Part shown: in pieces, positions 1 through 64,000 of the stretch
How the letters are laid out: each line of letters starts with the position of its first letter
How positions within the stretch are numbered: position 1 is the first letter of the stretch
Source: Limnomonas spitsbergensis
Lineage: Eukaryota; Chlorophyta; Chlorophyceae; Chlamydomonadales
Direction: 5' to 3'
Length of the DNA: 64,000 nt
Assembly: GCA_037349105.1 (NCBI GenBank)
Contig: JAYJMM010000022.1
Location: 682,001-746,000 of the forward strand
The notes under the pieces: generated by a model
The model's input: the letters and a program-made list of their open reading frames with translations, nothing else
The model's database searches: none
What the model was told of the DNA's origin: nothing
Made by a program: the position numbers and the translations under genes

Positions 1-578
1 GGACAAGAGCAGGGGACAGGGGACAGGAGCAAGGGACAGAAGCAGAGGACAGAAGCAGGGGCAGGGGACAGGAGCAGGGGACAGGAGCAGGGATAGGAGC
101 AGGGACAGGGGACAGAAGCTGGGACATGGGACAGAAGCTGGGACAGGGGACAGGAGCAGAGACAGGGGGCAGGAGCTGGGACAGGGTGCAGTAGCAGGGA
201 CAGGGGGCAGGAGCATGGAAAGGGGGCAGGAGCAGGGACATGGGACAGGAGCAGAGACAAGGGGCAGGAGCATGGACAGGGACATGAGCAGGGACAGGGG
301 GCATGAGCAGGGACATGGGGCATGAGCAGGGACATGGGGCATGAGCAGGGACAGGGGATAGGAGCAGGGACAGGGGGCAGGAGCAGGGACAGGGGGCAGG
401 AGCAGGGACAGGGGAAATGAGCAGGGACAGGGGACAGGAGCAGGGACAGGGGGCAGGAGCAAGGACAGGGGACAGGAGCAGAGACAGGGGACAGGAGCAG
501 GGACAGGGGGGAGGAGCTGGGACTGAAGGCAGGAGCTAAGACAAGGAGCAGGAGCTGGGACAGGGGGAAGGAGCTACG
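1..578. repeat. G-rich minisatellite
   Basis: Tandem array of degenerate units of about 18-20 bp built on GGGACAGGGGACAGGAGCA. It runs from the first base of the window, so its left end is not visible. No reading frame of interest. The G-runs could form quadruplexes. Confidence 0.9.
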
Positions 579-584
579 ACCGGT

Positions 585-1335
585 ATCATGCAACCAGGAT
601 AATGCACGTTCATGGTTGCGCATGCGGCCAGTAGCTGTACTGCAGTACTGGTACTGCGCCCTCATGATGGGGAGCATAAACAAGACCGGCCCATACTGCT
701 TGTTGGTCGCCTTAGTAGCACGCACCTAAGCGCGGACCAGTGTAGCAGCGGCCGCTCACTGCTACTTGTTTCATGTAGCCAATATAATGCACGCTCATGG
801 ATGCGCATGTGGCCAACACTTGAACCGTCGCGACATTTTTTTGACAGAGAGCAGGACAAGACTGGCCAAAGGACGGTCGCCTAAGCAACACACACCTAAG
901 CGCGGACCCGGATGGCAGGGGCCGCTCACTGCTACCAGTTACATGCAGCCTGTTTATTGCATGTTTATGGTTGCGCACGTGGACAACAGCTGGACCGGTC
1001 ATGCACCTTCCTTTTAGGGGGGGAAACAATACCAGCCTACTCTCATTTGCCCATGCAGGCAGATAAGCGCAGGTCTAGGGAGAAGCAGCCGCTCACTGTC
1101 ACCGGTTTAATGCAGCCAATATAATACAAGCTCATGGTTGTGCATGTGAGCAACAGCTGTACAATCATTGCACCCCCTTGATAGATAGAGGGGAAAACAA
1201 GAGAGGCATGCGGTCGGTTGTTCAAGCGGCTACCTGTGCTCAGGGTAGCAGCGGCCGTTCACTGCTACTAGTATTATGCGGTCCACGGCTGGTCACCTAA
1301 CAAGCAGCACGCACCTCAGCGAGCAACTGGGTAGC
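585..1335. repeat. degenerate long-unit tandem repeat
   Basis: About four diverged units of roughly 160-200 bp. Recurring landmarks are GCGGCCGCTCACTGCTAC, a block resembling CATGCAGCCAATATAATG, a block resembling CTCATGGTTGCGCATGTGG, and CACACCTAAGCGCGGACC. Short open frames on both strands follow the repeat and show no family resemblance, so I do not call genes here. Confidence 0.7.
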
Positions 1336-1342
1336 AGCAGCG

Positions 1343-1625
1343 GTGCGCAAGCTAGCCAACCGCCCCATGCTAGTGCGCAAGCTGGCCATGAACCACATGC
1401 TGGTGGGCCAGCTGGCCATCAGCTCCATGCTCGTTTGCCAGCTGGTCAACAGCTCCATGCTGGTGTGCAAGTTGTCCCTCAGCTCCACGCACGCCGGTGC
1501 GCAAGCTGACCACCAACTTCATGCTGATAGCTGGTGTGCAAGATGGCCAGAAGCTTCACGCTAGTGCGCAAGCTAGCCAGATGTTGCAGGCTGTTCATCA
1601 AGCTGGCTAGCATCTATAATTTTAT
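1343..1625. repeat. ~30-33 bp minisatellite
   Basis: Roughly eight degenerate units on the theme GTGCGCAAGCTGGCCA followed by CAGCTCCATGCTG. The repeat gives overlapping open frames that are a by-product of the unit length. From 1626 to 3660 I see no gene, RNA or further organised repeat, apart from a segment at about 3110-3270 that vaguely resembles the dispersed short repeat family. Confidence 0.75.
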
Positions 1626-3659
1626 ATGTTGGCATGGAAGCTCACCACTTACCAGCAGCTCCATGATGCTGGTATGCATGCTCCCTGTAGCTGCATGCCA
1701 GCAGCTCCAGATTCGGAATGGCTGATGGCTACTAGTAGACCACTCAGTAAAGGTGAAAGAATCAAGCAGTAGACAAGCCGCATGCCAAGCAGGAAGAGTA
1801 CACGAAGTTTTAGGAGAATGCAGTCGGCCCAACAACAGCCCAGGTGTACAAGAAACTCTCGTTGTCAGCTGAGAAAAGGCAAGCACGCAGGGACAGGAAA
1901 GGCAAACGACTAGCTAGTACCACCGGGCACCCTGGCTAGTCCTCAGCTATCAGTAGTACTACTTAAAACGCAAGTACGTGTTCATACCCTGTCTGGTCGT
2001 TGTGGTAACATCTCGATGATCGAATTCCTTCAACAGGGAACTCATAGAAGACATGCTTATTAGTATTGCCAGGGTGTGTCTGCATCAGGCGGACAAAGAA
2101 GTGCAGTTAACGGTACTCATATGCAACAGACTGAAGGACGTGCAAGGGAACATATTTCTGCAACTGTAGCCGGACGGACGAGCAAGCGGACTCGGTCCTG
2201 CAGCGGATATCTTTCAAGCAGGCAAGCGTGCCGGAATGCGTGCGCAATTCTACAGCAAACACTGACGCCAGCGGGACGACGGCACGGATGCTGGGGCGAC
2301 AATGCAGGGGGTGGGGACACGCTTGATTCAATCACGCAAAATCGCCAGTTCAAACGACCCGTTTCCCCCATCTTGATTCAAACGACCCATTCAAGCGTCG
2401 GAAACTTACCGAAGAGTCTTCCCCACTCAGACTCGTTTGTCGGTCGGCAGGCCGTCACTTCATAAGCGCAGCAGAGGCTGCTGCTGAGGAGGAGGGAGTG
2501 GTCAAGCTGTATCAGATCAAGACACCTCAACAATTCAGGACATGATTGCATGTGATGAGCATCTACTCTGTCCCATCCCGCCCTGTCCCGCCAAGGCCCA
2601 AGGCATGTGCAAGCTACAGTGCATGCCTGGGTGTGAACTAAACACCCTCAAGCAAGTCAACTGTCCTTGCCCTGGATCACCATTAATTTACTCTCAGTGT
2701 CCATGTCTTGGGTCATAAAATCTGCAAATTATCTTGTAGATCTGCAAGATCTGGGGTGATGCACGTCCTGTCTCAGCACACAAGTCCCTTCCTTTACATT
2801 GGGTGCATTTCAGCCACGAAGAGTCCGCCCAGCTGTGGTGAATTTGTGTGCTGATAGACTGATAGAACCGTTGCGCTGTTGAAAGATATGTTCTTAGGGA
2901 TGAAACCTCATCCCCCTCAGGCCCTGGAGGTGTCCACTCTGAACTGAAGGTGCTCAGGCAGGGTCAGGGGGATGGACTCAGGGCAGGACGCCGGAGAAGC
3001 TCAAGGACCTGGATGGTGACTTTGGCGGTTCATGGACTGTGTAGAGGAGTGGCATGTAAGTGAGCTGCACGACAGAGTTTGTTTTCGTGTGGCCATGTGG
3101 GACCATACTTGGAATGGCCAATGGCCTGAGCAGCAGGCTTTCTTGCTAAAAGCCCTACTGGCCTGCTACTATTCAACTGCGACATGGCCTATGGCTGAGG
3201 GGGCAGCAAAGCCTGCAGCTCGGACCACTGGCTGCAGGCCACTCAAAGCATGTTCCACCTTGGCCCAGTGGTGTACGCCTGGCAGCCATGCGAAGGTACT
3301 GTCCTGCCCTCTCAAATAATTACTGGTCCACCCCTAGAGTGTACCCACTACCCCTAGGTATCGTACTATCGTGATTGCTTCAACGATTTGTGTATAGAGG
3401 TGTGTCCGCCACCTGTTGCTCCTACCAGGACTCTCTAAACCTTGCTTCCAGACTTCTGACACTCTTAGCCAAGCTGACCTGCACCTGCTTGTTCTGAGTG
3501 CAGTCCTGCCCCAATGGTTGCAACCTGAGAGGGATGTGTACATCAGGCTTCTGCCATTATTGTCAGGGAGGTGCGTGACACTGTTTATTTCATGTCGCTT
3601 TTGCTACATGTCACAGGTACATCTCGTTCTTTGGCCGAGGGGGCTGGAGAGCCTAGTCA

Positions 3660-3930
3660 CCTCAGCTTGACAGCAGACATAGCACAACAGGGCCAGATCT
3701 AGATATCTATCCATTAGAAGCCTTAGTTGCAAGCTTAACAACAGACAAATTACAACTGGGCTATCTCTAGATATTTACCAGTGCATTCTTAGCTGAACTC
3801 AGACATAAAACGACTATGCCATACATATATATGTTTGTCAGTCGGGAGCCTTGCCACCTCAGCTAAGCAGCAGACAGTGCCCATCTGGGCCAGATGCAGA
3901 TATCTATCAGCCGGGAGTGTTACATGTGCA
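3660..3930. repeat. three imperfect ~85 bp direct repeats
   Basis: The block 'cagcagacat...gggccagat...agatatctat' occurs three times in diverged form, at about 3670, 3740 and 3870. No coding signal. From 3931 to 5403 no gene is recognisable. This stretch is the upstream region of the ABC transporter and would contain its promoter and 5' UTR. Confidence 0.6.
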
Positions 3931-5403
3931 TGGGGGCTGTCTGCTGGCCTACAACCATTTCCATGTCTTTATATGCCAGTAGTATATGCCTAAACAAGTT
4001 TTTGACTGCAAAGTACTGATACTCCTAGCCCGCCGTATCGAAGCGGAGCGGAGCGCACCGGAGCAGCGAAAGCGTATCCGGATTGTGCTACCTTGGACGA
4101 TTCTGCGACATGGCGTGGCTTGAGACTTCGACGCGCGCACGGGTGTGGGGTGATGCGCCGTCGTTGCTGCCGAGTCAAAGTCCACGTGGGGTGATGCGGC
4201 GGCGTTGCATCAAGGTTCCATACTACTGCTGCCGCAAGCACCACAGCTAAGAGAGGCAGCTGCCCAATGCCGAGTGGCGTAACTGACCTGGTAACGAGGG
4301 GGCAGCAAGATATGGCCGAAATGCCTGCTTTGTGTTGAGAAAAACTCTGGGTAGGTTGGGCTGTGCAAGCTGTCTCTTTGCGGGTGCCTTTTGGCGACTT
4401 CTTATGACCCTTTCACTCCTAGTATCCTAGCAGCTCCTTTGGCATCTTGTCGTGTTTTGCCTTTTTCTCAGGTCACATCGAGGGCGACATGATGCTTGCG
4501 CATCCGGGCTGTGTTTAGTTTTCTGTCAGCATCTCATGTTTTAGGGTGGAAAGGCCGGCCTCCCACTTTGTAACATCTAAGCACACGATATTGGTGGCCA
4601 AACATGCCTGAACCAGCTGCCAACATAACCGCTTGACTGTTGCCAGGGCGCCAGGCTAGTCAATCACATTGCATCTCTGGGCCATGCTGAAATGTAAGGC
4701 TTGGCCGTTGCCAGGTCAGTGCCTCTGCCAGACTGCCACTCACTGTCCTTGCAGCTATAGGAGCAGCAACAAATCAAGCTCAAGGGCTGACAAATATGGG
4801 CTTGTCAAAGGAGGGTCTGTCAATGAGCCAAGGCCAGGGAGCAGCAGCGTCAGGTCCCGACGGACCTATGTGGAGGGGCTCAGCAGTTCTTCAAAATTCT
4901 AATAACGGTACATACGCATAGGAAACTTTTGTGGCATCGTTTCTGGATGACCTTTCAATGGAAGAAGAACCACTGTATTATTATCAGCCGACCAGGGGCT
5001 GCCGACCACCGCTGCCGACCGTCCTGTTTCGCGTTTTTTCGAGCTCCGTTCGCATGATCGTCGTGCATCCGGTGCGCGCACTGCTGTTTTGTGCACACGG
5101 TGCACCAACATCAACCATTGGTTGGCACATGTCACTTGTGGCCGCAGGATGACAGGGTACACCGATGACGCAGGGTGACCCCAGTGACGCAGGCTACACT
5201 TTCTGCTTGATGACATGCTCCGTACCCCGATTCCCATTCCCATCGGGTCCAACACGACAGCTTCTGCCCAACCCAGTGCGAATCTGTTGTCAACAGCCCA
5301 GTGACAGGATTATTTTTCGATAGACGTGCGTCGACAGTGCAACAATTTTCCGTCCTGCTTTCGTAAGGAAGCCATTGACCTAGAATTCCTCCAAGGAGCT
5401 GAG

Positions 5404-8400
5404 ATGACGTCGGCCCCCGAGGATGCGGAGGAGAGGCGCATTGCGCTTGCGTTGAAGCTGCTATCTTTCAACGAACCGGGGAGCACTTTTCTGCAGAAGG
5501 CGGGAGCCCTGATCCGAAAGCATGGCATAAAGACGCCATCAGTGACAGTCTCATACAAGGTGATACGGTTCGATGGTGAAGTCATGCTCCTTTGCGGGTA
5601 CATAAAGCAAGCAAAAATGAACTAAGCTGTGATCTGCAGATACGCTGAATTGCAGTGATGTGCGGATACGCAGAAACGGTGGTGTGTATCATCTGACGTC
5701 GTCACTCCCCTCTTTTCAGGACCTCACCGTCTCGACGACAGCACTTGTGGGCAGCTCTGGAATTCCCACGGTTGGAAACTCTCTGACGAATCTGTTCTCT
5801 GTGAGTCCTGGTGTTGAACAGTCTCCTCATGCTGCATGGGAGGCATGCCATGGGACGTTGGACCCGTGCAGCATGGCCCTTCTGGGCCTGTAAATGGTGT
5901 CTACGCGTATAGGGTACTGCAATATTACATGTGAAACTGGTCACCGATGTCATGATTCATGAGCAGCTTTGTGAAATACATGATCACCTTGAGTGCTGCG
6001 GCCGAACATGTGGGTTTTATGATTGGAAACTCAGGGCTGTTGCTTTTCTAAATATCATGCACGTTGCAGAAACTACTGGGCCTGTCCAGCGACCGCAAGC
6101 AAGCGCAGCTGAATATTTTGAATGGAGTGAATGGAGTCTTGAAACCAGTAAGTTTCCACCTCTAGGCTGGCAGAGAGGCTAGACTCAGGGTGAAACTGGC
6201 CATGCAGCACTGCTGTCAACCTAGCCGTGCAATCCAGGCATGCAACCCAGCTATGCGACCCAGCCATGCAAATATCAGAATATGCAACTATTATGGTCTT
6301 GGATGTTTGGGGCTGGGGTTATAATAATTTACGGGCAGGCGGAATGCATGCCTGAGCATAAGAGCCTGTCTCAGCCACCGTCATTCGTGAAAATACGAGC
6401 CGTCAAATGGATGGGATCAAGAATAAATGCGACGACTGTCCCATGCGACGACTGTCCCATGCATGGTTTTTGTTTTCAGCTATTGGGCGTACTTTTCTGG
6501 GAGCTGGCGGTGTGAAAAAATGTGTGTGTGTGTCAATGCTGCGTGATGCAGGGACGCCTGACGCTGCTCCTGGGACCCCCCAGCTGTGGGAAGTCCACGC
6601 TGCTGAAGGCGCTGAGTGGGCGCCTGAAGCAGACGGCCATCACCAAGGTGGGAGGAGGCCCCTTCCTGTGTTGGACTCCCCAGTGTGTTACGGTCTGGAG
6701 CTCAATGTCTGCTCTCTACCTCCTCCCACCAAGTCTTGACCCCTACCCATTGCATGGCCCGGCGTCCCTGATTGCGCAGATGTCTGGAAGGATCGAGTAC
6801 AATGGAAACACGCCGGACAAGTTCCTGCTGCCCCGCACAACCGCTTATGTGGACCAGGTACGAGCATAAATCAAATATGCGGGCTAAGTGCCTCCCCCCT
6901 GAATCGGCATTTTTTCAAGCAGCATGGTGAGGGACTGGCAAATGTCCAAAGACGGAAGCACCGCAGGAGATGATGACCATAAGCTGTCAATTTGACCGCC
7001 TTGACGTCTAAGTGTGTGTGTGTGTTTTATTTAGATGGACAATCACAATGGCAACCTAAGCGTGGAGGAGACATTGCTGTACGCGCATGCCTGTCAGTCG
7101 GGTCTGCATGCATCATCATTCCTCGTCGCCCAAGATCTGGCCAAGGCCAGGAGGAAAACTCAGGCAAGTGATGAGGAGATCAAGTGATGCATACAGCCTC
7201 CTTCCTTGTCTCCCCAGGCCTGGCCACAGCCAGAAAGAGCACTGGAACATGTGACCAAATATGCATTTAGAAGGAGTGCTCAGGCAAGAGTCTACTTGGG
7301 CAAGACTTTCACTTGAGTCCATTTGAGCTGATGGATCCTCCCCGCGGCTTGCTTGTGTTCCCCTGCATTGGTGAAAACTGCTGGGCCCACTTGCCGCCGT
7401 GTGTCCTTTCCTTGCATACAACAGGGCGAGCGCTCTTGTTGTTGTCGGTGGTGGTGTGTGTGGGGGAGGGAGGATAATCATGGAAATGACCAATGCGCGG
7501 GACTTTGACGTGTATGTTTGCAGGATGCTGGCAATGGTGTCTCAAGCAACAAGGCGGGCGTTGCAACTCGGGGCAGAAAAGGGGATGAAGACTCGGATCC
7601 GCCCGGCGGAGATTGCCCGGAATCTTTTGAAGACATCCTCCAGGAGGTGGGCCCGGTTGAATGGTGCACCTACCTCTATTCAGCCACATTAGCTTACGGA
7701 GGGGCGGGCCTGGTGAGGCATTGTGCCTGCTGCTTGGGCTGCCGGCTGTGGGCCGGTCAAGGTTTGGTCCCCGGTAGTTAGCCGCCCAGCGGGAAAGACC
7801 CAAAGTGTTTCAGATGTTCTGCAGGAGGTGCACCGGTGCCTTATTTTTGTTGGCCTTGCCACCTGTGAGCTACAGCCTAGGCACCAACTGGCTACTGAGT
7901 GGAGGCCGTATGGCTAACTTGCGTTAGCCATACGGCCTCCAGTCAGTAGCCACTCGTACATACGCTCCTCTATTCCTTCCCCCCCACTTATCCTGCCTTA
8001 CCACTTGGGCCGCCGGCTGTAGTCAATGTCTGGCACCAAACGGGCTTTTTGCGGTTATGAGCCGGCCTGCTGATGGTGCACCAGCATCCCAAAAAATAGT
8101 CTTAAAGTCTGAAAGAAGCCACGCAGCCCTGACGCCATCTGTAAGAGTGGGCTTATGCGACTGCGAGGAAAGTGCACTCCAGTTGTCTCTTGTAAGTGTC
8201 GTGAATCACGTCTCGTGATTATCCTGTTAACCCTATCCGTGACCCCTCCAGCCCCTGCCTGTGCTGCCCCTCTCTTGCCATGCACCCCCTTACACCAACT
8301 TTACACCACCGCTCTCGCTCTCTTCTTGTCAGAGATAGCAAATGCCCACTAATTACCTTTCTTGCTCCCAGGTCATGGTGACTGATGCACGAGTGATTGT

Positions 8401-11400
8401 CTGGATGCACATGGTGGGCCTGATTCACTGCAAGGACACGCTGGCTGGGGACAACATGACGCGGGGCATCAGCGGCGGGGAGAAGAAGCGGCTCACTACT
8501 GCTGAGATGATGGTAGGGGATAGAGGGACGCAGTTAGGGGGAAGAGGGGGGGGAGGGAGCAGGCGCTGAGGGGGGTATAGATGGGGGTGAGAAGGGGGGA
8601 GGGAGCGGAGACAGGGGCTGCAGATATGGGGGAGAAAGAGAGGGGGGGGGGGGGGGGGGGGGAGGGGCTGGAGATGAGAGAGGTAGAAGGCCCCGTCTCC
8701 CACCTGCCTGATCTGTGTGGCAACTTATAGGAGTGCTATCCCTCCTGCTTGTTACCGTCCACGTCCGCATTTAGGCAGCAAGTGCACCGATTCCACTCGC
8801 TAGAATGCAGTCTAACCGTTTTATGTCACATACGTTTGCCATCCCCCTGCCTCGTCAACTTGCCCCCCCCCCCCCTTCTTGTCCCCTAAGTTTGCCAGCC
8901 CCTGCCCCTAGGTCCGCCTTTCCCTCACCAATGCTTGCCTGCCCCTTACCTTCAGTTTTCCAGCCCCTACCCCTAGTTATACCTACCCCCCAGTCCCCCA
9001 CCAACGGCTGCCTGCCTCCTAAGTTTGCCAGCCACTGCCCCTAGGTCCGCCTTTCCCTCACTAATGGCTGCCTGTCCCCTTATCCCCAAATTTTGCTAGC
9101 CCCTGCCCCTAGTTATACCTACCCCTCACCAGCGGCTACCTGCCCCCTTGTTTCTCTGCCCTGTGCCCTGAACCTGTTTGTGCCTGTTGTCACCAGGTGG
9201 GACCGCGCAATGTGATGTTCCTGGATGAGATGAGCACAGGGCTAGACAGCGCAACACTGTTCAGCATCATCAAGTGGATGTCGAATGTGAGAGGGGCCTG
9301 GCTGAAGAGGGCAGTGAGGAAGGAGGCTGGAAAGCAATGCTTTGTGTAGGGCGGGTTTGGGGGCCTGGTGAAGCAAGGTGCCTGCTGCTTAGGCTACCCG
9401 CCTCTTGAATGCCTCATGCCTGCATGTCCGCAGGTATGCAATAAGATCGGCACCCCTCGCCTCACGTATGCCTGATACCTGCCTGCCTTCCCTCAGGTCT
9501 GCAAATAGCTTGAACCTACCCGCCTCTTGAATCTACCCGTCTCTTGAATCTACCCACCTCTAGAAACTACCCGCCTCCTGAACCCACCCGCCTCTTGAAA
9601 CTACCTGTCTCTTGAAACTACCCACCTTTTAAAAATACCCGCTTCTTGAAACTACCCGCCTCTTGAATTCCTGATGCCTGTATGTCCGTAGGTGTGCAAT
9701 GAGCTCCACACCACATGCCTCATCTCTCTGCTGCAACCGCCCCCCGAGACCTACCAGCTGTTTGATGATGTCATCATGATATCAGACGGACTCATCCTGT
9801 ACCATGGTGGGTATTTTTGAGGGAGGCGTCAGGCAGGGTGCAGGTGGTGATAATGGGAGGTTCGGTTCAGAGGGGAAGGGAGGCATTGGTTTGCGTATTG
9901 AGTGGCTTGTAGCTGCATCACTTCATCATGCACCATGCTGGGGGACAAGAGGTGAACTGGTGATGATGGGAGGTGAGGTTTGGGGGGGGAGGCGTTAGAG
10001 TGGGCAGTGTATGGGCCATGGCCTCATCCTGTATCATGTCAGGGTGTGGAGGAGGAGGGCAGTGTGCAGTGCATGGAGCATGGCAGCAGCTAGAGGTGCA
10101 CTTTATCTGACAATACAGGATATGTTGTCAGCTTGCTCCCTGTCACCCCGTTGGCCCTGATTGAGCACCTTTGACTGACAGCCCCTGAAGAAGTGGGGAA
10201 TTGACAGCCTTCAATCTGAATCCCCCGGTTGGCAGGCCCCATGGAGGAAGTCCTTCCCTCCTTCACCAGCCTGTTTTTCTTCCGTTTCCCCGTTGGCCGC
10301 ATCATTTGCCATCTCTTGATTGAGATGCTGATGGAAATCAAAACCCGGAAATGTGTACCGGTATCTGGAAATGTGTACCTGTGTACTGCTGCCTGAAGCC
10401 TTCAAATTTGAAACACTGCACCCAGGTCCTGTGGAGGACGTCCTTCCCTTCTTCACCAGCCTGGGCTTCACCTGCCCCCAGCGCAAGGACGTGCCCTCCT
10501 TCCTGCTGGAGGTGACCACGGCCAGCGGACAGGCCCTGTATGCGAACGAGGAGCTGCGTGCCGCGAAGGGCCTCCGGCCGCAGGGAGCGTACAACGAGGC
10601 GGAGCTGGCCCAGGGGCGACGTGAGCGCAAGGCCAAGGCCATGGCGGTGCCCATTGCGGAGATCGCCGCCAGATTTTGGTCGGAGAACGAGCATGGGAGG
10701 CGCATGACGGAGGTGCACGGGAACATGAGGGGTCATGGGCCTAAAGCGGGCAGGGAAAGGAGTTGTATGGGCCATATGGGGACACGTGGGGTAGAACAAG
10801 GCGGAAGCTGTACCTGACACGCAGGACCACTGGGGGGCACGCCCTCTCATTGCGTGTTACAGGTTTTTGTATCCGTACTTGCGTTTCAATCGTGGCTGTG
10901 ATCCCAGCGCTTAATTGCAAGCTGCTCATTGGTTGCATTGGGTCTTGACCCTGATCTTGACTACCTCCATTGTGTTGTAGGCTTCTAGCTGTATTGATTA
11001 TTAAGTCTTGACTGCCTCAATTGGTTCTGAGCTGCATTGGTCTTGACAGCCTCAATGGGGCTTGACTGCCTGTAGACCAGTTTTTTCCCCCAGCTAAGGG
11101 ACATCCTTCAGCAGGCCGCCAAAGGCCCAATTGAGACCTAGCCAGGACGGGCCTACAACTAATGCCCAAGGCAGTTTGGCTGGCTACAACCGGGGCCTCT
11201 GGCTAGAAACCAGAGTGTAGCTGACATGTAGCTGAGTCACAGACAAAGATGCACTGCTGTAGACTGGCAATCCCCTTTATCAGATCCCTCTGCAGACATT
11301 GCCCTCCTGTTCCTCCTCCCCTACAGGAGCTGCACACTCCAATTGACCCCGCCTCCTGCCACCCTGGAGCCCTGGTGCACTCGCGCTATTCGCTGTCGCC

Positions 11401-14400
11401 GTTTGAAGCCATCTGCGTGACAACGCACCGGCAGATGACGCTGATGCTGAGGGACAAGGTCGTGCTGAGGGGGCGCATGGTGCAGGTGAGGGAGCTGTGG
11501 AGTGTCGTGTGCTTTGACTGCAATGCATCCACATCACAGCCTGAGGTTGGGGATGCTTGATCTCCAAATAACACTGTCATGTCGAGGAAGTGTCCTTGCT
11601 TGGGGGGGGGCATGGTCCAAGCACATGACGATGTACACGGTAGGGTGCTCTGGCTCAATTTAGCTTTATTGCGACCTTTTGGCGGAGGCTCGGCTAGTTG
11701 GCGCAACGAGCCATGCTGCTTGGGCCTTGTGCGACAGGCCGGTGAAGGCCCTATCACCCCAATGGTAGAGATGAGCTCAGCAGTGTCTCAAAGGGGCTTC
11801 CTCCCTGCAGGTCCACTGTGTTCACCTGCCCACCACCTAGCTGCACCATGCCTCCTGCCACTATGCCCCTTTTTCCCTATCTGCCTCCCTGCCCACACTC
11901 CTCTCAGTTGCCCCCTTTCCTCCCTTGTCTCCCTGCCCACCCTCCTTTCAGTCGCACCCAGCCTCCCATCTGGGTCCCTCTCCTCGCATGCCCACCCTCG
12001 GGGTCCCTCTCAGTCGCCCCCTTTCCTCCCTTGCCACCCTCTCCCCCCTTGTCTCCCTACCCATACAACACTCACTCGCCCCCTTACCCCCTCTCTCCTC
12101 CCTGCCCACACTCCTCTCAGTTGCCCCCTTTCCTTCCTTGTCTCCCTGCCCACCCTCCTTTCAGTCGCACCCAGCCTCCCATCTGGGTCTCTCTCCTCGC
12201 CTACCCACCCTCGGGGTCCCTCTCAGTCGCCCCCTTTCCTACCTTGCCACCCTCTCCCCCCTTGTCTCCCTACTCACACAACACTCAGTCGCCCCCTTAC
12301 CCCCTCTCTCCTTCCTGCCCACTCTATTCTCATTCGCCCCCTTACCCCCTCTCTCCTCCCTGCCCACTCTATTCTCATTCGCCCCCTTACCCCCTCTCTC
12401 CTCCCTGCCCACTCTATTCTCATTCGCCCCCTTACCCCCTCTCTCCTTCCTGCCCACTATCTTCTCAGTCACCCCCTTACCCCCTCTCTCCTCCCTGCCC
12501 ACTCTATTCTCATTCGCCCCCTTACCCCCTCTCTCCTCCCTGCCCACTCTATTCTCAGCCGCCCCCTTACCCCTCTCTCCTCCCTGCCCACTCTATTCTC
12601 ATTCGCCCCCTTACCCCCTCTCTCCTCCCTGCCCACTCTATTCTCATTCGCCCCCTTACCCCCTCTCTCCTCCCTGTCCACTCTATTCTCATTCGCCCCC
12701 TTACCCCCTCTCTCCTCCCTGCCCACTCTATTCTCATTCGCCCCCTTACCCCCTCTCTCCTTCCTGCCCACTCTATTCTCAATCGCCCCCTTACCCCCTC
12801 TCTCCTCCCTGCAGACTGTGGTGGTTTCTCTCATCATGGGCTCATTGTTCTACATGCTGCCCACCACCATGGCCGGAGCTAGGTCCTTTTTCGGGGCCGC
12901 CTTCATGTCCATGCTCTTCCTGGCCTTCGGGGGCTTCCCTCAGCTACCGATCACGCTGGAGATGAAAAAGTGAGGAGGGGGGCTTGAGGGGGAATTGTGT
13001 GCTGGCGTTGTGGGGGCTGGAGGTGAATAGTGGCATGATGGTGTTTGTAGGGAGGTGGAGATGAAGTGAGGAGGGGGGCCCGAGGGGGAAAGCGATCTGG
13101 CGTTTGTAGGGGCTGTTTGTTCCTTCGACCAGAGAGTTTGGTATGGCTGCCTGGCGCTGAGGCCAGTGCCCCCCTCTCCCCACTTGTCTCTTGGCTTGAG
13201 TCATATTACGTGGTACCCCTCCTGGTATTTATTTAGGGTTCCATGACTGAGACAGAAAAGGCCTGGCTCATGATGGGGCCCTGCTAAGCCCCTAGGAGCC
13301 CGTCACTAGACTTGAAATCAAGTCCTTGCCAAACTCTGCCCCTCGTATATTAAGAAACTCTCGCCATCCAACCCTCTCTTTTGTTCCCGCGTGCCTCTGC
13401 GCAGGGTCTTCTACAAGCATCGCGACAACTGCTTCATCCCCGCCTACGCCCAGGGCCTAGCCATTGCTCTGGTGCAGCTGCCAGTGTCCCTGCTAGAGGC
13501 GGCCCTCTTCAGCCTCATCATCTACTTCATGGTGCGGGCATCTATAATCGTGGATATTCTATATTTAAACCAATATCTTGTAGGTTGCACAACACTCCAA
13601 ATCCCCGATAGAAAAATAGATTACTGTGTGTATATTCTACCGTATTTATAAGCTTCAGATGGGTGGGGCTGGGGGGGCTTAAAGAAAGCTGCTGATGCTC
13701 TTCTCTTTGTTTTGGGGGGGAGGGAGACTGTGTGGCAGGCGCCGCAGGGAATTCCAGCCTGCCCACTCAGCCAGCACACACAAGTACAAAGAATGAGGAT
13801 CGGAGGACGGTATATCCTTGGGTCGGGCAAGGGGCACGGGTGTGGCGTATGTCAAGTTTGAATGAGAGCCAATGCTAAGGGGACCAGATGTTGCCTCACT
13901 CCCTGACCTCCCGGTTGTAGGTGAGAAAAAGCCCTAGTTCAATCCTGTTTCTTATCGATTGTATAATTTGGTGGCCCCAATGCGGTCCAGCTATCTCCTG
14001 GTCCCTTGCCAGAGGCTCCATTTGCAGCCAGCTATGCTCTTTGGTGGACCCATAGCCAACATCAGAAATTACCTGATGTATTTCTGATGATTTGCATACG
14101 CCCCTGTTTCTTTGAGTACCACTGTGTGAGGGTTAAGGGTTCAGGCACTGCGATCCTGTGCCGCGAACCCTAAACCTTACAAGGCACCGCGAACCCTAAA
14201 CCTTGTTTTTTACCACGTCATGTAACCAAGGTTTATTATTATTTTTAATACCGGTGGTTGGGGTAAACAAATGGTTTGGCCTGTGCCCCGCACAACTTGC
14301 TCAGGTTCTACATAACGCCCTTCATCTACATACTTACTTCTATGATGTGGATTCTACATACTTACAGCTTGTGGCCCGCGCCCTCTCCTCCAGGTCGGGT

Positions 14401-17400
14401 TCTACATGGCCCCCTCCTACTTCTTTACCTTTTACGCCATCTCTGCCGGCCAGTCGCTGGTCTGCTCGGCCATCTTTCGCTTCATCGCTTGCATCTCGCC
14501 CAACATGGTGGTCGGCAACGCGTGCGGGGGGATGGCCATAGTGCTGCTGATTGTGACGTCAGGTGAGTGCCTGCTGGATCTGGTCTGGACAAAGGTTGGA
14601 TCTGGGCTGGACAGGCTGGATCCAGCCCGAGCCCAGCCCAGATCCAGCCTTTGTCCAGCCCGTGCCCAGCTTAGATCCAGCCTTTATCCAGCCAGTGCCC
14701 AGCCTTTGTCCAGCCCAGATCTGGGCTGGACAAAGGCTGGATTTCGGCTGGATACGGGCTGAGTCTGGGCTGGATCTAGGCTGAACAAAGGCTGGATCTT
14801 GGCTGGACACGGGCTGAGTCTGGGCTGGATCTAGGCTGAACAAAGGCTGGATCTTGGCTGGACACGGGCTGAGTCTGGGCTGGATCTAGGCTGAACAAAG
14901 GCTGGATCTAGGCTGGGTACGGGCTGAGTCTGGGCTGGATCTAGGCTGAACAAAGGCTGGATCTTGGCTGGACACGGGCTGAGTCTGGGCTGGATCTAGG
15001 CTGAACAAAGGCTGGATCTTGGCTGGACACGGGCTGAGTCTGGGCTGGATCTAGGCTGAACAAAGGCTGGATCTTGGCTGGACACGGGCTGAGTCTGGGC
15101 TGGATCTAGGCTGAACAAAGGCTGGATCTTGGCTGGACACAGGCTGGATCTGGTCTGGACACGGGCTGGATACAGACCACATGGGCTGCCTGCATTGCGG
15201 CTCGTGTCTGGCATGTTTGTGATTGCACTACTGCCTGCATGGCTGTCCCCGCTGTTGCTGCTTGGTCTCTCCGCCTGGGCTTTGCTCCTGGGATAGGGTC
15301 TGTGTGCACAGCCACACTATTCTTGCTGTTGCTGTCTGGGCTGGTTCCTGGCTAGGGTCGACTGTGCTGGTGTGCCTGCAGTATGATGCCCTCTACAGCC
15401 AGGGCATGAAGGGAAGCCTCAAATCCTGGACGTTTTCCATGCCGCAGGATTCGTGATCGTGAGAGATAGCATCCCCCCGTGGATCATTTGGGCGGTGAGT
15501 CTGTTTTCTAGGGGTGCGCTGATGTGGAGGGGTGCCTGGTAGGGGTGGGTTACACACATGGTTGTTCTAGTGTTCAAAGTATAGCAACTCTGATCAATTT
15601 CCACACAAATTATAGCATAATGCAGCACGACATCGACTTCATTCCATGTTCAATGTACTTAAATGAACAAATGTAATATGATTAAGACAAACACCCAGGG
15701 TATTCTTGTAGCATGTGGATGTGATTTGGTGGTTTGGAAGCTGCCATGGCGGCATGGGGCTTCAATGTACGCCCTCCCCTCCTTCGCCGACCCCTCCACT
15801 TGACGAACCCGTCATTGGCTGTGCCTGCTGCTCACGTCCCCTGACCTTCACTCGCCCCTGCCCCATCTGGAACACTCTCCTTTGTCATCGTGGTCGTCAT
15901 CCTCAACGCCCTCCTTCCAATCGCAGTATTACAGTGAGTTTGTCTCCTAGTCGGTGTTGTGTATGTTTGTTGGAATCCTCCAACAGTCTGAACCAGGGGA
16001 ATGCCTCATTTGTTTGAAGCAGGGGAATGATGCCCTGTTTGTTTGAATTGTCTACCATATCTTACTCACCGCTGGTCCTTGGAGCTGGTTGCACTCTGCA
16101 CCTCCCCCACTGCTAATTTCTGGTCCTTGACACGACTGTGGGCCCCTCTGCCCCCTCTGGTTTGTTCCCTGCTCTCTCATACACAACTGATCTGTCTCAT
16201 GCTGCTCCGCGCTGACCTGTGCCCTGCTGTCCTCTGCCCCGTGCTGCTCGCAGTCTCCCCCTTCAGCTATGCCTTGCGGTCTTACGTGGTCAATGAGTTC
16301 TCATCACCCAAGTGGCAGGCAAGTGCTGGACCCTGGCTTGAGTGTTCCAAAACCGAAGAATGGTTCTAGGTACCCGGTACTCAGCATGTTCTTAAAAGCT
16401 CAGCATGCTCTTCAAAGCTCAGCATGCTCTTACAAGCTTTGCAGCATTTTAAAAAGTCTGCACACACAGGAATCATTAGGTGTGGACTTTGTCATCAAAG
16501 TGGCCGGCAAGTGCTGGGCTGGCAGTCCTTGGCCATCAAGTCCTGCTGTCCTGGGCTTGAATGCCCGTCCGAGGATTGGTCCTGGGCTGGTGCATCTGAG
16601 GTGCTGCCTGAACCCATCAATTGTTTATCCTCAGCCTGCCCCGAGGGGGCCAAAGGCTGAAAGGGGCCCTCGAGGTCGCTGGGTGGGAACAGGCAGCTTG
16701 GACTCCACACTGGACCCTTGAAATAACGTCCCTGTGTGTATTAAGGGGCCTATGATTCCTTTTGAAACAAACAAATTGTGGAGAGGTAGCTGACATGCCT
16801 GCCCCCTCTAGGGTCTGTCTGGTATATCACAATAGATCGGTAATGTTGAACTAATAGGGTCTGGACACAGCTGTACCCTGGTTGGGGGGAGGGAGCTATG
16901 TCTGTGTCTGTGATCCCCACTCTCCCATGTCACCCTCCCTCTACCCACCCCATCTTTGTTGGCCACCCTCCTCTCCCTTCCACCCTCCTGGTCTCCACCA
17001 CCCCTCCCTCCCCACCCTCCTACTTACTGTCCGCCAATCCCCTACCCCCACCCTCCCCCACATCACCCTCCCCTTGCCCACCCCATATGTGCTAACAATC
17101 TTCCTCTTCCTTGTCACCCCCCTGTTCCTCTCCACCCCTCCCTCCCTCCCCACCCTCCTGCTTGCCACCCTCCACTCCCTACCCCCAGCCCTTCCCCTCA
17201 TCACTGCCCCCTTTCCCAGAGCGTGATGGTACCTGGATCCACCCAGTCACTGGGGAACACGGTCCTGCTCAACTACGATTTCTACACGGACACCACCTGG
17301 ATCTGGTGAGATCTAGTGGGGGCTGGGTTTGAATATGTACAGAGACTGGTATGGTACTCTGATTTTAAATTTTGTGAAGGTACTGTACAATCGCACATGC

Positions 17401-20400
17401 ATAGTGCCTTCCTGGACCCCCAGAAAAATGTTTGTTTATGAAGCTCCGCATGGTTTCCATGCCCTAATGGAGGGGGGGGGAGTTGTTCAATCGTTACCCC
17501 CCACACACACATACCACCATTTAATCGTTCCCAAATCCGACAGATTCGTCCCTTCTTTGTCAGCCCGTACTCCCGACACTCCTTCGCTTCTGTTCAATCC
17601 CCAATTCCCATCGCGTGCCCTATACTAATTGTGCGGGACACCACTCTGCACTTACACTGGAGCCTTCTGAAATACTTTCTTGGCACTGGTACCAATCCTT
17701 TACAAGTTATACCGTGTTTTGTCTTACAGAAGTCTCCTGACCCCCTCTTCCCATTCCATTGCTAGGGGCGGCATTGGCTTCCTGTACGGGATGTACGCTC
17801 TGCTCACCTTCTTCTCCATCGTGTCCCTGGCGTACCAGGATCCTGAGGTGCCCCGTGCCCAGGTGAGACCACCCCCTGTTGTGGTATAGGCTTTGCAATG
17901 CCACTAGAGCATCTGGCGCCAGATGCTCTAGTGGCATTGCAAAGCCTAACCACAGCACACACCCCTCTTCAAGCCAGACTCATGCAGGGGGCAGGAGGGC
18001 AGGGGCAGCAGAAGAGATGATGTACCTGAGAACAGGTCCGGTTGGCTGGCTGGCTGGCTGGCTGGCAATGTTGATTTTAGTGTGAAACGGGCCACCTACA
18101 GCAGGCTGCCATCACTCGGCCAAGTGGGGGGGGAACTTGGAAACTCGGCCAATTGGTGGAATCTTGGAAATTTGGCCAATTGGGGACCAGCCAGCAACTC
18201 TTGCCCAAGCAATCGGGGGCCTGCTACACCTGGCTGTTGGCTGTGATGTAGCTGAATTGTAGCTGAAACAGCCTGGAACAGTGTTTAACATGCCGGGCCT
18301 TGCAAAGCTATGCCACTCTTCACCTATGTAGCTGTCCTCAGACTCACCAACAGTTCAACCGTTGGTTAGCCTGAGGACAGCTGCATACGCCATGCCATCC
18401 CTCTCCTCCCCAGTCTGCAAATCCGTCACAGTCTGCAAATCCGTCACAACATAAGACAAGTTGTGTCAGACACACAACGCTATCCCCCTCCCTCTTCCAG
18501 GGGTCTTGTCTTCAGATCCGTCACACAAAAACGGGGAGCCCTTCGATGAGAACATCAGAGTGGACTGACCTTGAGGAGGCCCGTCCACTGTTCCTTGGCT
18601 GGAGTGTGTGTCTGACACAACCTGTGTTTACCTGGCTGCAGTTGCCTGATGACAAGGAGATCCAGGCGGCGGTCCAGCAGGCTGACATCCGGCGCCAGAA
18701 CCTGACCATGCGGCGCGGCGGGGACGCTGTTGGGGTCATGATCAATTTAACTCCGGCGTCCCCGCACAAGGGGCAGAGCAGCCAGTCGCCCGTGCCGCCG
18801 CTCTTGGTGCCCGGGGCCATCTGCGAGGGCGAGACCGAGGACGGTCCGCGGAAGTCGGGTGTCGCCTCCTCGCTGCCCTTCACGCCCATCACACTGGTCT
18901 TCAAAGACATCAGGTGCGCGGCTCCCACACATCAAACGGGGTAACAAATATTAGGTGCGCGTGGGTCCCACGCATCAAATGGCGTGCCCTGCTGGACTAA
19001 AAAAACTTCACAAAAACTTTGCAGGTGCGTGTAGGCCAGGGGGCGGCTCATTGTTTCTTGTTCGTCACTCAGCTACATGTCAACTACACTCCCGCCTCTG
19101 GAGACCACATTTGTGGCAAGCCATTCTGCTTTGGCCACTGGTTGTAGGCTGGTCCAGGTTTGGTCCAAATTGGGCCTTCGGCGTCCGCTGGGCGGCCTGC
19201 CAAAGATGGACTCGTAACCGCATACCGCATTTTACACTGGGGCCCGTGGGGGGGCTGTATAGGCTGCTGTCTATCATTCGGTAGAATAACTCTGCTAGAT
19301 TGTTTTTCTCGGGCTATAAATCTACCTTAAGGGGGCAAACACAGCTTGGGGGCCAAACCTGCATTGGTTGGTGGCCTGAGTACCATGCCTGGCTGCAGAT
19401 GAGGCCTCTGGCCAGAAGCCAGGAGGTTGCGGACATGTAGCTGAAAGCACAGCACCTTAATCTTCCAGGACATCATGTGCAAGCGGGTGGGGTCCTTACG
19501 GCACAACATCCCAATTGGGATCCGTCAGGAGACGAGCAATATACATTTACATAGTGGTACCAGTATGCGGTATATGCCGGTGATATGCATATACACCGGT
19601 ATTTGTATAATACGGGGGAAGCCTTCATCTCTGGCTGGTGGTAGAAGGGCTTGATGCAACCAGCTCTGCCAACTGGAAACAGGATTTCAGACGTAGCTGA
19701 TGTAGCCAAAGCGCACGTCAGCAAACAAGCATCCCCCCTCCCCTCCGTCCCCACCAAACGCCCCCTTAAACGCACCTCCAAACGCCCCCTCAAAACACCC
19801 CTCCAATCGCCCCACCTAATGACCCCACAAACGCCGCCCCCCTCCCCACCATTCTGTTGGTGTACCCCGCAGGTACTTTGTGCCCAATCCCCAGTACAGC
19901 GCGCGAGCCGTGAAGGCGCACGCCAAAATGGAGGAGCAGAAGCGACACGCAATGACAGGTCCCGGGGCGGACGTGGAAGGGGGAGTGGCGCCGCCGGGGG
20001 CTGTGAAATTGCCCCGCACCTCGCAATTTGAGGCCTCTCCTTTTCACAAGATCAGCGCCAAGGCGCACCGCAGCAAAGAGCAGGTGAATGCTGAAAGGGT
20101 GGAGCGCTAGACCACTGGGTGACTGGTCAGCACTGAACGGGCCGGTGGGGGCCTAACCTTGAACGGCATATGCAAAAAGAGCTCGAATAAAAAGGCTACA
20201 CCAGGGCAAAAAGGCTCAATAGGGCAGGATAGGGCAATGGGGCTCGCCACACCTGGCGCCCCGGCCGTATGCTGAACCGAATCCTGTCTTCATTAGACAA
20301 TGTAGTACACCAGTTTATGTCAAACTTGGCTTAAGCAATTGGCTCCAGAACCAGTCCATGTGTCCACGATATGCCAATCGTGTGACGCGGCACATCGGAT

Positions 20401-23400
20401 GGTCATGCCTCCCCGGTTGAATGCTTGGCGTCTTCCTTTGTTACTAGTGCCCAGGCCGAGTTCAAACCCTTCACCTTAATCCCGCCTTTTCTTCCTTACA
20501 GGACCTGGTGCCCAAGCCTAGTTCAAACCCTTGACCCTAATCCCGTCTGCCTCCCTTCAAGGACCTGGTGTCCAGGCATGGTTCAAACCCTAAGTTTCAA
20601 CCCGACCTCCCTTGTTGCAGGACCCCGCGCTGATGAAGGAGTTGGAGCTGCTCAAGGGCCTGAATGGGTATGCTGAGCCGGGCGTCCTGACTGCCCTCAT
20701 GGGGGGATCAGGAGCTGGGAAGACCACGCTCATGGATGTCCTGGCCGGCAGGAAGACCGTGGGCCGGATCCAAGGTGGGCTGGATCTGACAGATCCTAGG
20801 TGGGTAAGATCTGTTGAATCGAAGGTGTGCTGGATCTGTCGGATCCTAGGTGGGCTGGATCTGTTAGACCACTAGGTGGGCTAGATCTGTCGGTTCCAAA
20901 TTTGGCTGGATCTGATCTATCCTAGGTGGGCTGGATCTTTTGGATCCAAGGTGGACTGGATCTGTTCAATTCTAGGTGGGCTGGATCTTTTGGATCTTGG
21001 GTGTGGACTGAGCATGGCACGGTATCGACCAAACCAGCCTACAGGTGATGGAATGTTTTCTTCGAGGTAAACCGCCGCATACGTTTGTGATAATGATTCT
21101 GCTCCAATTGACTCCTTCAACACCTCTGCAGTCTGGCAGCTGGCAAGTGTCAGCAGCTGTCGCATGGGATTCCCTTGGACTGGATCACATCCGGTATCCA
21201 GGGTCGGGATATCCAATCAGGTGTTTGGAGCCTTCAGAAGAGCCAATCTCCTTTGTCTAAAGGAATGGAGAGAGAGAGAGAAGAAGGGATACCTCTTGCT
21301 TCACTATGTGTCCTCCCTCCTCCCCGCTCTCAACTACCTCCCCCACTGCCTCGTGCCTCCCTTCCTCCTTCACTGCTCCGCCCCTTCCCCCCCACCAGCC
21401 CATCCCCTCCTGCCTGTCCCCTCCTCCTTCACTGCCCCCCATACCTCGCATGCTGTACCCCCTTCAGGGAACATCTTTGTCAACGGCCACCCCATGCAGC
21501 AGCGCAGCTGGTCGCGAGTGATGGGCTACTGCGAGCAGTTTGACATCCACTCGCCAGCGCAGACGGTGCGCGAGGCGCTGGTGTTCTCAGCCCGCCTGCG
21601 CATGCCCCCATCGATCTCAAACACCAAGGTGGGTGTTGCAAGGCGGAAAGGATTGCCATCACCCGGGGGCAGCTCCTTGGCCTGGCGTTGAGGGGCCACT
21701 GGCAAACGCCGGGCTGGCCTTTTTATGAGGCCATCAGATTTTGCATGGTCCACCCATTATTGCATCAGTCTTCTGTCAGGGGGGGGGGGGGGGGGGGGCA
21801 GGGGGTATTCCACCTGCGCATGGTAAGGGTGTAGTGGGCCAGGTACCACTGCCAGTCCATGCCTAGGAGCATCTTGCTTACCACCAGTGCACGCGAGCCT
21901 CTGTCAGAAACACAGGGACAGGAGCAACTGCCCCGTATCTGCTTTGTGCCTTTTCTGCACGTGCAGCCCTCTAATACTCACATGAATGTGGAAACAACTT
22001 TTGCCGTAGCTTGTGTTGGCCGAGGCGCAGGCTACCCTGCACTGCCTAGGTTGCCCTTCTGTGTTAACGTTGGAGCGGGCCAGACCAGTTTTGGCTGTTC
22101 GCTGGGCAACCACGGCTGGCCTATGGCCTTCGGCCAGTGGGTTGGGAAATCAGGGCTGCAGCTTGTCTTACTTGTCTGGTGCCCTGAACCAACCGGAACT
22201 GTCTTCCAGCGATTTTCTTAGATTCTCAGTGATTCTGCTGTAGCTCGTAACAGAAACGATAGCTAGGCAACAAATAAATAATGCCAATGCTGAAGATGCA
22301 CCACGCTCTGGCACATTGTCTGCATGAGTGCATACACAGGGTTTGCTTCTTCTCCACGACCGTTGGCTGTGGTGTGGCTGAAATGTAGGCTTGTAGCTGA
22401 AACAATGTTTCAAATAGACAGTTGCTTGTGGGCTCCCTGCTCTGGGTGAGACAAAGGTGACAGGCAGCCTGCAATCATGCTCAGGATGCCCCTACTCTGA
22501 GGGAGTAAGCTCAGATGCTTTTCCTTTTATGAACACGGTAGCTGTCATAGTATACCAGGTTCGGTTGGTTACACATATTTGATCTTTGTTTACTCTTTGT
22601 TTGACCTAAACAGGTATTGCATGCCCTGCTGTGTAGGTGGATGCGTACGTGGATGAGGTGCTGGACATTGTGGACATGATGGATATCATGTGAGAGGGGG
22701 GGGGGATCACGGGTGGGAGGACAGGGACTGGGTGGGCGGACGGGGGGGCGGGGCAGATGGGCGGAGAAGGACGGGTGGGAGAAGAAGGATCAGGGGCATG
22801 AAGGTACTGTCACCTAGTCTTAGCGCCACATGCTGAGGATCTGTAGCGGTCCTGCTTGTACACTTCATCTAAGCTCGTGCAGTCTTGGAGTGTTCGTGAG
22901 TGCACTGTATTCCTGTACTGCTCTTGGCATGCACAGGACCTGACCCTGACTAAGGTGTGTGGCTAGTGCAGACTGCATCAGGGACAAGATGGTGGTCTGG
23001 AAACGCTGAACCCTAAACCCCTCAGTTGGAAACCCCAACCTCATGACGAAAACCCCTCACCTTGTGTTGGAAACCCTTCATCGTTTAATCCTGAAAACTA
23101 ACCAGTTTCTCAACCAATACGTGATATAAAAGCTGTGCCTGTTGACCCTTAACCCCAGGTACAACCTGGTGGGCATGCCTGGGGAGAGCGGGTTGAGTGT
23201 GGAGCAGCGCAAGCGTCTGACTATTGCGGTGGAGCTGGTCTCCAACCCCAGCATCGTCTTCATGGATGAGCCGACCTCAGGTGAGAGACAAGCGAGAAAG
23301 GGGGAGTGTTCAGGTATGTGCGCACAAAACAACCTTTGGCAGGTGGCTGGGCGACAGGGGAGGAGGGACAACGCCGCTGCTGCGAGGTGGCCGCCTAGTT

Positions 23401-26400
23401 ATTATCTGCTTGGTTGTCAGCTGCAGTTCAGCTACTGCTCAGCTACCCACCAATCTCGGGGCTGCAGGGCTCACGCACAGGCTTCCATGCTGCTTGGGCT
23501 AGCCGCAATAGTCCGGTCCTGGATGTTCCAATCGGGCCTTAGGCGTCTGCAGGGTGGCCTGCCTTAGGCGGCCTTGGAGTCCACAGAAACAACTGGGACC
23601 GATGCTTTAAGTCCTTACCTAGGTTCTGACCCCTTCCCAGTGTTTCTCTTTCGGCGACAAGGCCACCTTCAACATGCCGCCCTGCGGCCGCGAAAGTCTC
23701 CATTGGCACCAAACCTGGACCGGCCTATGAGTGGTGGCCAATGCAGCATGGCTGGCCACAAATGGGGCCAGAGGTCGGAGTGTAGGTGACGTGTCATTGA
23801 GTCACGATAAAGAAGCCCTACCCCTTACCGCTTGTACGCAGGCCTGGATGCGCGCGCTGCCACTACTGTTATGCGTGCTGTTCGCAACGTGGCTCGCAAT
23901 GGCAGGACAGTCATTGTCACCATCCACCAGCCCTCCATTGAGATCTTCGAGGTAGGGGTTGGGACACGGAGTGAGGGTTTGGTGTCTCGATCGACATGCC
24001 GCACCAGGACAATCGTTTTCCTGCCTGCAGCATATGTGCTGTATGGTGGGGTCAGCATCTGCCCACTGCAAACCTGTTTGCTGGAAGAATGCCCGGGGGG
24101 GGCCCATAGGTTGATCGTGTTCTCCACAATAATTTATGTGTTGATTTCGAATGGGATTTGGGGCGCCAGCCCCATTTATCAAGCCTCATGTTATATCTGA
24201 CTGGATCCACCGGCCATCCATCGAGACATCCGAGGTAAGGAGGGGTTTTCGTTTCGACATGTGTGTTAGAATCTCTGTGTTGCAATCAAGTCCAAGAACT
24301 CGGGATTCTCGTCTTCATGTTTTGTCTAAGTACCGTATGATGTCCTTGGACTTGCTTATCCTCCTCCACTCCTGCCGCCCCCCCTCCCCTCCCACTCCCT
24401 CGCAGGCCTTCGACATGCTGCTGCTGGTCCAGCGTGGCGGGCGTATCACGTACTTTGGCCTGCTGGGCATGCACAGCGGCGCTCTTATTGAGTACCTGCA
24501 ACGCATCCCCGGTGAGCCTTGGATCACTTGCAAGCAGACTACAGATTTAAATTGACTTCCCTCCGGTATGGGTTTTAATGTGTTTCGAAGGATTTCTTAT
24601 CCTTGGAGCAAATCCTGGGTCAAAAAGGCTCGCTGTACGATTGATTACAGGTGTCAGCGATCAATACATTAGTTGTTTTTAAGTTCCCCTCACCCCGAAA
24701 TGAATTGTGAGGGAAGGCAATGTCAATCTACAGTAGGATGGGGATTGGGGTAGAAAAGGTGCCAGCGCAGGAGGGAGGGAGGCCCTGCGACCGAGTGGTA
24801 TTGCCCTGGTCAGCAAAGTTGTATCGCTCTGGGTAGCATAGGTTGTGGCCAAATGTTTTTCTTAGCGCCACTCAGCTACGACTCTGCTGAAATATGCTCA
24901 CACGCATATTCCTCTGGTAATAGGGGCATATAGCAGGCTTGCAGCAAGCCTTCCTGGTTGGGCCTTGGCCGCAGTGCTGGCTGCCCAACGACCGGCTAAA
25001 GGTGGTCTGGTGCGGTCTATCTTGGACACACGTGGCCGCTCTCTGACCCCCGCATGTCCTCCCCCCTGCATTTCCCCCCTGGGGCGACTCGTCACAATGA
25101 GGTCTTGCTGGGCAGCAATCATGTCTGAACTTTTTTGTATACAAGCCCTGAAGATTTGTGTGAACCTCAATTTCAATTTTGTCCTAACTTTTAAAAATTT
25201 ATGTCCACCACTCCATCTCCTCTTCGTGACTGCTAATGGTCTGGGATGCCCGCCACCCCCACCTCGACCACCACCCGTCTTTCAAAACCCTAAGAAAACG
25301 GATTTGTATTTCCCTCTGCCTCTTCTTTAGTCTCTCTCCATTCTCCTGTCACCCCCCTGATGCCTGTTGATGGTCAGGGAAGTCCATCTGCACTCTTAGC
25401 TTGAACCCTTCCCGCCCTGTTTTGTTTATATTCGTCGACTTGCCTCCCTCCCTGCTCCCCTCTCCTGCCTGCTGTTAGGAACGCCCTCCCTCCCTGTCGG
25501 CTTCAACCCAGCGACCTGGATGTTGGAGGTCACCGGAGGATCTATGGCCACAATGGTGGAGGTGAGGTGGAAGGGGAGCAAGGGGGTGGGGAGGGGGGAG
25601 GTGCGGTGGTGTGTAGGAGGGAGGGGGGGGGACGGGGGAGAGTGTAGGGGGAGAATCCATGACTGCCATGGTTGAGGTGAGGAAGATGGAGTGCAGTGTG
25701 GCAAGAAGGGAGAGTAGGGGAGAGATGGTGTGGACCGGGGAGGAGGGTGGTGAGGAGGGAGGGGAGGGGAGAGATAGTGGGGACTGGGAAGGAGGGAGAA
25801 AAGGCTGGTGGTGGAAGTCACAGGGGAATCCATGGCCACCATGTTGGATAGAAGGGAGGGGAAGAAGGATGGAGAGAAGAAGGCTGGTGGTGAGGCTGGG
25901 AGGGGCTGGATGGGAGAGAAGCTGGGTGGGGAGGGCCATGCTTACAACTCCATCTCTAACTCCACCTCTCACCCCACCCCCTGCAGGCTGTGGATGTGGA
26001 TTGGCCAACTGTATACAGCGAGAGCGATGTGTTCCGGAGCAACCTGCAGTACGGAGATGACCTGGTCAAGCGGGACGCCGTCAGCTGTCCGGCGCTCGTG
26101 GTCCAGTCCCAATACGCGTTGCCTTTTGGGTCGCAGGTAGGGTTTAAAAGGGAGCAAGGGCGGGGTGAAAAGAGGGAGCAAGGAGGGGTAAGAGGGTGTG
26201 AGGGAGGGGTGTAGACGGTGGGACAGGCCATGGATCGGGCTGTATAAGCGGGACGCCCTCTACAGCCCGATGCTCTCGGTCCAATGCCAGTACGAGCTGC
26301 CCTTGGGGTCGCATGCAGGGTTTTTAGGGAGGGAGGGAGGTGTGTAGAGAGGTGAGGGACAGGCCTGGGTAGGGCTGACCCTGTGGGACGCCGTCGGCTT

Positions 26401-29400
26401 GTGGTCCAGTCCCTGTACGTGCTGATATTTGCAGGGCAGGTAGAGCTTTAAAGGGCAGGGGGGTGCACATTGGGCTAGTGGAGGGAAGGACAGGCCCGGG
26501 GAGGGCAAACGGCTTGCCTAGGTATTTCACCTGGGCATGCAGACATGCTTGTGCGTGCTGCAAGCTAGGCTTCCTACACCCTCTGTCCTCACCTTCGCCT
26601 CCGCCCACACGCTGTGCTGGTTATGCTACTCTGCCCCCTGCCCCTGCCCCCCTCCACGGTCCTCCTGTCCTGCCGTTGCACACTCCCTTAGCTGGGTATG
26701 CTAACCCGCCCCTAAAGCCTCCCGCCCTCTTCGCCCTACTGCCCTCCTCCCCTTGCCCCCTTTCCACATATTTGACCCCTGCCCCCTCTACTGCCCTCCA
26801 CTGCCCTCCTCTCCCGCCATTGCACACACCTTCTACTGGGAATACAACTCTGCCCCTCCAGCGCTCCCTTCCCCTTGCCCCCTTCCCATACATCTGCCCC
26901 CTGCACCCCTCTCCCACCCTCCGCTCCTGCTGTTGCACACACCTTCAACTGGGAATACTACTCTGCCCCTCCAGCGCTCCCTTCCCCTTGCCCCCTTCCC
27001 ATACATCTGCCCCCTGCACCCCTCTCCCACCCTCCTCTCCTGCTGTTGCACACACCTTCTACTGGGAATACTACTCTGCCCCTCCAGCGCTCCCTTCCCC
27101 TTGCCCCCTTCCCATACATCTGCCCCCTGCACCCCTCTCCCACCCTCCTCTCCTGCTGTTGCACACACCTTCAACTGGGAATACTACTCTGCCCCTCCAG
27201 CGCTCCCTTCCCCTTGCCCCCTTCCCATACATCTGCCCCCTCTACTGCCCTCCACTGCCCTCCTCTCCTGCTGTTGCACACACCTTCAACTGGGAATACA
27301 ACTCTGCCCCTCCAGCGCTCCCTTCCCCTTGCCCCCTTCCCATACATCTGCCCCCTGCACCCCTCTCCCACCCTCCTCTCCTGCTGTTGCACACACCTTC
27401 AACTGGGAATACTACTCTGCCCCTCCAGTACCCTCTTCCCCCTGCGCCCTTAAGCCCCCCTCCCTTTGCCCCTTCCCATACATCCGCCCCCTGCACCCCT
27501 CTACTGCCCTCCTCTCTTGCTGTTGCACACCTTAAACAGGAAATACTACTCCGCCCCTTCAGCGCTCCTTGCCCCTGTGCCCTACTGCCCTCCACCCCTT
27601 GCCCCCTTTCCATACACGCCCACTTGGCATTTCTGCTCCGCCCCCCACTTGCCTCCTGCGCCACCTACCGTCCTCCCACCTCCCACCTTGCTCCTTCGCA
27701 CCCTCTCACCTGGGTATGCTGATTTCCCCCTTACAAACCCCTTACCTCCACCTGCCCTCCTCTCACACGCCCCCTGCTTCCCCCCTGCCCTCCTCCCCCT
27801 TGCACCTTCCACAATCTCCTCTCAGCTGGCTACACTGCCCCGCCTCTCACATGCCTCCTGCCCCCCCCCACTGACCCCCTCCCCCCCTCCTTGATCTCAG
27901 CTGGCTACACTGCCCCGCCTCTCACTTCCTCCTGCTTCGCCCCTGCCCTCCCCCTCCTTCCCCCTGCACGCCCGCCCACCTGGGTATGCTACTCCACCTC
28001 TCTCACGCTCTCAACGGGATATTTTAGGTGGCAAAGTGACACCTCCTACTCATAATAATAATGCCCTCGTCCTCAATCCCCGTTCTACTTAGGTGGCCAA
28101 CTTACAACTACTTACAATAATATATTTACCCTCATCCCCTTGCCCCGTACTACTGAAGTGGCTAGGTTACAACTACTACTACTCATAATAATAATAATAA
28201 TAATACTCTCATCCTCCCTCCCCCATCCACCCACTCAGCTGGGCATCCTGCTCCGCAAGTTCAACCTGGCCTTCTGGCGCAGCCCCTCGTACAACTTTGT
28301 GCGCCTGCTGGTGACTCTGCTGGTCTCCATACTGTACGGGACAACCTACTACAAGAGGGGGCAAGTGAGTGACAAAGTTCTGTTAAGCAGGGGCTTGCTG
28401 TTTGCACCACTGCCCACGTCTTCTGTTATAAAATGCACGCAACCTTTGCTGTTGCCCTCCTCCTCCCTTTCTGATCCACACACACTCCTTCCCTCCCAGG
28501 TCCCTTGCACTTATCCCAGGTTTTCTAGGTTAGGGTTAAATCCTTCAGCTTGCCTGATTTACACCTTTTCCCCCTCCCTGTGTCCCCTGCCCTCCTCAAC
28601 CCAGGTTGGCAACCCTGCGTCCCTGGGTGACATCCAGAACATCATTGGCATCATGTTCAGCAGCTCCAACTTCCTGGGCATGACCAACCTCATGAGCTCC
28701 ATGGCCGTCATCGGATATGAGCGTGTGGTGTTCTACCGCGAGAGGGGGGCGTCCATGTGAGCATCACTGCTTATTAAAGGGGTGTTTCATCTTTAATTCA
28801 ATTGAATCAAGGGGGGTGAGGGGGGGCATCCAGCCATCCATGTGAGGATGTGGGGGAGAAGCTGGAAGCAGGGGCTGTGTGAGCATGAGGGAGGGATAGA
28901 GGGCTGGCTTGTGAAAGCCTCCTGCACAGCATTCATAGAGGGCTGGCTTGTGAATGTGCCCTTCCCCCCATTTGCCTAGCCCTCTGTCTGAGGCCTCCTC
29001 ATGCCTTCCTGCCCCCCGGGCACTGACCCCCTTCCATCTCCCCCTGCAGGTACGATGCGTTTGCCTATGGCTATGCGTTGGCCATTGTTGAGATGCCCTA
29101 CCTGCTGGTGCAGTCCCTCTTCTTCGTCCCCATCATGTACTGGATGGTGTCATTCAAGGTGCTGAGGGGAACAGGGCGGGGGGGGGAGGGCAAAAGGGGG
29201 AGTGGGGGAGAGGTCAGGCAAAGGCATGAGGGGGTAGAACAGGGGGAAGGGGAGGGGGAAGTAGAGCAGGTGAGCAGGGGAGGGCAGTGCAGGGGAGCAG
29301 GGGAGAAGAGGGGGGGATCACGGCTGGCATAGCACACCTTACTTTGTCCTCCTCTTTTCTACCATGAATTCATGACAGCAACTGAGTGGCTGGCTGCACC

Positions 29401-31911
29401 CTTCATCCTCTAGCACTCTGGTTAGCTTCCCTAGATACTGGTATCGTGGGTGTGTCATTTGTGGAGCGTTCTTGGCTCGAACAACCCCCTGCGGCTTTGA
29501 TAAGGTTTTTGGTAAAAACACAAGCATGCCCACCCACCGCATGGCCTTCTTGGGGGCTCCTGCTTTTTAGCTTTGCTAAGGGTCTTCTCCCCTTTAGAGG
29601 AGGGGACATTCTCCCCCTTACTGCTTGGGGCCCCTGCATGGCCTGCTTGGGGCCAAAAAGACCATGCAGGCCCAAGTAGACCATTCAGGGGGGACGCAAA
29701 ACAAAGCTTTCCTGTTCGTGTCTGACGTTATCCTACTGAGCTTGTTCATCCCCTTCCAGCCCCACGCGGCCGAGCATTCAGCAGGGCCCAGTGGGTATGC
29801 CCGGTTCTTCACCCTTCAATCATCCCCCTTGTTCCCTCCTAACAGGCCACCCCCGAGGCCTTCTTCCTCTACTTCATCATGTTCTTCGAGACCATGACCT
29901 TCTACACCATCCTCGGCCAGTTCCTGGTCTATATCACGCCCAACGCCGGGGTGGCGCAGATCGTGGGCGGGGTGTTCAACTTCCTGTTCAACCTCTTCAG
30001 TGAGTGCTGTCCAGGGCCAAGCCCATGCAGGGTGGGCGCAGACTGTAGGTAGGGTGTATATCTCCTTGTTCAGCTGTCTCAGTGAGTTGACCTAGTCTCT
30101 CATGGTGTTAAGGAACTCTTTGCGGCTCTCAGCTATCTCAGATCTTCTGGTGACCCCCTTGTTTGCTATTCCGGTGACTCCCCTTAGTGGGGGAGTTTAG
30201 GGCCCCAAGCAAGGGAGTCAGCGACTTATAAAATAATATAGAAGACCGCATGTTTCTAAAAAATATTTAAAATTTGCCCGGGGGCAGGGTATGTGTGAGG
30301 TAAGGGGTAGGCCTCCTAGTGCTTCCATGCAGTGTTGCCCATGTCCGTTGCCTCATTGCCATGTTGCTCACGTCCACTACTTCTGTGATTTGTTTTGCTT
30401 ACGTTTGCCGTCTTCTTGTTTACCCCAGATGGCTTTGTCATCACGTACCCGGCAATGCCTTCGGGGTGGCACTGGATGAATAGGTGAGGAGGGAGAGAGG
30501 GAGGGGGGAGGGGGGAAAGGGAGTGTCAAGAGGGAGCGGAGGAAGGTAGCAGGAGGGAGAGAGGGAAGGGGAAAGGGAGGGGGGGAAAGGGAGTAGACAT
30601 GAGGAGAAAGTGGGAGGGAAAGAGAGGAGGGAGGGAATGAAGGGAGGGAGGGAGGAGAGAGAGGGGGGGTGAGAAAGGAAGGAAAGGAAGGGATGGGCAT
30701 GGCAGGGACTGGTCATCCCGGGCGTATCGCCTTATTTTCTGGCTGCTCGGGTTATGAGACAGTGCTAGGTGCAAGTACTGACAACAGGATGGTGTCCCTG
30801 CCCACAGATGGTGCCTGGGCAAGTGGTGTATGTGGGACAGCTACTGATGGACAGCAACAACAGCTCTGGATCCTGAACCCTGCCTCTGAGCATACAAAAG
30901 GGGCCGCTTGCAGATATGGGCCCCTTTTCCACCATCTTGGCCTGACTGCTGCCCCCTCTGTCTGTCCAGGTTCTCTCCTCCCACCTGGATTCTGTATGGC
31001 CTGGGTGTCAGTCAGCTGGGGGACAATGAGGGCCCTGTCATTTCAGCTCAGATCGCGGGGCAGGTGAGAGCGGAGAGGCAGGGGAAGGTGGTATTGGGGT
31101 GGAGAATCAAATATTTTTCTGGTTGATGTTTATCCTGCTGCTGCCCCGGGGCATGTCAACGTTCCAGGATTTGCGATTTGAACCCCGCTGGAGATCCCTA
31201 AGCTTGTGATGTGACCCCTCTATCTTCACAGAACCTGACGGTGTCAGAGTTTGTGGAGCAGCAATTTGGCTACGAGTACACCATGCGTTGGTGGTGCGTC
31301 CTCATCCTGCTCGCCTATATCATATTTGTGCGCGTCACCTCCATCATCGCGCTCAAGTACTGTGAGTCTTGACTCATGAGGGTTTAAGCCATGGAGGAGT
31401 TAACGTGAAAGGTTCATTTTCCCATCATTTGGCTCAAATACTCTTGAGCTGCTTACCTGTAGAGGCTGTGGAAGGGTAGGAGGGAGGATGACAAGGGTGC
31501 AGTCCGGGAAAAGAGTCAAAAGATCGAACCTGCCCACCAGTCCGTCACATGTGGAGAGGCAGGCGGAAGGAAAAGAAAGGGATGATGATGAGGGGACCTA
31601 AGCTGCCCATTACTTTAGGGTGCCCCGGCTAGACCCCATTTAATTCTTGGTGAGGCCCGCCCCCTTTATTTATATTGCCTCCAAGAAGTCCATGGGGGTA
31701 CTTGACGATAGAGGCGCTAAATCAGTTACATCATAGCCTACTGATGTGGGGGCCTGGTGCAGAAAGCCCTGCTCCCTAGATGGTGTTATTCATAAGTAAA
31801 GAATGGGGAGACAGATCAATGCATCGCATGCCTCTCATGTGCTTGTGGTTTGTTTACCTCCCTCACATCTACTTGTGGTTGGTGCACACAGGGAACTTCC
31901 TCAGGCGCTGA
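5404..31911 (+). CDS. full-size PDR-type ABC transporter (ABCG), 38 exons, 1515 aa
   Basis: Membrane exporter of the pleiotropic drug resistance type (NBD-TMD twice); substrate unknown. NBD1: Walker A GPPSCGKS (113-120), signature ISGGE (280-284), Walker B D304-E305, Gln in place of the H-loop His (common in PDR NBD1). TMD1 ~470-760. NBD2: Walker [10 protein letters not shown] (951-959), signature LSVEQ (1058-1062), Walker B D1082-E1083, H1115. TMD2 ~1240-1515, ending NFLRR as in many PDR proteins. Exons: 5404-5559, 5720-5800, 6070-6147, 6552-6647, 6780-6857, 7035-7163, 7524-7646, 8372-8512, 9197-9286, 9692-9806, 10426-10712, 11327-11485, 12815-12969, 13405-13531, 14394-14562, 15448-15494, 15927-15933, 16254-16318, 17220-17305, 17766-17862, 18642-18913, 19873-20083, 20621-20774, 21468-21628, 22637-22689, 23159-23280, 23842-23951, 24406-24511, 25479-25561, 25987-26136, 28239-28364, 28605-28756, 29050-29158, 29846-29999, 30429-30483, 30970-31063, 31232-31361, 31892-31911. 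The sum is 4548 nt, exactly in frame. The frame stays open upstream to about 5326, so a 5' extension or extra 5' exon is possible. Confidence 0.94.
7164..7165 (+). other. GC-AG intron donor (ABC exon 6)
   Basis: Exon 6 reads through to CAG|GCAAGTG. Using the GC donor keeps the family-like sequence before it and phase 0 into exon 7. An upstream GT at 7102 would leave phase 1 and break the frame. The site has the strong consensus typical of GC-AG introns. Confidence 0.75.
7891..7950. repeat. hairpin-forming inverted repeat
   Basis: Arms 7901-7918 and 7923-7940 are perfect 18-bp complements with a 4-nt loop. The flanking 10 bp (7891-7900 and 7941-7950) extend the pairing with one mismatch. It lies inside an ABC transporter intron. 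Confidence 0.9.
8642..8662 (+). repeat. 21-nt G homopolymer
   Basis: Uninterrupted run of G in a purine-rich stretch (about 8513-8680) after exon 8 of the ABC transporter. Such a run may be a quadruplex, and its length may be mis-sequenced. Confidence 0.85.
9495..9665 (+). repeat. ~20 bp tandem array before ABC exon 10
   Basis: Eight or so units on CTACCCGCCTCTTGAA. It is flanked by two copies of an acceptor-like segment, at about 9402-9445 and 9648-9700. The second copy is the real acceptor of exon 10. Confidence 0.8.
10220..10275 (+). repeat. decayed partial copy of ABC exon 11 5' edge
   Basis: TTGGCAG followed by a coding-like segment reading [13 protein letters not shown] closely matches the true exon 11 start (CAG at 10423-10425, [13 protein letters not shown]). 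The copy then runs into unrelated sequence. The upstream intron sequence is duplicated too. Confidence 0.85.
11095..11245 (-). repeat. dispersed short repeat, copy in ABC intron 11
   Basis: About 150 bp copy of the short interspersed family found throughout the window. It ends in the characteristic TGACATGTAGCTGAGTCAC. Strand here means the orientation opposite to the copy at 19068. SINE- or MITE-like; class not determined. Confidence 0.7.
11860..12814 (+). repeat. pyrimidine-rich array reaching the acceptor of ABC exon 13
   Basis: At 12290-12814 there are about eleven units of 45 bp (CCCTGCCCACTCTATTCTCA, then TTCGCCCCCTTACCCCC and CTCTCTCCT). Upstream lies a longer ~213 bp duplication (11888 and 12101). 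The last unit runs straight into the CCCTGCAG acceptor. Because 45 is a multiple of three, the array is open in several frames, and one frame is continuous with exon 13. Confidence 0.9.
13055..13115 (+). repeat. copy of ABC exon 13 donor edge
   Basis: Repeats the last coding bases and donor of exon 13 (original at about 12956-13018): GGAGATGAAGTGAGGAGGGG followed by matching intron sequence for about 45 bp with few changes. Confidence 0.9.
14575..15175 (+). repeat. GGCTGGATC minisatellite in ABC intron 15
   Basis: Array on the motif GGCTGGATCTAGGCTGAACA and AAGGCTGGATCTTGGCTGG with higher-order units of about 54-60 bp. The first ~150 bp contain the motif in both orientations. The seed motif (CTGCTGGATCTGG) appears directly after the donor of exon 15. 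Confidence 0.85.
15927..15933 (+). other. 7-nt microexon (exon 17) of the ABC transporter
   Basis: TATTACA lies between acceptor TCGCAG and donor GTGAGT. Exon 16 ends in phase 0 (…IIWA) and exon 18 begins with two bases that complete a codon. Inserting the seven bases gives Tyr-Tyr-Ile and restores the family-conserved 'WxYYxSPxxYA' segment in TMD1. Skipping it would shift the frame (7 mod 3 = 1) and lose the conserved residues. Confidence 0.9.
16319..16320 (+). other. GC-AG intron donor (ABC exon 18)
   Basis: Exon 18 ends AAGTGGCAG|GCAAGTG, joining in phase 0 to exon 19 at 17220. No GT donor nearby preserves the conserved NEFSSPKW sequence and the frame. Confidence 0.8.
17887..17948. repeat. 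62-bp perfect palindrome
   Basis: Perfectly self-complementary around the centre at 17917/17918 (…ATCTGGC|GCCAGAT…), with no loop. It starts 24 bp after the donor of ABC exon 20. Confidence 0.95.
18100..18275 (-). repeat. dispersed short repeat copy
   Basis: Diverged copy with an internal duplication (GGCCAATTGG twice). It ends in GATGTAGCTGAATTGTAGCTGA. Intronic (ABC intron 20). Confidence 0.6.
18327..18385. repeat. 25-bp imperfect inverted repeat
   Basis: Arms 18327-18351 and 18361-18385 pair with three mismatches around a 9-nt loop. It is the third fold-back structure in the introns of this gene region. Confidence 0.85.
18905..19030 (+). repeat. tandem copies of ABC exon 21 donor edge
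   Basis: The real donor context CATCAGGTGCGCGGCTCCCA is followed at about 18948 by TATTAGGTGCGCGTGGGTCC with matching downstream bases. A shorter version, TGCAGGTGCGTG, follows at about 19020. Confidence 0.8.
19068..19205 (+). repeat. dispersed short repeat, reference copy
   Basis: Runs from CTCAGCTACATGTCAACTAC through TGCTTTGGCCACTGG to GGTCCAGGTTTGGTCC and CGTCCGCTGGGCGGCC. I use this as the + orientation for the family. Length about 135-150 bp. No terminal inverted repeats or poly(A) are obvious. Confidence 0.75.
19330..19455 (-). repeat. dispersed short repeat copy
   Basis: Contains GGGGGCCAAACCTGCATTGG, GGCCTCTGGCCAGAAGCC and GGACATGTAGCTGAAAGCAC, colinear with the reverse complement of the reference copy. 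Confidence 0.7.
20445..20625 (+). repeat. threefold tandem copy of the ABC exon 23 acceptor region
   Basis: Three ~60-bp units, each with GTTCAAACCC, a pyrimidine tract and an acceptor-like end (TTACAGGACC, TTCAAGGACC, TTGCAGGACC). Only the last opens exon 23 (GAC CCC GCG…). Confidence 0.88.
20764..21005 (+). repeat. array of ABC exon 23 donor edge
   Basis: The exon 23 end and donor (GGATCCAAG|GTGGGCTGG) is followed by about nine units of 26-28 bp such as GGATCCTAGGTGGGCTGG. Most units keep an AG|GT donor-like dinucleotide, so the array offers multiple decoy 5' splice sites. Confidence 0.9.
21779..21798 (+). repeat. 20-nt G homopolymer
   Basis: Uninterrupted run of G in the intron after ABC exon 24. 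Confidence 0.85.
22005..22170 (+). repeat. dispersed short repeat copy
   Basis: Diverged copy with GCCAGACCAGTTTTGGCTG and TTCGCTGGGCAACC, matching the 3' half of the reference copy. Confidence 0.5.
23415..23585 (+). repeat. dispersed short repeat copy
   Basis: TTCAGCTACTGCTCAGCTAC, CATGCTGCTTGGGCTAGCCG, GGTCCTGGATGTTCC and GCGTCTGCAGGGTGGCC line up with the reference copy. Confidence 0.65.
23695..23810 (-). repeat. dispersed short repeat copy
   Basis: TTGGCACCAAACCTGGACCG, GCAGCATGGCTGGCCACAAA and TGTAGGTGACGTGTCATTGA. One of the cleaner inverted copies, just upstream of ABC exon 27. Confidence 0.7.
24200..24262 (+). repeat. decayed copy of ABC exon 27 3' edge and donor
   Basis: TGGATCCACCGGCCATCCAT then CGAGACATCCGAGGTAAGG mirrors the true exon end (ATCCACCAGCCCTCCATTGA, GATCTTCGAG|GTAGG). 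The matching downstream intron bases include CGACATG. Confidence 0.85.
24868..25015 (+). repeat. dispersed short repeat copy
   Basis: Begins GCCACTCAGCTACGACTC and continues through CTTGCAGCAAGCC and CTGCCCAACGACCGGC. Diverged. Confidence 0.5.
25645..25860 (+). repeat. two decayed copies of ABC exon 29 3' edge
   Basis: GAATCCATGACTGCCATGGT-TGAGGTGAGG (about 25653-25682) and GAAGTCACAGGGGAATCCAT-GGCCACCATG (about 25814-25844) repeat the exon 29 end, which encodes [11 protein letters not shown] plus donor. Confidence 0.85.
26243..26460 (+). repeat. two decayed copies of ABC exon 30 3' edge
   Basis: Copy one (26243-26340) reads [13 protein letters not shown] and continues into TTGGGGTCGCATGCAGGG. 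Copy two (26374-26460) keeps GGGACGCCGTCGGCTTGTGG and GCAGGTAGAG. Both mirror the true exon end [13 protein letters not shown] and its TCGCAG|GTAGGG donor. Confidence 0.88.
26600..28020 (+). repeat. large pyrimidine-rich array derived from the ABC exon 31 acceptor edge
   Basis: The core (26820-27430) is about five to six units of ~119 bp or deletion variants of it (CACACCTTCAACTGGGAATA, CTACTCTGCCCCTCCAGCGC). Flanking units read CTCAGCTGGCTACACTGCCC and TTAGCTGGGTATGCTAACCC. All resemble the real acceptor and exon 31 start (ACTCAG|CTGGGCATCC-TGCTCCGC). Open frames up to 419 codons here are repeat artefacts. Confidence 0.8.
28822..28860 (+). repeat. copy of ABC exon 32 donor edge
   Basis: CATCCAGCCATCCATGTGAG-GATG echoes the true GGCGTCCAT|GTGAGCATC about 75 bp upstream. 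Confidence 0.65.
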
Positions 31912-33099
31912 ACACTTCATACTCGACTGGAAGAAGCTGCCGGAAGCTGGAGGAAGCTGGAGGAAGCAGGAATGTGGCCAGTGAGCTGCTCAATGTGGCC
32001 ATGTGGCCAGTGAGCAGCTCAACGAGACATGAAGCACCAGTCTGTTCCCGATGTCGATTTTGCTTCCAAACATTCCTACTTGCTCACTGGCCACGATGGT
32101 GCGTAGCTAGATGTTCCGTGTCTTAGAGACGAGGCTACCTCAAAAGCTTCATTAAGGTGTGAAATTCCATTTGGCGCTTGACTAGTGGGCTCTGGTTGGT
32201 GCAGATAAGGGAGCAGCTGTGCGGCTTGAGCACCTTCTTGAGGCAAATGAGATGTTCACTGTTTGACATCTGGCAGGGTGAGTTAGAGGTTTTAGTCAGC
32301 GTTGCGTTGGGGATATATCTTGCCCCGCTTATTATGGGGACTGCTAGAAGCTGGTCTGACGCATTACTTGTTGCCCCCCTTTCGTATCTGGCTGGCATTG
32401 CACATTTGTATTCATTCAAATGTGCTAATGGGTGAAGACCCAGCTTCTGAATGCGTGCAGTTGTTCATTTCTATCTGATCTCCGTGTTGCAAGCCGTTTG
32501 TGGAAGTTACTTCCGTGAGCCCGAACGGAGGCTTTGTTGGTGTGCTGGTTGGTGTGTGTTAAAGGGCGAGAGGGAATGCATTAGGAAGCATCCATGAGCA
32601 TCCTCTGCAAATGGAAGAATCAGGTTCTCCCTGTGGAAAAATGTGTGGAAACTTGGACAGTCATGGATAAGCCCAGGACTCACTTGTACATCGGGACTGT
32701 GAGAGGAACCTGTGGTGTTCCCCAGTGGTGCTTGAGCTTTTTTTGTGGACCAGACTTATAGGGGCCCCCCCAAGGAGAGAGTTCCGTTGTTTCGTTTTGT
32801 TTGATCATAATTTCCAGGTTTCCACACATCGTACAAATACCGGCGTCAACCTGCGTCGCTGTATCCGTCTATTTCCTTACAATGTTATTGCTTCTCCCGC
32901 TGACGTGTGATGTATTTTCAGCTGTTTCACGCACAAACGGTGTTCAGTCAAAATTTGGGAATATACAAGCAAAAACTGATTCTGGTACTTTTGTGTTGCA
33001 GGAGCATGCATTATATAGACTGTGCCTCATTCCACCAAGAACTGACAAGGATTCACCAATGGATGGTTTGAGAGACGGCACACGTGGTTTTCTTAATAT

Positions 33100-33104
33100 T
33101 GTAA
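33100..33104 (+). terminator. possible polyadenylation signal TGTAA for the ABC gene
   Basis: TGTAA, the usual poly(A) signal of chlorophyte algae, occurs about 1.2 kb after the ABC stop codon. Assignment is tentative. From 31912 to 36450 I see no gene; the stretch is 3' flank and spacer. Confidence 0.3.
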
Positions 33105-35211
33105 ATTTGGCTGTCGTAGTTTGAAGCAAATGTATTTAAGGATTCTATATTGGGGCACCGCCTTTTATGTCCCTGACTGCCATTCTGGTGTTTGCCATTG
33201 AAGCATTTAAAAACTGCTTTATTCTTCAATGCTGGAGGTTTGTATTGAAAAGTGCATGACATCTCGTCAATGTCATAGTGCATGAAATACGATTTTGAAC
33301 CTGCAGCGTTGGTCATCAAAGAGAGAACGATATACCCTGCCAGCAAATACAGGTTCAGGATAAGAAGCAGCATGGCCCGAGATTAAAAAAGCGCTGTCAA
33401 AAAGAAACTGATGAAGGCATTCGAGCCATTATAGGGCGGATTTGTGAGGCTGTCTGCCTTCATGCGCCTGCCTTCTCTGCCCCCTTCGCTCTGCCTCTGA
33501 CATATATGATGAAGAAAAGCAACTTTCTCTTGGACTTCACAAAGTGAGGCAGGCTGCCCAACCCTAGAAACCCTGGAACGCAAACGTAGAAAACAGCCCA
33601 GGGCGGTGGTGGCCCTCGTCGACAGTTGAGAATAGGCACAGGAAAAGCAGGAAGGCACACGAACAACAAGCACTCGTAAGGCCGCAATAACTCATGCGCA
33701 GAAACTTAGAGTAAGGCATGAACAAATATTTGGTACCCCACCTCGGTACTCCTCTGACCCCTGGCTAGATAGAGCAGAGTACCACCAGAATCCCATCCCA
33801 AAGCGGCTACAAACGTCTCCACCCAAGCCGGAAAAACTGCAACGAACATGCAGAAGGAGACAAGAACTGTCAGGAAGCCTCAAGCCAGAGAGGGAGGTGC
33901 CTGGACACCAAGAGGTATACGGGCAAAGTATTACCCAAAGGCATGGCCCCTGACCCGCAAAGACACATCTTGCACACCAGTAGCCATAAGGCCCAAACTA
34001 CCCAGAGGTCCTCACAATACCCGAGTGACTGAAAGGAACGGAAACGGACAGGGTTTGGGTTTTCAGTTGGTTTCACTGGGACATCGGTTACCACCCAACA
34101 AAACGGTCTCACATTTGAGAGGCTCGTTCTTCGCACTCGCTCCAGGGTTTCGAGTAATTTTTATTCCCAATGGCGCATCACGTGCTTCCCTACATCATGA
34201 CAGTGCACTGCAACGGAAGTGCGCGGAGTAGAACGAACGAGCCCTACTTTCTGGGCATGGTAATTTTAGGGGTTTGCGGTGAAGAGTGATGCTGATTTCA
34301 AAAACAGGCCATTGCGTTGCTTTGTTTTGGGCGCAAAGTCATTTGCATGTCTGTTAGCAATGTATATGCTCGTGGCAGGGCAGCCACGGCCTCGCCCACG
34401 ATGGTTTGGACTTTCTTCATCGATAGTCCATACCGGTACTGCAATGTACGTGTTGTGCACTTGCGTTGCGCTGCTTTAAGGGCACACTCTTTGAACAGGT
34501 TAGCCGTGAGGATAGGTTTGCTCGCGTTGATCCGTATCGCTGCAGCCAGCGGCTGACTCGTTTTCGATCTTGCAGGATGACAGTTGACACCTACCGCAGA
34601 ACATGTGAAAGACCATGGTAGGGACTATCGCGTAGCTCTGCTGCAGGCGCAGACTCGTTTTATATGTAAGGTTTGGCAGTGCTGGCAGTATTGCATGCCC
34701 TCTTCAGGTTCCTGTAAATGAAGTGCGACGACCTTTCGACAGAGCGCCCAGTGCCATGCACCAAATCTGTCATCCAGACACACCACAATCGCAGCAGCTT
34801 GACAAGAAAGAGATAGGCAAACTCACAGGTAAACAGATCGGCACCTTTGACTGTTCTGACTTCTGATTGAGGCTTGGGACCTGCTGCTCAGGACTAATCA
34901 GCTGCTGTGTTAGGTGTGCAATCGGATTGTTGCTGTGTGCATAGTATCACTTATGGCATCCAGCTTGCACATACAGCAAGTGAAGTTCATGCGATGACAA
35001 AGTGACAGGTGTCATGCACAGCTGTTGGACAAACGAGGAATCCTAGGGGGACAGAGGCAGGCACGGTGCCGCAGCATGCAGTGCACCTTACAGAAAACAT
35101 GTAGCAAGGGCACGCAACAAGTTCCCTCACACGAAAGCATCCCAGCTTGGAGCAGTGAAGGTCTTGCAAATTCCAGTGTTTGAAAGTGACTGGTGCCATT
35201 CACAGCTGGTG

Positions 35212-35275
35212 GATTGACACCAAACCTGGACCGATAGTACAAAGCAGTACTATCGGTCCAGGTTTGGTGTCAATC
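35212..35275. repeat. 29-bp perfect inverted repeat built on the dispersed-repeat end
   Basis: Arms 35212-35240 and 35247-35275 are perfect complements around the 6-nt loop AAAGCA. Each arm contains the CCAAACCTGGACC motif of the dispersed short repeats, so two head-to-head repeat ends may have formed it. Confidence 0.93.
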
Positions 35276-37680
35276 AGCCCAGGGGTGGCCTGCTGTCCGC
35301 AGGCCATACTGCTTTCCCTATCCAGAAGTTACTGAGTCCCGAACTTCTCACGTGGGCCATGCAATTCTGGGATCTTCATTCCTAAAAGCCTGGTTTAGTT
35401 TCCTGTGCTTCATGCCAATGTACGACTGATTGCACAGTGCTCACGCTTCTTGTGCGTGCCCACTTCCGTAGGAAGAGCCGGGTCGGACGTACCTGTTCAC
35501 CTGCTTATACACAGGTCAACAGGTGGGGCCCTTTCTCTGTTGTGATTTAGGTCTTCTGAGTTGGTGTGCCGTCAGACTGTTGCTGTGTGCACCGCAGTAT
35601 TATCATTTGTGATAGCTCTGCCTTTGGCGCGGCCCCCCAGTGACATGTGCATGTGCCCTGCAAACTGTAGAGGTGTCTTAGGCTGTGTGTCCTGGCAGCA
35701 GTTGCCGAGTTCGTTACTACATCTAAGGCTTCCAAACAGTGTGCTCGCTACTTTGCATTGCTGTTCTTTCCAGGTCATGTCCCACTAACGGCACCGTGCT
35801 TTCGCTCTCAGCATCAAACCACACAGAGAACAGCCAAAGACACTACCCATGCCCATTAGGTAGCCACCCAACTTCAACCAGGCCGCTTACCTATGTGCCA
35901 GCAGACCAAATAACATCTCGTACCTCAACCTCAGGGCTACTACGATACAGCCACGGTTCACAATGAACAAGCACAACCACGTCACTCGGGGGCTGCGCCA
36001 AAGGCACAGCTTTTACGTATATAAAGCAATGCCACAAACAGGACATGCACAATATTACCCAGGGACGAAATCACAAAGGGGGGGCAGACCAGGCACAGCA
36101 ACCCAAAGGTTCAATTTGATTGCAAAGCATTGAGGGTCCTTCCACTCCTTCCCGGGACCAGCTCGCGCCGAAAGACAGTGGTTGGACGTTATCTTGGATA
36201 GCAGCAGGGATCAGGGGGGCTCTCGAGATACTTTAAAAAAGCAGACCAGGGGTTGAGGACAGAAACACCCAGCCCCAAGGGTAGGGGGCTGAAGAGACTG
36301 AAAAGCAGGAAAACCACTGCACAGGCGTACCGGTATTAGGCTGTCTTGCTGAATTAGCGGACCGCGCGTATTACTGAATTATCAGTTCCTTGCTGAAGAG
36401 GAATCCTGCAGTTAAACTTGGTGTACGGAAGTGCTGTTGCAGTTAAACTATGTGTATTTCCGTCTTTCCTCCCATATTTCTAGTCAGGCGCCCACACGGC
36501 CAAGCCCTATTTTGTGTTCTCCCACCTGAAGATTGCCACCAGCGACTTCCCACCAGAGATCATCGTACCCTGTCGACCAGAGTACTACATCTCCCAACCA
36601 CTGCAACAGTCACCTTCGGAAGGGTCGTCCCATCAGGCAACCTTGTGAACAGTAGAGAATACCGGTAGTCAGGTAAGTAGCCCAGGGGGTACTTGTCTTC
36701 ATTTATCGACTGATTCCCAGGTTTACAGCTGGGAATTCGAGCCTAAACAGCAGTGATCAGGAATCAGTCATATTCCTGAAGTCATAGCACCTTCAAAAAG
36801 ATATAAATCCTGAAGTCACAGCATCTTTATAGTGAAAGGGTGTCTTTGATACTTGCTTTACCGGAATTTGTTTCCTGTGCTTGCACAATAATTTACTCTG
36901 CACAGCCCTTAGCACCGACCAGGCCCCTCAATTCGATATATAATGGGAGATCAAGGCCCACGGGCACGTTAAGGTGTAGGACAGGGAGGGGGGCGGCAGG
37001 GGAGGGGCATCTGGGGTGCTGGGGCGGCCGCCCTCCCAATTAAGCGGTGATGTGGTGAGAGGATAGCCTCCCAGGCAGGTGGGAGGGTTTGAAGGTCCAC
37101 TTTGTGGACCTGTGGGGGGAAAACCTTCTTGGGGAACCAGAACAGGGCTACTGCGGCCCGGGAAGCAGCGAGGGAGCCCGTTAATCCGGGTAGGGTACAT
37201 ATCAGGGGTCTACAATTGGGTCTGGGAACTGACCGGCTTAGCCGGGCACTTCCCCCCCCCTCTCCGGTTTTTTTTCCCGAGCCGGCGGAGTCATCTTTTT
37301 TTCCCGTCCGGTTTTCCGAAACAGTGTGAAAAGTGTGATTTTTTCTTCCCGCTCATTACAAACTGTTCGATCTTCTCAAAATACACTCCTACACACAAAC
37401 CTACACACACACATAACTACAGGCTCTCCTCCTCTTTTTGAGCTGTCGGAAGAGGTAGGGAATGGAGGGCGTAAATCAGGTAGGCTTTCAATGTGCCGTC
37501 TGCCTGCGGGAAGATCGCCAGCAGCGAGACAAGAGAGGAGGCTGTTTCGGCTGGGGCTGTTTCGTCTGCTTTGGCTGGGGCTGTTTCGGTGAGGTCGATC
37601 TCAACCTCGACTTCGCGACGTTGCTCCTCGACTTCGAAACGTGGCTAGCTCCTTCGTTTTGTCTAACGACCACATGCCGA

Positions 37681-37981
37681 TGTTGAAGGGTTGGCTAGCG
37701 GACGGCCGCTTTCTAGAACCACTAGCCCTAATGGCTTGCTGAGAGTATGTTAAAGGGAATAAACCTGGAACAGCCGGGGAGAGCGAGTATAAGAGCCGGA
37801 TAAAAGTTTGTGGGCCTCCTGCCCCAAATCACGACAGCCGGAGAACATTCATACTTCTCCCTTTTTTTCTGGCTTCGCCGGAACCCCCCTCTCGCTTTTC
37901 CCCGGCTTTTATCCTTTTGTCCAATTCTGTGTGGGAACCGGCCGGTTTGTATAACCCTGGTACATGTACGAGGTTCCTACA
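37681..37981. mobile_element. probable solo LTR (301 bp)
   Basis: Starts TGTTGAAGG and ends TTCCTACA (TG…CA borders). It contains TATAAGAG at 37788-37795. It is flanked by GCCGA (37676-37680) and GCCGC (37982-37986), a target duplication with one mismatch. No primer-binding site or polypurine tract is adjacent, so it looks like a solo LTR. Orientation inferred from the TATA box would be +. Confidence 0.45.
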
Positions 37982-39269
37982 GCCGCCGCTGTCCTAACTC
38001 CATAACTTGGAGGGTGATCCTGCACACAAAACCCATATAACCTGGGTAAGTGTTGCGGGCAGATGGGGGCTGGAAAAGCCAGACATCCAACATGGTGAGC
38101 GGTGGACCACTGATCTTAGGCGGGAGAGCCCCTGCAAGCTCTGCATCCCCAGCTTGGGTGCCACCCCAGCTTGGGTAACGAGGCAGCTCCAGAAGCAGTG
38201 TGCTCGGCGGGAGTCCGCTCGGTGTAGGGGTGGTGCTGCCGGGTCGTGGGGTTCAGGCAACCGCATCGGCATGGGGCGATGGGTGGTTGAAAGCGACATC
38301 ATGGCCACCAGCTGCCGTCACGCCAGTCAGGGTCAGGCGCCAGAAGATATCTTTGCAAGTTGCAACGGTGTTCGTACCTAGTACCCCACGGGTATTTTAG
38401 CGTAGCCGAGTAACGGCCGACTCGTGACTGGAGAAATTTCGCGGGAATTTCGGATATGCTGAGGTGGCTGATTCGTTCTGCGTCCACACCTTCTTCCCAC
38501 CTGCCTTCTGTCCATTTCCCCCAAATCCCAACATCCCCCCGAATCCCAACATTGATCCAGCCAAGCTGGAGCCGTTTGGCTGCCATGGAGAAGCATTGCA
38601 GTCTCTGGTGAATATATGTGTCCAAGTCGATCTTGAGCGACGCACAACCCTCAAGGTCGCAGCCATCACTATGCAGTTGATACTAAAGATGATGCGTAGG
38701 GCTTTGTTCGACCAGAGCGCACGCAAACATGAGGGGGGGGATCTCGTGTGACGGCTCACTAAGGAGTCTTTGTCCCTTGTATGTGTTGTGGCGGCTAAGC
38801 TTCATCAGTCACGAGGGCCTAGTGTGCACATCTATGCATATGCTTCAGCATCGTGCAGTCGCTCTTGGCTGAGACTGTCACAGAGATTTGGCGGACCCAC
38901 AGATGGTAGATTTTAAGTCAGATCTGACTTCAGATTGGGGTTGCAGTGTTGTACAAGCATATTGGGGCAAAGATGCTGCCTAACCAACTTTAAGGACGGG
39001 CGGCTGAAAGCCCTGACCTAGCGATCCTCCATTTACTGATGTCTTGTACATTGCTTTTCCTTTGGTTTGTACATTGTTTTGAGTTTTGATAGTACATTAT
39101 TGTTTTGACCATGATTTGATCATGAAGAAGGCTGCAGCTGATGTGGCGATAGTGCCTATTAGTACCATGCATCCGACCTCTTCTGCTTGTGGCTTGCCAT
39201 TGTTGTCAACTTATAATTTCAATTGCCTATGTGTCAAATGTGACGTTGTCGGCCGTGCTTGCATGTATT

Positions 39270-39470
39270 TTATGTCATTACACCTTTGGTCCCTGCTCAA
39301 ACAAAGGCTCGGACACGACAGCGTCCTACTGCCTTGTTGGAATCAGAAAAGAAAAGGGAAACAAAATAGAAACCAGATGGAAAAGACCCCCCCCCAAAAT
39401 GAAAGGCAGTCTCCCTTGAGTCTGCACCCCACCAAGCCTCCAAGTACCCCACGAAGCTAGGGCCACCCGC
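39270..39470 (-). mobile_element. non-LTR retrotransposon 3' fragment
   Basis: The reverse complement carries the shared 3' end motif (GTGTCCGAGCCTTTGTTTGA, then GCAGGGACCAAAGGTGTAAT). Further in is a coding tail resembling that of the copies at 39826 and 41302. Confidence 0.55.
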
Positions 39471-39825
39471 CCATGTCTGCCCTGTAAATTATGCAAGCCT
39501 GTCGTACTGCCAGGAGTACCAGCTAACTTCGCTCCCTAAGGCTCCCCTTTCCTCAACGGTACTAGTAGGGCACTAGGAGCAAGCATGTACCGCATCCTAC
39601 ACATGCTCGCCGTCTCCTCTTGCCTAACACCTCTGGCAGGAGCAAGGTTACGCTACTACATCGATCTTCAGCATCCAATGTGCTGATAGTAGCCCTAAAA
39701 GTGTGTGCACATACAAACCACGCACACTCTCCCAAGTGCGGTTTCTGGCGTGCGCCCAAACTCCTGTTTTTCTTTTGAGGCTACAGAACTCACATTTCAA
39801 CCATGGGACTTCTATTTCAAGCAGT

Positions 39826-40160
39826 CCCCCCGGAAGGTGCCACAGACTTTCAACAGTTGTACCAGGGCAGGCTTGTATGGGAGGCTCTGACTTTTGTTGA
39901 GGACGTCGTTCGCTTTGTTGAGGCCTAGTTTTGTTTTTGTTGTTTTTCTTTGCCTTCTTAGGGAATAGGCTTGAGAGGGGCAAGGTTTACTCCGGGCTGC
40001 CTTTTCCTTTTGGGGGGGGTAGTTCTCTCCTTTGTTTTCACCTCCTCCTTTCCCTCTTAACTCAATTTTATTTTCTTCCAACGAGACTGTTGGGCGCCCA
40101 CGCGGCCGAGCCTTTTTGAGCAGGACCCAGAGGTGTAATGCCATTGCCTTATATTTCAAG
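39826..40160 (+). mobile_element. non-LTR retrotransposon 3' fragment
   Basis: Starts inside an ORF tail reading FQQLYQGRLVWEALTFVED…, stops at TAG near 39926-39928, then continues through a T/C-rich 3' UTR to GGGCGCCCACGCGGCCGAGC-CTTTTTGAGCAGGACCCAGA and GGTGTAATGCCATTG. 5'-truncated. Confidence 0.6.
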
Positions 40161-40448
40161 CGCCAGCCGCAGGGTGAAAATAGGCGAAGTAGGCGGCTGC
40201 AGACCTGTGCTTGTTGGCGGGGTCCCCTCTGCCAGTCGCCTCCAATTGCACCTGCTTGCAGGCCACGTTCACTAAGTGTAGCACCACTGGGACAAGGAAC
40301 GGCTTCAGGTCAGACACTGCCTGTCAGCTACTTCCCTCTCCAACTCCCCAAGTACCCCTATCAGCTCACTGCACCATGTGCGCCCTCCATTGTTGTGTCG
40401 CACCGCGAACCGCATCTATCGCTGTGCAGCCGGCACCGCTGCTGAGTT

Positions 40449-40760
40449 GTAGAAGCGGAGCATGTGCTTCCACCAGTCTCGCTGCCAGGGCTGGATCTGA
40501 ACCTTCCTGATGAACCCCAAGCTAGTGGCGGCCGCAGGAGCATGTGCTTCCACCAGTCTCGTTGCCAGGGCTGGATCTGAATCTCCCTGATGACCCCCAA
40601 AGCTAGTGGAGCATGTGCCTCCACCAGTCTCGCTGCCAGGGCTGGATCTGAACCTTGCTGATGATCCCCAAGCTAGTGGAGCATGTGCTTCCTCCAGTCT
40701 CGCTGCCAGGGCTGGGTCTGAACCTTGCTGATGACCCCTAAGCTAGTGGCGGCCGCAGGC
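40449..40760. repeat. four tandem ~70-80 bp units
   Basis: GGAGCATGTGCTTCCACCAG-TCTCGCTGCCAGGGCTGG opens units at about 40457, 40537, 40608 and 40678. Each ends CCCCAAGCTAGTGG, and two are followed by CGGCCGCAGG. Confidence 0.92.
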
Positions 40761-41074
40761 AGCCCTGCATGCTAGCCCAGGTGTTGAAGCAGGCTGGACT
40801 TCATTCTGCTATTGAAGCATGGCCACGACCAGAGGTGGTTGAAGGCCCATCGATTGTACAGTTTTAAGTCGGCAGCCTGTTGTGTAGGTGCTCGCTTTGT
40901 CTACCTGAAACCTCATCCTTGTTTACACCGTGTAAGGCATGTTTTTCCAGGTCTTGCGGCCTGTGCCCCCCCTGGTCTCCAGTTGTTCACATCCTCCTCC
41001 CCCCGAGTCGAAGCCCTGGATCCTTCCAGCATGTGGTATGGGTCTGCTATGAGACAAGCAAACATACAGGTGGC

Positions 41075-41220
41075 ACCCCATGTTTATTTCCCATCTCCCT
41101 CCTTTTGCTCCTGTCCCCTGGTATTTGTTTCGTTCTGTCCTCCCAACCCTTTAGTGAGGCGCCCATGCGGCTGAGCCTTTTCTTGAGCAGGGCCCAGAGG
41201 TGTGACGTCATTGAACACAG
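41075..41220 (+). mobile_element. non-LTR retrotransposon 3' fragment
   Basis: 3' UTR and end only: TTTGTTTCGTTCTGTCCTCC, then GAGGCGCCCATGCGGCTGAG and CAGGGCCCAGAGGTGTGACG. Nearly identical to the end of the copy at 41302. Confidence 0.6.
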
Positions 41221-41301
41221 GTTTGCTGCCGCCTACCGCACCTGGTTTCAGTCTACGGCGGGCGCAGGCCAGGGGCCGCACCAGCAGAAGGGAGTGCTTG
41301 C

Positions 41302-41805
41302 GTGCGCACAAACTTGAGGCTCCGGCTTGGTGCCGTCAGTACGGCTGACACTCGAGGACAGCACAGCGGTCAGCAGCGTGATAGACGGTGCTGCCAGCAA
41401 TGTTGGGCTATGGGCGATGGCGAGCATGTGGATGATGCTTTGCATGCATGCTCTCAATGCCCCAGCGTGCTGGATGAACTTAGGGAGTGGGGATGGGCAG
41501 GACCGCCGAACGGTGCTAGAGACTTCTTTCAGTTGTACCGGGGCAGGCTTGAGTGGGATGCCTTGGCTTTTGTGGAAGCCGAGGTAGATATAGTTGAGGC
41601 GTAGACGTTTTTCAGAGGCTGGCACTTCCTTTGTCTTTATTGTCCAACCTTTTGTCTGTCCATTCACTGTATTTCCTATTTCCCTCCTTTTTCCCTGTCC
41701 CCTGCTGGTGTTTGTTTCGTTCTGTCCTCCCAACCCTTCAGTTAGGCGCCCACACGGCCGAGCCTTTCTGAGCAGGGCCCAGAGGTGTAACGTCATTGAC
41801 ATGTT
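41302..41805 (+). mobile_element. non-LTR retrotransposon 3' end with ORF tail
   Basis: Longest copy of the family. An open frame to a stop at 41604 contains HVDDALHACSQCP followed by VLDELREWGW and FFQLYRGRLEWDALAFVEA. The Cys/His spacing and position suggest the C-terminal zinc-knuckle region found after the reverse transcriptase in many LINEs. A 3' UTR follows to the shared end motif at 41744-41800. No RT domain is visible, so it is truncated. Confidence 0.5.
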
Positions 41806-41909
41806 CACCATCTCCCCTTGCCCAGCACCACAGGCACCAAGCACATGCATGCATGCAGCTATCTACCACGCCTTGTTTCAGCCTACGGCCGGCACCGCAT
41901 GTGAAATAC

Positions 41910-42250
41910 TGCATGTCAATGACGGTATACCTCTGAACCCAGCACAAATAGACTTGGGCGCCCAGCAGTGAAGTGGGGAGAAGGAAAGTAAATTTAAGAG
42001 GGGAAAGGCAAGAAAGAGAGGGATACAAAGGAGATATAAAGTATCTCTACCCCTACAAAAATAAAGGAAAGGCATGCCTTGTGGACTAGGTCTTGGTTAC
42101 AATGGTTCCTCGCCTTTAAAGAGTCAAGGTCTGAGGAAGAAAAAATTTAAGAGAGGAGAAAGCAGAAGGGGAACAAAAAGAGGAAATGACCCCTCCTCCC
42201 AATCTCCTCCCCCCACAAAGAGGAAAAGGAAACCAAGTACCACCCAGCTT
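41910..42250 (-). mobile_element. non-LTR retrotransposon 3' fragment, inverted
   Basis: Inverted relative to its neighbour: TCAATGACGGTATACCTCTG, then AACCCAGCAC and TTGGGCGCCCAGCAGTG, then an A/G-rich stretch that is the reverse complement of the family's T/C-rich 3' UTR. From 42251 to 42859 I see nothing further; it is the upstream region of the Mg2+ transporter. Confidence 0.5.
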
Positions 42251-42859
42251 CCCAGGTGCTCAGGGTGATGGTGTTTGAGCTTGCGCACCCACAGTCCCAC
42301 AGTTTATAATAGCTCACTAGCTGAGTACTTGACCTACCTAGTGCGTACGGAAGTTGCTTTGAAAGGCGTGTTGGGTTTGGCATTACCGGTAAATAGCTTG
42401 TCTGTCTCCTAGGTGGTCGCGTTCGCAATGACTGTGAACATCTCATCATGGTGGAGGATTGAAACTTACATAGGGTTTGTGCCCATCTGGGAGTCTCGAA
42501 CTTGAACCATACTCACATGATTCCCTTTTACAATCAGGGCTTACTACATCCTAGGTAGATTATGACCCAAGGTTTCACCAGATCCAGGGGCTAGATCCGT
42601 CACTGTGACTTCTCACCCCTGATTCCCTCTTTTGCTGACACCTGACTACCGGTAATAAATATCACGGTTATGAAACACCTCCTCCCGTACACGTAGACGT
42701 GATATCGATATTAGGGTCTCCTATGGAATGGGCTGATGCAGAATCCAGACATATTTTTGGCGATGTCGTCCTCCTGACGGTAGAAGACATCCGTGCATGC
42801 GCTTAGATTCAGCTCGAGATCGACTAGCGTGAATTGATTGGTGGTTTTACGTCACGTCC

Positions 42860-45800
42860 ATGCAAAAACAAGTGTTAGGGAGATGCCAACAAGGCCTGCA
42901 AATCCGTAGCCCTAGAGGCCAACGAGCGTTTCTGAAACCCCGGCCTGCGGACATTTGTCCGCTGCATGCCAGGCGTCTCATCGCCACGCACACCCCTTCT
43001 AAATACACTAGTCATTTGAATGACTTGCCTCCTCCGAAATCGCCGGTCGCTGTCCCCGGCGGTGTGGAAGCAGCTAGCATCGCCCTGTCAGAGATGACGT
43101 TGAGCATCGACCACGACATCATATCCTCGGGAGAGTTCTCAAGCGAAGAGGCGGAGGACGAGGGTCAAGGGAAGGCACATGCCTACAACAAGGCTACTTT
43201 TGAGGTGACCTGAGAGGGGCCATGGAGCACATGAGGGACATGAGCCAGCATGGGCCTGTTCCAGTGGGTAGGTGCATGGTGCTGGGATTTGAAAAATCAG
43301 GAGAGGATGTTCAAGATTCCTCGAAATGATTCCTCGAAATGAACCTGGCCGCTGAGCGCAATCTAGGCCTCTTCATGAGCTCTAGAAGTAGGTTAGCGCA
43401 CACACGTGCCACACTCGTATCATCACCACTGATCGATCACCTGCTGGAATGCGTTGAGTGGAGGGCTTCATACTTTCTTGCCTTGGTTGCTGCATTTTTT
43501 CCAGAACACATGCTATGCCACTTTTTTCGATAAGAGAATTAGATGTAGTTGACTTGTCTGTGCTTCGCAAGTCATTGAGATAAATACTTTGGCACCTGCA
43601 GGTGTTGCTTTTATCTGGACAGATCCGGGCAGGCTAGGCAGATTTATGCAAGAAGTACAGGGCCTGCTTTGATGTTTTAAAACCCAGCCTGCCCGCCTCT
43701 GCATGCTGGCTGTTCAGGTCCTGCGCCTGGACAGATCCGGGAAGGCTAGGCAGGTGTATGCGCGGCGGCGGGACCTCCTCAAAGAGCATCGGCTGCTGCC
43801 GCGGGATCTCCGGCGCATAGATCTGTCCGTGGATCCGAACAAGGCCCCCGCCTCCATTACCATCAAGGACAACGTCATCCTGCTCTGCCTCGGGGGGGTT
43901 AGGTGAGCAATTGGTGGGACAAGTGAGATGGAACATGCAATATGGAACATGCAATATGGAACATGCAATATGGAACATGAAGGATGATGTCATCCTGTTC
44001 CGCAGGGGTCAGGTGAGACAAGTGCTTGTTTAGTGTGCGGTGGACCACCTATGGGTAGCTGCCGGGTAGCCACCAATCGGGTCAGGTAAGACAAGTGCTT
44101 GTTTAGTGTGCGGTGGACCACCAATGGGGGCAGTGGGGACCGAATCTGGAAGCCGCAAGGTTTGTTGCGCCAGGCCCTTACGGTGTAGGCTGTGAAAGAG
44201 CTGAATTGTGGCTGGACCATGCATTTAGAAAAAATGGCATGCTGTACATCCTGGGCATGCTGTACAATCTGGGCATGCAGTGCATTCCGGGCATGCAGTA
44301 CATCCTGGGCATGCAGTATATCCTGGGCATGCAGTACATCCTGGGCATGCAGTACATCCTGGGCATGCAGTACATCCTGGGCATGCAGTGCATTCCGGGC
44401 ATGCAGTACATCCTGGGCATGCAGTACATCCTGGGCATGCAGTACATCTTGGGCATGCAGTGCATTCCGGGCATGCAGTGCATTCCGGGCATGCAGTACA
44501 TCCTGGGCATGCAGTACATCCTGGGCATGCAGTACATCCTGGGCATGCAGTACATCCTGGTTGTTGGGTGGACGTGCAGAGGCTGTAAGAAAAACAATAT
44601 CATTGCACGCCACGGCATCCAGCAGCGGTGGCTGACCCCCCCCCCTCCTTTGCCCTCTACCCAAGCAGCGGTGACTCGCCCCTCCCCCCCTCTCTGCCCT
44701 CTGCTGACCTCCCCCCTTCCGTCCCCTCTTCCTCCAGGATGTTGCTGACGGGTGAGAAGGCGCTCATCTTTGAGCCCCAGGCTGAATCCACGCGGAAGTT
44801 CTTGGAGGTAGTCCAGCAGCATGTGCAGGCGCGCCAGCACCCAGGCCTACAGGGGGCAAGCCCCTCTGCCCTCAACCTGAGATCAGGCGCCAGTCACACG
44901 GAATACATGAACAGGCAAGGAGCTATCTTAAGATAGTGTGGAGGTTTACTGCTCTTGTTGATCGGCTACCTTGAGGTGGAGTGTTGAAAGCTGGTACAAA
45001 AGAGTGTGGGTACAAGCAATGTAAAAACACGGTACAAAATATGGCATCATGCTCCCTGTACACGATCGCATGGCATTACCGTCCCTGTACATTATCGCAT
45101 GACGAAGGTAGGACAAGCGTCAAAGGTCAGGCGGGCGACTAAGGTCAGACCAACTGAGGGATGTAAATACCCGATCCTTTCTCTATAGCTCACCAAGTAT
45201 ATCACGGCTTGATATGCAGCAGAGCTTGTTTAGAGCTTGCGTGTTTGGTAGGCTGCTGGGCTGCCAGTGATGGGCCGATGGGTACCAAACCTGGAACTTT
45301 CCATGGCCGTCGGCCTGGGCAGCAGGGCTTGCTGCATGAGGTCCTCTCGGCTGCAAGACGTGCTGACGCTCAATCTTAGCTTCAGTGCCGTAATACGAAC
45401 AAAATACAGTATAAGAGCTCTATTGAACACGTGACATCTGCGGCATGCCCCAACCCTGTCCTCTGGGACACGAGCCGTTCTGTCCATGTACCTGCCTGAC
45501 AGTTTACGTTCGTCTGCTTCCCCCTGGTCGAGAAAGGGTGACCACGTTGCTGTTGTTGCTGCTGTTGCGCAGATACTACCAGAACTATCAGCAGAAGAGT
45601 GATGAGCAGGCCATGATCCCACCCCCATTTGAACTAGAGGTGGTGGAGGCAGCCCTCATGGTGGCCACAGGTAGGGTTGAGGGTTGAGGCCTGGAGGTCA
45701 GGGGATTACTTTTGAGGCGATGAAACAGCAATCGTAATGGACGCAGGTTGGGTTGAGGTTTTCATTCAAGCCGAAGGGTTCAGGGTTTTGCGCAAGGTAG

Positions 45801-48800
45801 TGGAAGCAGCCCTAAACAGTCATTACAATGGATACCCAGAGGTGCTCCAGGCCTGAGGAGCAGAGAGGGTGTGGAAAGGGCACATGTCTGAACTTGACAA
45901 CTGTGCTGGGGACTGCCACCAGTGTGCAAAAGCGTGGCGCATCGTCCTGGAGGTTGTGAAGGATGGTGGCTCAATGCTATCAGTGCTGTGCAATTGCCGT
46001 AATTCAGACACTGTGTAAGTAATCACGGTCCCTTGCGGGTAAAAGTAGGTATGTTTTTCTTGTAATTACGGTGACTGAAACTCAGCCACGTAATTTAGCC
46101 ACCGTAAGGACCGTAATCGGCACAGTGCTGAATGCTATGCTTGTGGCTTATCCTGTGCTGCCTGTTATAATCTGCCCACCCTAGGCTGCCTCCTGTGTGC
46201 TGCCTGTGTCCCCTGCACTGCCAAGTGACCATGCCCGCTCTTTTATATATGCCTGTGTGTCTGCCTGTGTGTCCCCTATCTACAGGCAAGCTGGATGTGC
46301 AGATGGCCACTGTGACCCGTCACGTGCAGCAGCTGATGAAGAAGATGCCCCAGGACATCAGCCCGTTGAACCTGGAGGAGTTGCGCCGAGTGAAGGGTGT
46401 GCTGGTGGATCTAGAGCAGAAGGCAGACACACTCAGGTGGGTAGGTCTGGTTGGGGAGCAAACCCTAGGTGGTGGGCAGGGAGCCAGGACATCAGGCCTT
46501 TGAATCTGGACGAGCTGCGCAGGGTGAAAAGGGGGGGTGGGGCTGGTGGATCTAGAGTAGGAGGCAGGCACACTCAGGAGGGTAGATCCGGTGTTTCCTT
46601 TTACGTGACTCAGCTACATGTCTGCTACAGTCTGGCCTCTTGCCAGAAGCCCTATTTGTGGCCAGCTATACTGCTTTGGCCACAAGTTGCAGGGCGGCCT
46701 GCCATAGGTGGACTTGTTGCCAACAAAATAAGCACTGGGTGGACCCGGTGGGCAAACCTTGAACCCAGGACGTCCCGCCCAAGTGCATGGGGGACTGAGG
46801 GGTGGGAGGCTGTTAATCTTTGGATTGTTTTTTAACAGTGTGAGGAATAGGTGTGTGTGGTTTGCCCAGAAGGGGCATTGTTTTTAGTAATAAGATGTTT
46901 TAAATGAAGCAGGCACTCAGGGAATCTTTCTCAAAAAATAATATGCACATGTTTGTTTCATTTTTTATTTCCGGGGAATGCGTTTTGGATTACCGTGACA
47001 CTTTCCCCTCTGGGGTCCTGTTTCCTGCATCCTGGGCATCCTGGGTCCCTGTGCATGTCCCTACCGCTGCTGCCCCCCTGCTTTAGGAACATGTTGGAGG
47101 AGTTGATGGACGACGAGGACGAGCTACGGGAGCTCAACCTCACGAGCCGACCCAGGCGCGAGGAGAGACGGCGACAGAGGGAGAGAGAAAGGCTAGAGCG
47201 CGAGCTAGAGAGGTACGGGGGGGGGAGCAGTTTGTCGATAGTCCTTTTCTGACCACTGTCATGAGCCTGAAGCCTTGCACATAGCTTTAAATATCTTTTC
47301 CTTGGGTATGCAGTTATTTCTGCATCCCAGCCGCTCAGGCGGTCAATCGCACAGGACGCTTCACGTTTGGGCAAAGGTGGCTGACGCTTCTAGTCCTTTC
47401 AATGATCGATTGGTTTATTTTGAACAGCAACGAAGTGGGAATGAGGCAAAGGAAGCACCGGTATTGTGATTTTATTGTGTGTTGAAGGGCCACCCGTAGA
47501 TTTGAATAGCCCTCCCTTGGGTATGAATTAATAATCATTTTGATGCCTCAGGGCTTTTAACCTGTACCCAAACCAGAGACCAAAACACTAGATCCCCGAC
47601 AGTTACTGGCGTCGACATAATCGATCATAAGTGTCTTTGTGTATCCCGCACGAACCCTTGTGTTATGCTGTCATTGTAAGGGAAGGCAAAGCATATCTAC
47701 AAAAGTGAATACTAAAACAAATGTACTGGTAGATGATTATAAATGAAGCTATGTTGAGGCAGAAATCCATTAGAAAGATGCGCCACAAACAGTACGGTTA
47801 TACAGTACCCTAGTACCCTGCACCCTACACCCTGAACCTGGAAGTTAATGTCTTTATTAGCCTGTCGACTCCTGTGTCTGCCTTTTGTAACCTTACAGGG
47901 CCCAAGAAGTTCGAGAGGAAATCGAGGAGTCTGTGGGCAGCTGGCGGAAGTTGCAGAATGACGGCCCAGACTCCGGGGTCGATAAAGCAGCAGGTGCTGC
48001 CAGCAGTGCTCAAAGCAGCAACAAGAACAATAATGGCAATGGAGCAGGCGCGTCAGGAGGGAATGGAGTGGCGGGAATGGCAGGCGCGGAGTGGGAGCTT
48101 GGCCCCGGAGGAATGCCCATGAGCTCGCAAAATATTAGCTCCGCAGCCGCCAAGGCGAGCGGCAAGCCCTCAGGCTACCCCAAGGTGAATGGCACTGTAC
48201 CGCGCAGCTTCCGAGGAGAAGGGATGTATGCTTCGCTGCAGTTGGAGATGGAGCAGAGCGGCAGGAGCCATCTCCTGCAGCCGTCTAACGCATCTGGCGC
48301 CGCAGCCGCGACGCCGCAGCCGCCCGCCCCATCGAACCTATCCCCTGAGCAGCGCAAGCAGCGCGTGCAGGACCTGCGCGCTAAGTTCGACAGAGTGCGC
48401 CTTCTGGAGCTTCGCTCAAAGTTCAACTGGGCGGACCGCGAGCGACGCGAAGATAAGGACGACAAGGATGGCGGAGGCCGCGACCAGCGCCGCAGCCGCG
48501 GCACCTCGGACCGTGACGATTCTACGAGTGGGGAGCGGGATGAGTGGATCAGCAGACTGGAGGGAAGCAATGATGATATCCAGGAGGCGCAGGAGGCACT
48601 GGAGGAGATGGTGGAGGCTGAGGAGGAGGAGCAGGAGGTGGAGGAGGTGGAGGACCTGCTGGAGTATTACCTGCAGCGTGCCTCCACTACGCAGGATGAA
48701 GCAGAACGGCTGCTGGCAGGTGAGGGAGCAGGGGCCAACCAGGGGGACAGGGGGGCAGGGGGCAGGGGGCGACTGGGAGGGTTGGGGGACAGGGGCAACA

Positions 48801-51800
48801 AGGATGCAGGAAAGGGTGGAGCGGCGGCTGCCAGGTGAGTAAGGGTAGAGTGTGACGGGAAGGGAGCACACGTGTAGATTCAGGAGGCCCCAAGGATCAG
48901 GGGGGGAGCACAGGGGTGGATGTAGGGGGCAGGAGGGGGCACGGGTAGATTTAGGAGGCCCCAAGGATCAGGGGTGGGGCACAGGGGTGGATGTAGGGGG
49001 GCAGGAGGGGGCACGGGTAGATTTAGGAGGCCCCAAGGATCAGGGGGGGAGCACAGGGGGGGATGTAGGGGGCAGGAGGGGGCACGGGTAGATTTAGGAG
49101 GCCCCTAGGATCAGGGGGGGAGCACAGGGGTGGATGTAGGGGGCAGGAGGGGGCACGGGTAGATTTAGGAGGCCCCTAGGATCAGGGGGGGAGCACAGGG
49201 GTGGATGTAGGGGGCAGGAGGGGGCACGGGTAGATTTAGGAGGCCCCAAGGATCAGGGGGGGAGCACAGGGGTGGATGTAGGGGGGCAGGAGGGGGCACG
49301 GGTAGATTCAGGAGGCCCCAAGGATCAGGGGGGGAGCACAGGGGTGGATGTAGGGGGCAGGAGGGGGCACGGGTAGATTTAGGAGGCCCCAAGGATCAGG
49401 GGGGGAGCACAGGGGTGGATGTAGGGGGCAGGAGGGGGCACGGGTAGATTTAGGAGGCCCCAAGGATCAGGGGTGGGGCACAGGGGTGGATGTAGGGGGG
49501 CAGGAGGGGGCACGGGTAGATTTAGGAGGCCCCAAGGATCAGGGGGGGAGCACAGGGGGGGATGTAGGGGGCAGGAGGGGGCACGGGTAGATTTAGGAGG
49601 CCCCTAGGATCAGGGGGGGAGCACAGGGGTGGATGTAGGGGGCAGGAGGGGGCACGGGTAGATTTAGGAGGCCCCAAGGATCAGGGGTGGGGCACAGGGG
49701 TGGATGTAGGGGGGCAGGAGGGGGCACGGGTAGATTTAGGAGGCCCCAAGGATCAGGGGGGGAGCACAGGGGGGGATGTAGGGGGCAGGAGGGGGCACGG
49801 GTAGATTTAGGAGGCCCCTAGGATCAGGGGGGGAGCACAGGGGTGGATGTAGGGGGCAGGAGGGGGCACGGGTTGATTTAGGAGGCCCCTAGGATCAGGG
49901 GGGGAGCACAGGGGTGGATGTAGGGGGCAGGAGGGGGCACGGGTAGATTTAGGAGGCCCCAAGGATCAGGGGGGGAGCACAGGGGTGGATGTAGGGGGGC
50001 AGGAGGGGGCACGGGTAGATTCAGGAGGCCCCAAGGATCAGGGGGGGAGCACAGGGGTGGATGTAGGGGGCAGGAGGGGGCACGGGTAGATTTAGGAGGC
50101 CCCAAGGATCAGGGGGGGAGCACAGGGGTGGATGTAGGGGGCAGGAGGGGGCACGGGTAGATTTAGGAGGCCCCAAGGATCAGGGGGGGAGCACAGGGGT
50201 GGATGTAGGGGGGCAGGAGGGGGCACGGGTAGATTCAGGAGGCCCCAAGGATCAGGGGTGGGGCACAGGGGTGGATGTAGGGGGGCAGGAGGGGGCACGG
50301 GTAGATTTAGGAGGCCCCAAGGATCAGGGGTGGGGCACAGGGGTGGATGTAGGGGGGCAGGAGGGGGCACGGGTAGATTTAGGAGGCCCCTAGGATCAGG
50401 GGGGGGCACAGGGGGGGATGTAGGGGGCAGGAGGGGGCACGGGTAGATTCAGGAGGCCCCAAGGATCAGGGGGGGAGCACAGGGGTGGATGTAGGGGGGC
50501 AGGAGGGGGCACGGGTAGATTTAGGAGGCCCCTAGGATCAGGGGGGGAGCACAGGGGTGGATGTAGGGGGGCAGGAGGGGGCACGGGTAGATTTAGGAGG
50601 CCCCAAGGATCAGGGGGGGAGCACAGGGGTGGATGTAGGGGGGCAGGAGGGGGCACGGGTAGATTTAGGAGGCCCCAAGGATCAGGGGGGGAGCACAGGG
50701 TTGGATGTAGGGGGGCAGGAGGGGGCACGGGTAGATTTAGGAGGCCCCAAGGATCAGGGGGGGAGCACAGGGGTGGATGTAGGGGGCAGGAGGGGGCACG
50801 GGTAGGTTTAGGGGGGCTCGAGGAGGAGTGGAGGAGCACAGAGGGTATAGATGTAGATGAGAGGGGCAGGTGGGGAATAGGGGCACATGCAGATGCAGGC
50901 GTGAGCATGGGGTCTCGGGCAGGGGACTCAAGCAAGGGTTTAAAGGAGGGCACTGGGAAGCTGTGGGAAGGCACTCGGTATCTGACAGTGTGACAAGCTT
51001 GTTTTTTCAAACTGCGTGGTATATTTGAATTCAAAAGCTGTTCATGGCAGGGCTCAAGTTCAAATACCGAAATACGGTATCGAGTTCAGTTTGTCCTTTC
51101 TTGACACGAGGGTTGGGGTATTGCTTCAGAGAATCAGAGCCCCTTCCATGATTGATCTGAAGATGTGGATGAGAGGTTATCTCCGCCCCTCCGCTGCCTG
51201 CTGTAAGAGAATGCACATGGGTGAGGGACCAACGCAGCAGAGGATAGCCAGGATTCAGGGAATGTGTCAAGCAGGGGACACAAAGCACCCAAAGTGCTGA
51301 AATGGGTGTGGTTGATGAACCTTGAGTTTTGTCGGGACGGTGTGGTAATATGACCCGTGGTCATCCCTGATCCCTTTGCCCCAGGCAACCAGGTGTTTGG
51401 GATTGAGCAGTCCCCCCTGCTGCCGAGTCTTGTCCCTTTTTTCTTGAAGTGCCCGACCTCAACACCGGTCCGAGGAGCACTTAAACTTGACCGGCCTGCG
51501 AACGGCGGCATCATCAGCACGACTTGCTGCATCAGACCTCAAGGCTGGCGTGGTGACATACTGGTGTAGCAGCATTCTAGCCTGAATACCCTCAAGGTAA
51601 ACCATGCATTCGTCTCCTTCCCACAGGAGCTCGTGACCTGGAGGAGTCCATCGGCGTCTCGCTCAGCGCCCGGCGCTATGAAGTGAACCGCCTGGAGCTG
51701 ACGCTGGCCATCGGCAGCTTCTCAGCCACGCTGGGGGCCATGGTGGCTGGCATCTTTGGCATGAACATGCGGAGCCAGCTGGAGGCCAGCGTGATGAGCT

Positions 51801-51889
51801 TCTGGGGGATAGGCGTCGCGATCGTGCTGGGCTGCCTGGCCATATTCACCGCCATCCTGAAGTACACTCAGAGAAGGCGCATTTTGTAG
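42860..51889 (+). CDS. CorA/MRS2-type Mg2+ transporter, 8 exons, 721 aa
   Basis: Predicted pentameric Mg2+ channel of an organelle membrane. The C-terminus has two membrane helices (about 657-678 and 693-715) with GMN at 679-681, the family's selectivity motif, in GIFGMNMRSQLE. The soluble part has family landmarks: RDLRRIDLS, PPPFELEVVEAAL, an ELMDDEDELRELNLTSR segment and VEDLLEYYLQ. The N-terminal ~75 residues are basic and Ser/Pro-rich, like a plastid or mitochondrial presequence; the destination is not decided. A long insert (about 375-600), Gly/Asn/Ala-rich then charged, makes it larger than usual (~400-450 aa). Exons: 42860-43204, 43718-43902, 44738-44914, 45573-45670, 46286-46436, 47087-47212, 47899-48719, 51627-51889; total 2166 nt, in frame throughout. 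Exon 3 ends at a GC donor. Its 3' end converges on the phosphatase gene. Confidence 0.93.
43610..43652 (+). repeat. copy of Mg2+ transporter exon 2 5' region
   Basis: TGGACAGATCCGGGCAGGCT-AGGCAGATTTATGC matches the coding TGGACAGATCCGGGAAGGCT-AGGCAGGTGTATGC 112 bp downstream (43728-43761), with few mismatches. Confidence 0.92.
43978..44125 (+). repeat. copies of Mg2+ transporter exon 2 donor edge
   Basis: GATGTCATCCTGTTCCGCAG then GGGTCAGGTGAGACAAG repeats the exon 2 end (AACGTCATCCTGCTCTGCCT … GGTTAGGTGAGC). A 72-bp direct repeat (GTCAGGTGAGACAAGTGCTT at 44008 and 44080) follows. Just upstream (43930-43980), GGAACATGCAATAT occurs three times, followed by a GGAACATGAAGGAT variant. Confidence 0.82.
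44236..44562 (+). repeat. 18-bp minisatellite in Mg2+ transporter intron 2
   Basis: About 18 copies of GCATGCAGTACATCCTGG, some as GCATGCAGTGCATTCCGG. The 18-bp unit keeps all frames open, giving false ORFs on both strands (for example repeating GMQYIL). Each unit contains the palindrome GCATGC. Confidence 0.95.
44915..44916 (+). other. GC-AG intron donor (Mg2+ transporter exon 3)
   Basis: Exon 3 ends ATGAACAG|GCAAGG. Phase 2 joins to exon 4 at 45573 to give …NRYYQNYQ. No GT donor fits the frame. Confidence 0.8.
45255..45365 (-). repeat. dispersed short repeat copy
   Basis: GGGCCGATGGGTACCAAACC-TGG, GGCCTGGGCAGCAGGGCTTG and TGCATGAGGTCC match the inverted family members. Confidence 0.6.
46482..46590 (+). 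pseudogene. duplicated, broken copy of Mg2+ transporter exon 5
   Basis: Intronic copy of the last ~100 bp of exon 5 (original about 46346-46448): DIRPLNLDELRRVK… instead of DISPLNLEELRRVK…. It includes CTGGTGGATCTAGAGTAGGA, where CAG has become the stop TAG, plus a small frameshifting change in a G-run. The donor position has become CACTCAGGAGGG, losing the GT. A decaying pseudo-exon, not part of the mRNA. Confidence 0.92.
46605..46730 (+). repeat. dispersed short repeat copy
   Basis: GTGACTCAGCTACATGTCTG, GGCCTCTTGCCAGAAGCC and CTGCTTTGGCCACAAG align with the reference copy; the TTTGGTCC part is missing. Directly follows the pseudo-exon. Confidence 0.75.
48800..48846 (+). repeat. copy of Mg2+ transporter exon 7 donor edge
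   Basis: GATGCAGGAAAGGGTGGAGC then GGCGGCTGCCAGGTGAGT resembles the exon 7 end (GATGAAGCAGAACGGCTGCT-GGCAG|GTGAGG) 120 bp upstream. The duplicate retains a good donor, so a longer exon ending at 48834 is conceivable. It would change the frame into exon 8. Confidence 0.7.
48863..50818 (+). repeat. ~71-72 bp G-rich minisatellite, about 27 copies
   Basis: Unit: AGGGGTGGATGTAGGGGGCA, GGAGGGGGCACGGGTAGATT, TAGGAGGCCCCAAGGATCAG, GGGGGGAGCAC. Variants (CCAAGG/CCTAGG, GGTGGGGC, extra G) recur in blocks, indicating higher-order duplication. It fills most of the 2.9-kb intron before the last exon. The display of open frames on both strands is a repeat effect. The remainder of the intron (50819-51626) shows nothing notable. 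Confidence 0.97.
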
Positions 51890-52275
51890 ATCTAGTCCGA
51901 ATCTGTCCGTATGAGCACACATGCCAAGCAAGGGCTCAGGCTTCTGCTCCAGCCTCACTAATATTATTTTATTACTTTTACGTCCAAAGTCCCAGGGCTT
52001 GTCCGAGTATTCTTAACCTTTCATGCGGGCCAACCAGCTCGAAAACATTGCATGGTCCTGGAGGGTGCAGTGCCTGTGCAACCCTTCTAAATTGCAACCC
52101 TATCGCCACATGTTAAAATGATGGCATTTTTGCATGCCCTGTTATGTGATATGTTACCGGTACTGGTATGCCTCTAATAAATAAGCAGTTAATTTCCATG
52201 CCCTGCAGTTGAGCACCGCAATCGTTGTCAGACAATGCCAACGGCCACGTCCTCATTTAACTTCCACAGTAAACT

Positions 52276-52280
52276 TGTAA
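52276..52280 (+). terminator. possible poly(A) signal of the Mg2+ transporter
   Basis: TGTAA in CTTGTAATATTC, 387 bp after the stop codon. An AATAAA-like block lies at about 52176. 51890-52431 is the convergent 3'-3' interval with the phosphatase gene and has no other gene. Confidence 0.4.
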
Positions 52281-52431
52281 TATTCGTGAGCCATGCCCCA
52301 ATCGCTCAACCCAGTTTATACATTTGCCTTGAATCACACATTCCCCACATTTCTTAGCTTCCTCACGGAACATCCCCACCAAGAATTAAAAGTAAGCTGG
52401 GCTACGGCTACATAGCCCTGAGCTTTTCTCT

Positions 52432-55400
52432 TCATGCAGCCACCTTCTGCCCCGTCAGCGCCTGTTTTGCACTGAGGAGGTCGCTGAGCTGTGTCATGTA
52501 GTAGTCTGGAATGATCTTGTTATCGGGACTCAGGAGCGTTGCCTCGTCAGTCACACCTGGAGGAACGGGTAGGAATACTTGGGTTAGTTCCAACTGGTAA
52601 CTGCTGCAGGAAATGGGAAGTGGCAGCCAGGCATGTCAAATTGGTGAGTGCCTTGTCAGGTAAGCTGCAGTGATCCTTTCAGTGCATGAAACTAGCTTCA
52701 GCAGGCCACAGGGGCCATGGGGGACCAAGCCTTGACCTGCTGACAGCCGATGGACGAAGCAGCAGGGCTTGCTGCTCCAGGCTGCTCCAGGCTGGCTGCC
52801 CCACGGCCAGAGGCCGTGACGTAGCAGTAATTTAGCTGAAGCACCCTAACATTGACAGTGCCAAAGCTGTACCTGACAGCACCAGGGCGGTCGTCAGGCC
52901 GCCATTCTTGCCAAACATGATGTCCGTGTCCAGGCGGTCTCCAACCTGTTGTTGAGAAAGGCACAGCCGATCAAATTGTGCGAAGGCAGATCAATCAAAG
53001 GTGCAATGGACACACATTGATTTCATGAATGCCGAGGCATGTCAATCTAATAAGGTATGACAGACACACAAATGATGAAATGACCAAATGAGATATGAGT
53101 AATTTCAATAAGAGATTAAGAAGCCAATCAAATTAAAGATCCTCTGGATCAAAAAATGCACATGGCTTTCAACAAGGGTGGGAACCAGACATTCAAATGA
53201 TTTTCAACAGCCAGGCCATGACACAGTAGGGTTGTCCCAGCATGCGAATCTAATCCCATGGCTCCCCCCTCCCCCCGGGGTCCCACCATGCAGATCTGGT
53301 CCTTCTTGAGGTTGAAGGTGGTGGCAATGTTCTCCAGCATGAAGTCTGAGGGCTTGCCAACCACTAGGGGCTCCCGTTTGCAGGATCCTACAATGGCGCC
53401 CACCATGGCACCGTTGCCTGAGGGGGGAAGAGAAATGCACCAGAGGGGAGTACAGTCACACAGAAGGGGAGAAGGGGGATGCATAAGAGAAATAGAGGCT
53501 GGCAGGCATGAACACCACAGAAGCTATATGTCCCTTGGAACCAACTTCATCAAAACCGTTTGCACGCTAAGTTCGACGCACCAGCCCACTCCCGCACATC
53601 TTAATCCACAATCCCACTCAGTTACCAGACCTTCACCCTGAACCCAAAACACACCAACCCACTCCTACACGTCTGTCAGTTCCAAACCCTGAACCCACAA
53701 TCTAACTAGTTCGCGTCTGCCAGACCTTTGCCCTCAACCCCAAACGCACCGGCCCACTCCTGCGCGTCAGTGAGATGCGTGACTGCATCCCTGTTGGTGG
53801 CGATGAAGAGGCAGCCGGGGTTTTCACGGATGCACAGCGTTGCGTACTGAACCTTGTAGTAGTTGAGATGACGGTCAAAGCCCACGACCACAGCACCAAC
53901 CTGCAGGAGTGATTCAAATACAGCAACTTAGCACGGGTACGGCAATGCTGGGGCCCAAAATTCTCGCAGAAGCTGACATGTCATTTGCATGAAGGGACGT
54001 TTAAAATACAACAACTCTAAGGTGCGGCACTGCCGTGGTCCTAGAATCTTGTAGTAGCTCACACGTCGGTCAGAGCTGAACACCACAGCTTCAAAGCTGC
54101 AAACCAAAGTCAAAGCTCCCATATTGAGGGAAGTAATTTGTTGTCCCTTTGTTTTCTATTTCTTGTCGCAGGCACCTTTAGGAGTAAAAATCATACAAAC
54201 GACCACTCAGTACTGGTACAGTGGGCGCATGTGTATCTGGCATAAGGCAGGGGCTGCAGTTCCAGGGAGCCTGGCTGCTGGGCTCCCCCAGAGCCATGAA
54301 GCCACACCAGATAACATGCAAACTAATCTGCATGCTGCTTGCTTTAAAACTATCCCCCCCGACACTCACATCCTTATCATGCTCCATGAACTCGCCCGGC
54401 CCCAGCTTGACCTTCTTATCGCCATCGCTAGGCCCACCCAGGTGGGAGATGCCCTTGAGATCCAGCTCCTGCAGGATGCCCTCCTCGCCAATAACATACA
54501 CCTGGAGTTAAATATGACAGGATAGGGTCAAATATTCGATGCAGGGGATAATGGCCTACAAACAGGATTGAGCACTACAGAAGGGGGGTTTAGGGTTGCC
54601 CTGGATGGGGATGCAGCTGTGAGGGAATATCGAGACGGTCATATGAGAGGATATGAGACTATGCGCCTGCAAGCATGCGAGATATTCACTTGAGATAAAG
54701 AGTGTTATACACCACCACTTGTGCCCTACGGCCTGCCTGAAAGCATGCGAGATATTCACTTGAGATAAAGAGTGTTATACACCACCACTTGTGCCCTACG
54801 ACCCGCCTCAGACAATCCAGTTAACAGCTGTATGTTTCAAAACTGAATGGTTCCTGGTAGTCATGCACGGGTTACAATGTAGGCCTTCTTCACTGTTTTT
54901 TTTTGTGGTTCAACTACATTTCAGACACAGCCAGCAGTGCTTGGTTGCTTGCACCACCGGCCGTAGGCAGGTCCAGGTTTGGTCCCCATCGGCCCAGCGA
55001 GGGCAGCCCAGCCCCCCATGTCAGCTCCCTAGGTAGATACGTCTGATGTGTATTCCAATAGACACTGACCTTCTTCTTGAAATCAATTGAGTCCAGGTAG
55101 GCGGCAGCTGCGAAAGATGATGAGTAGATCTCCTCCTGGAGGCCAGATCAGAGGAGACGTTCGCAATCAGAACTGACATAAGAACCCGTGATTACATTTT
55201 TGTGAATGGAAATGTGTGGATTGCAGAGGAAATACTCCTTCAGATTCAATGGATGAGAGATTTGTCAACATTTTTTTTTAAGAACATAGATATGTGCGTT
55301 GGCATCTGCCCAGGTTACTGACCCTGAAATATCGCTAAATAATTTAAAATATCATAAATCACAGCATCATAAATGCACTGCCCCATCCGCCGAGCATAAT

Positions 55401-56177
55401 TGTGCAGCATAGTAGATATCTATCAGCCTCACCGCATTAATGTTAAGGCCGAGAGATGTGAACTTGTTCAGATATCCAGCTCGGGACTTGGTGGAGTTGT
55501 TTGTCACAAAGAACAGCCTTTTGCCCTGGTGCATGTTTGCGCATGGGCAAAAATGAGATAAAGGAAAAACATAATCATTAAAGGAGCACCATTTTTCCTT
55601 GTAATGATGGCTGGGCAGCAACTACCAGCATGGAGTTAAGGCAGCGCGGCACAGGTCACATGGCATACTTTGCATGGGCAGCACACAAAACAGCTTTGTT
55701 CTAGCTTACCAGGCTGCGCAACAGAGCCAGTGTTTCAGGAACGCCTTCAATCACGGAATCTCCCCTCCAGATCACTCCTGTCGTAAAGATTTGAATTCCC
55801 GTTCAGGAGATTCGTGGAGGAGGTGGCTGAGTGGTCACAGCACACCATCCAGGGGGTCGCAACTCACCATCGCAGTCGAATATGAAGCACTCTACTTTGT
55901 TAATGAGGTCAACCTTGTCCTTCTCATCGGCTTTTCTATCTACGCACGGTGAACGGTGGATGAGTGGGTCGAGGACCCGGCATTCGAAGAGTCATAACAA
56001 AAGAAGTGTCTGCAATGCGCGAAAGTCTGCAATGCTTTGAACGAAGGACTCACGTTGAGTCATTGCCTTGCAAACTACCGCCCCTAGGCGCTGAGGTTTG
56101 CAGGTGGGGCCGTTGCGTAGCGACCTGCACTGCTGTGTCCTTGAAGTAACGACGTTGCGGTGAAGTGCAAATGCCAT
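52432..56177 (-). CDS. phosphoglycolate phosphatase, plastid-targeted, 10 exons, 344 aa
   Basis: HAD-superfamily enzyme that dephosphorylates 2-phosphoglycolate, the first step of photorespiratory salvage in the chloroplast stroma. Catalytic motifs: nucleophile D63 and D65 in FIFDCDG, TNNSTKSR (96-103), K257 in VVGKP, D282 and D287 in VGDRLDTD. The cap domain includes VYVIGEEGILQEL and AVVVGFDRHLNYYK. The first ~40 residues (MAFALHRNVVTSRTQQ…VVCKA) are basic and Ser/Thr-rich, like a transit peptide. Exons in gene order: 56177-56054, 55939-55868, 55777-55710, 55525-55433, 55135-55070, 54501-54370, 53900-53750, 53417-53287, 52945-52873, 52556-52432; total 1035 nt, in frame. Length fits plant/algal PGP with transit peptide. 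Confidence 0.96.
52690..52855 (-). repeat. dispersed short repeat copy
   Basis: GGGGACCAAGCCTTGACCTG, AGCAGCAGGGCTTGCTGC, GGCCAGAGGCCGTGACGTAG and AATTTAGCTGAAGC. Lies in the last intron of the phosphatase gene. Confidence 0.7.
53935..54110 (-). repeat. decayed copy of phosphatase exon 7 5' edge with tandem intron duplication
   Basis: On the minus strand 54110-54048 reads AVVFSSDRRVSYYK, mirroring AVVVGFDRHLNYYK at the start of the real exon (53900-53750). Adjacent intron sequence is also duplicated at ~75 bp spacing (AAATACAGCAACTTAGCACG versus AAATACAACAACTCTAAGGT). Confidence 0.75.
54671..54810. repeat. 70-bp direct tandem duplication
   Basis: AAGCATGCGAGATATTCACT starts at 54671 and again at 54741. 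The two 70-bp copies are almost identical, so the duplication is recent. Intronic in the phosphatase gene. Confidence 0.97.
54900..55018 (+). repeat. dispersed short repeat copy
   Basis: GTGGTTCAACTACATTTCAG … GGCAGGTCCAGGTTTGGTCC-CCATCGGCCC. Well-preserved 3' part. Confidence 0.7.
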
Positions 56178-56884
56178 TGTCAACAAACTCAATCAGCGCA
56201 AACCTCCTACCCTGTCCCTACCCCTATCTTATACACAAAACCGTTTGGCAACCGTTTAAGCAACGGCTCACAACTCATCACGTATTCTAGATGCCCCACG
56301 GCAGTAGCCTACGCGGCAGTGCGGCACCAGCACGGTCACAGAGGACACGTTTCCCGGACAGGCAATCAAGCACAATGCACTTCGTCATTGTGCAATGATC
56401 AGAGAACCGCATCTTTCACTGGGAATCACCACACGTCAAGGGTGCTGTACGACTTCAGTTCCCAACATTGTTTACTTCGGAGCACTTTGCTATAATGCAG
56501 CGATTTCCAGCAGACACTGCCTGTCCAGGTGGTGGGTCACCCAGGACTGAATGACTCCTTCTAGCATGATCCCAGAGGAAGGAAAGAGGTCGACAGGGGA
56601 GAGAGTCCCTGTTACACGCGGGCCGACCATGCAGGCGGTACAGTCTGCATGCACTTCCCACGGAAGGCCTTTTGAGGTTAGTGTTGGTTGATGAGTCACG
56701 CCCAATCGATTATCTTCAAGCTTCTTGGGTTCCATGCCCACAAAAGAGGATGGCATGGTTGCAAACAATGCATGGCTGTACATGGCAGGTATAATTGAAC
56801 ATGCTCTCCTCCTTCCAGGTCCACGCGACTGAGTGTTAAACATGACCCAGTGGGTGTACACCATTCAAACCATTCATTGCATGA

Positions 56885-57015
56885 TGTTTTAGCTTCCATT
56901 CAGCTGCATTATGGCCTATGGCCAACGGGTCCAGGTGCAGCAAGCCCTGCTGCCAGGGCCACCAGCCTTTGGCCTCCGAAGGTTGGTCCCCATTGGCGCA
57001 GCGCTGGCTGCTCAT
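56885..57015 (+). repeat. dispersed short repeat copy
   Basis: TTCAGCTGCATTATGGCC, CAGCAAGCCCTGCTGCCAGG and AGGTTGGTCCCCATTGGCGC. Lies between the divergent phosphatase and E2/TerD genes. Confidence 0.65.
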
Positions 57016-57215
57016 CCGGAGGCCTTGTAAACATGATATTGAGCGCACTATAATGCAATCACATATACGGGTAAACATATACCTCTTGTCGTCATTTGCT
57101 TTGACTGACGACAAGGTGAAATCCAGCCAGGCATGCTATATAACCAGTTCCAGGGATGAACAACAAGACCTGCCACAAAAGTGATTAGCCAATGACATAA
57201 CATCGGTGGGCCTTG

Positions 57216-57565
57216 CCGGACAGCTGGACCCCCAAACAGCTGAGCCTTTTGAGCAGGGTACCGAGGTGTACCGTCAAAAACCTGTGGCCCGTGCGCAAAA
57301 GGGCGTCCAACCTGGTCCAACTATCTAGTTGGAAGAAACTGAAGTACTGGTAAAGGGGAAGAGGGGTGGGTGGGTAAACCCTCCACGCCTCAAATTTAAA
57401 GACCAAGGAAATTCAAGAGCAAAAAGGGGCAAGCAAAGGCTGAAAGGAGAGGATGGGCGAGGGTTCCTAGCCCCTCTCAAGTCTAGCCATCAACAATGTC
57501 TACCACATCTTCCACAAAAGCTCGGACATCCCACCAAAGCTAAGGCATGGCAGTGGTTTCTGTGT
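57216..57565 (-). mobile_element. non-LTR retrotransposon fragments
   Basis: At 57400-57565 the minus strand reads an ORF tail (…WDVRAFVEDVVDIVDG, stop) matching WDALAFVEAEVDIVEA of the copy at 41302. At 57230-57290 the plus strand carries the shared 3' end motif (GCTGAGCCTTTTGAGCAGGG … GAGGTGTACCGTCA), so two fragments in opposite orientation lie together. The rest of 56178-59014 holds no clear gene. Confidence 0.5.
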
Positions 57566-59014
57566 GGTACAGTATTGGAATTGACATGACGTATGACTAC
57601 ACCATAGTGTGCTGGTCGAATGGATGCCATTCTCAGTTGTTTAGGTCCGCATGTTCACACTTCTTCAAACTTCGCTCTTCACTACGACCAGAGTCTCTGA
57701 CTACGACTGACAAGTTACGGCATTGCAAATGTCGTTTTCCTGAAGCCACGCTCAGGCGTTTTCTTTCTTTCTTCTGAGTTTCAAGGCTCAACAAGCTCTT
57801 TCTTCCCTTTTTTTATCCCTTTTTCCTCACAACATCACGAGCAATCCTCAAAGCAATCAGAGCGATCCCAACAATGCGGCAAGCCCATCCTGCAATCCAT
57901 ATTGTCTATGTGACTCCAGCTCTATCGCTGTCATATTTCCTTCTCATCAGACACTCCCCAACAAAAATTCAAAGTATGTCTGGTCTATCTTTACTACACA
58001 CTCATCCGCGAGGGAGGGGATCAGGTCTAAGCTCGCTTGCAGTCTTGCACTCAGGTCAACAGCCTTAACACCAGCAATATGCACCAAGGAAGTGACTTGT
58101 GAGTGCATGAGTGCCTGGTGCAATACCGTGAGAGGCCCCGGCTAGCTCTGGCTCGGGCAACTGGACCATAGGCCCAGAAGCAGTGCTGCTTGAGGGAGGA
58201 CGCCGCCGGACGCATAGGCGCATCCACAGCCGATGCGCGGATGCAAGGATAAGTGATATGAAGGACATTTCGGCCCTCGCGCGAAACTTTGGTTGAAGCC
58301 CAATGATGATCAGTCAGCAGTGAATGACTGAATGGTGTTAAGCGTGAGTGGTGTTATTCTATTCAGAACACCGGTAGGCTTGATTATGTTCTAAACTTTA
58401 TTGCCATGTTTGTCAAGACAGCTAGGCTGAGCATCTGTTAGGCCAGAAGCTGAGCTGCAGGGCTGGCTATACGTTACGGCTGCTCCGCGCTGGCTACTGT
58501 GCGACACCACTCATCTTCTCAAGTCGTCAGACCAAGTGCGAACTCGACCTGCCCGTCTCGAAGACAATATGAATTCTGCGACCACTACATGTCTATATAA
58601 CTTCAGGCCAGAGAAATCTTCCTTTTCGTTTCAAGCCTCTACGCGAAAGAAAGCCACCAAACCGTACTTGGTACGGGAGAAGTCGCTGCGAAGCCGCAGC
58701 GAAGCCGGTCTGGGATCCCCAAGCCCTAAACTGAAGGGAGCCAGCAGGAAGATGCCGTTCGCTATTTACGCCCAGGATATTGGCCCCTCCAACAGTCATC
58801 TCACCACAGTTTCCACCTGCCTGCAAAGAGCTCTTCATTCCGCCCTCGGTTGCGTTCAGAAGCAGCGGTCAGGTGAGAACGTAACATTCCCCTTGCGGCT
58901 TATGCGGCTTTCGGGATTCGTGATCTTCCTGGTCACCGTCCTCCGTCCTCCCCACCCTCCTCCGACCCTGCTATGCCTTCTCAGTCGCGATTATTTTCTC
59001 ACAGGTACTGCACC

Positions 59015-62000
59015 ATGGCCTGTGCAGCGCTCGCCCTGCTCACCAGCTCCATCTTGAAACGACAGGTGCAGGCCCTGCCCACGCACCTGCCTGATGAGCA
59101 GGCACTGCCCGGCGTTCTCGGCCTCAAGCTCTGCAGCAGCCTCCCAAACGGCAAAAATGGCCAAGTCACAACACTGGCTGCGCAGTTGCACGTCCACGGC
59201 ACCTGCCTGTTTGTCACGCTGAAGATCCCGCCCGGCTACCCCTCATTGCCTCCAGACGTCCGTGTTAAAGGCCGGCTGCCACACATCAACCTACAGGTGA
59301 GGCTGCCTGAATGCCCAATGCTGTGTTCATTTCAATGCATGCCAGACAAATTCTAGGGATTTGGGCTGCCACCACTGGGTTGATGCATGCATGGGGACTA
59401 AACCTTGATCGGCGTACGGACGGTGGCCCCCGGCCCATGCAGCAGGGGCTGCAGGGCTTGCCCTTGCCAGGCCCCTCGGCAGAACGCCTACAATGACCTG
59501 AATAGTAGCTGAAGCGCCTAACTCCTGGAAGGGGGTACTTGTAACTGACACTGCCAAAAGGACGAAACAGAGGAGACCGCGTCATTGTGAAGTCATTGAT
59601 GACCTGTGATGCATGTATGGTTGGAGCCACGGGTTAAAGCCAATACCGGTACAACTGTTTTACAAACCTTTGATTAAAAGTGGTCCATACGGCACTGTCA
59701 ACCCAGTGATCGGTAAGGAGTTCCAGCACTTTACAGTGTCACGTCAGCTTCTGCTTCCTCCTAATTGCTGCCCTTTCCTACAAGGTCTCATCAAAAGCCG
59801 CTCTCCTGCTCACCACGCACACACTTGCACCGGAGTTATACGTATTACAGCTCCACACAATTGTTACAGTTTCACCGTTTAGGGCTCCACAAAAGCCGCT
59901 CTCCTGCCCACCACACACACGAGTTTTTATAGCCTTCTGATTCATGTGCAGGCCAACAACGGTGACGCCAGGGGCTATTTTGCCTTGAGCAGCATCTGGA
60001 GGTGCAACGCAGAGGAGGGCTGGAGCAGCGCCTACGGCCTGCCGCAGTGCCTGCTGCACGTGCAGCAATTCCTCTCGGTCTTCATGACGGAGTCGGACTT
60101 GAGCGCAATGGCATCCTGCACGGACCTGGAGGACGACATGTGGAGCTCTTACCCAAGCCTCGACTCACTCCTGTCGCTGCTGGGCAGTATCGTCCCCTCT
60201 CCGCCCCTCACACCGCCCTCCACCCCCCCACAAACAGTACCCTTCTCACCGCCCCTCGCACCACCCCTCGCACCCTACTCCAAAGCGCTGACTGATCTTG
60301 GTCATGGTAGCCCCTCTGATGGCAGCGGCTGGAAGCAGGTCGGCCGGCACAGCAAAGTGACAGGCGGCAGCGACGTCCCCACCCCATCTGCTCCTCCCCA
60401 TTCGGCTGCCTCAGCACCCCCCAGCCCGGCTGCTGCGGGCGGCTCCCAGGCACCACAGCAGGGTGCAGCCCTGCTGGACGTCCTCTTCGGGGTTCTGCAG
60501 CCCCTGGGTGGGCTGCTGGAGGGGTCTGACGTGGCAGTGCTCAAGCACGCCTGCGGAGAGCGCGCTGTGCCAGATGTCCAAGTCGAGGCGGAGTTCCGCT
60601 GCTGGTACACGGGCCTGACGTGCAGGGAGGACACGATCTGTGTGCCCCTGAGCTACACACGCAACCCCATGACTGGAAAGGTGAGCGTGAAGCAAGAGGC
60701 ACTGTCTTCCCAAGGGCAGCACCTGGTATCTCCTTTATGTTAGGTGCCCTCTCCCCTGCCTTACTGCTCCCCCTCCCTGCTTACTGTGAGGTATGCTCAC
60801 ATGATTGCACAAGAGCCTCTTTACGTGCTTCTTCATAAGACTCCAGGCTGTGCCCCCTTCCCCTCCCTGTATGCTACTATGGCCTTTGTACCTGCTTCAT
60901 TATAATTTATAAAGCATAAGACTCCAGATGGTGCCCCCCCCCCCCCCCTATGCTTTAGCCTCTATACCTGCTTTCTTATAAAGCATAAGACTCCAGGCTG
61001 TGCCCCCTTCCCCTCCCCCTATGCTATGGCCTCTATACCTGCTTCCTTATCTGACTTTAGCGTCTGCCCCCCCCCCCCATGGCATGAGGAATATAGGTTT
61101 TAACGTTCAGGGTTTACACCCTATCTCTCAATCTTGAACCGAATACTGGTACCCTGATCACATAATGGATTGAGCTCACCCCTCACTCTCACCCCAGCTG
61201 CTCCCACTTCCCCTGGGGAAATATGTCCTGCTAGCCTGCCTCTGCCCCCGGAGGCCCCCTTCCTTCTAGGTAGTAGGTGTGCTGCTATCCTGCCCGCTGC
61301 CCCGTGCCCCCTCCCTCCCGTGGTCTATGCATCGCGCTTGATTTCCCCTCATCCATCGCCATTATTCTTTCAAAATAAAATCAAAATGCTTGCAATACCG
61401 TTCGAAATACTGTAAGCGAAGCTGCACATATGATGCTACAGTATTTCAGAGAAGTTTATCCTACCCCTGCGCTACCCCATGGTGCTCCCTGTGGGCCTGG
61501 ACCCCTCAGTTGGCCCCATCCAGCCCACTAACCCCATCGCACCCCCCACCTTTTGAAGCGTGGGTTATGCATCCCCTGCCCGAAAGGACTACACCGGTTG
61601 GCATATATACCTCTTACAACCCCACCCCTTCCCCGCAGGTGGATTACATCTTGCCTTGCCTTGACGGCTACATCAGCATGACAGCGTTCAATGCCGGCGT
61701 CAGGGTCTCCCCATCTGGCACAGCCTTCACCTATGCGCTGCCGCTCTTCATTGACGCTGCGCATTACGCACGTGGCACCGAGCGCCTCCTAACAGAGCTC
61801 TGCCGGTCTCTGGCCACGCCTCGCATCGACATGTTCTGTACACTGTTCAGCACGTGCGGCGTGCTTTTGGCAGACGGAGGCATCCGTGCGCTCGGTCGCT
61901 GCTTGCAGGTTCTCCTGCTGGTGCTGCACCTGTGCGACAAAGCCTGCGCAGCCGCAGCGGCTGCCGCCATTGAAGGTCATGTCCTTGCCTTCGTGAGCGA

Positions 62001-63416
62001 CCCACAGACGCGCACCAAGAAGGGCACCCCGGGTCTCGGGCTGTTTGTCGCCTTGCTCGTACTGCTCAGCAGGAAACAGCGCTACACGCTGCTGCCCTAC
62101 CTCGGCAGGAAAAGCGTTGCGCCGGCACTTATGATGGAAAGCTTCGTGCGCAACGTGCTGTGGGTTTGTAAAAACAAGCCCGCTGTTATGCCGATGCTCA
62201 AGGGCGGCGGCAGCGCCGGCGCTGAGGCCGACCAGGCCCTTTTCAACGCCTCGTTTGAAGGCGCCAAGAACTCCATGCGCATCTTCTCCATCTTTGCGAC
62301 GCTGGAGTCAGTGATCCTTGCAGATGGCGGCTCCCACGCCTCGTTTGTTCAACAGCTGGATGCCTCGTGCGGCATGCCCAGCGAGGTCGACATCCGCAGG
62401 TTCCGCAGCGGGGTCCTGTCCGCCCGGGCGATGTCATCATGGCCACCGGCGCTCGCCTGCCTGGGCCTCAATGGAATGGACGAGGCCGGCATTGCGCGGC
62501 TGATGCGCTCGGCTTGTAAGAAGTCCCTCAGCCTCGGTTACCATGCCGCTGATACCGATTTCAGTGCCATCCACCGTAGCGGAGTCAGCAAGCTCCTGCT
62601 CAAGGGCGAGTCATTCGCGGGCCTTGGACCCAACGCCAACCACATTGAGGTTCTGGACAGCTGGAAGTGGCGCGGTGGCCGCACGCAGTACCTTGATGCC
62701 ACCCTGCTCTCGGTAGACGCATGCGGCGAAGTGGTGGACTATATGGACTACGCAAAGCAATCCATGAGTGCCCGTAGCATGTACGGCAGGGGGCAGGACA
62801 TCCAGGCCGGGTCACACTCTGGCGACCAGATGGGGCCACAGAGTGGGCAGCATACTATGCAGGCAAGTGCTCTTCTTAGCCAGATACTGGTAGTTACACA
62901 ATACACATCAGATGTTTTTCAGCTACACTGGGGCCTTTGGGGGGACACCCTGCCACCCTGGGTGATGGCCAGGCATGCTGCTTGGGTGTCCAGCTGAAAG
63001 CAGGCCTATTTTTTTTGGGAAGCTTGCACTTTGGTGTTTGGTGGTCAGATGGTGCAAAACTGACTAAATACCTACCCATGCAGGTGTGGATGTCGGCCTT
63101 CCCCCCCGACGTGGTGGCCCTGTACATTACAGCCTCAGCCTTCAGCGGGGCCCGCTTGTCAGACATTGTCCAGCCCCACGTGAGCGTCCGTGACCCCAAA
63201 AGTGGCATTGAGTTGTGCAGGTATGTGTTTGAGGATGTAACGCGGGCACAGCTGCAAACCTCTCAGGCGGTGGTATTGTGCAGCTTTACGAGGAGGCAGG
63301 GCACAACCGCCTGGGACGTGAATGCCATTGGCAAGATGTGCATGGGATCGGCTGACACAGACTACGTGGGCATCAAGCAGTGCATCAAGGCATTGGTCAA
63401 GCCGGTTCGGATTTAG
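59015..63416 (+). CDS. E2/UEV-like + TerD-like domain protein, 4 exons, 855 aa
   Basis: Function not established. Residues ~1-140 follow the ubiquitin-conjugating (E2) fold: an LFVTLKIPPGYPSLPPDV strand-turn, then PHINLQ, then GW…YGLPQCLLHVQQFL. Where active E2s have Cys (GxICLD) the sequence is GYFALSS, so it looks catalytically dead, as in UEV proteins. A Pro-rich/disordered linker (~155-230) follows, then a conserved-looking all-alpha region (~340-650) that I cannot assign. The C-terminus (~688-855) resembles TerD: YLDATLLSVDACGEVVDY, HSGD at 730-733, LYITASAFSGA, then a strand pair ending NAIGKMCMG. Exons: 59015-59296, 59952-60680, 61639-62862, 63084-63416; in frame (2568 nt). Exon 3 ends at a GC donor. 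Start chosen at ACCATGGCC. An upstream open stretch (58536-58872, donor at 58873) may be a 5' exon, but its phase does not fit the obvious acceptor at 59005. Confidence 0.82.
59385..59522 (-). repeat. dispersed short repeat copy
   Basis: GGGACTAAACCTTGATCGGC, GCAGCAGGGGCTGCAGGGCT and AATAGTAGCTGAAGCGCC. Intron 1 of the E2/TerD gene. Confidence 0.7.
60817..61055 (+). repeat. three ~85 bp tandem units
   Basis: CATAAGACTCCAGGCTGTGC-CCCCTTCCCCTCCC … CTATACCTGCTTCCTTAT is repeated three times in the intron before the large exon of the E2/TerD gene. Confidence 0.85.
62863..62864 (+). other. GC-AG intron donor (E2/TerD gene exon 3)
   Basis: Exon ends CATACTATGCAG|GCAAGTG. Phase 0 joins to GTG TGG ATG at 63084, which completes the TerD-like domain. 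Confidence 0.82.
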
Positions 63417-63521
63417 ACAGAAACCGCATTGCTGCAGATAGCTTAGAGTAGGGTAGGGTTTAGGTGATTAGGTGCAAGAGCAATCAGTATTCATTTGATT
63501 GCATGTCAGACTGACTTTGGG

Positions 63522-63632
63522 GGCCGCTGAGTTGGGCCGAAGGACCAAACTTTGGCCAGTGGCCCAAGCAACAGGCTGCACCAGGCCTCCTCAGCCACTA
63601 ACCGTGATTTAGCTGAAGCGTAGCTGAAGCAT
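63522..63632 (-). repeat. dispersed short repeat copy
   Basis: GGGCCGAAGGACCAAACTTT-GGCCAGTGG, CAACAGGCTGCACC and TGATTTAGCTGAAGCGTAGC. Lies in the 3' flank of the E2/TerD gene. From 63633 to the window end no gene is seen. Confidence 0.72.
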
Positions 63633-64000
63633 ACGAAAACAAACAAGGAGGGCAGGGGAAGGGTGTGATTTTTGTTTTATTAGTTTCCTCCCATTTCAAT
63701 AGCATCGTGTGGAAAATATACTTGGCACCTCGCTTGTATTTACATGTTTACAACATTTCACATCAAATATAGTCTGTTGAAGTGTTTGGGGCGCTACTTT
63801 CCTGTAGTGGCACAATGATCTTGACATCCATTGAAACACATTTGTGTCATGGCATAAACCGGTACTGCAGCCATGTAGCATACCGCCTATCAGTAATTTA
63901 GTATTAAAAGAATAAATTGTTTTCTTATTTTCTTTCATGGGCAAGTTGTCCCCTTGGTCGAACATGCGACTACTTATCTCTGACAACACTTCCTTTTTCA

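Follow-up and report, generated by a model that had tools for sequence, protein, structure and literature searches.

Decayed copies of exon edges and their splice sites recur in adjoining introns of the green alga Limnomonas spitsbergensis

What is known of introns that hold copies of their own boundaries? The human CBS gene contains a 31-bp VNTR, a minisatellite that spans an exon/intron boundary and repeats splice-site-like units; it is a single locus, unlike the many edge copies described here in a chlamydomonadalean green alga, Limnomonas spitsbergensis. Boundary duplication is also already known as a single case from the human CBS 844ins68 polymorphism, for which the cited account reports that splicing strongly prefers the distal site (PMC2630376). 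The alga's exon edges resemble the 844ins68 type in being copied directly, with the splice site, into the adjoining intron. However, whereas 844ins68 is one polymorphic human site, the alga's copies lie in 42 of 148 sampled introns and on both the donor and the acceptor side, and our literature search found no report of exon-edge copies at such density. Intron gain by tandem genomic duplication, as outlined in PMC3443670 and PMC4974935, likewise involves small tandem duplications that affect splice signals, but it makes a new intron, whereas in the alga existing introns receive junction copies. Direct repeats beside intron borders are reported to exceed chance (PMC11782384); as characterized there, they are 4–30 bp long, lie between the 5′ and 3′ borders and are read as insertion footprints, unlike the alga's exon edges, which are copied into the intron. 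Introners, by the account in PMC9860276, are similarly a recurrent source of intron sequence in many genes, but they are dispersed families of related sequence, whereas each algal copy matches its own exon.

The window analyzed here, meaning the whole stretch of 64,000 nt, comprises positions 682,001–746,000 (forward strand) of contig JAYJMM010000022.1 in the 260-Mb genome of L. spitsbergensis (GCA_037349105.1). We sampled the 56 introns of its four predicted genes and 97 introns elsewhere in the genome, drawn from ABC-transporter paralogs, chaperonins, and dyneins. Gene A (5404..31911, + strand, 38 exons) is a predicted PDR/ABCG full-size ABC transporter with matches to PF00005 and PF01061 in a scan of its first 701 residues; gene B (42860..51889, +, 8 exons) is a predicted MRS2/CorA-like Mg transporter (PF22099, PF01544); and gene C (52432..56177, −, 10 exons) is a predicted HAD-family phosphatase (PF13344, PF13242). 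Predicted gene D (59015..63416, +, 4 exons) has no significant edge copy, and its Pfam matches, TerD and UQ_con, are both sub-threshold. The reading frames of all four are open throughout in the spliced models. An Rfam scan of the window gave no match. Before counting, we excluded introns shorter than 100 nt or longer than 3000 nt, exon probes that were too short, low-confidence spliced junctions (leaving 54 in the ABC-paralog set and none in gene C41), and, in the chaperonin and dynein sets, non-adjacent family segments.

About one in six of the sampled exon edges has a decayed second copy in the adjoining intron, usually including the splice site. At z≥4, 46 of 291 edges (16%) matched their own intron, versus 8 of 825 inverted controls (1%). 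In an exon-only test of the window genes, which compared at most 40 nt of exon with its own intron against 200 dinucleotide shuffles, 18 of 110 edges reached p≤0.005 (about 0.55 expected), and for 17 of 110 the own intron ranked first of 56 (about 2 expected). Edges with z≥4 numbered 15/110 in the window, 19/104 in the ABC paralogs, 11/52 in the chaperonins, and 3/30 in the dyneins. When exon edges were compared with mismatched introns, own pairs were in strong excess at a score of at least 76: 15/110 versus 26/6050 in the window, 19/104 versus 18/5512 in the ABC paralogs, and 12/52 versus 11/1404 in the chaperonins. These mismatched rates, which concern edge copies only, reveal no introner-like sharing among introns. 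The first-pass annotation had described copies of exon edges in the introns of three window genes and had attributed them to a recurring process; the observation is borne out and extends to genes beyond the window, including dyneins.

That annotation had listed 20 sites, which we took as confirmed where the exon-only test gave z≥4 at the claimed place or a junction-spanning test gave p≤0.01 there; 15 were confirmed, 2 were weak, and 3 were not significant. In what follows, z values are exon-only unless marked js for junction-spanning. Among the donor-side sites of gene A (+ strand), the one near 7184-7292 is a copy of the exon A6 edge (7163) at 7208..7290 (z 5.7; junction part p 0.015), that near 9912-10055 a copy of the A10 edge (9806) at 10018..10058 (z 5.0; js z 4.7), and that near 24200 a copy of the A27 edge (23951) at 24205..24240 (z 6.4; js z 4.0). 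The sites near 16490 and 18948 are copies of the A18 junction, which has a GC donor, at 16492..16523 (28/32; js z 7.4) and of the A21 junction at 18942..18976 (26/33; js z 5.4). The A29 edge (25561) has two copies (sites 25653/25814), at 25657..25695 (28/39; js z 4.0) and 25810..25848 (z 8.9), and the A30 edge (26136; sites 26243/26374) has one at 26278..26331 (z 10.2; js z 10.8), with a 98-nt self-match at offset 178. The site near 13055 is a mostly intronic copy of the A13 junction at 13054..13085 (29/32 identical; js z 9.9; z 0.9), and that near 20775 is a minisatellite derived from the A23 donor junction at 20775..21003 (js z 10.9); in both, the matched part is more intron than exon. In gene B (+), the site near 43980 is a copy of the B2 edge (43902) at 43978..44028 (z 5.0; js p 0.01), and that near 46482 is a long copy of the B5 edge (46436) at 46491..46592 (z 14.9; js z 11.6), in which positions −80..15 relative to the donor match 54..156.

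On the acceptor side, the confirmed sites are those near 9402, 10220, 43610, and 54048 (−). They correspond to copies of the starts of exons A10 (acceptor 9692) at 9414..9464 (+; z 5.1; js z 14.9), A11 (acceptor 10426) at 10233..10273 (+; z 14.1; js z 4.9), B2 (acceptor 43718) at 43615..43645 (+; z 11.0), and C7 (exon begins 53900) at 54056..54094 (−; z 6.1). The sites at 7806-7836 (p 0.025) and 26600-28020 (p 0.03) are weak, and those at 28825 (p 0.12), 48800 (p 0.20), and 20445 (p 0.10) did not reach significance. Four clear copies (z≥4) were absent from the list: donor-side copies of the edges of A12 at 11588..11619 (+; z 6.0, a score that 3 other introns equal or exceed), A37 at 31422..31442 (+; z 4.4), and C7 at 53658..53683 (−; z 6.0), and an acceptor-side copy of the A15 start at 14301..14341 (+; z 4.5). 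Weaker unlisted copies lie at 30045-30074, 45795-45815, and 19441-19475 (p 0.005, z 3.4-3.9).

The copies are direct rather than inverted; an inverted match was present at 4/145 donor edges. They are also anchored at the junction. Matches at the edge itself (24/145 donor, 22/146 acceptor) fell to 10/140 and 15/141 when the probe was moved 20 nt into the exon and to 4/125 and 5/128 at 40 nt, and the match came within 3 nt of the junction in 23/24 donor and 18/22 acceptor cases. Across 48 cases (26 donor, 22 acceptor), the match covered the junction in 43. A donor-side preference, apparent in two gene sets (24 donor versus 12 acceptor events), disappeared once the data included the chaperonins, with 2 donor and 9 acceptor edges.

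Were these copies laid down by tandem duplication? The youngest cases look truly tandem, and in 11 of the 48 the match extends to the distal half of the unit. In the other 37, the significant match is limited to the edge-proximal half; thus, simple tandem duplication is not demonstrated for those 37. This shortfall, and the unmatched sequence that often separates a copy from its edge, would suit insertion templated during error-prone end joining or template switching. Such insertion should, however, also copy exon interiors and inverted strands, and exon-interior windows matched in 2/190 tests and inverted probes at the low control rate given above; we consider it a rather improbable source of the copies. 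Of the near-exact tandem duplications in 337 kb, 31/48 overrun their own unit by at least 5 nt, as expected from slippage between short repeats; several, however, are in older arrays. The suggestion that some copies have grown into minisatellites holds for those that form head-to-tail arrays, for example at 20765-21003, with periods of 25 and 50.

Another conceivable reading is that the introns themselves arose when AGGT-containing exon segments were duplicated in tandem, a known mechanism of intron gain (PMC3443670). That origin would leave an exon copy at the opposite end of the intron, but 0/26 donor-edge copies end 10 nt or less from the 3′ end of the intron and 0/22 acceptor-edge copies start that close to its 5′ end, and we give it almost no credence here. 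The copies do resemble exons, and the first-pass annotation had allowed that they might be relics of true ancestral tandem exons. Yet they are partial, begin at the junction, and continue into the intron. The paralogs L038 and L039 carry distinct copies at the same junction, which differ in extent (the intron part is 4/20 versus 16/20 identical) and share no derived exon base, and the L038 copy has 4/4 of the L038-specific exon bases. Ancestral exons are thus unlikely for this pair; for the paralogs L034 and L035, shared ancestry of both copies is possible. Overall, we judge an origin from ancestral exons very unlikely.

We propose that tandem duplication, local and pervasive, probably explains why the copies are direct, anchored at junctions, and spread across genes, and why like repeats occur in intron interiors; events that straddle a junction would be tolerated through continued use of the outer splice sites. 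Introns would steadily gain local direct duplications, mostly some 50–250 nt apart, perhaps through slippage or microhomology-mediated repair. A duplication that straddles a donor or acceptor would copy the exon edge and splice site into the intron, and it would survive because splicing continues at the outermost sites, which leaves the protein unchanged. The copy, presumably neutral, would then decay as other intron sequence does, and some copies would expand into minisatellites. Protein conservation fits this proposal: in the dynein gene L040, which has a copy at one junction, the joined exons align gap-free at their junctions to solved outer-arm gamma dynein.

Is duplication drawn to splice junctions, as the first-pass annotation had suggested? 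Such a bias is not established, and duplicated blocks occur throughout introns. Intron-interior windows reached z≥4 in 105/406 and 102/406 tests, with repeats similar to the edge copies. Among blocks of all ages, 64/151 lie at junctions versus 33.7 expected, and at identity ≥80% the count is 30/76 versus 17.2 (P 0.0004). At ≥85% identity, the junction share is 1.2–1.6 times that of uniform placement, with P 0.013–0.27 by definition (16/54 versus 11.1, P 0.058; 23/62 or 23/57 under other definitions, P 0.013–0.11). At ≥90%, the excess is not significant (11/36 versus 6.9, P 0.062; 14/40 versus 10.4–12.1, P 0.11–0.27). Strictly interior blocks are shifted towards junctions as well (mean relative distance 0.35–0.45; uniform, 0.5). 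Both this lean and the junction excess would be expected if exon-intron boundaries suffered breaks, R-loops, or stalled forks that were mended by local re-copying. The excess, however, is larger once older blocks are counted in, as slower decay of a constrained exon copy may produce, and we regard a junction-biased process as unlikely. Purely uniform placement is not fully supported either, with old and mid-age blocks over-represented at junctions. The overall excess and the interior lean may be detection effects or real bias; strong targeting is unnecessary, and mild targeting, up to about 1.6-fold, is possible.

Under local tandem duplication, what would the copies do to introns? Detectable duplicated blocks make up 31% of the intron sequence in the window and 46% of that in the introns sampled elsewhere; in the span of gene A, intron sequence is not all copies. 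Blocks number 1.05–1.45 per kb in introns, and 0.36 in 16.9 kb of the window presumed to be intergenic, but two gene flanks that lack annotation gave 0.96 and 0.86. Copies were found in 2/25 introns of 100–250 nt versus 7/16 of 1000–3000 nt, so the earlier claim that the process lengthens introns is plausible, although a longer intron is also a larger target; frequent small duplications taken up by introns may help explain the length of such introns. In volvocine algae, introns have been described as unusually long relative to genome size, by authors who regard the driver as unknown and probably ancient (PMC8226300). Small tandem duplications that introns absorb, also across splice junctions, are a measurable mutational source, which makes the volvocine question testable. 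It is conceivable, though doubtful, that a lineage-wide duplication process, transcription-coupled or mildly drawn to exon-intron borders, continually copies splice-junction DNA into introns, and that this process is chiefly responsible for lengthening and rewriting these algae's introns and for a continuing supply of decoy splice sites.

The copies do appear to leave decoy splice sites behind, as had been anticipated: of 43 alignable copies, 27 retain the GT or AG of the junction, about the rate predicted by overall identity. Because true and decoy sites start out identical, the copies amount to a natural collection of splice sites in competition. They will also mislead gene prediction; in the dynein genes C75 and C92, for example, the family search matched partial repeats of exon ends.

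How often is an exon edge repeated inside the adjoining intron? In the window (G000:C22:682001-746000, from a source genome of 260 Mb in 124 contigs), four genes modelled by eye, with their spliced frames checked to be open, supply 56 introns. Each exon edge served as a probe of up to 40 nt against its neighbouring intron, with shuffled versions of the same intron and the other 55 introns for comparison. Eighteen of 110 edges match at p≤0.005 and 15 at z≥4; a score of at least 76 is reached by 15/110 own exon-intron pairs versus 26/6050 mismatched pairs. This excess of own pairs bears out the first-pass annotation, which had described boundary copies in at least 18 introns; of the 20 sites it listed, 15 are confirmed, two are weak and three are not significant, and four clear copies were absent from its list.

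Outside the window, loci were picked by gene family, without regard to repeats: 54 introns of ABC-transporter paralogs, 28 of chaperonins and 15 of dyneins, the last from five compact loci among about 16 listed. The joined exons of L040, one of the dynein loci, encode 328 residues, all of which align with the flagellar outer-arm gamma dynein chain of entry 7kzm, from Chlamydomonas reinhardtii; on this evidence the source is a Chlamydomonas-like green alga. Edge copies occur at 19/104, 11/52 and 3/30 edges, respectively, and pooling these families with the window gives z≥4 at 48/296 edges (26 donor, 22 acceptor). In a uniform re-test, 46/291 edges match their own intron, versus 8/825 inverted probes. 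At least one copy lies in 42/148 introns: 2/25 of those of 100-250 nt, 8/33 of 250-400, 13/32 of 400-600, 12/42 of 600-1000 and 7/16 of 1000-3000 nt. GC-AG introns, which elsewhere usually make up about 1%, are fairly common in the modelled set (7/153): 4/56 in the window, at 7164, 16319, 44915 and 62863, and 1/54, 1/28 and 1/15 in the sampled families, among them loci L032 and L043. In a half-size ABC transporter cluster, near-exact tandem duplications with periods of 82 and 105 lie near 4762 of L018 and 3819 of L019; the duplicated stretches look like coding exon ends.

The match rate is 46/291 at the exon edge, 25/281 at 20 nt into the exon and 9/253 at 40 nt. Matches reach the junction to within 3 nt in 23/24 donor and 18/22 acceptor cases, and the alignment covers it in 43/48 edge copies. 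The splice dinucleotide is retained in 27 of these 43 (donor 13/24, acceptor 14/19), near the rate predicted from copy identity. The edge-to-copy offset is mostly 70-290 nt, and a complete unit is visible in 11/48 copies. Because some copies are almost perfect (40/40 nt identical in C26_0_8, from the ABC-paralog set), the duplication process is recent or continuing.

We also compared two recent chaperonin paralog pairs, L034/L035 and L038/L039, the members of each lying on different contigs. Matched exon stretches are roughly 80-92% identical; three of five homologous intron pairs have no match, and the other two match over 23-66 nt only. Homologous introns differ much in length. An acceptor copy sits at one and the same junction in L038 and in L039. 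Since these copies differ in extent and have no derived exon base in common, and since the L038 copy holds 4/4 L038-specific bases, they point to separate events. In L034/L035 the copies may be of either shared or separate origin.

Is duplication itself directed to junctions, as the first-pass annotation proposed? Exon-interior windows almost never match (2/190). Intron-interior windows in the window match elsewhere in the same intron at z≥4 in 105/406 and 102/406 cases, partly through a few large arrays, a rate at least equal to that of exon edges. Duplicated blocks number 83 in real introns versus 6 in the shuffled control. Counted in 153 introns against uniform placement, junction-straddling blocks number 64/151 versus 33.7 expected at all ages, 30/76 versus 17.2 at identity ≥80% (P 0.0004), 16/54 versus 11.1 at ≥85% (P 0.058) and 11/36 versus 6.9 at ≥90% (P 0.062). 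A second block definition gives 39/88 versus 24.5-27.1 at ≥80% (P 0.0003-0.0014), 23/62 versus 16.6-18.7 and 23/57 versus 15.6-17.7 at ≥85% (P 0.013-0.11), and 14/40 versus 10.4-12.1 at ≥90% (P 0.11-0.27). The larger excess among older blocks can be due to longer visibility, as an exon-edge copy decays against a constrained partner and would stay visible about twice as long as an intron-intron pair. Blocks lying strictly in the intron interior are also skewed towards junctions, and a true junction bias, mild in size, is possible. Block density is 0.36 per kb in presumed intergenic DNA (600-5300, 32100-42700 and 57300-58900) versus 1.05-1.45 in introns; two unannotated gene flanks show no such deficit.

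We propose that local tandem duplication would make the copies and that selection against exon changes would filter them, a scheme that fits their direct orientation, junction anchoring and donor-acceptor symmetry as well as the many similar repeats found in the interior of introns. Among near-exact duplications, 31/48 overrun the unit by at least 5 nt, as slippage or microhomology-mediated repair predicts, with caution due for the several that lie within older arrays. Human CBS 844ins68 has the same anatomy but at a single site (PMC2630376). Intron creation by tandem duplication is established (PMC3443670), yet its signature was not found in the copies here. Relatives of Chlamydomonas have long introns of unknown cause (PMC8226300). 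Our search of the open-licence literature found no report of self-boundary copies at such density.

P0001, a protein from a metagenome contig, matches the PDR/ABCG transporter of the window (gene A) in an alignment that covers 38% of the query and is 80% identical, and stretches ending IALVQVRAV and PLTIMAK are each present twice in P0001. As a lead, judged from sequence, P0001 resembles a frame read through repeated exon edges. Between two transmembrane exons, at 13532-14393, gene A has about 20 residues fewer than its relative P0005; an exon may have been lost, or overlooked in our model.

Intron 7 of the MRS2-like gene holds a minisatellite (48869-50846) in which a 71-bp unit is repeated about 28 times, and perfect or near-perfect inverted repeats were seen by eye at 7890-7960 (gene A intron A7) and 17890-17950 (intron A20). 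A short dispersed repeat with phrases such as 'gtagctgaa' and 'gcagcagggcttgctgca', perhaps a SINE- or MITE-like family, seems by eye to be present repeatedly, both within introns and in the DNA that separates genes, for example near 11080-11260, 19100-19460, 23440-23800, 46620-46790, 56900-56980 and 59370-59500.
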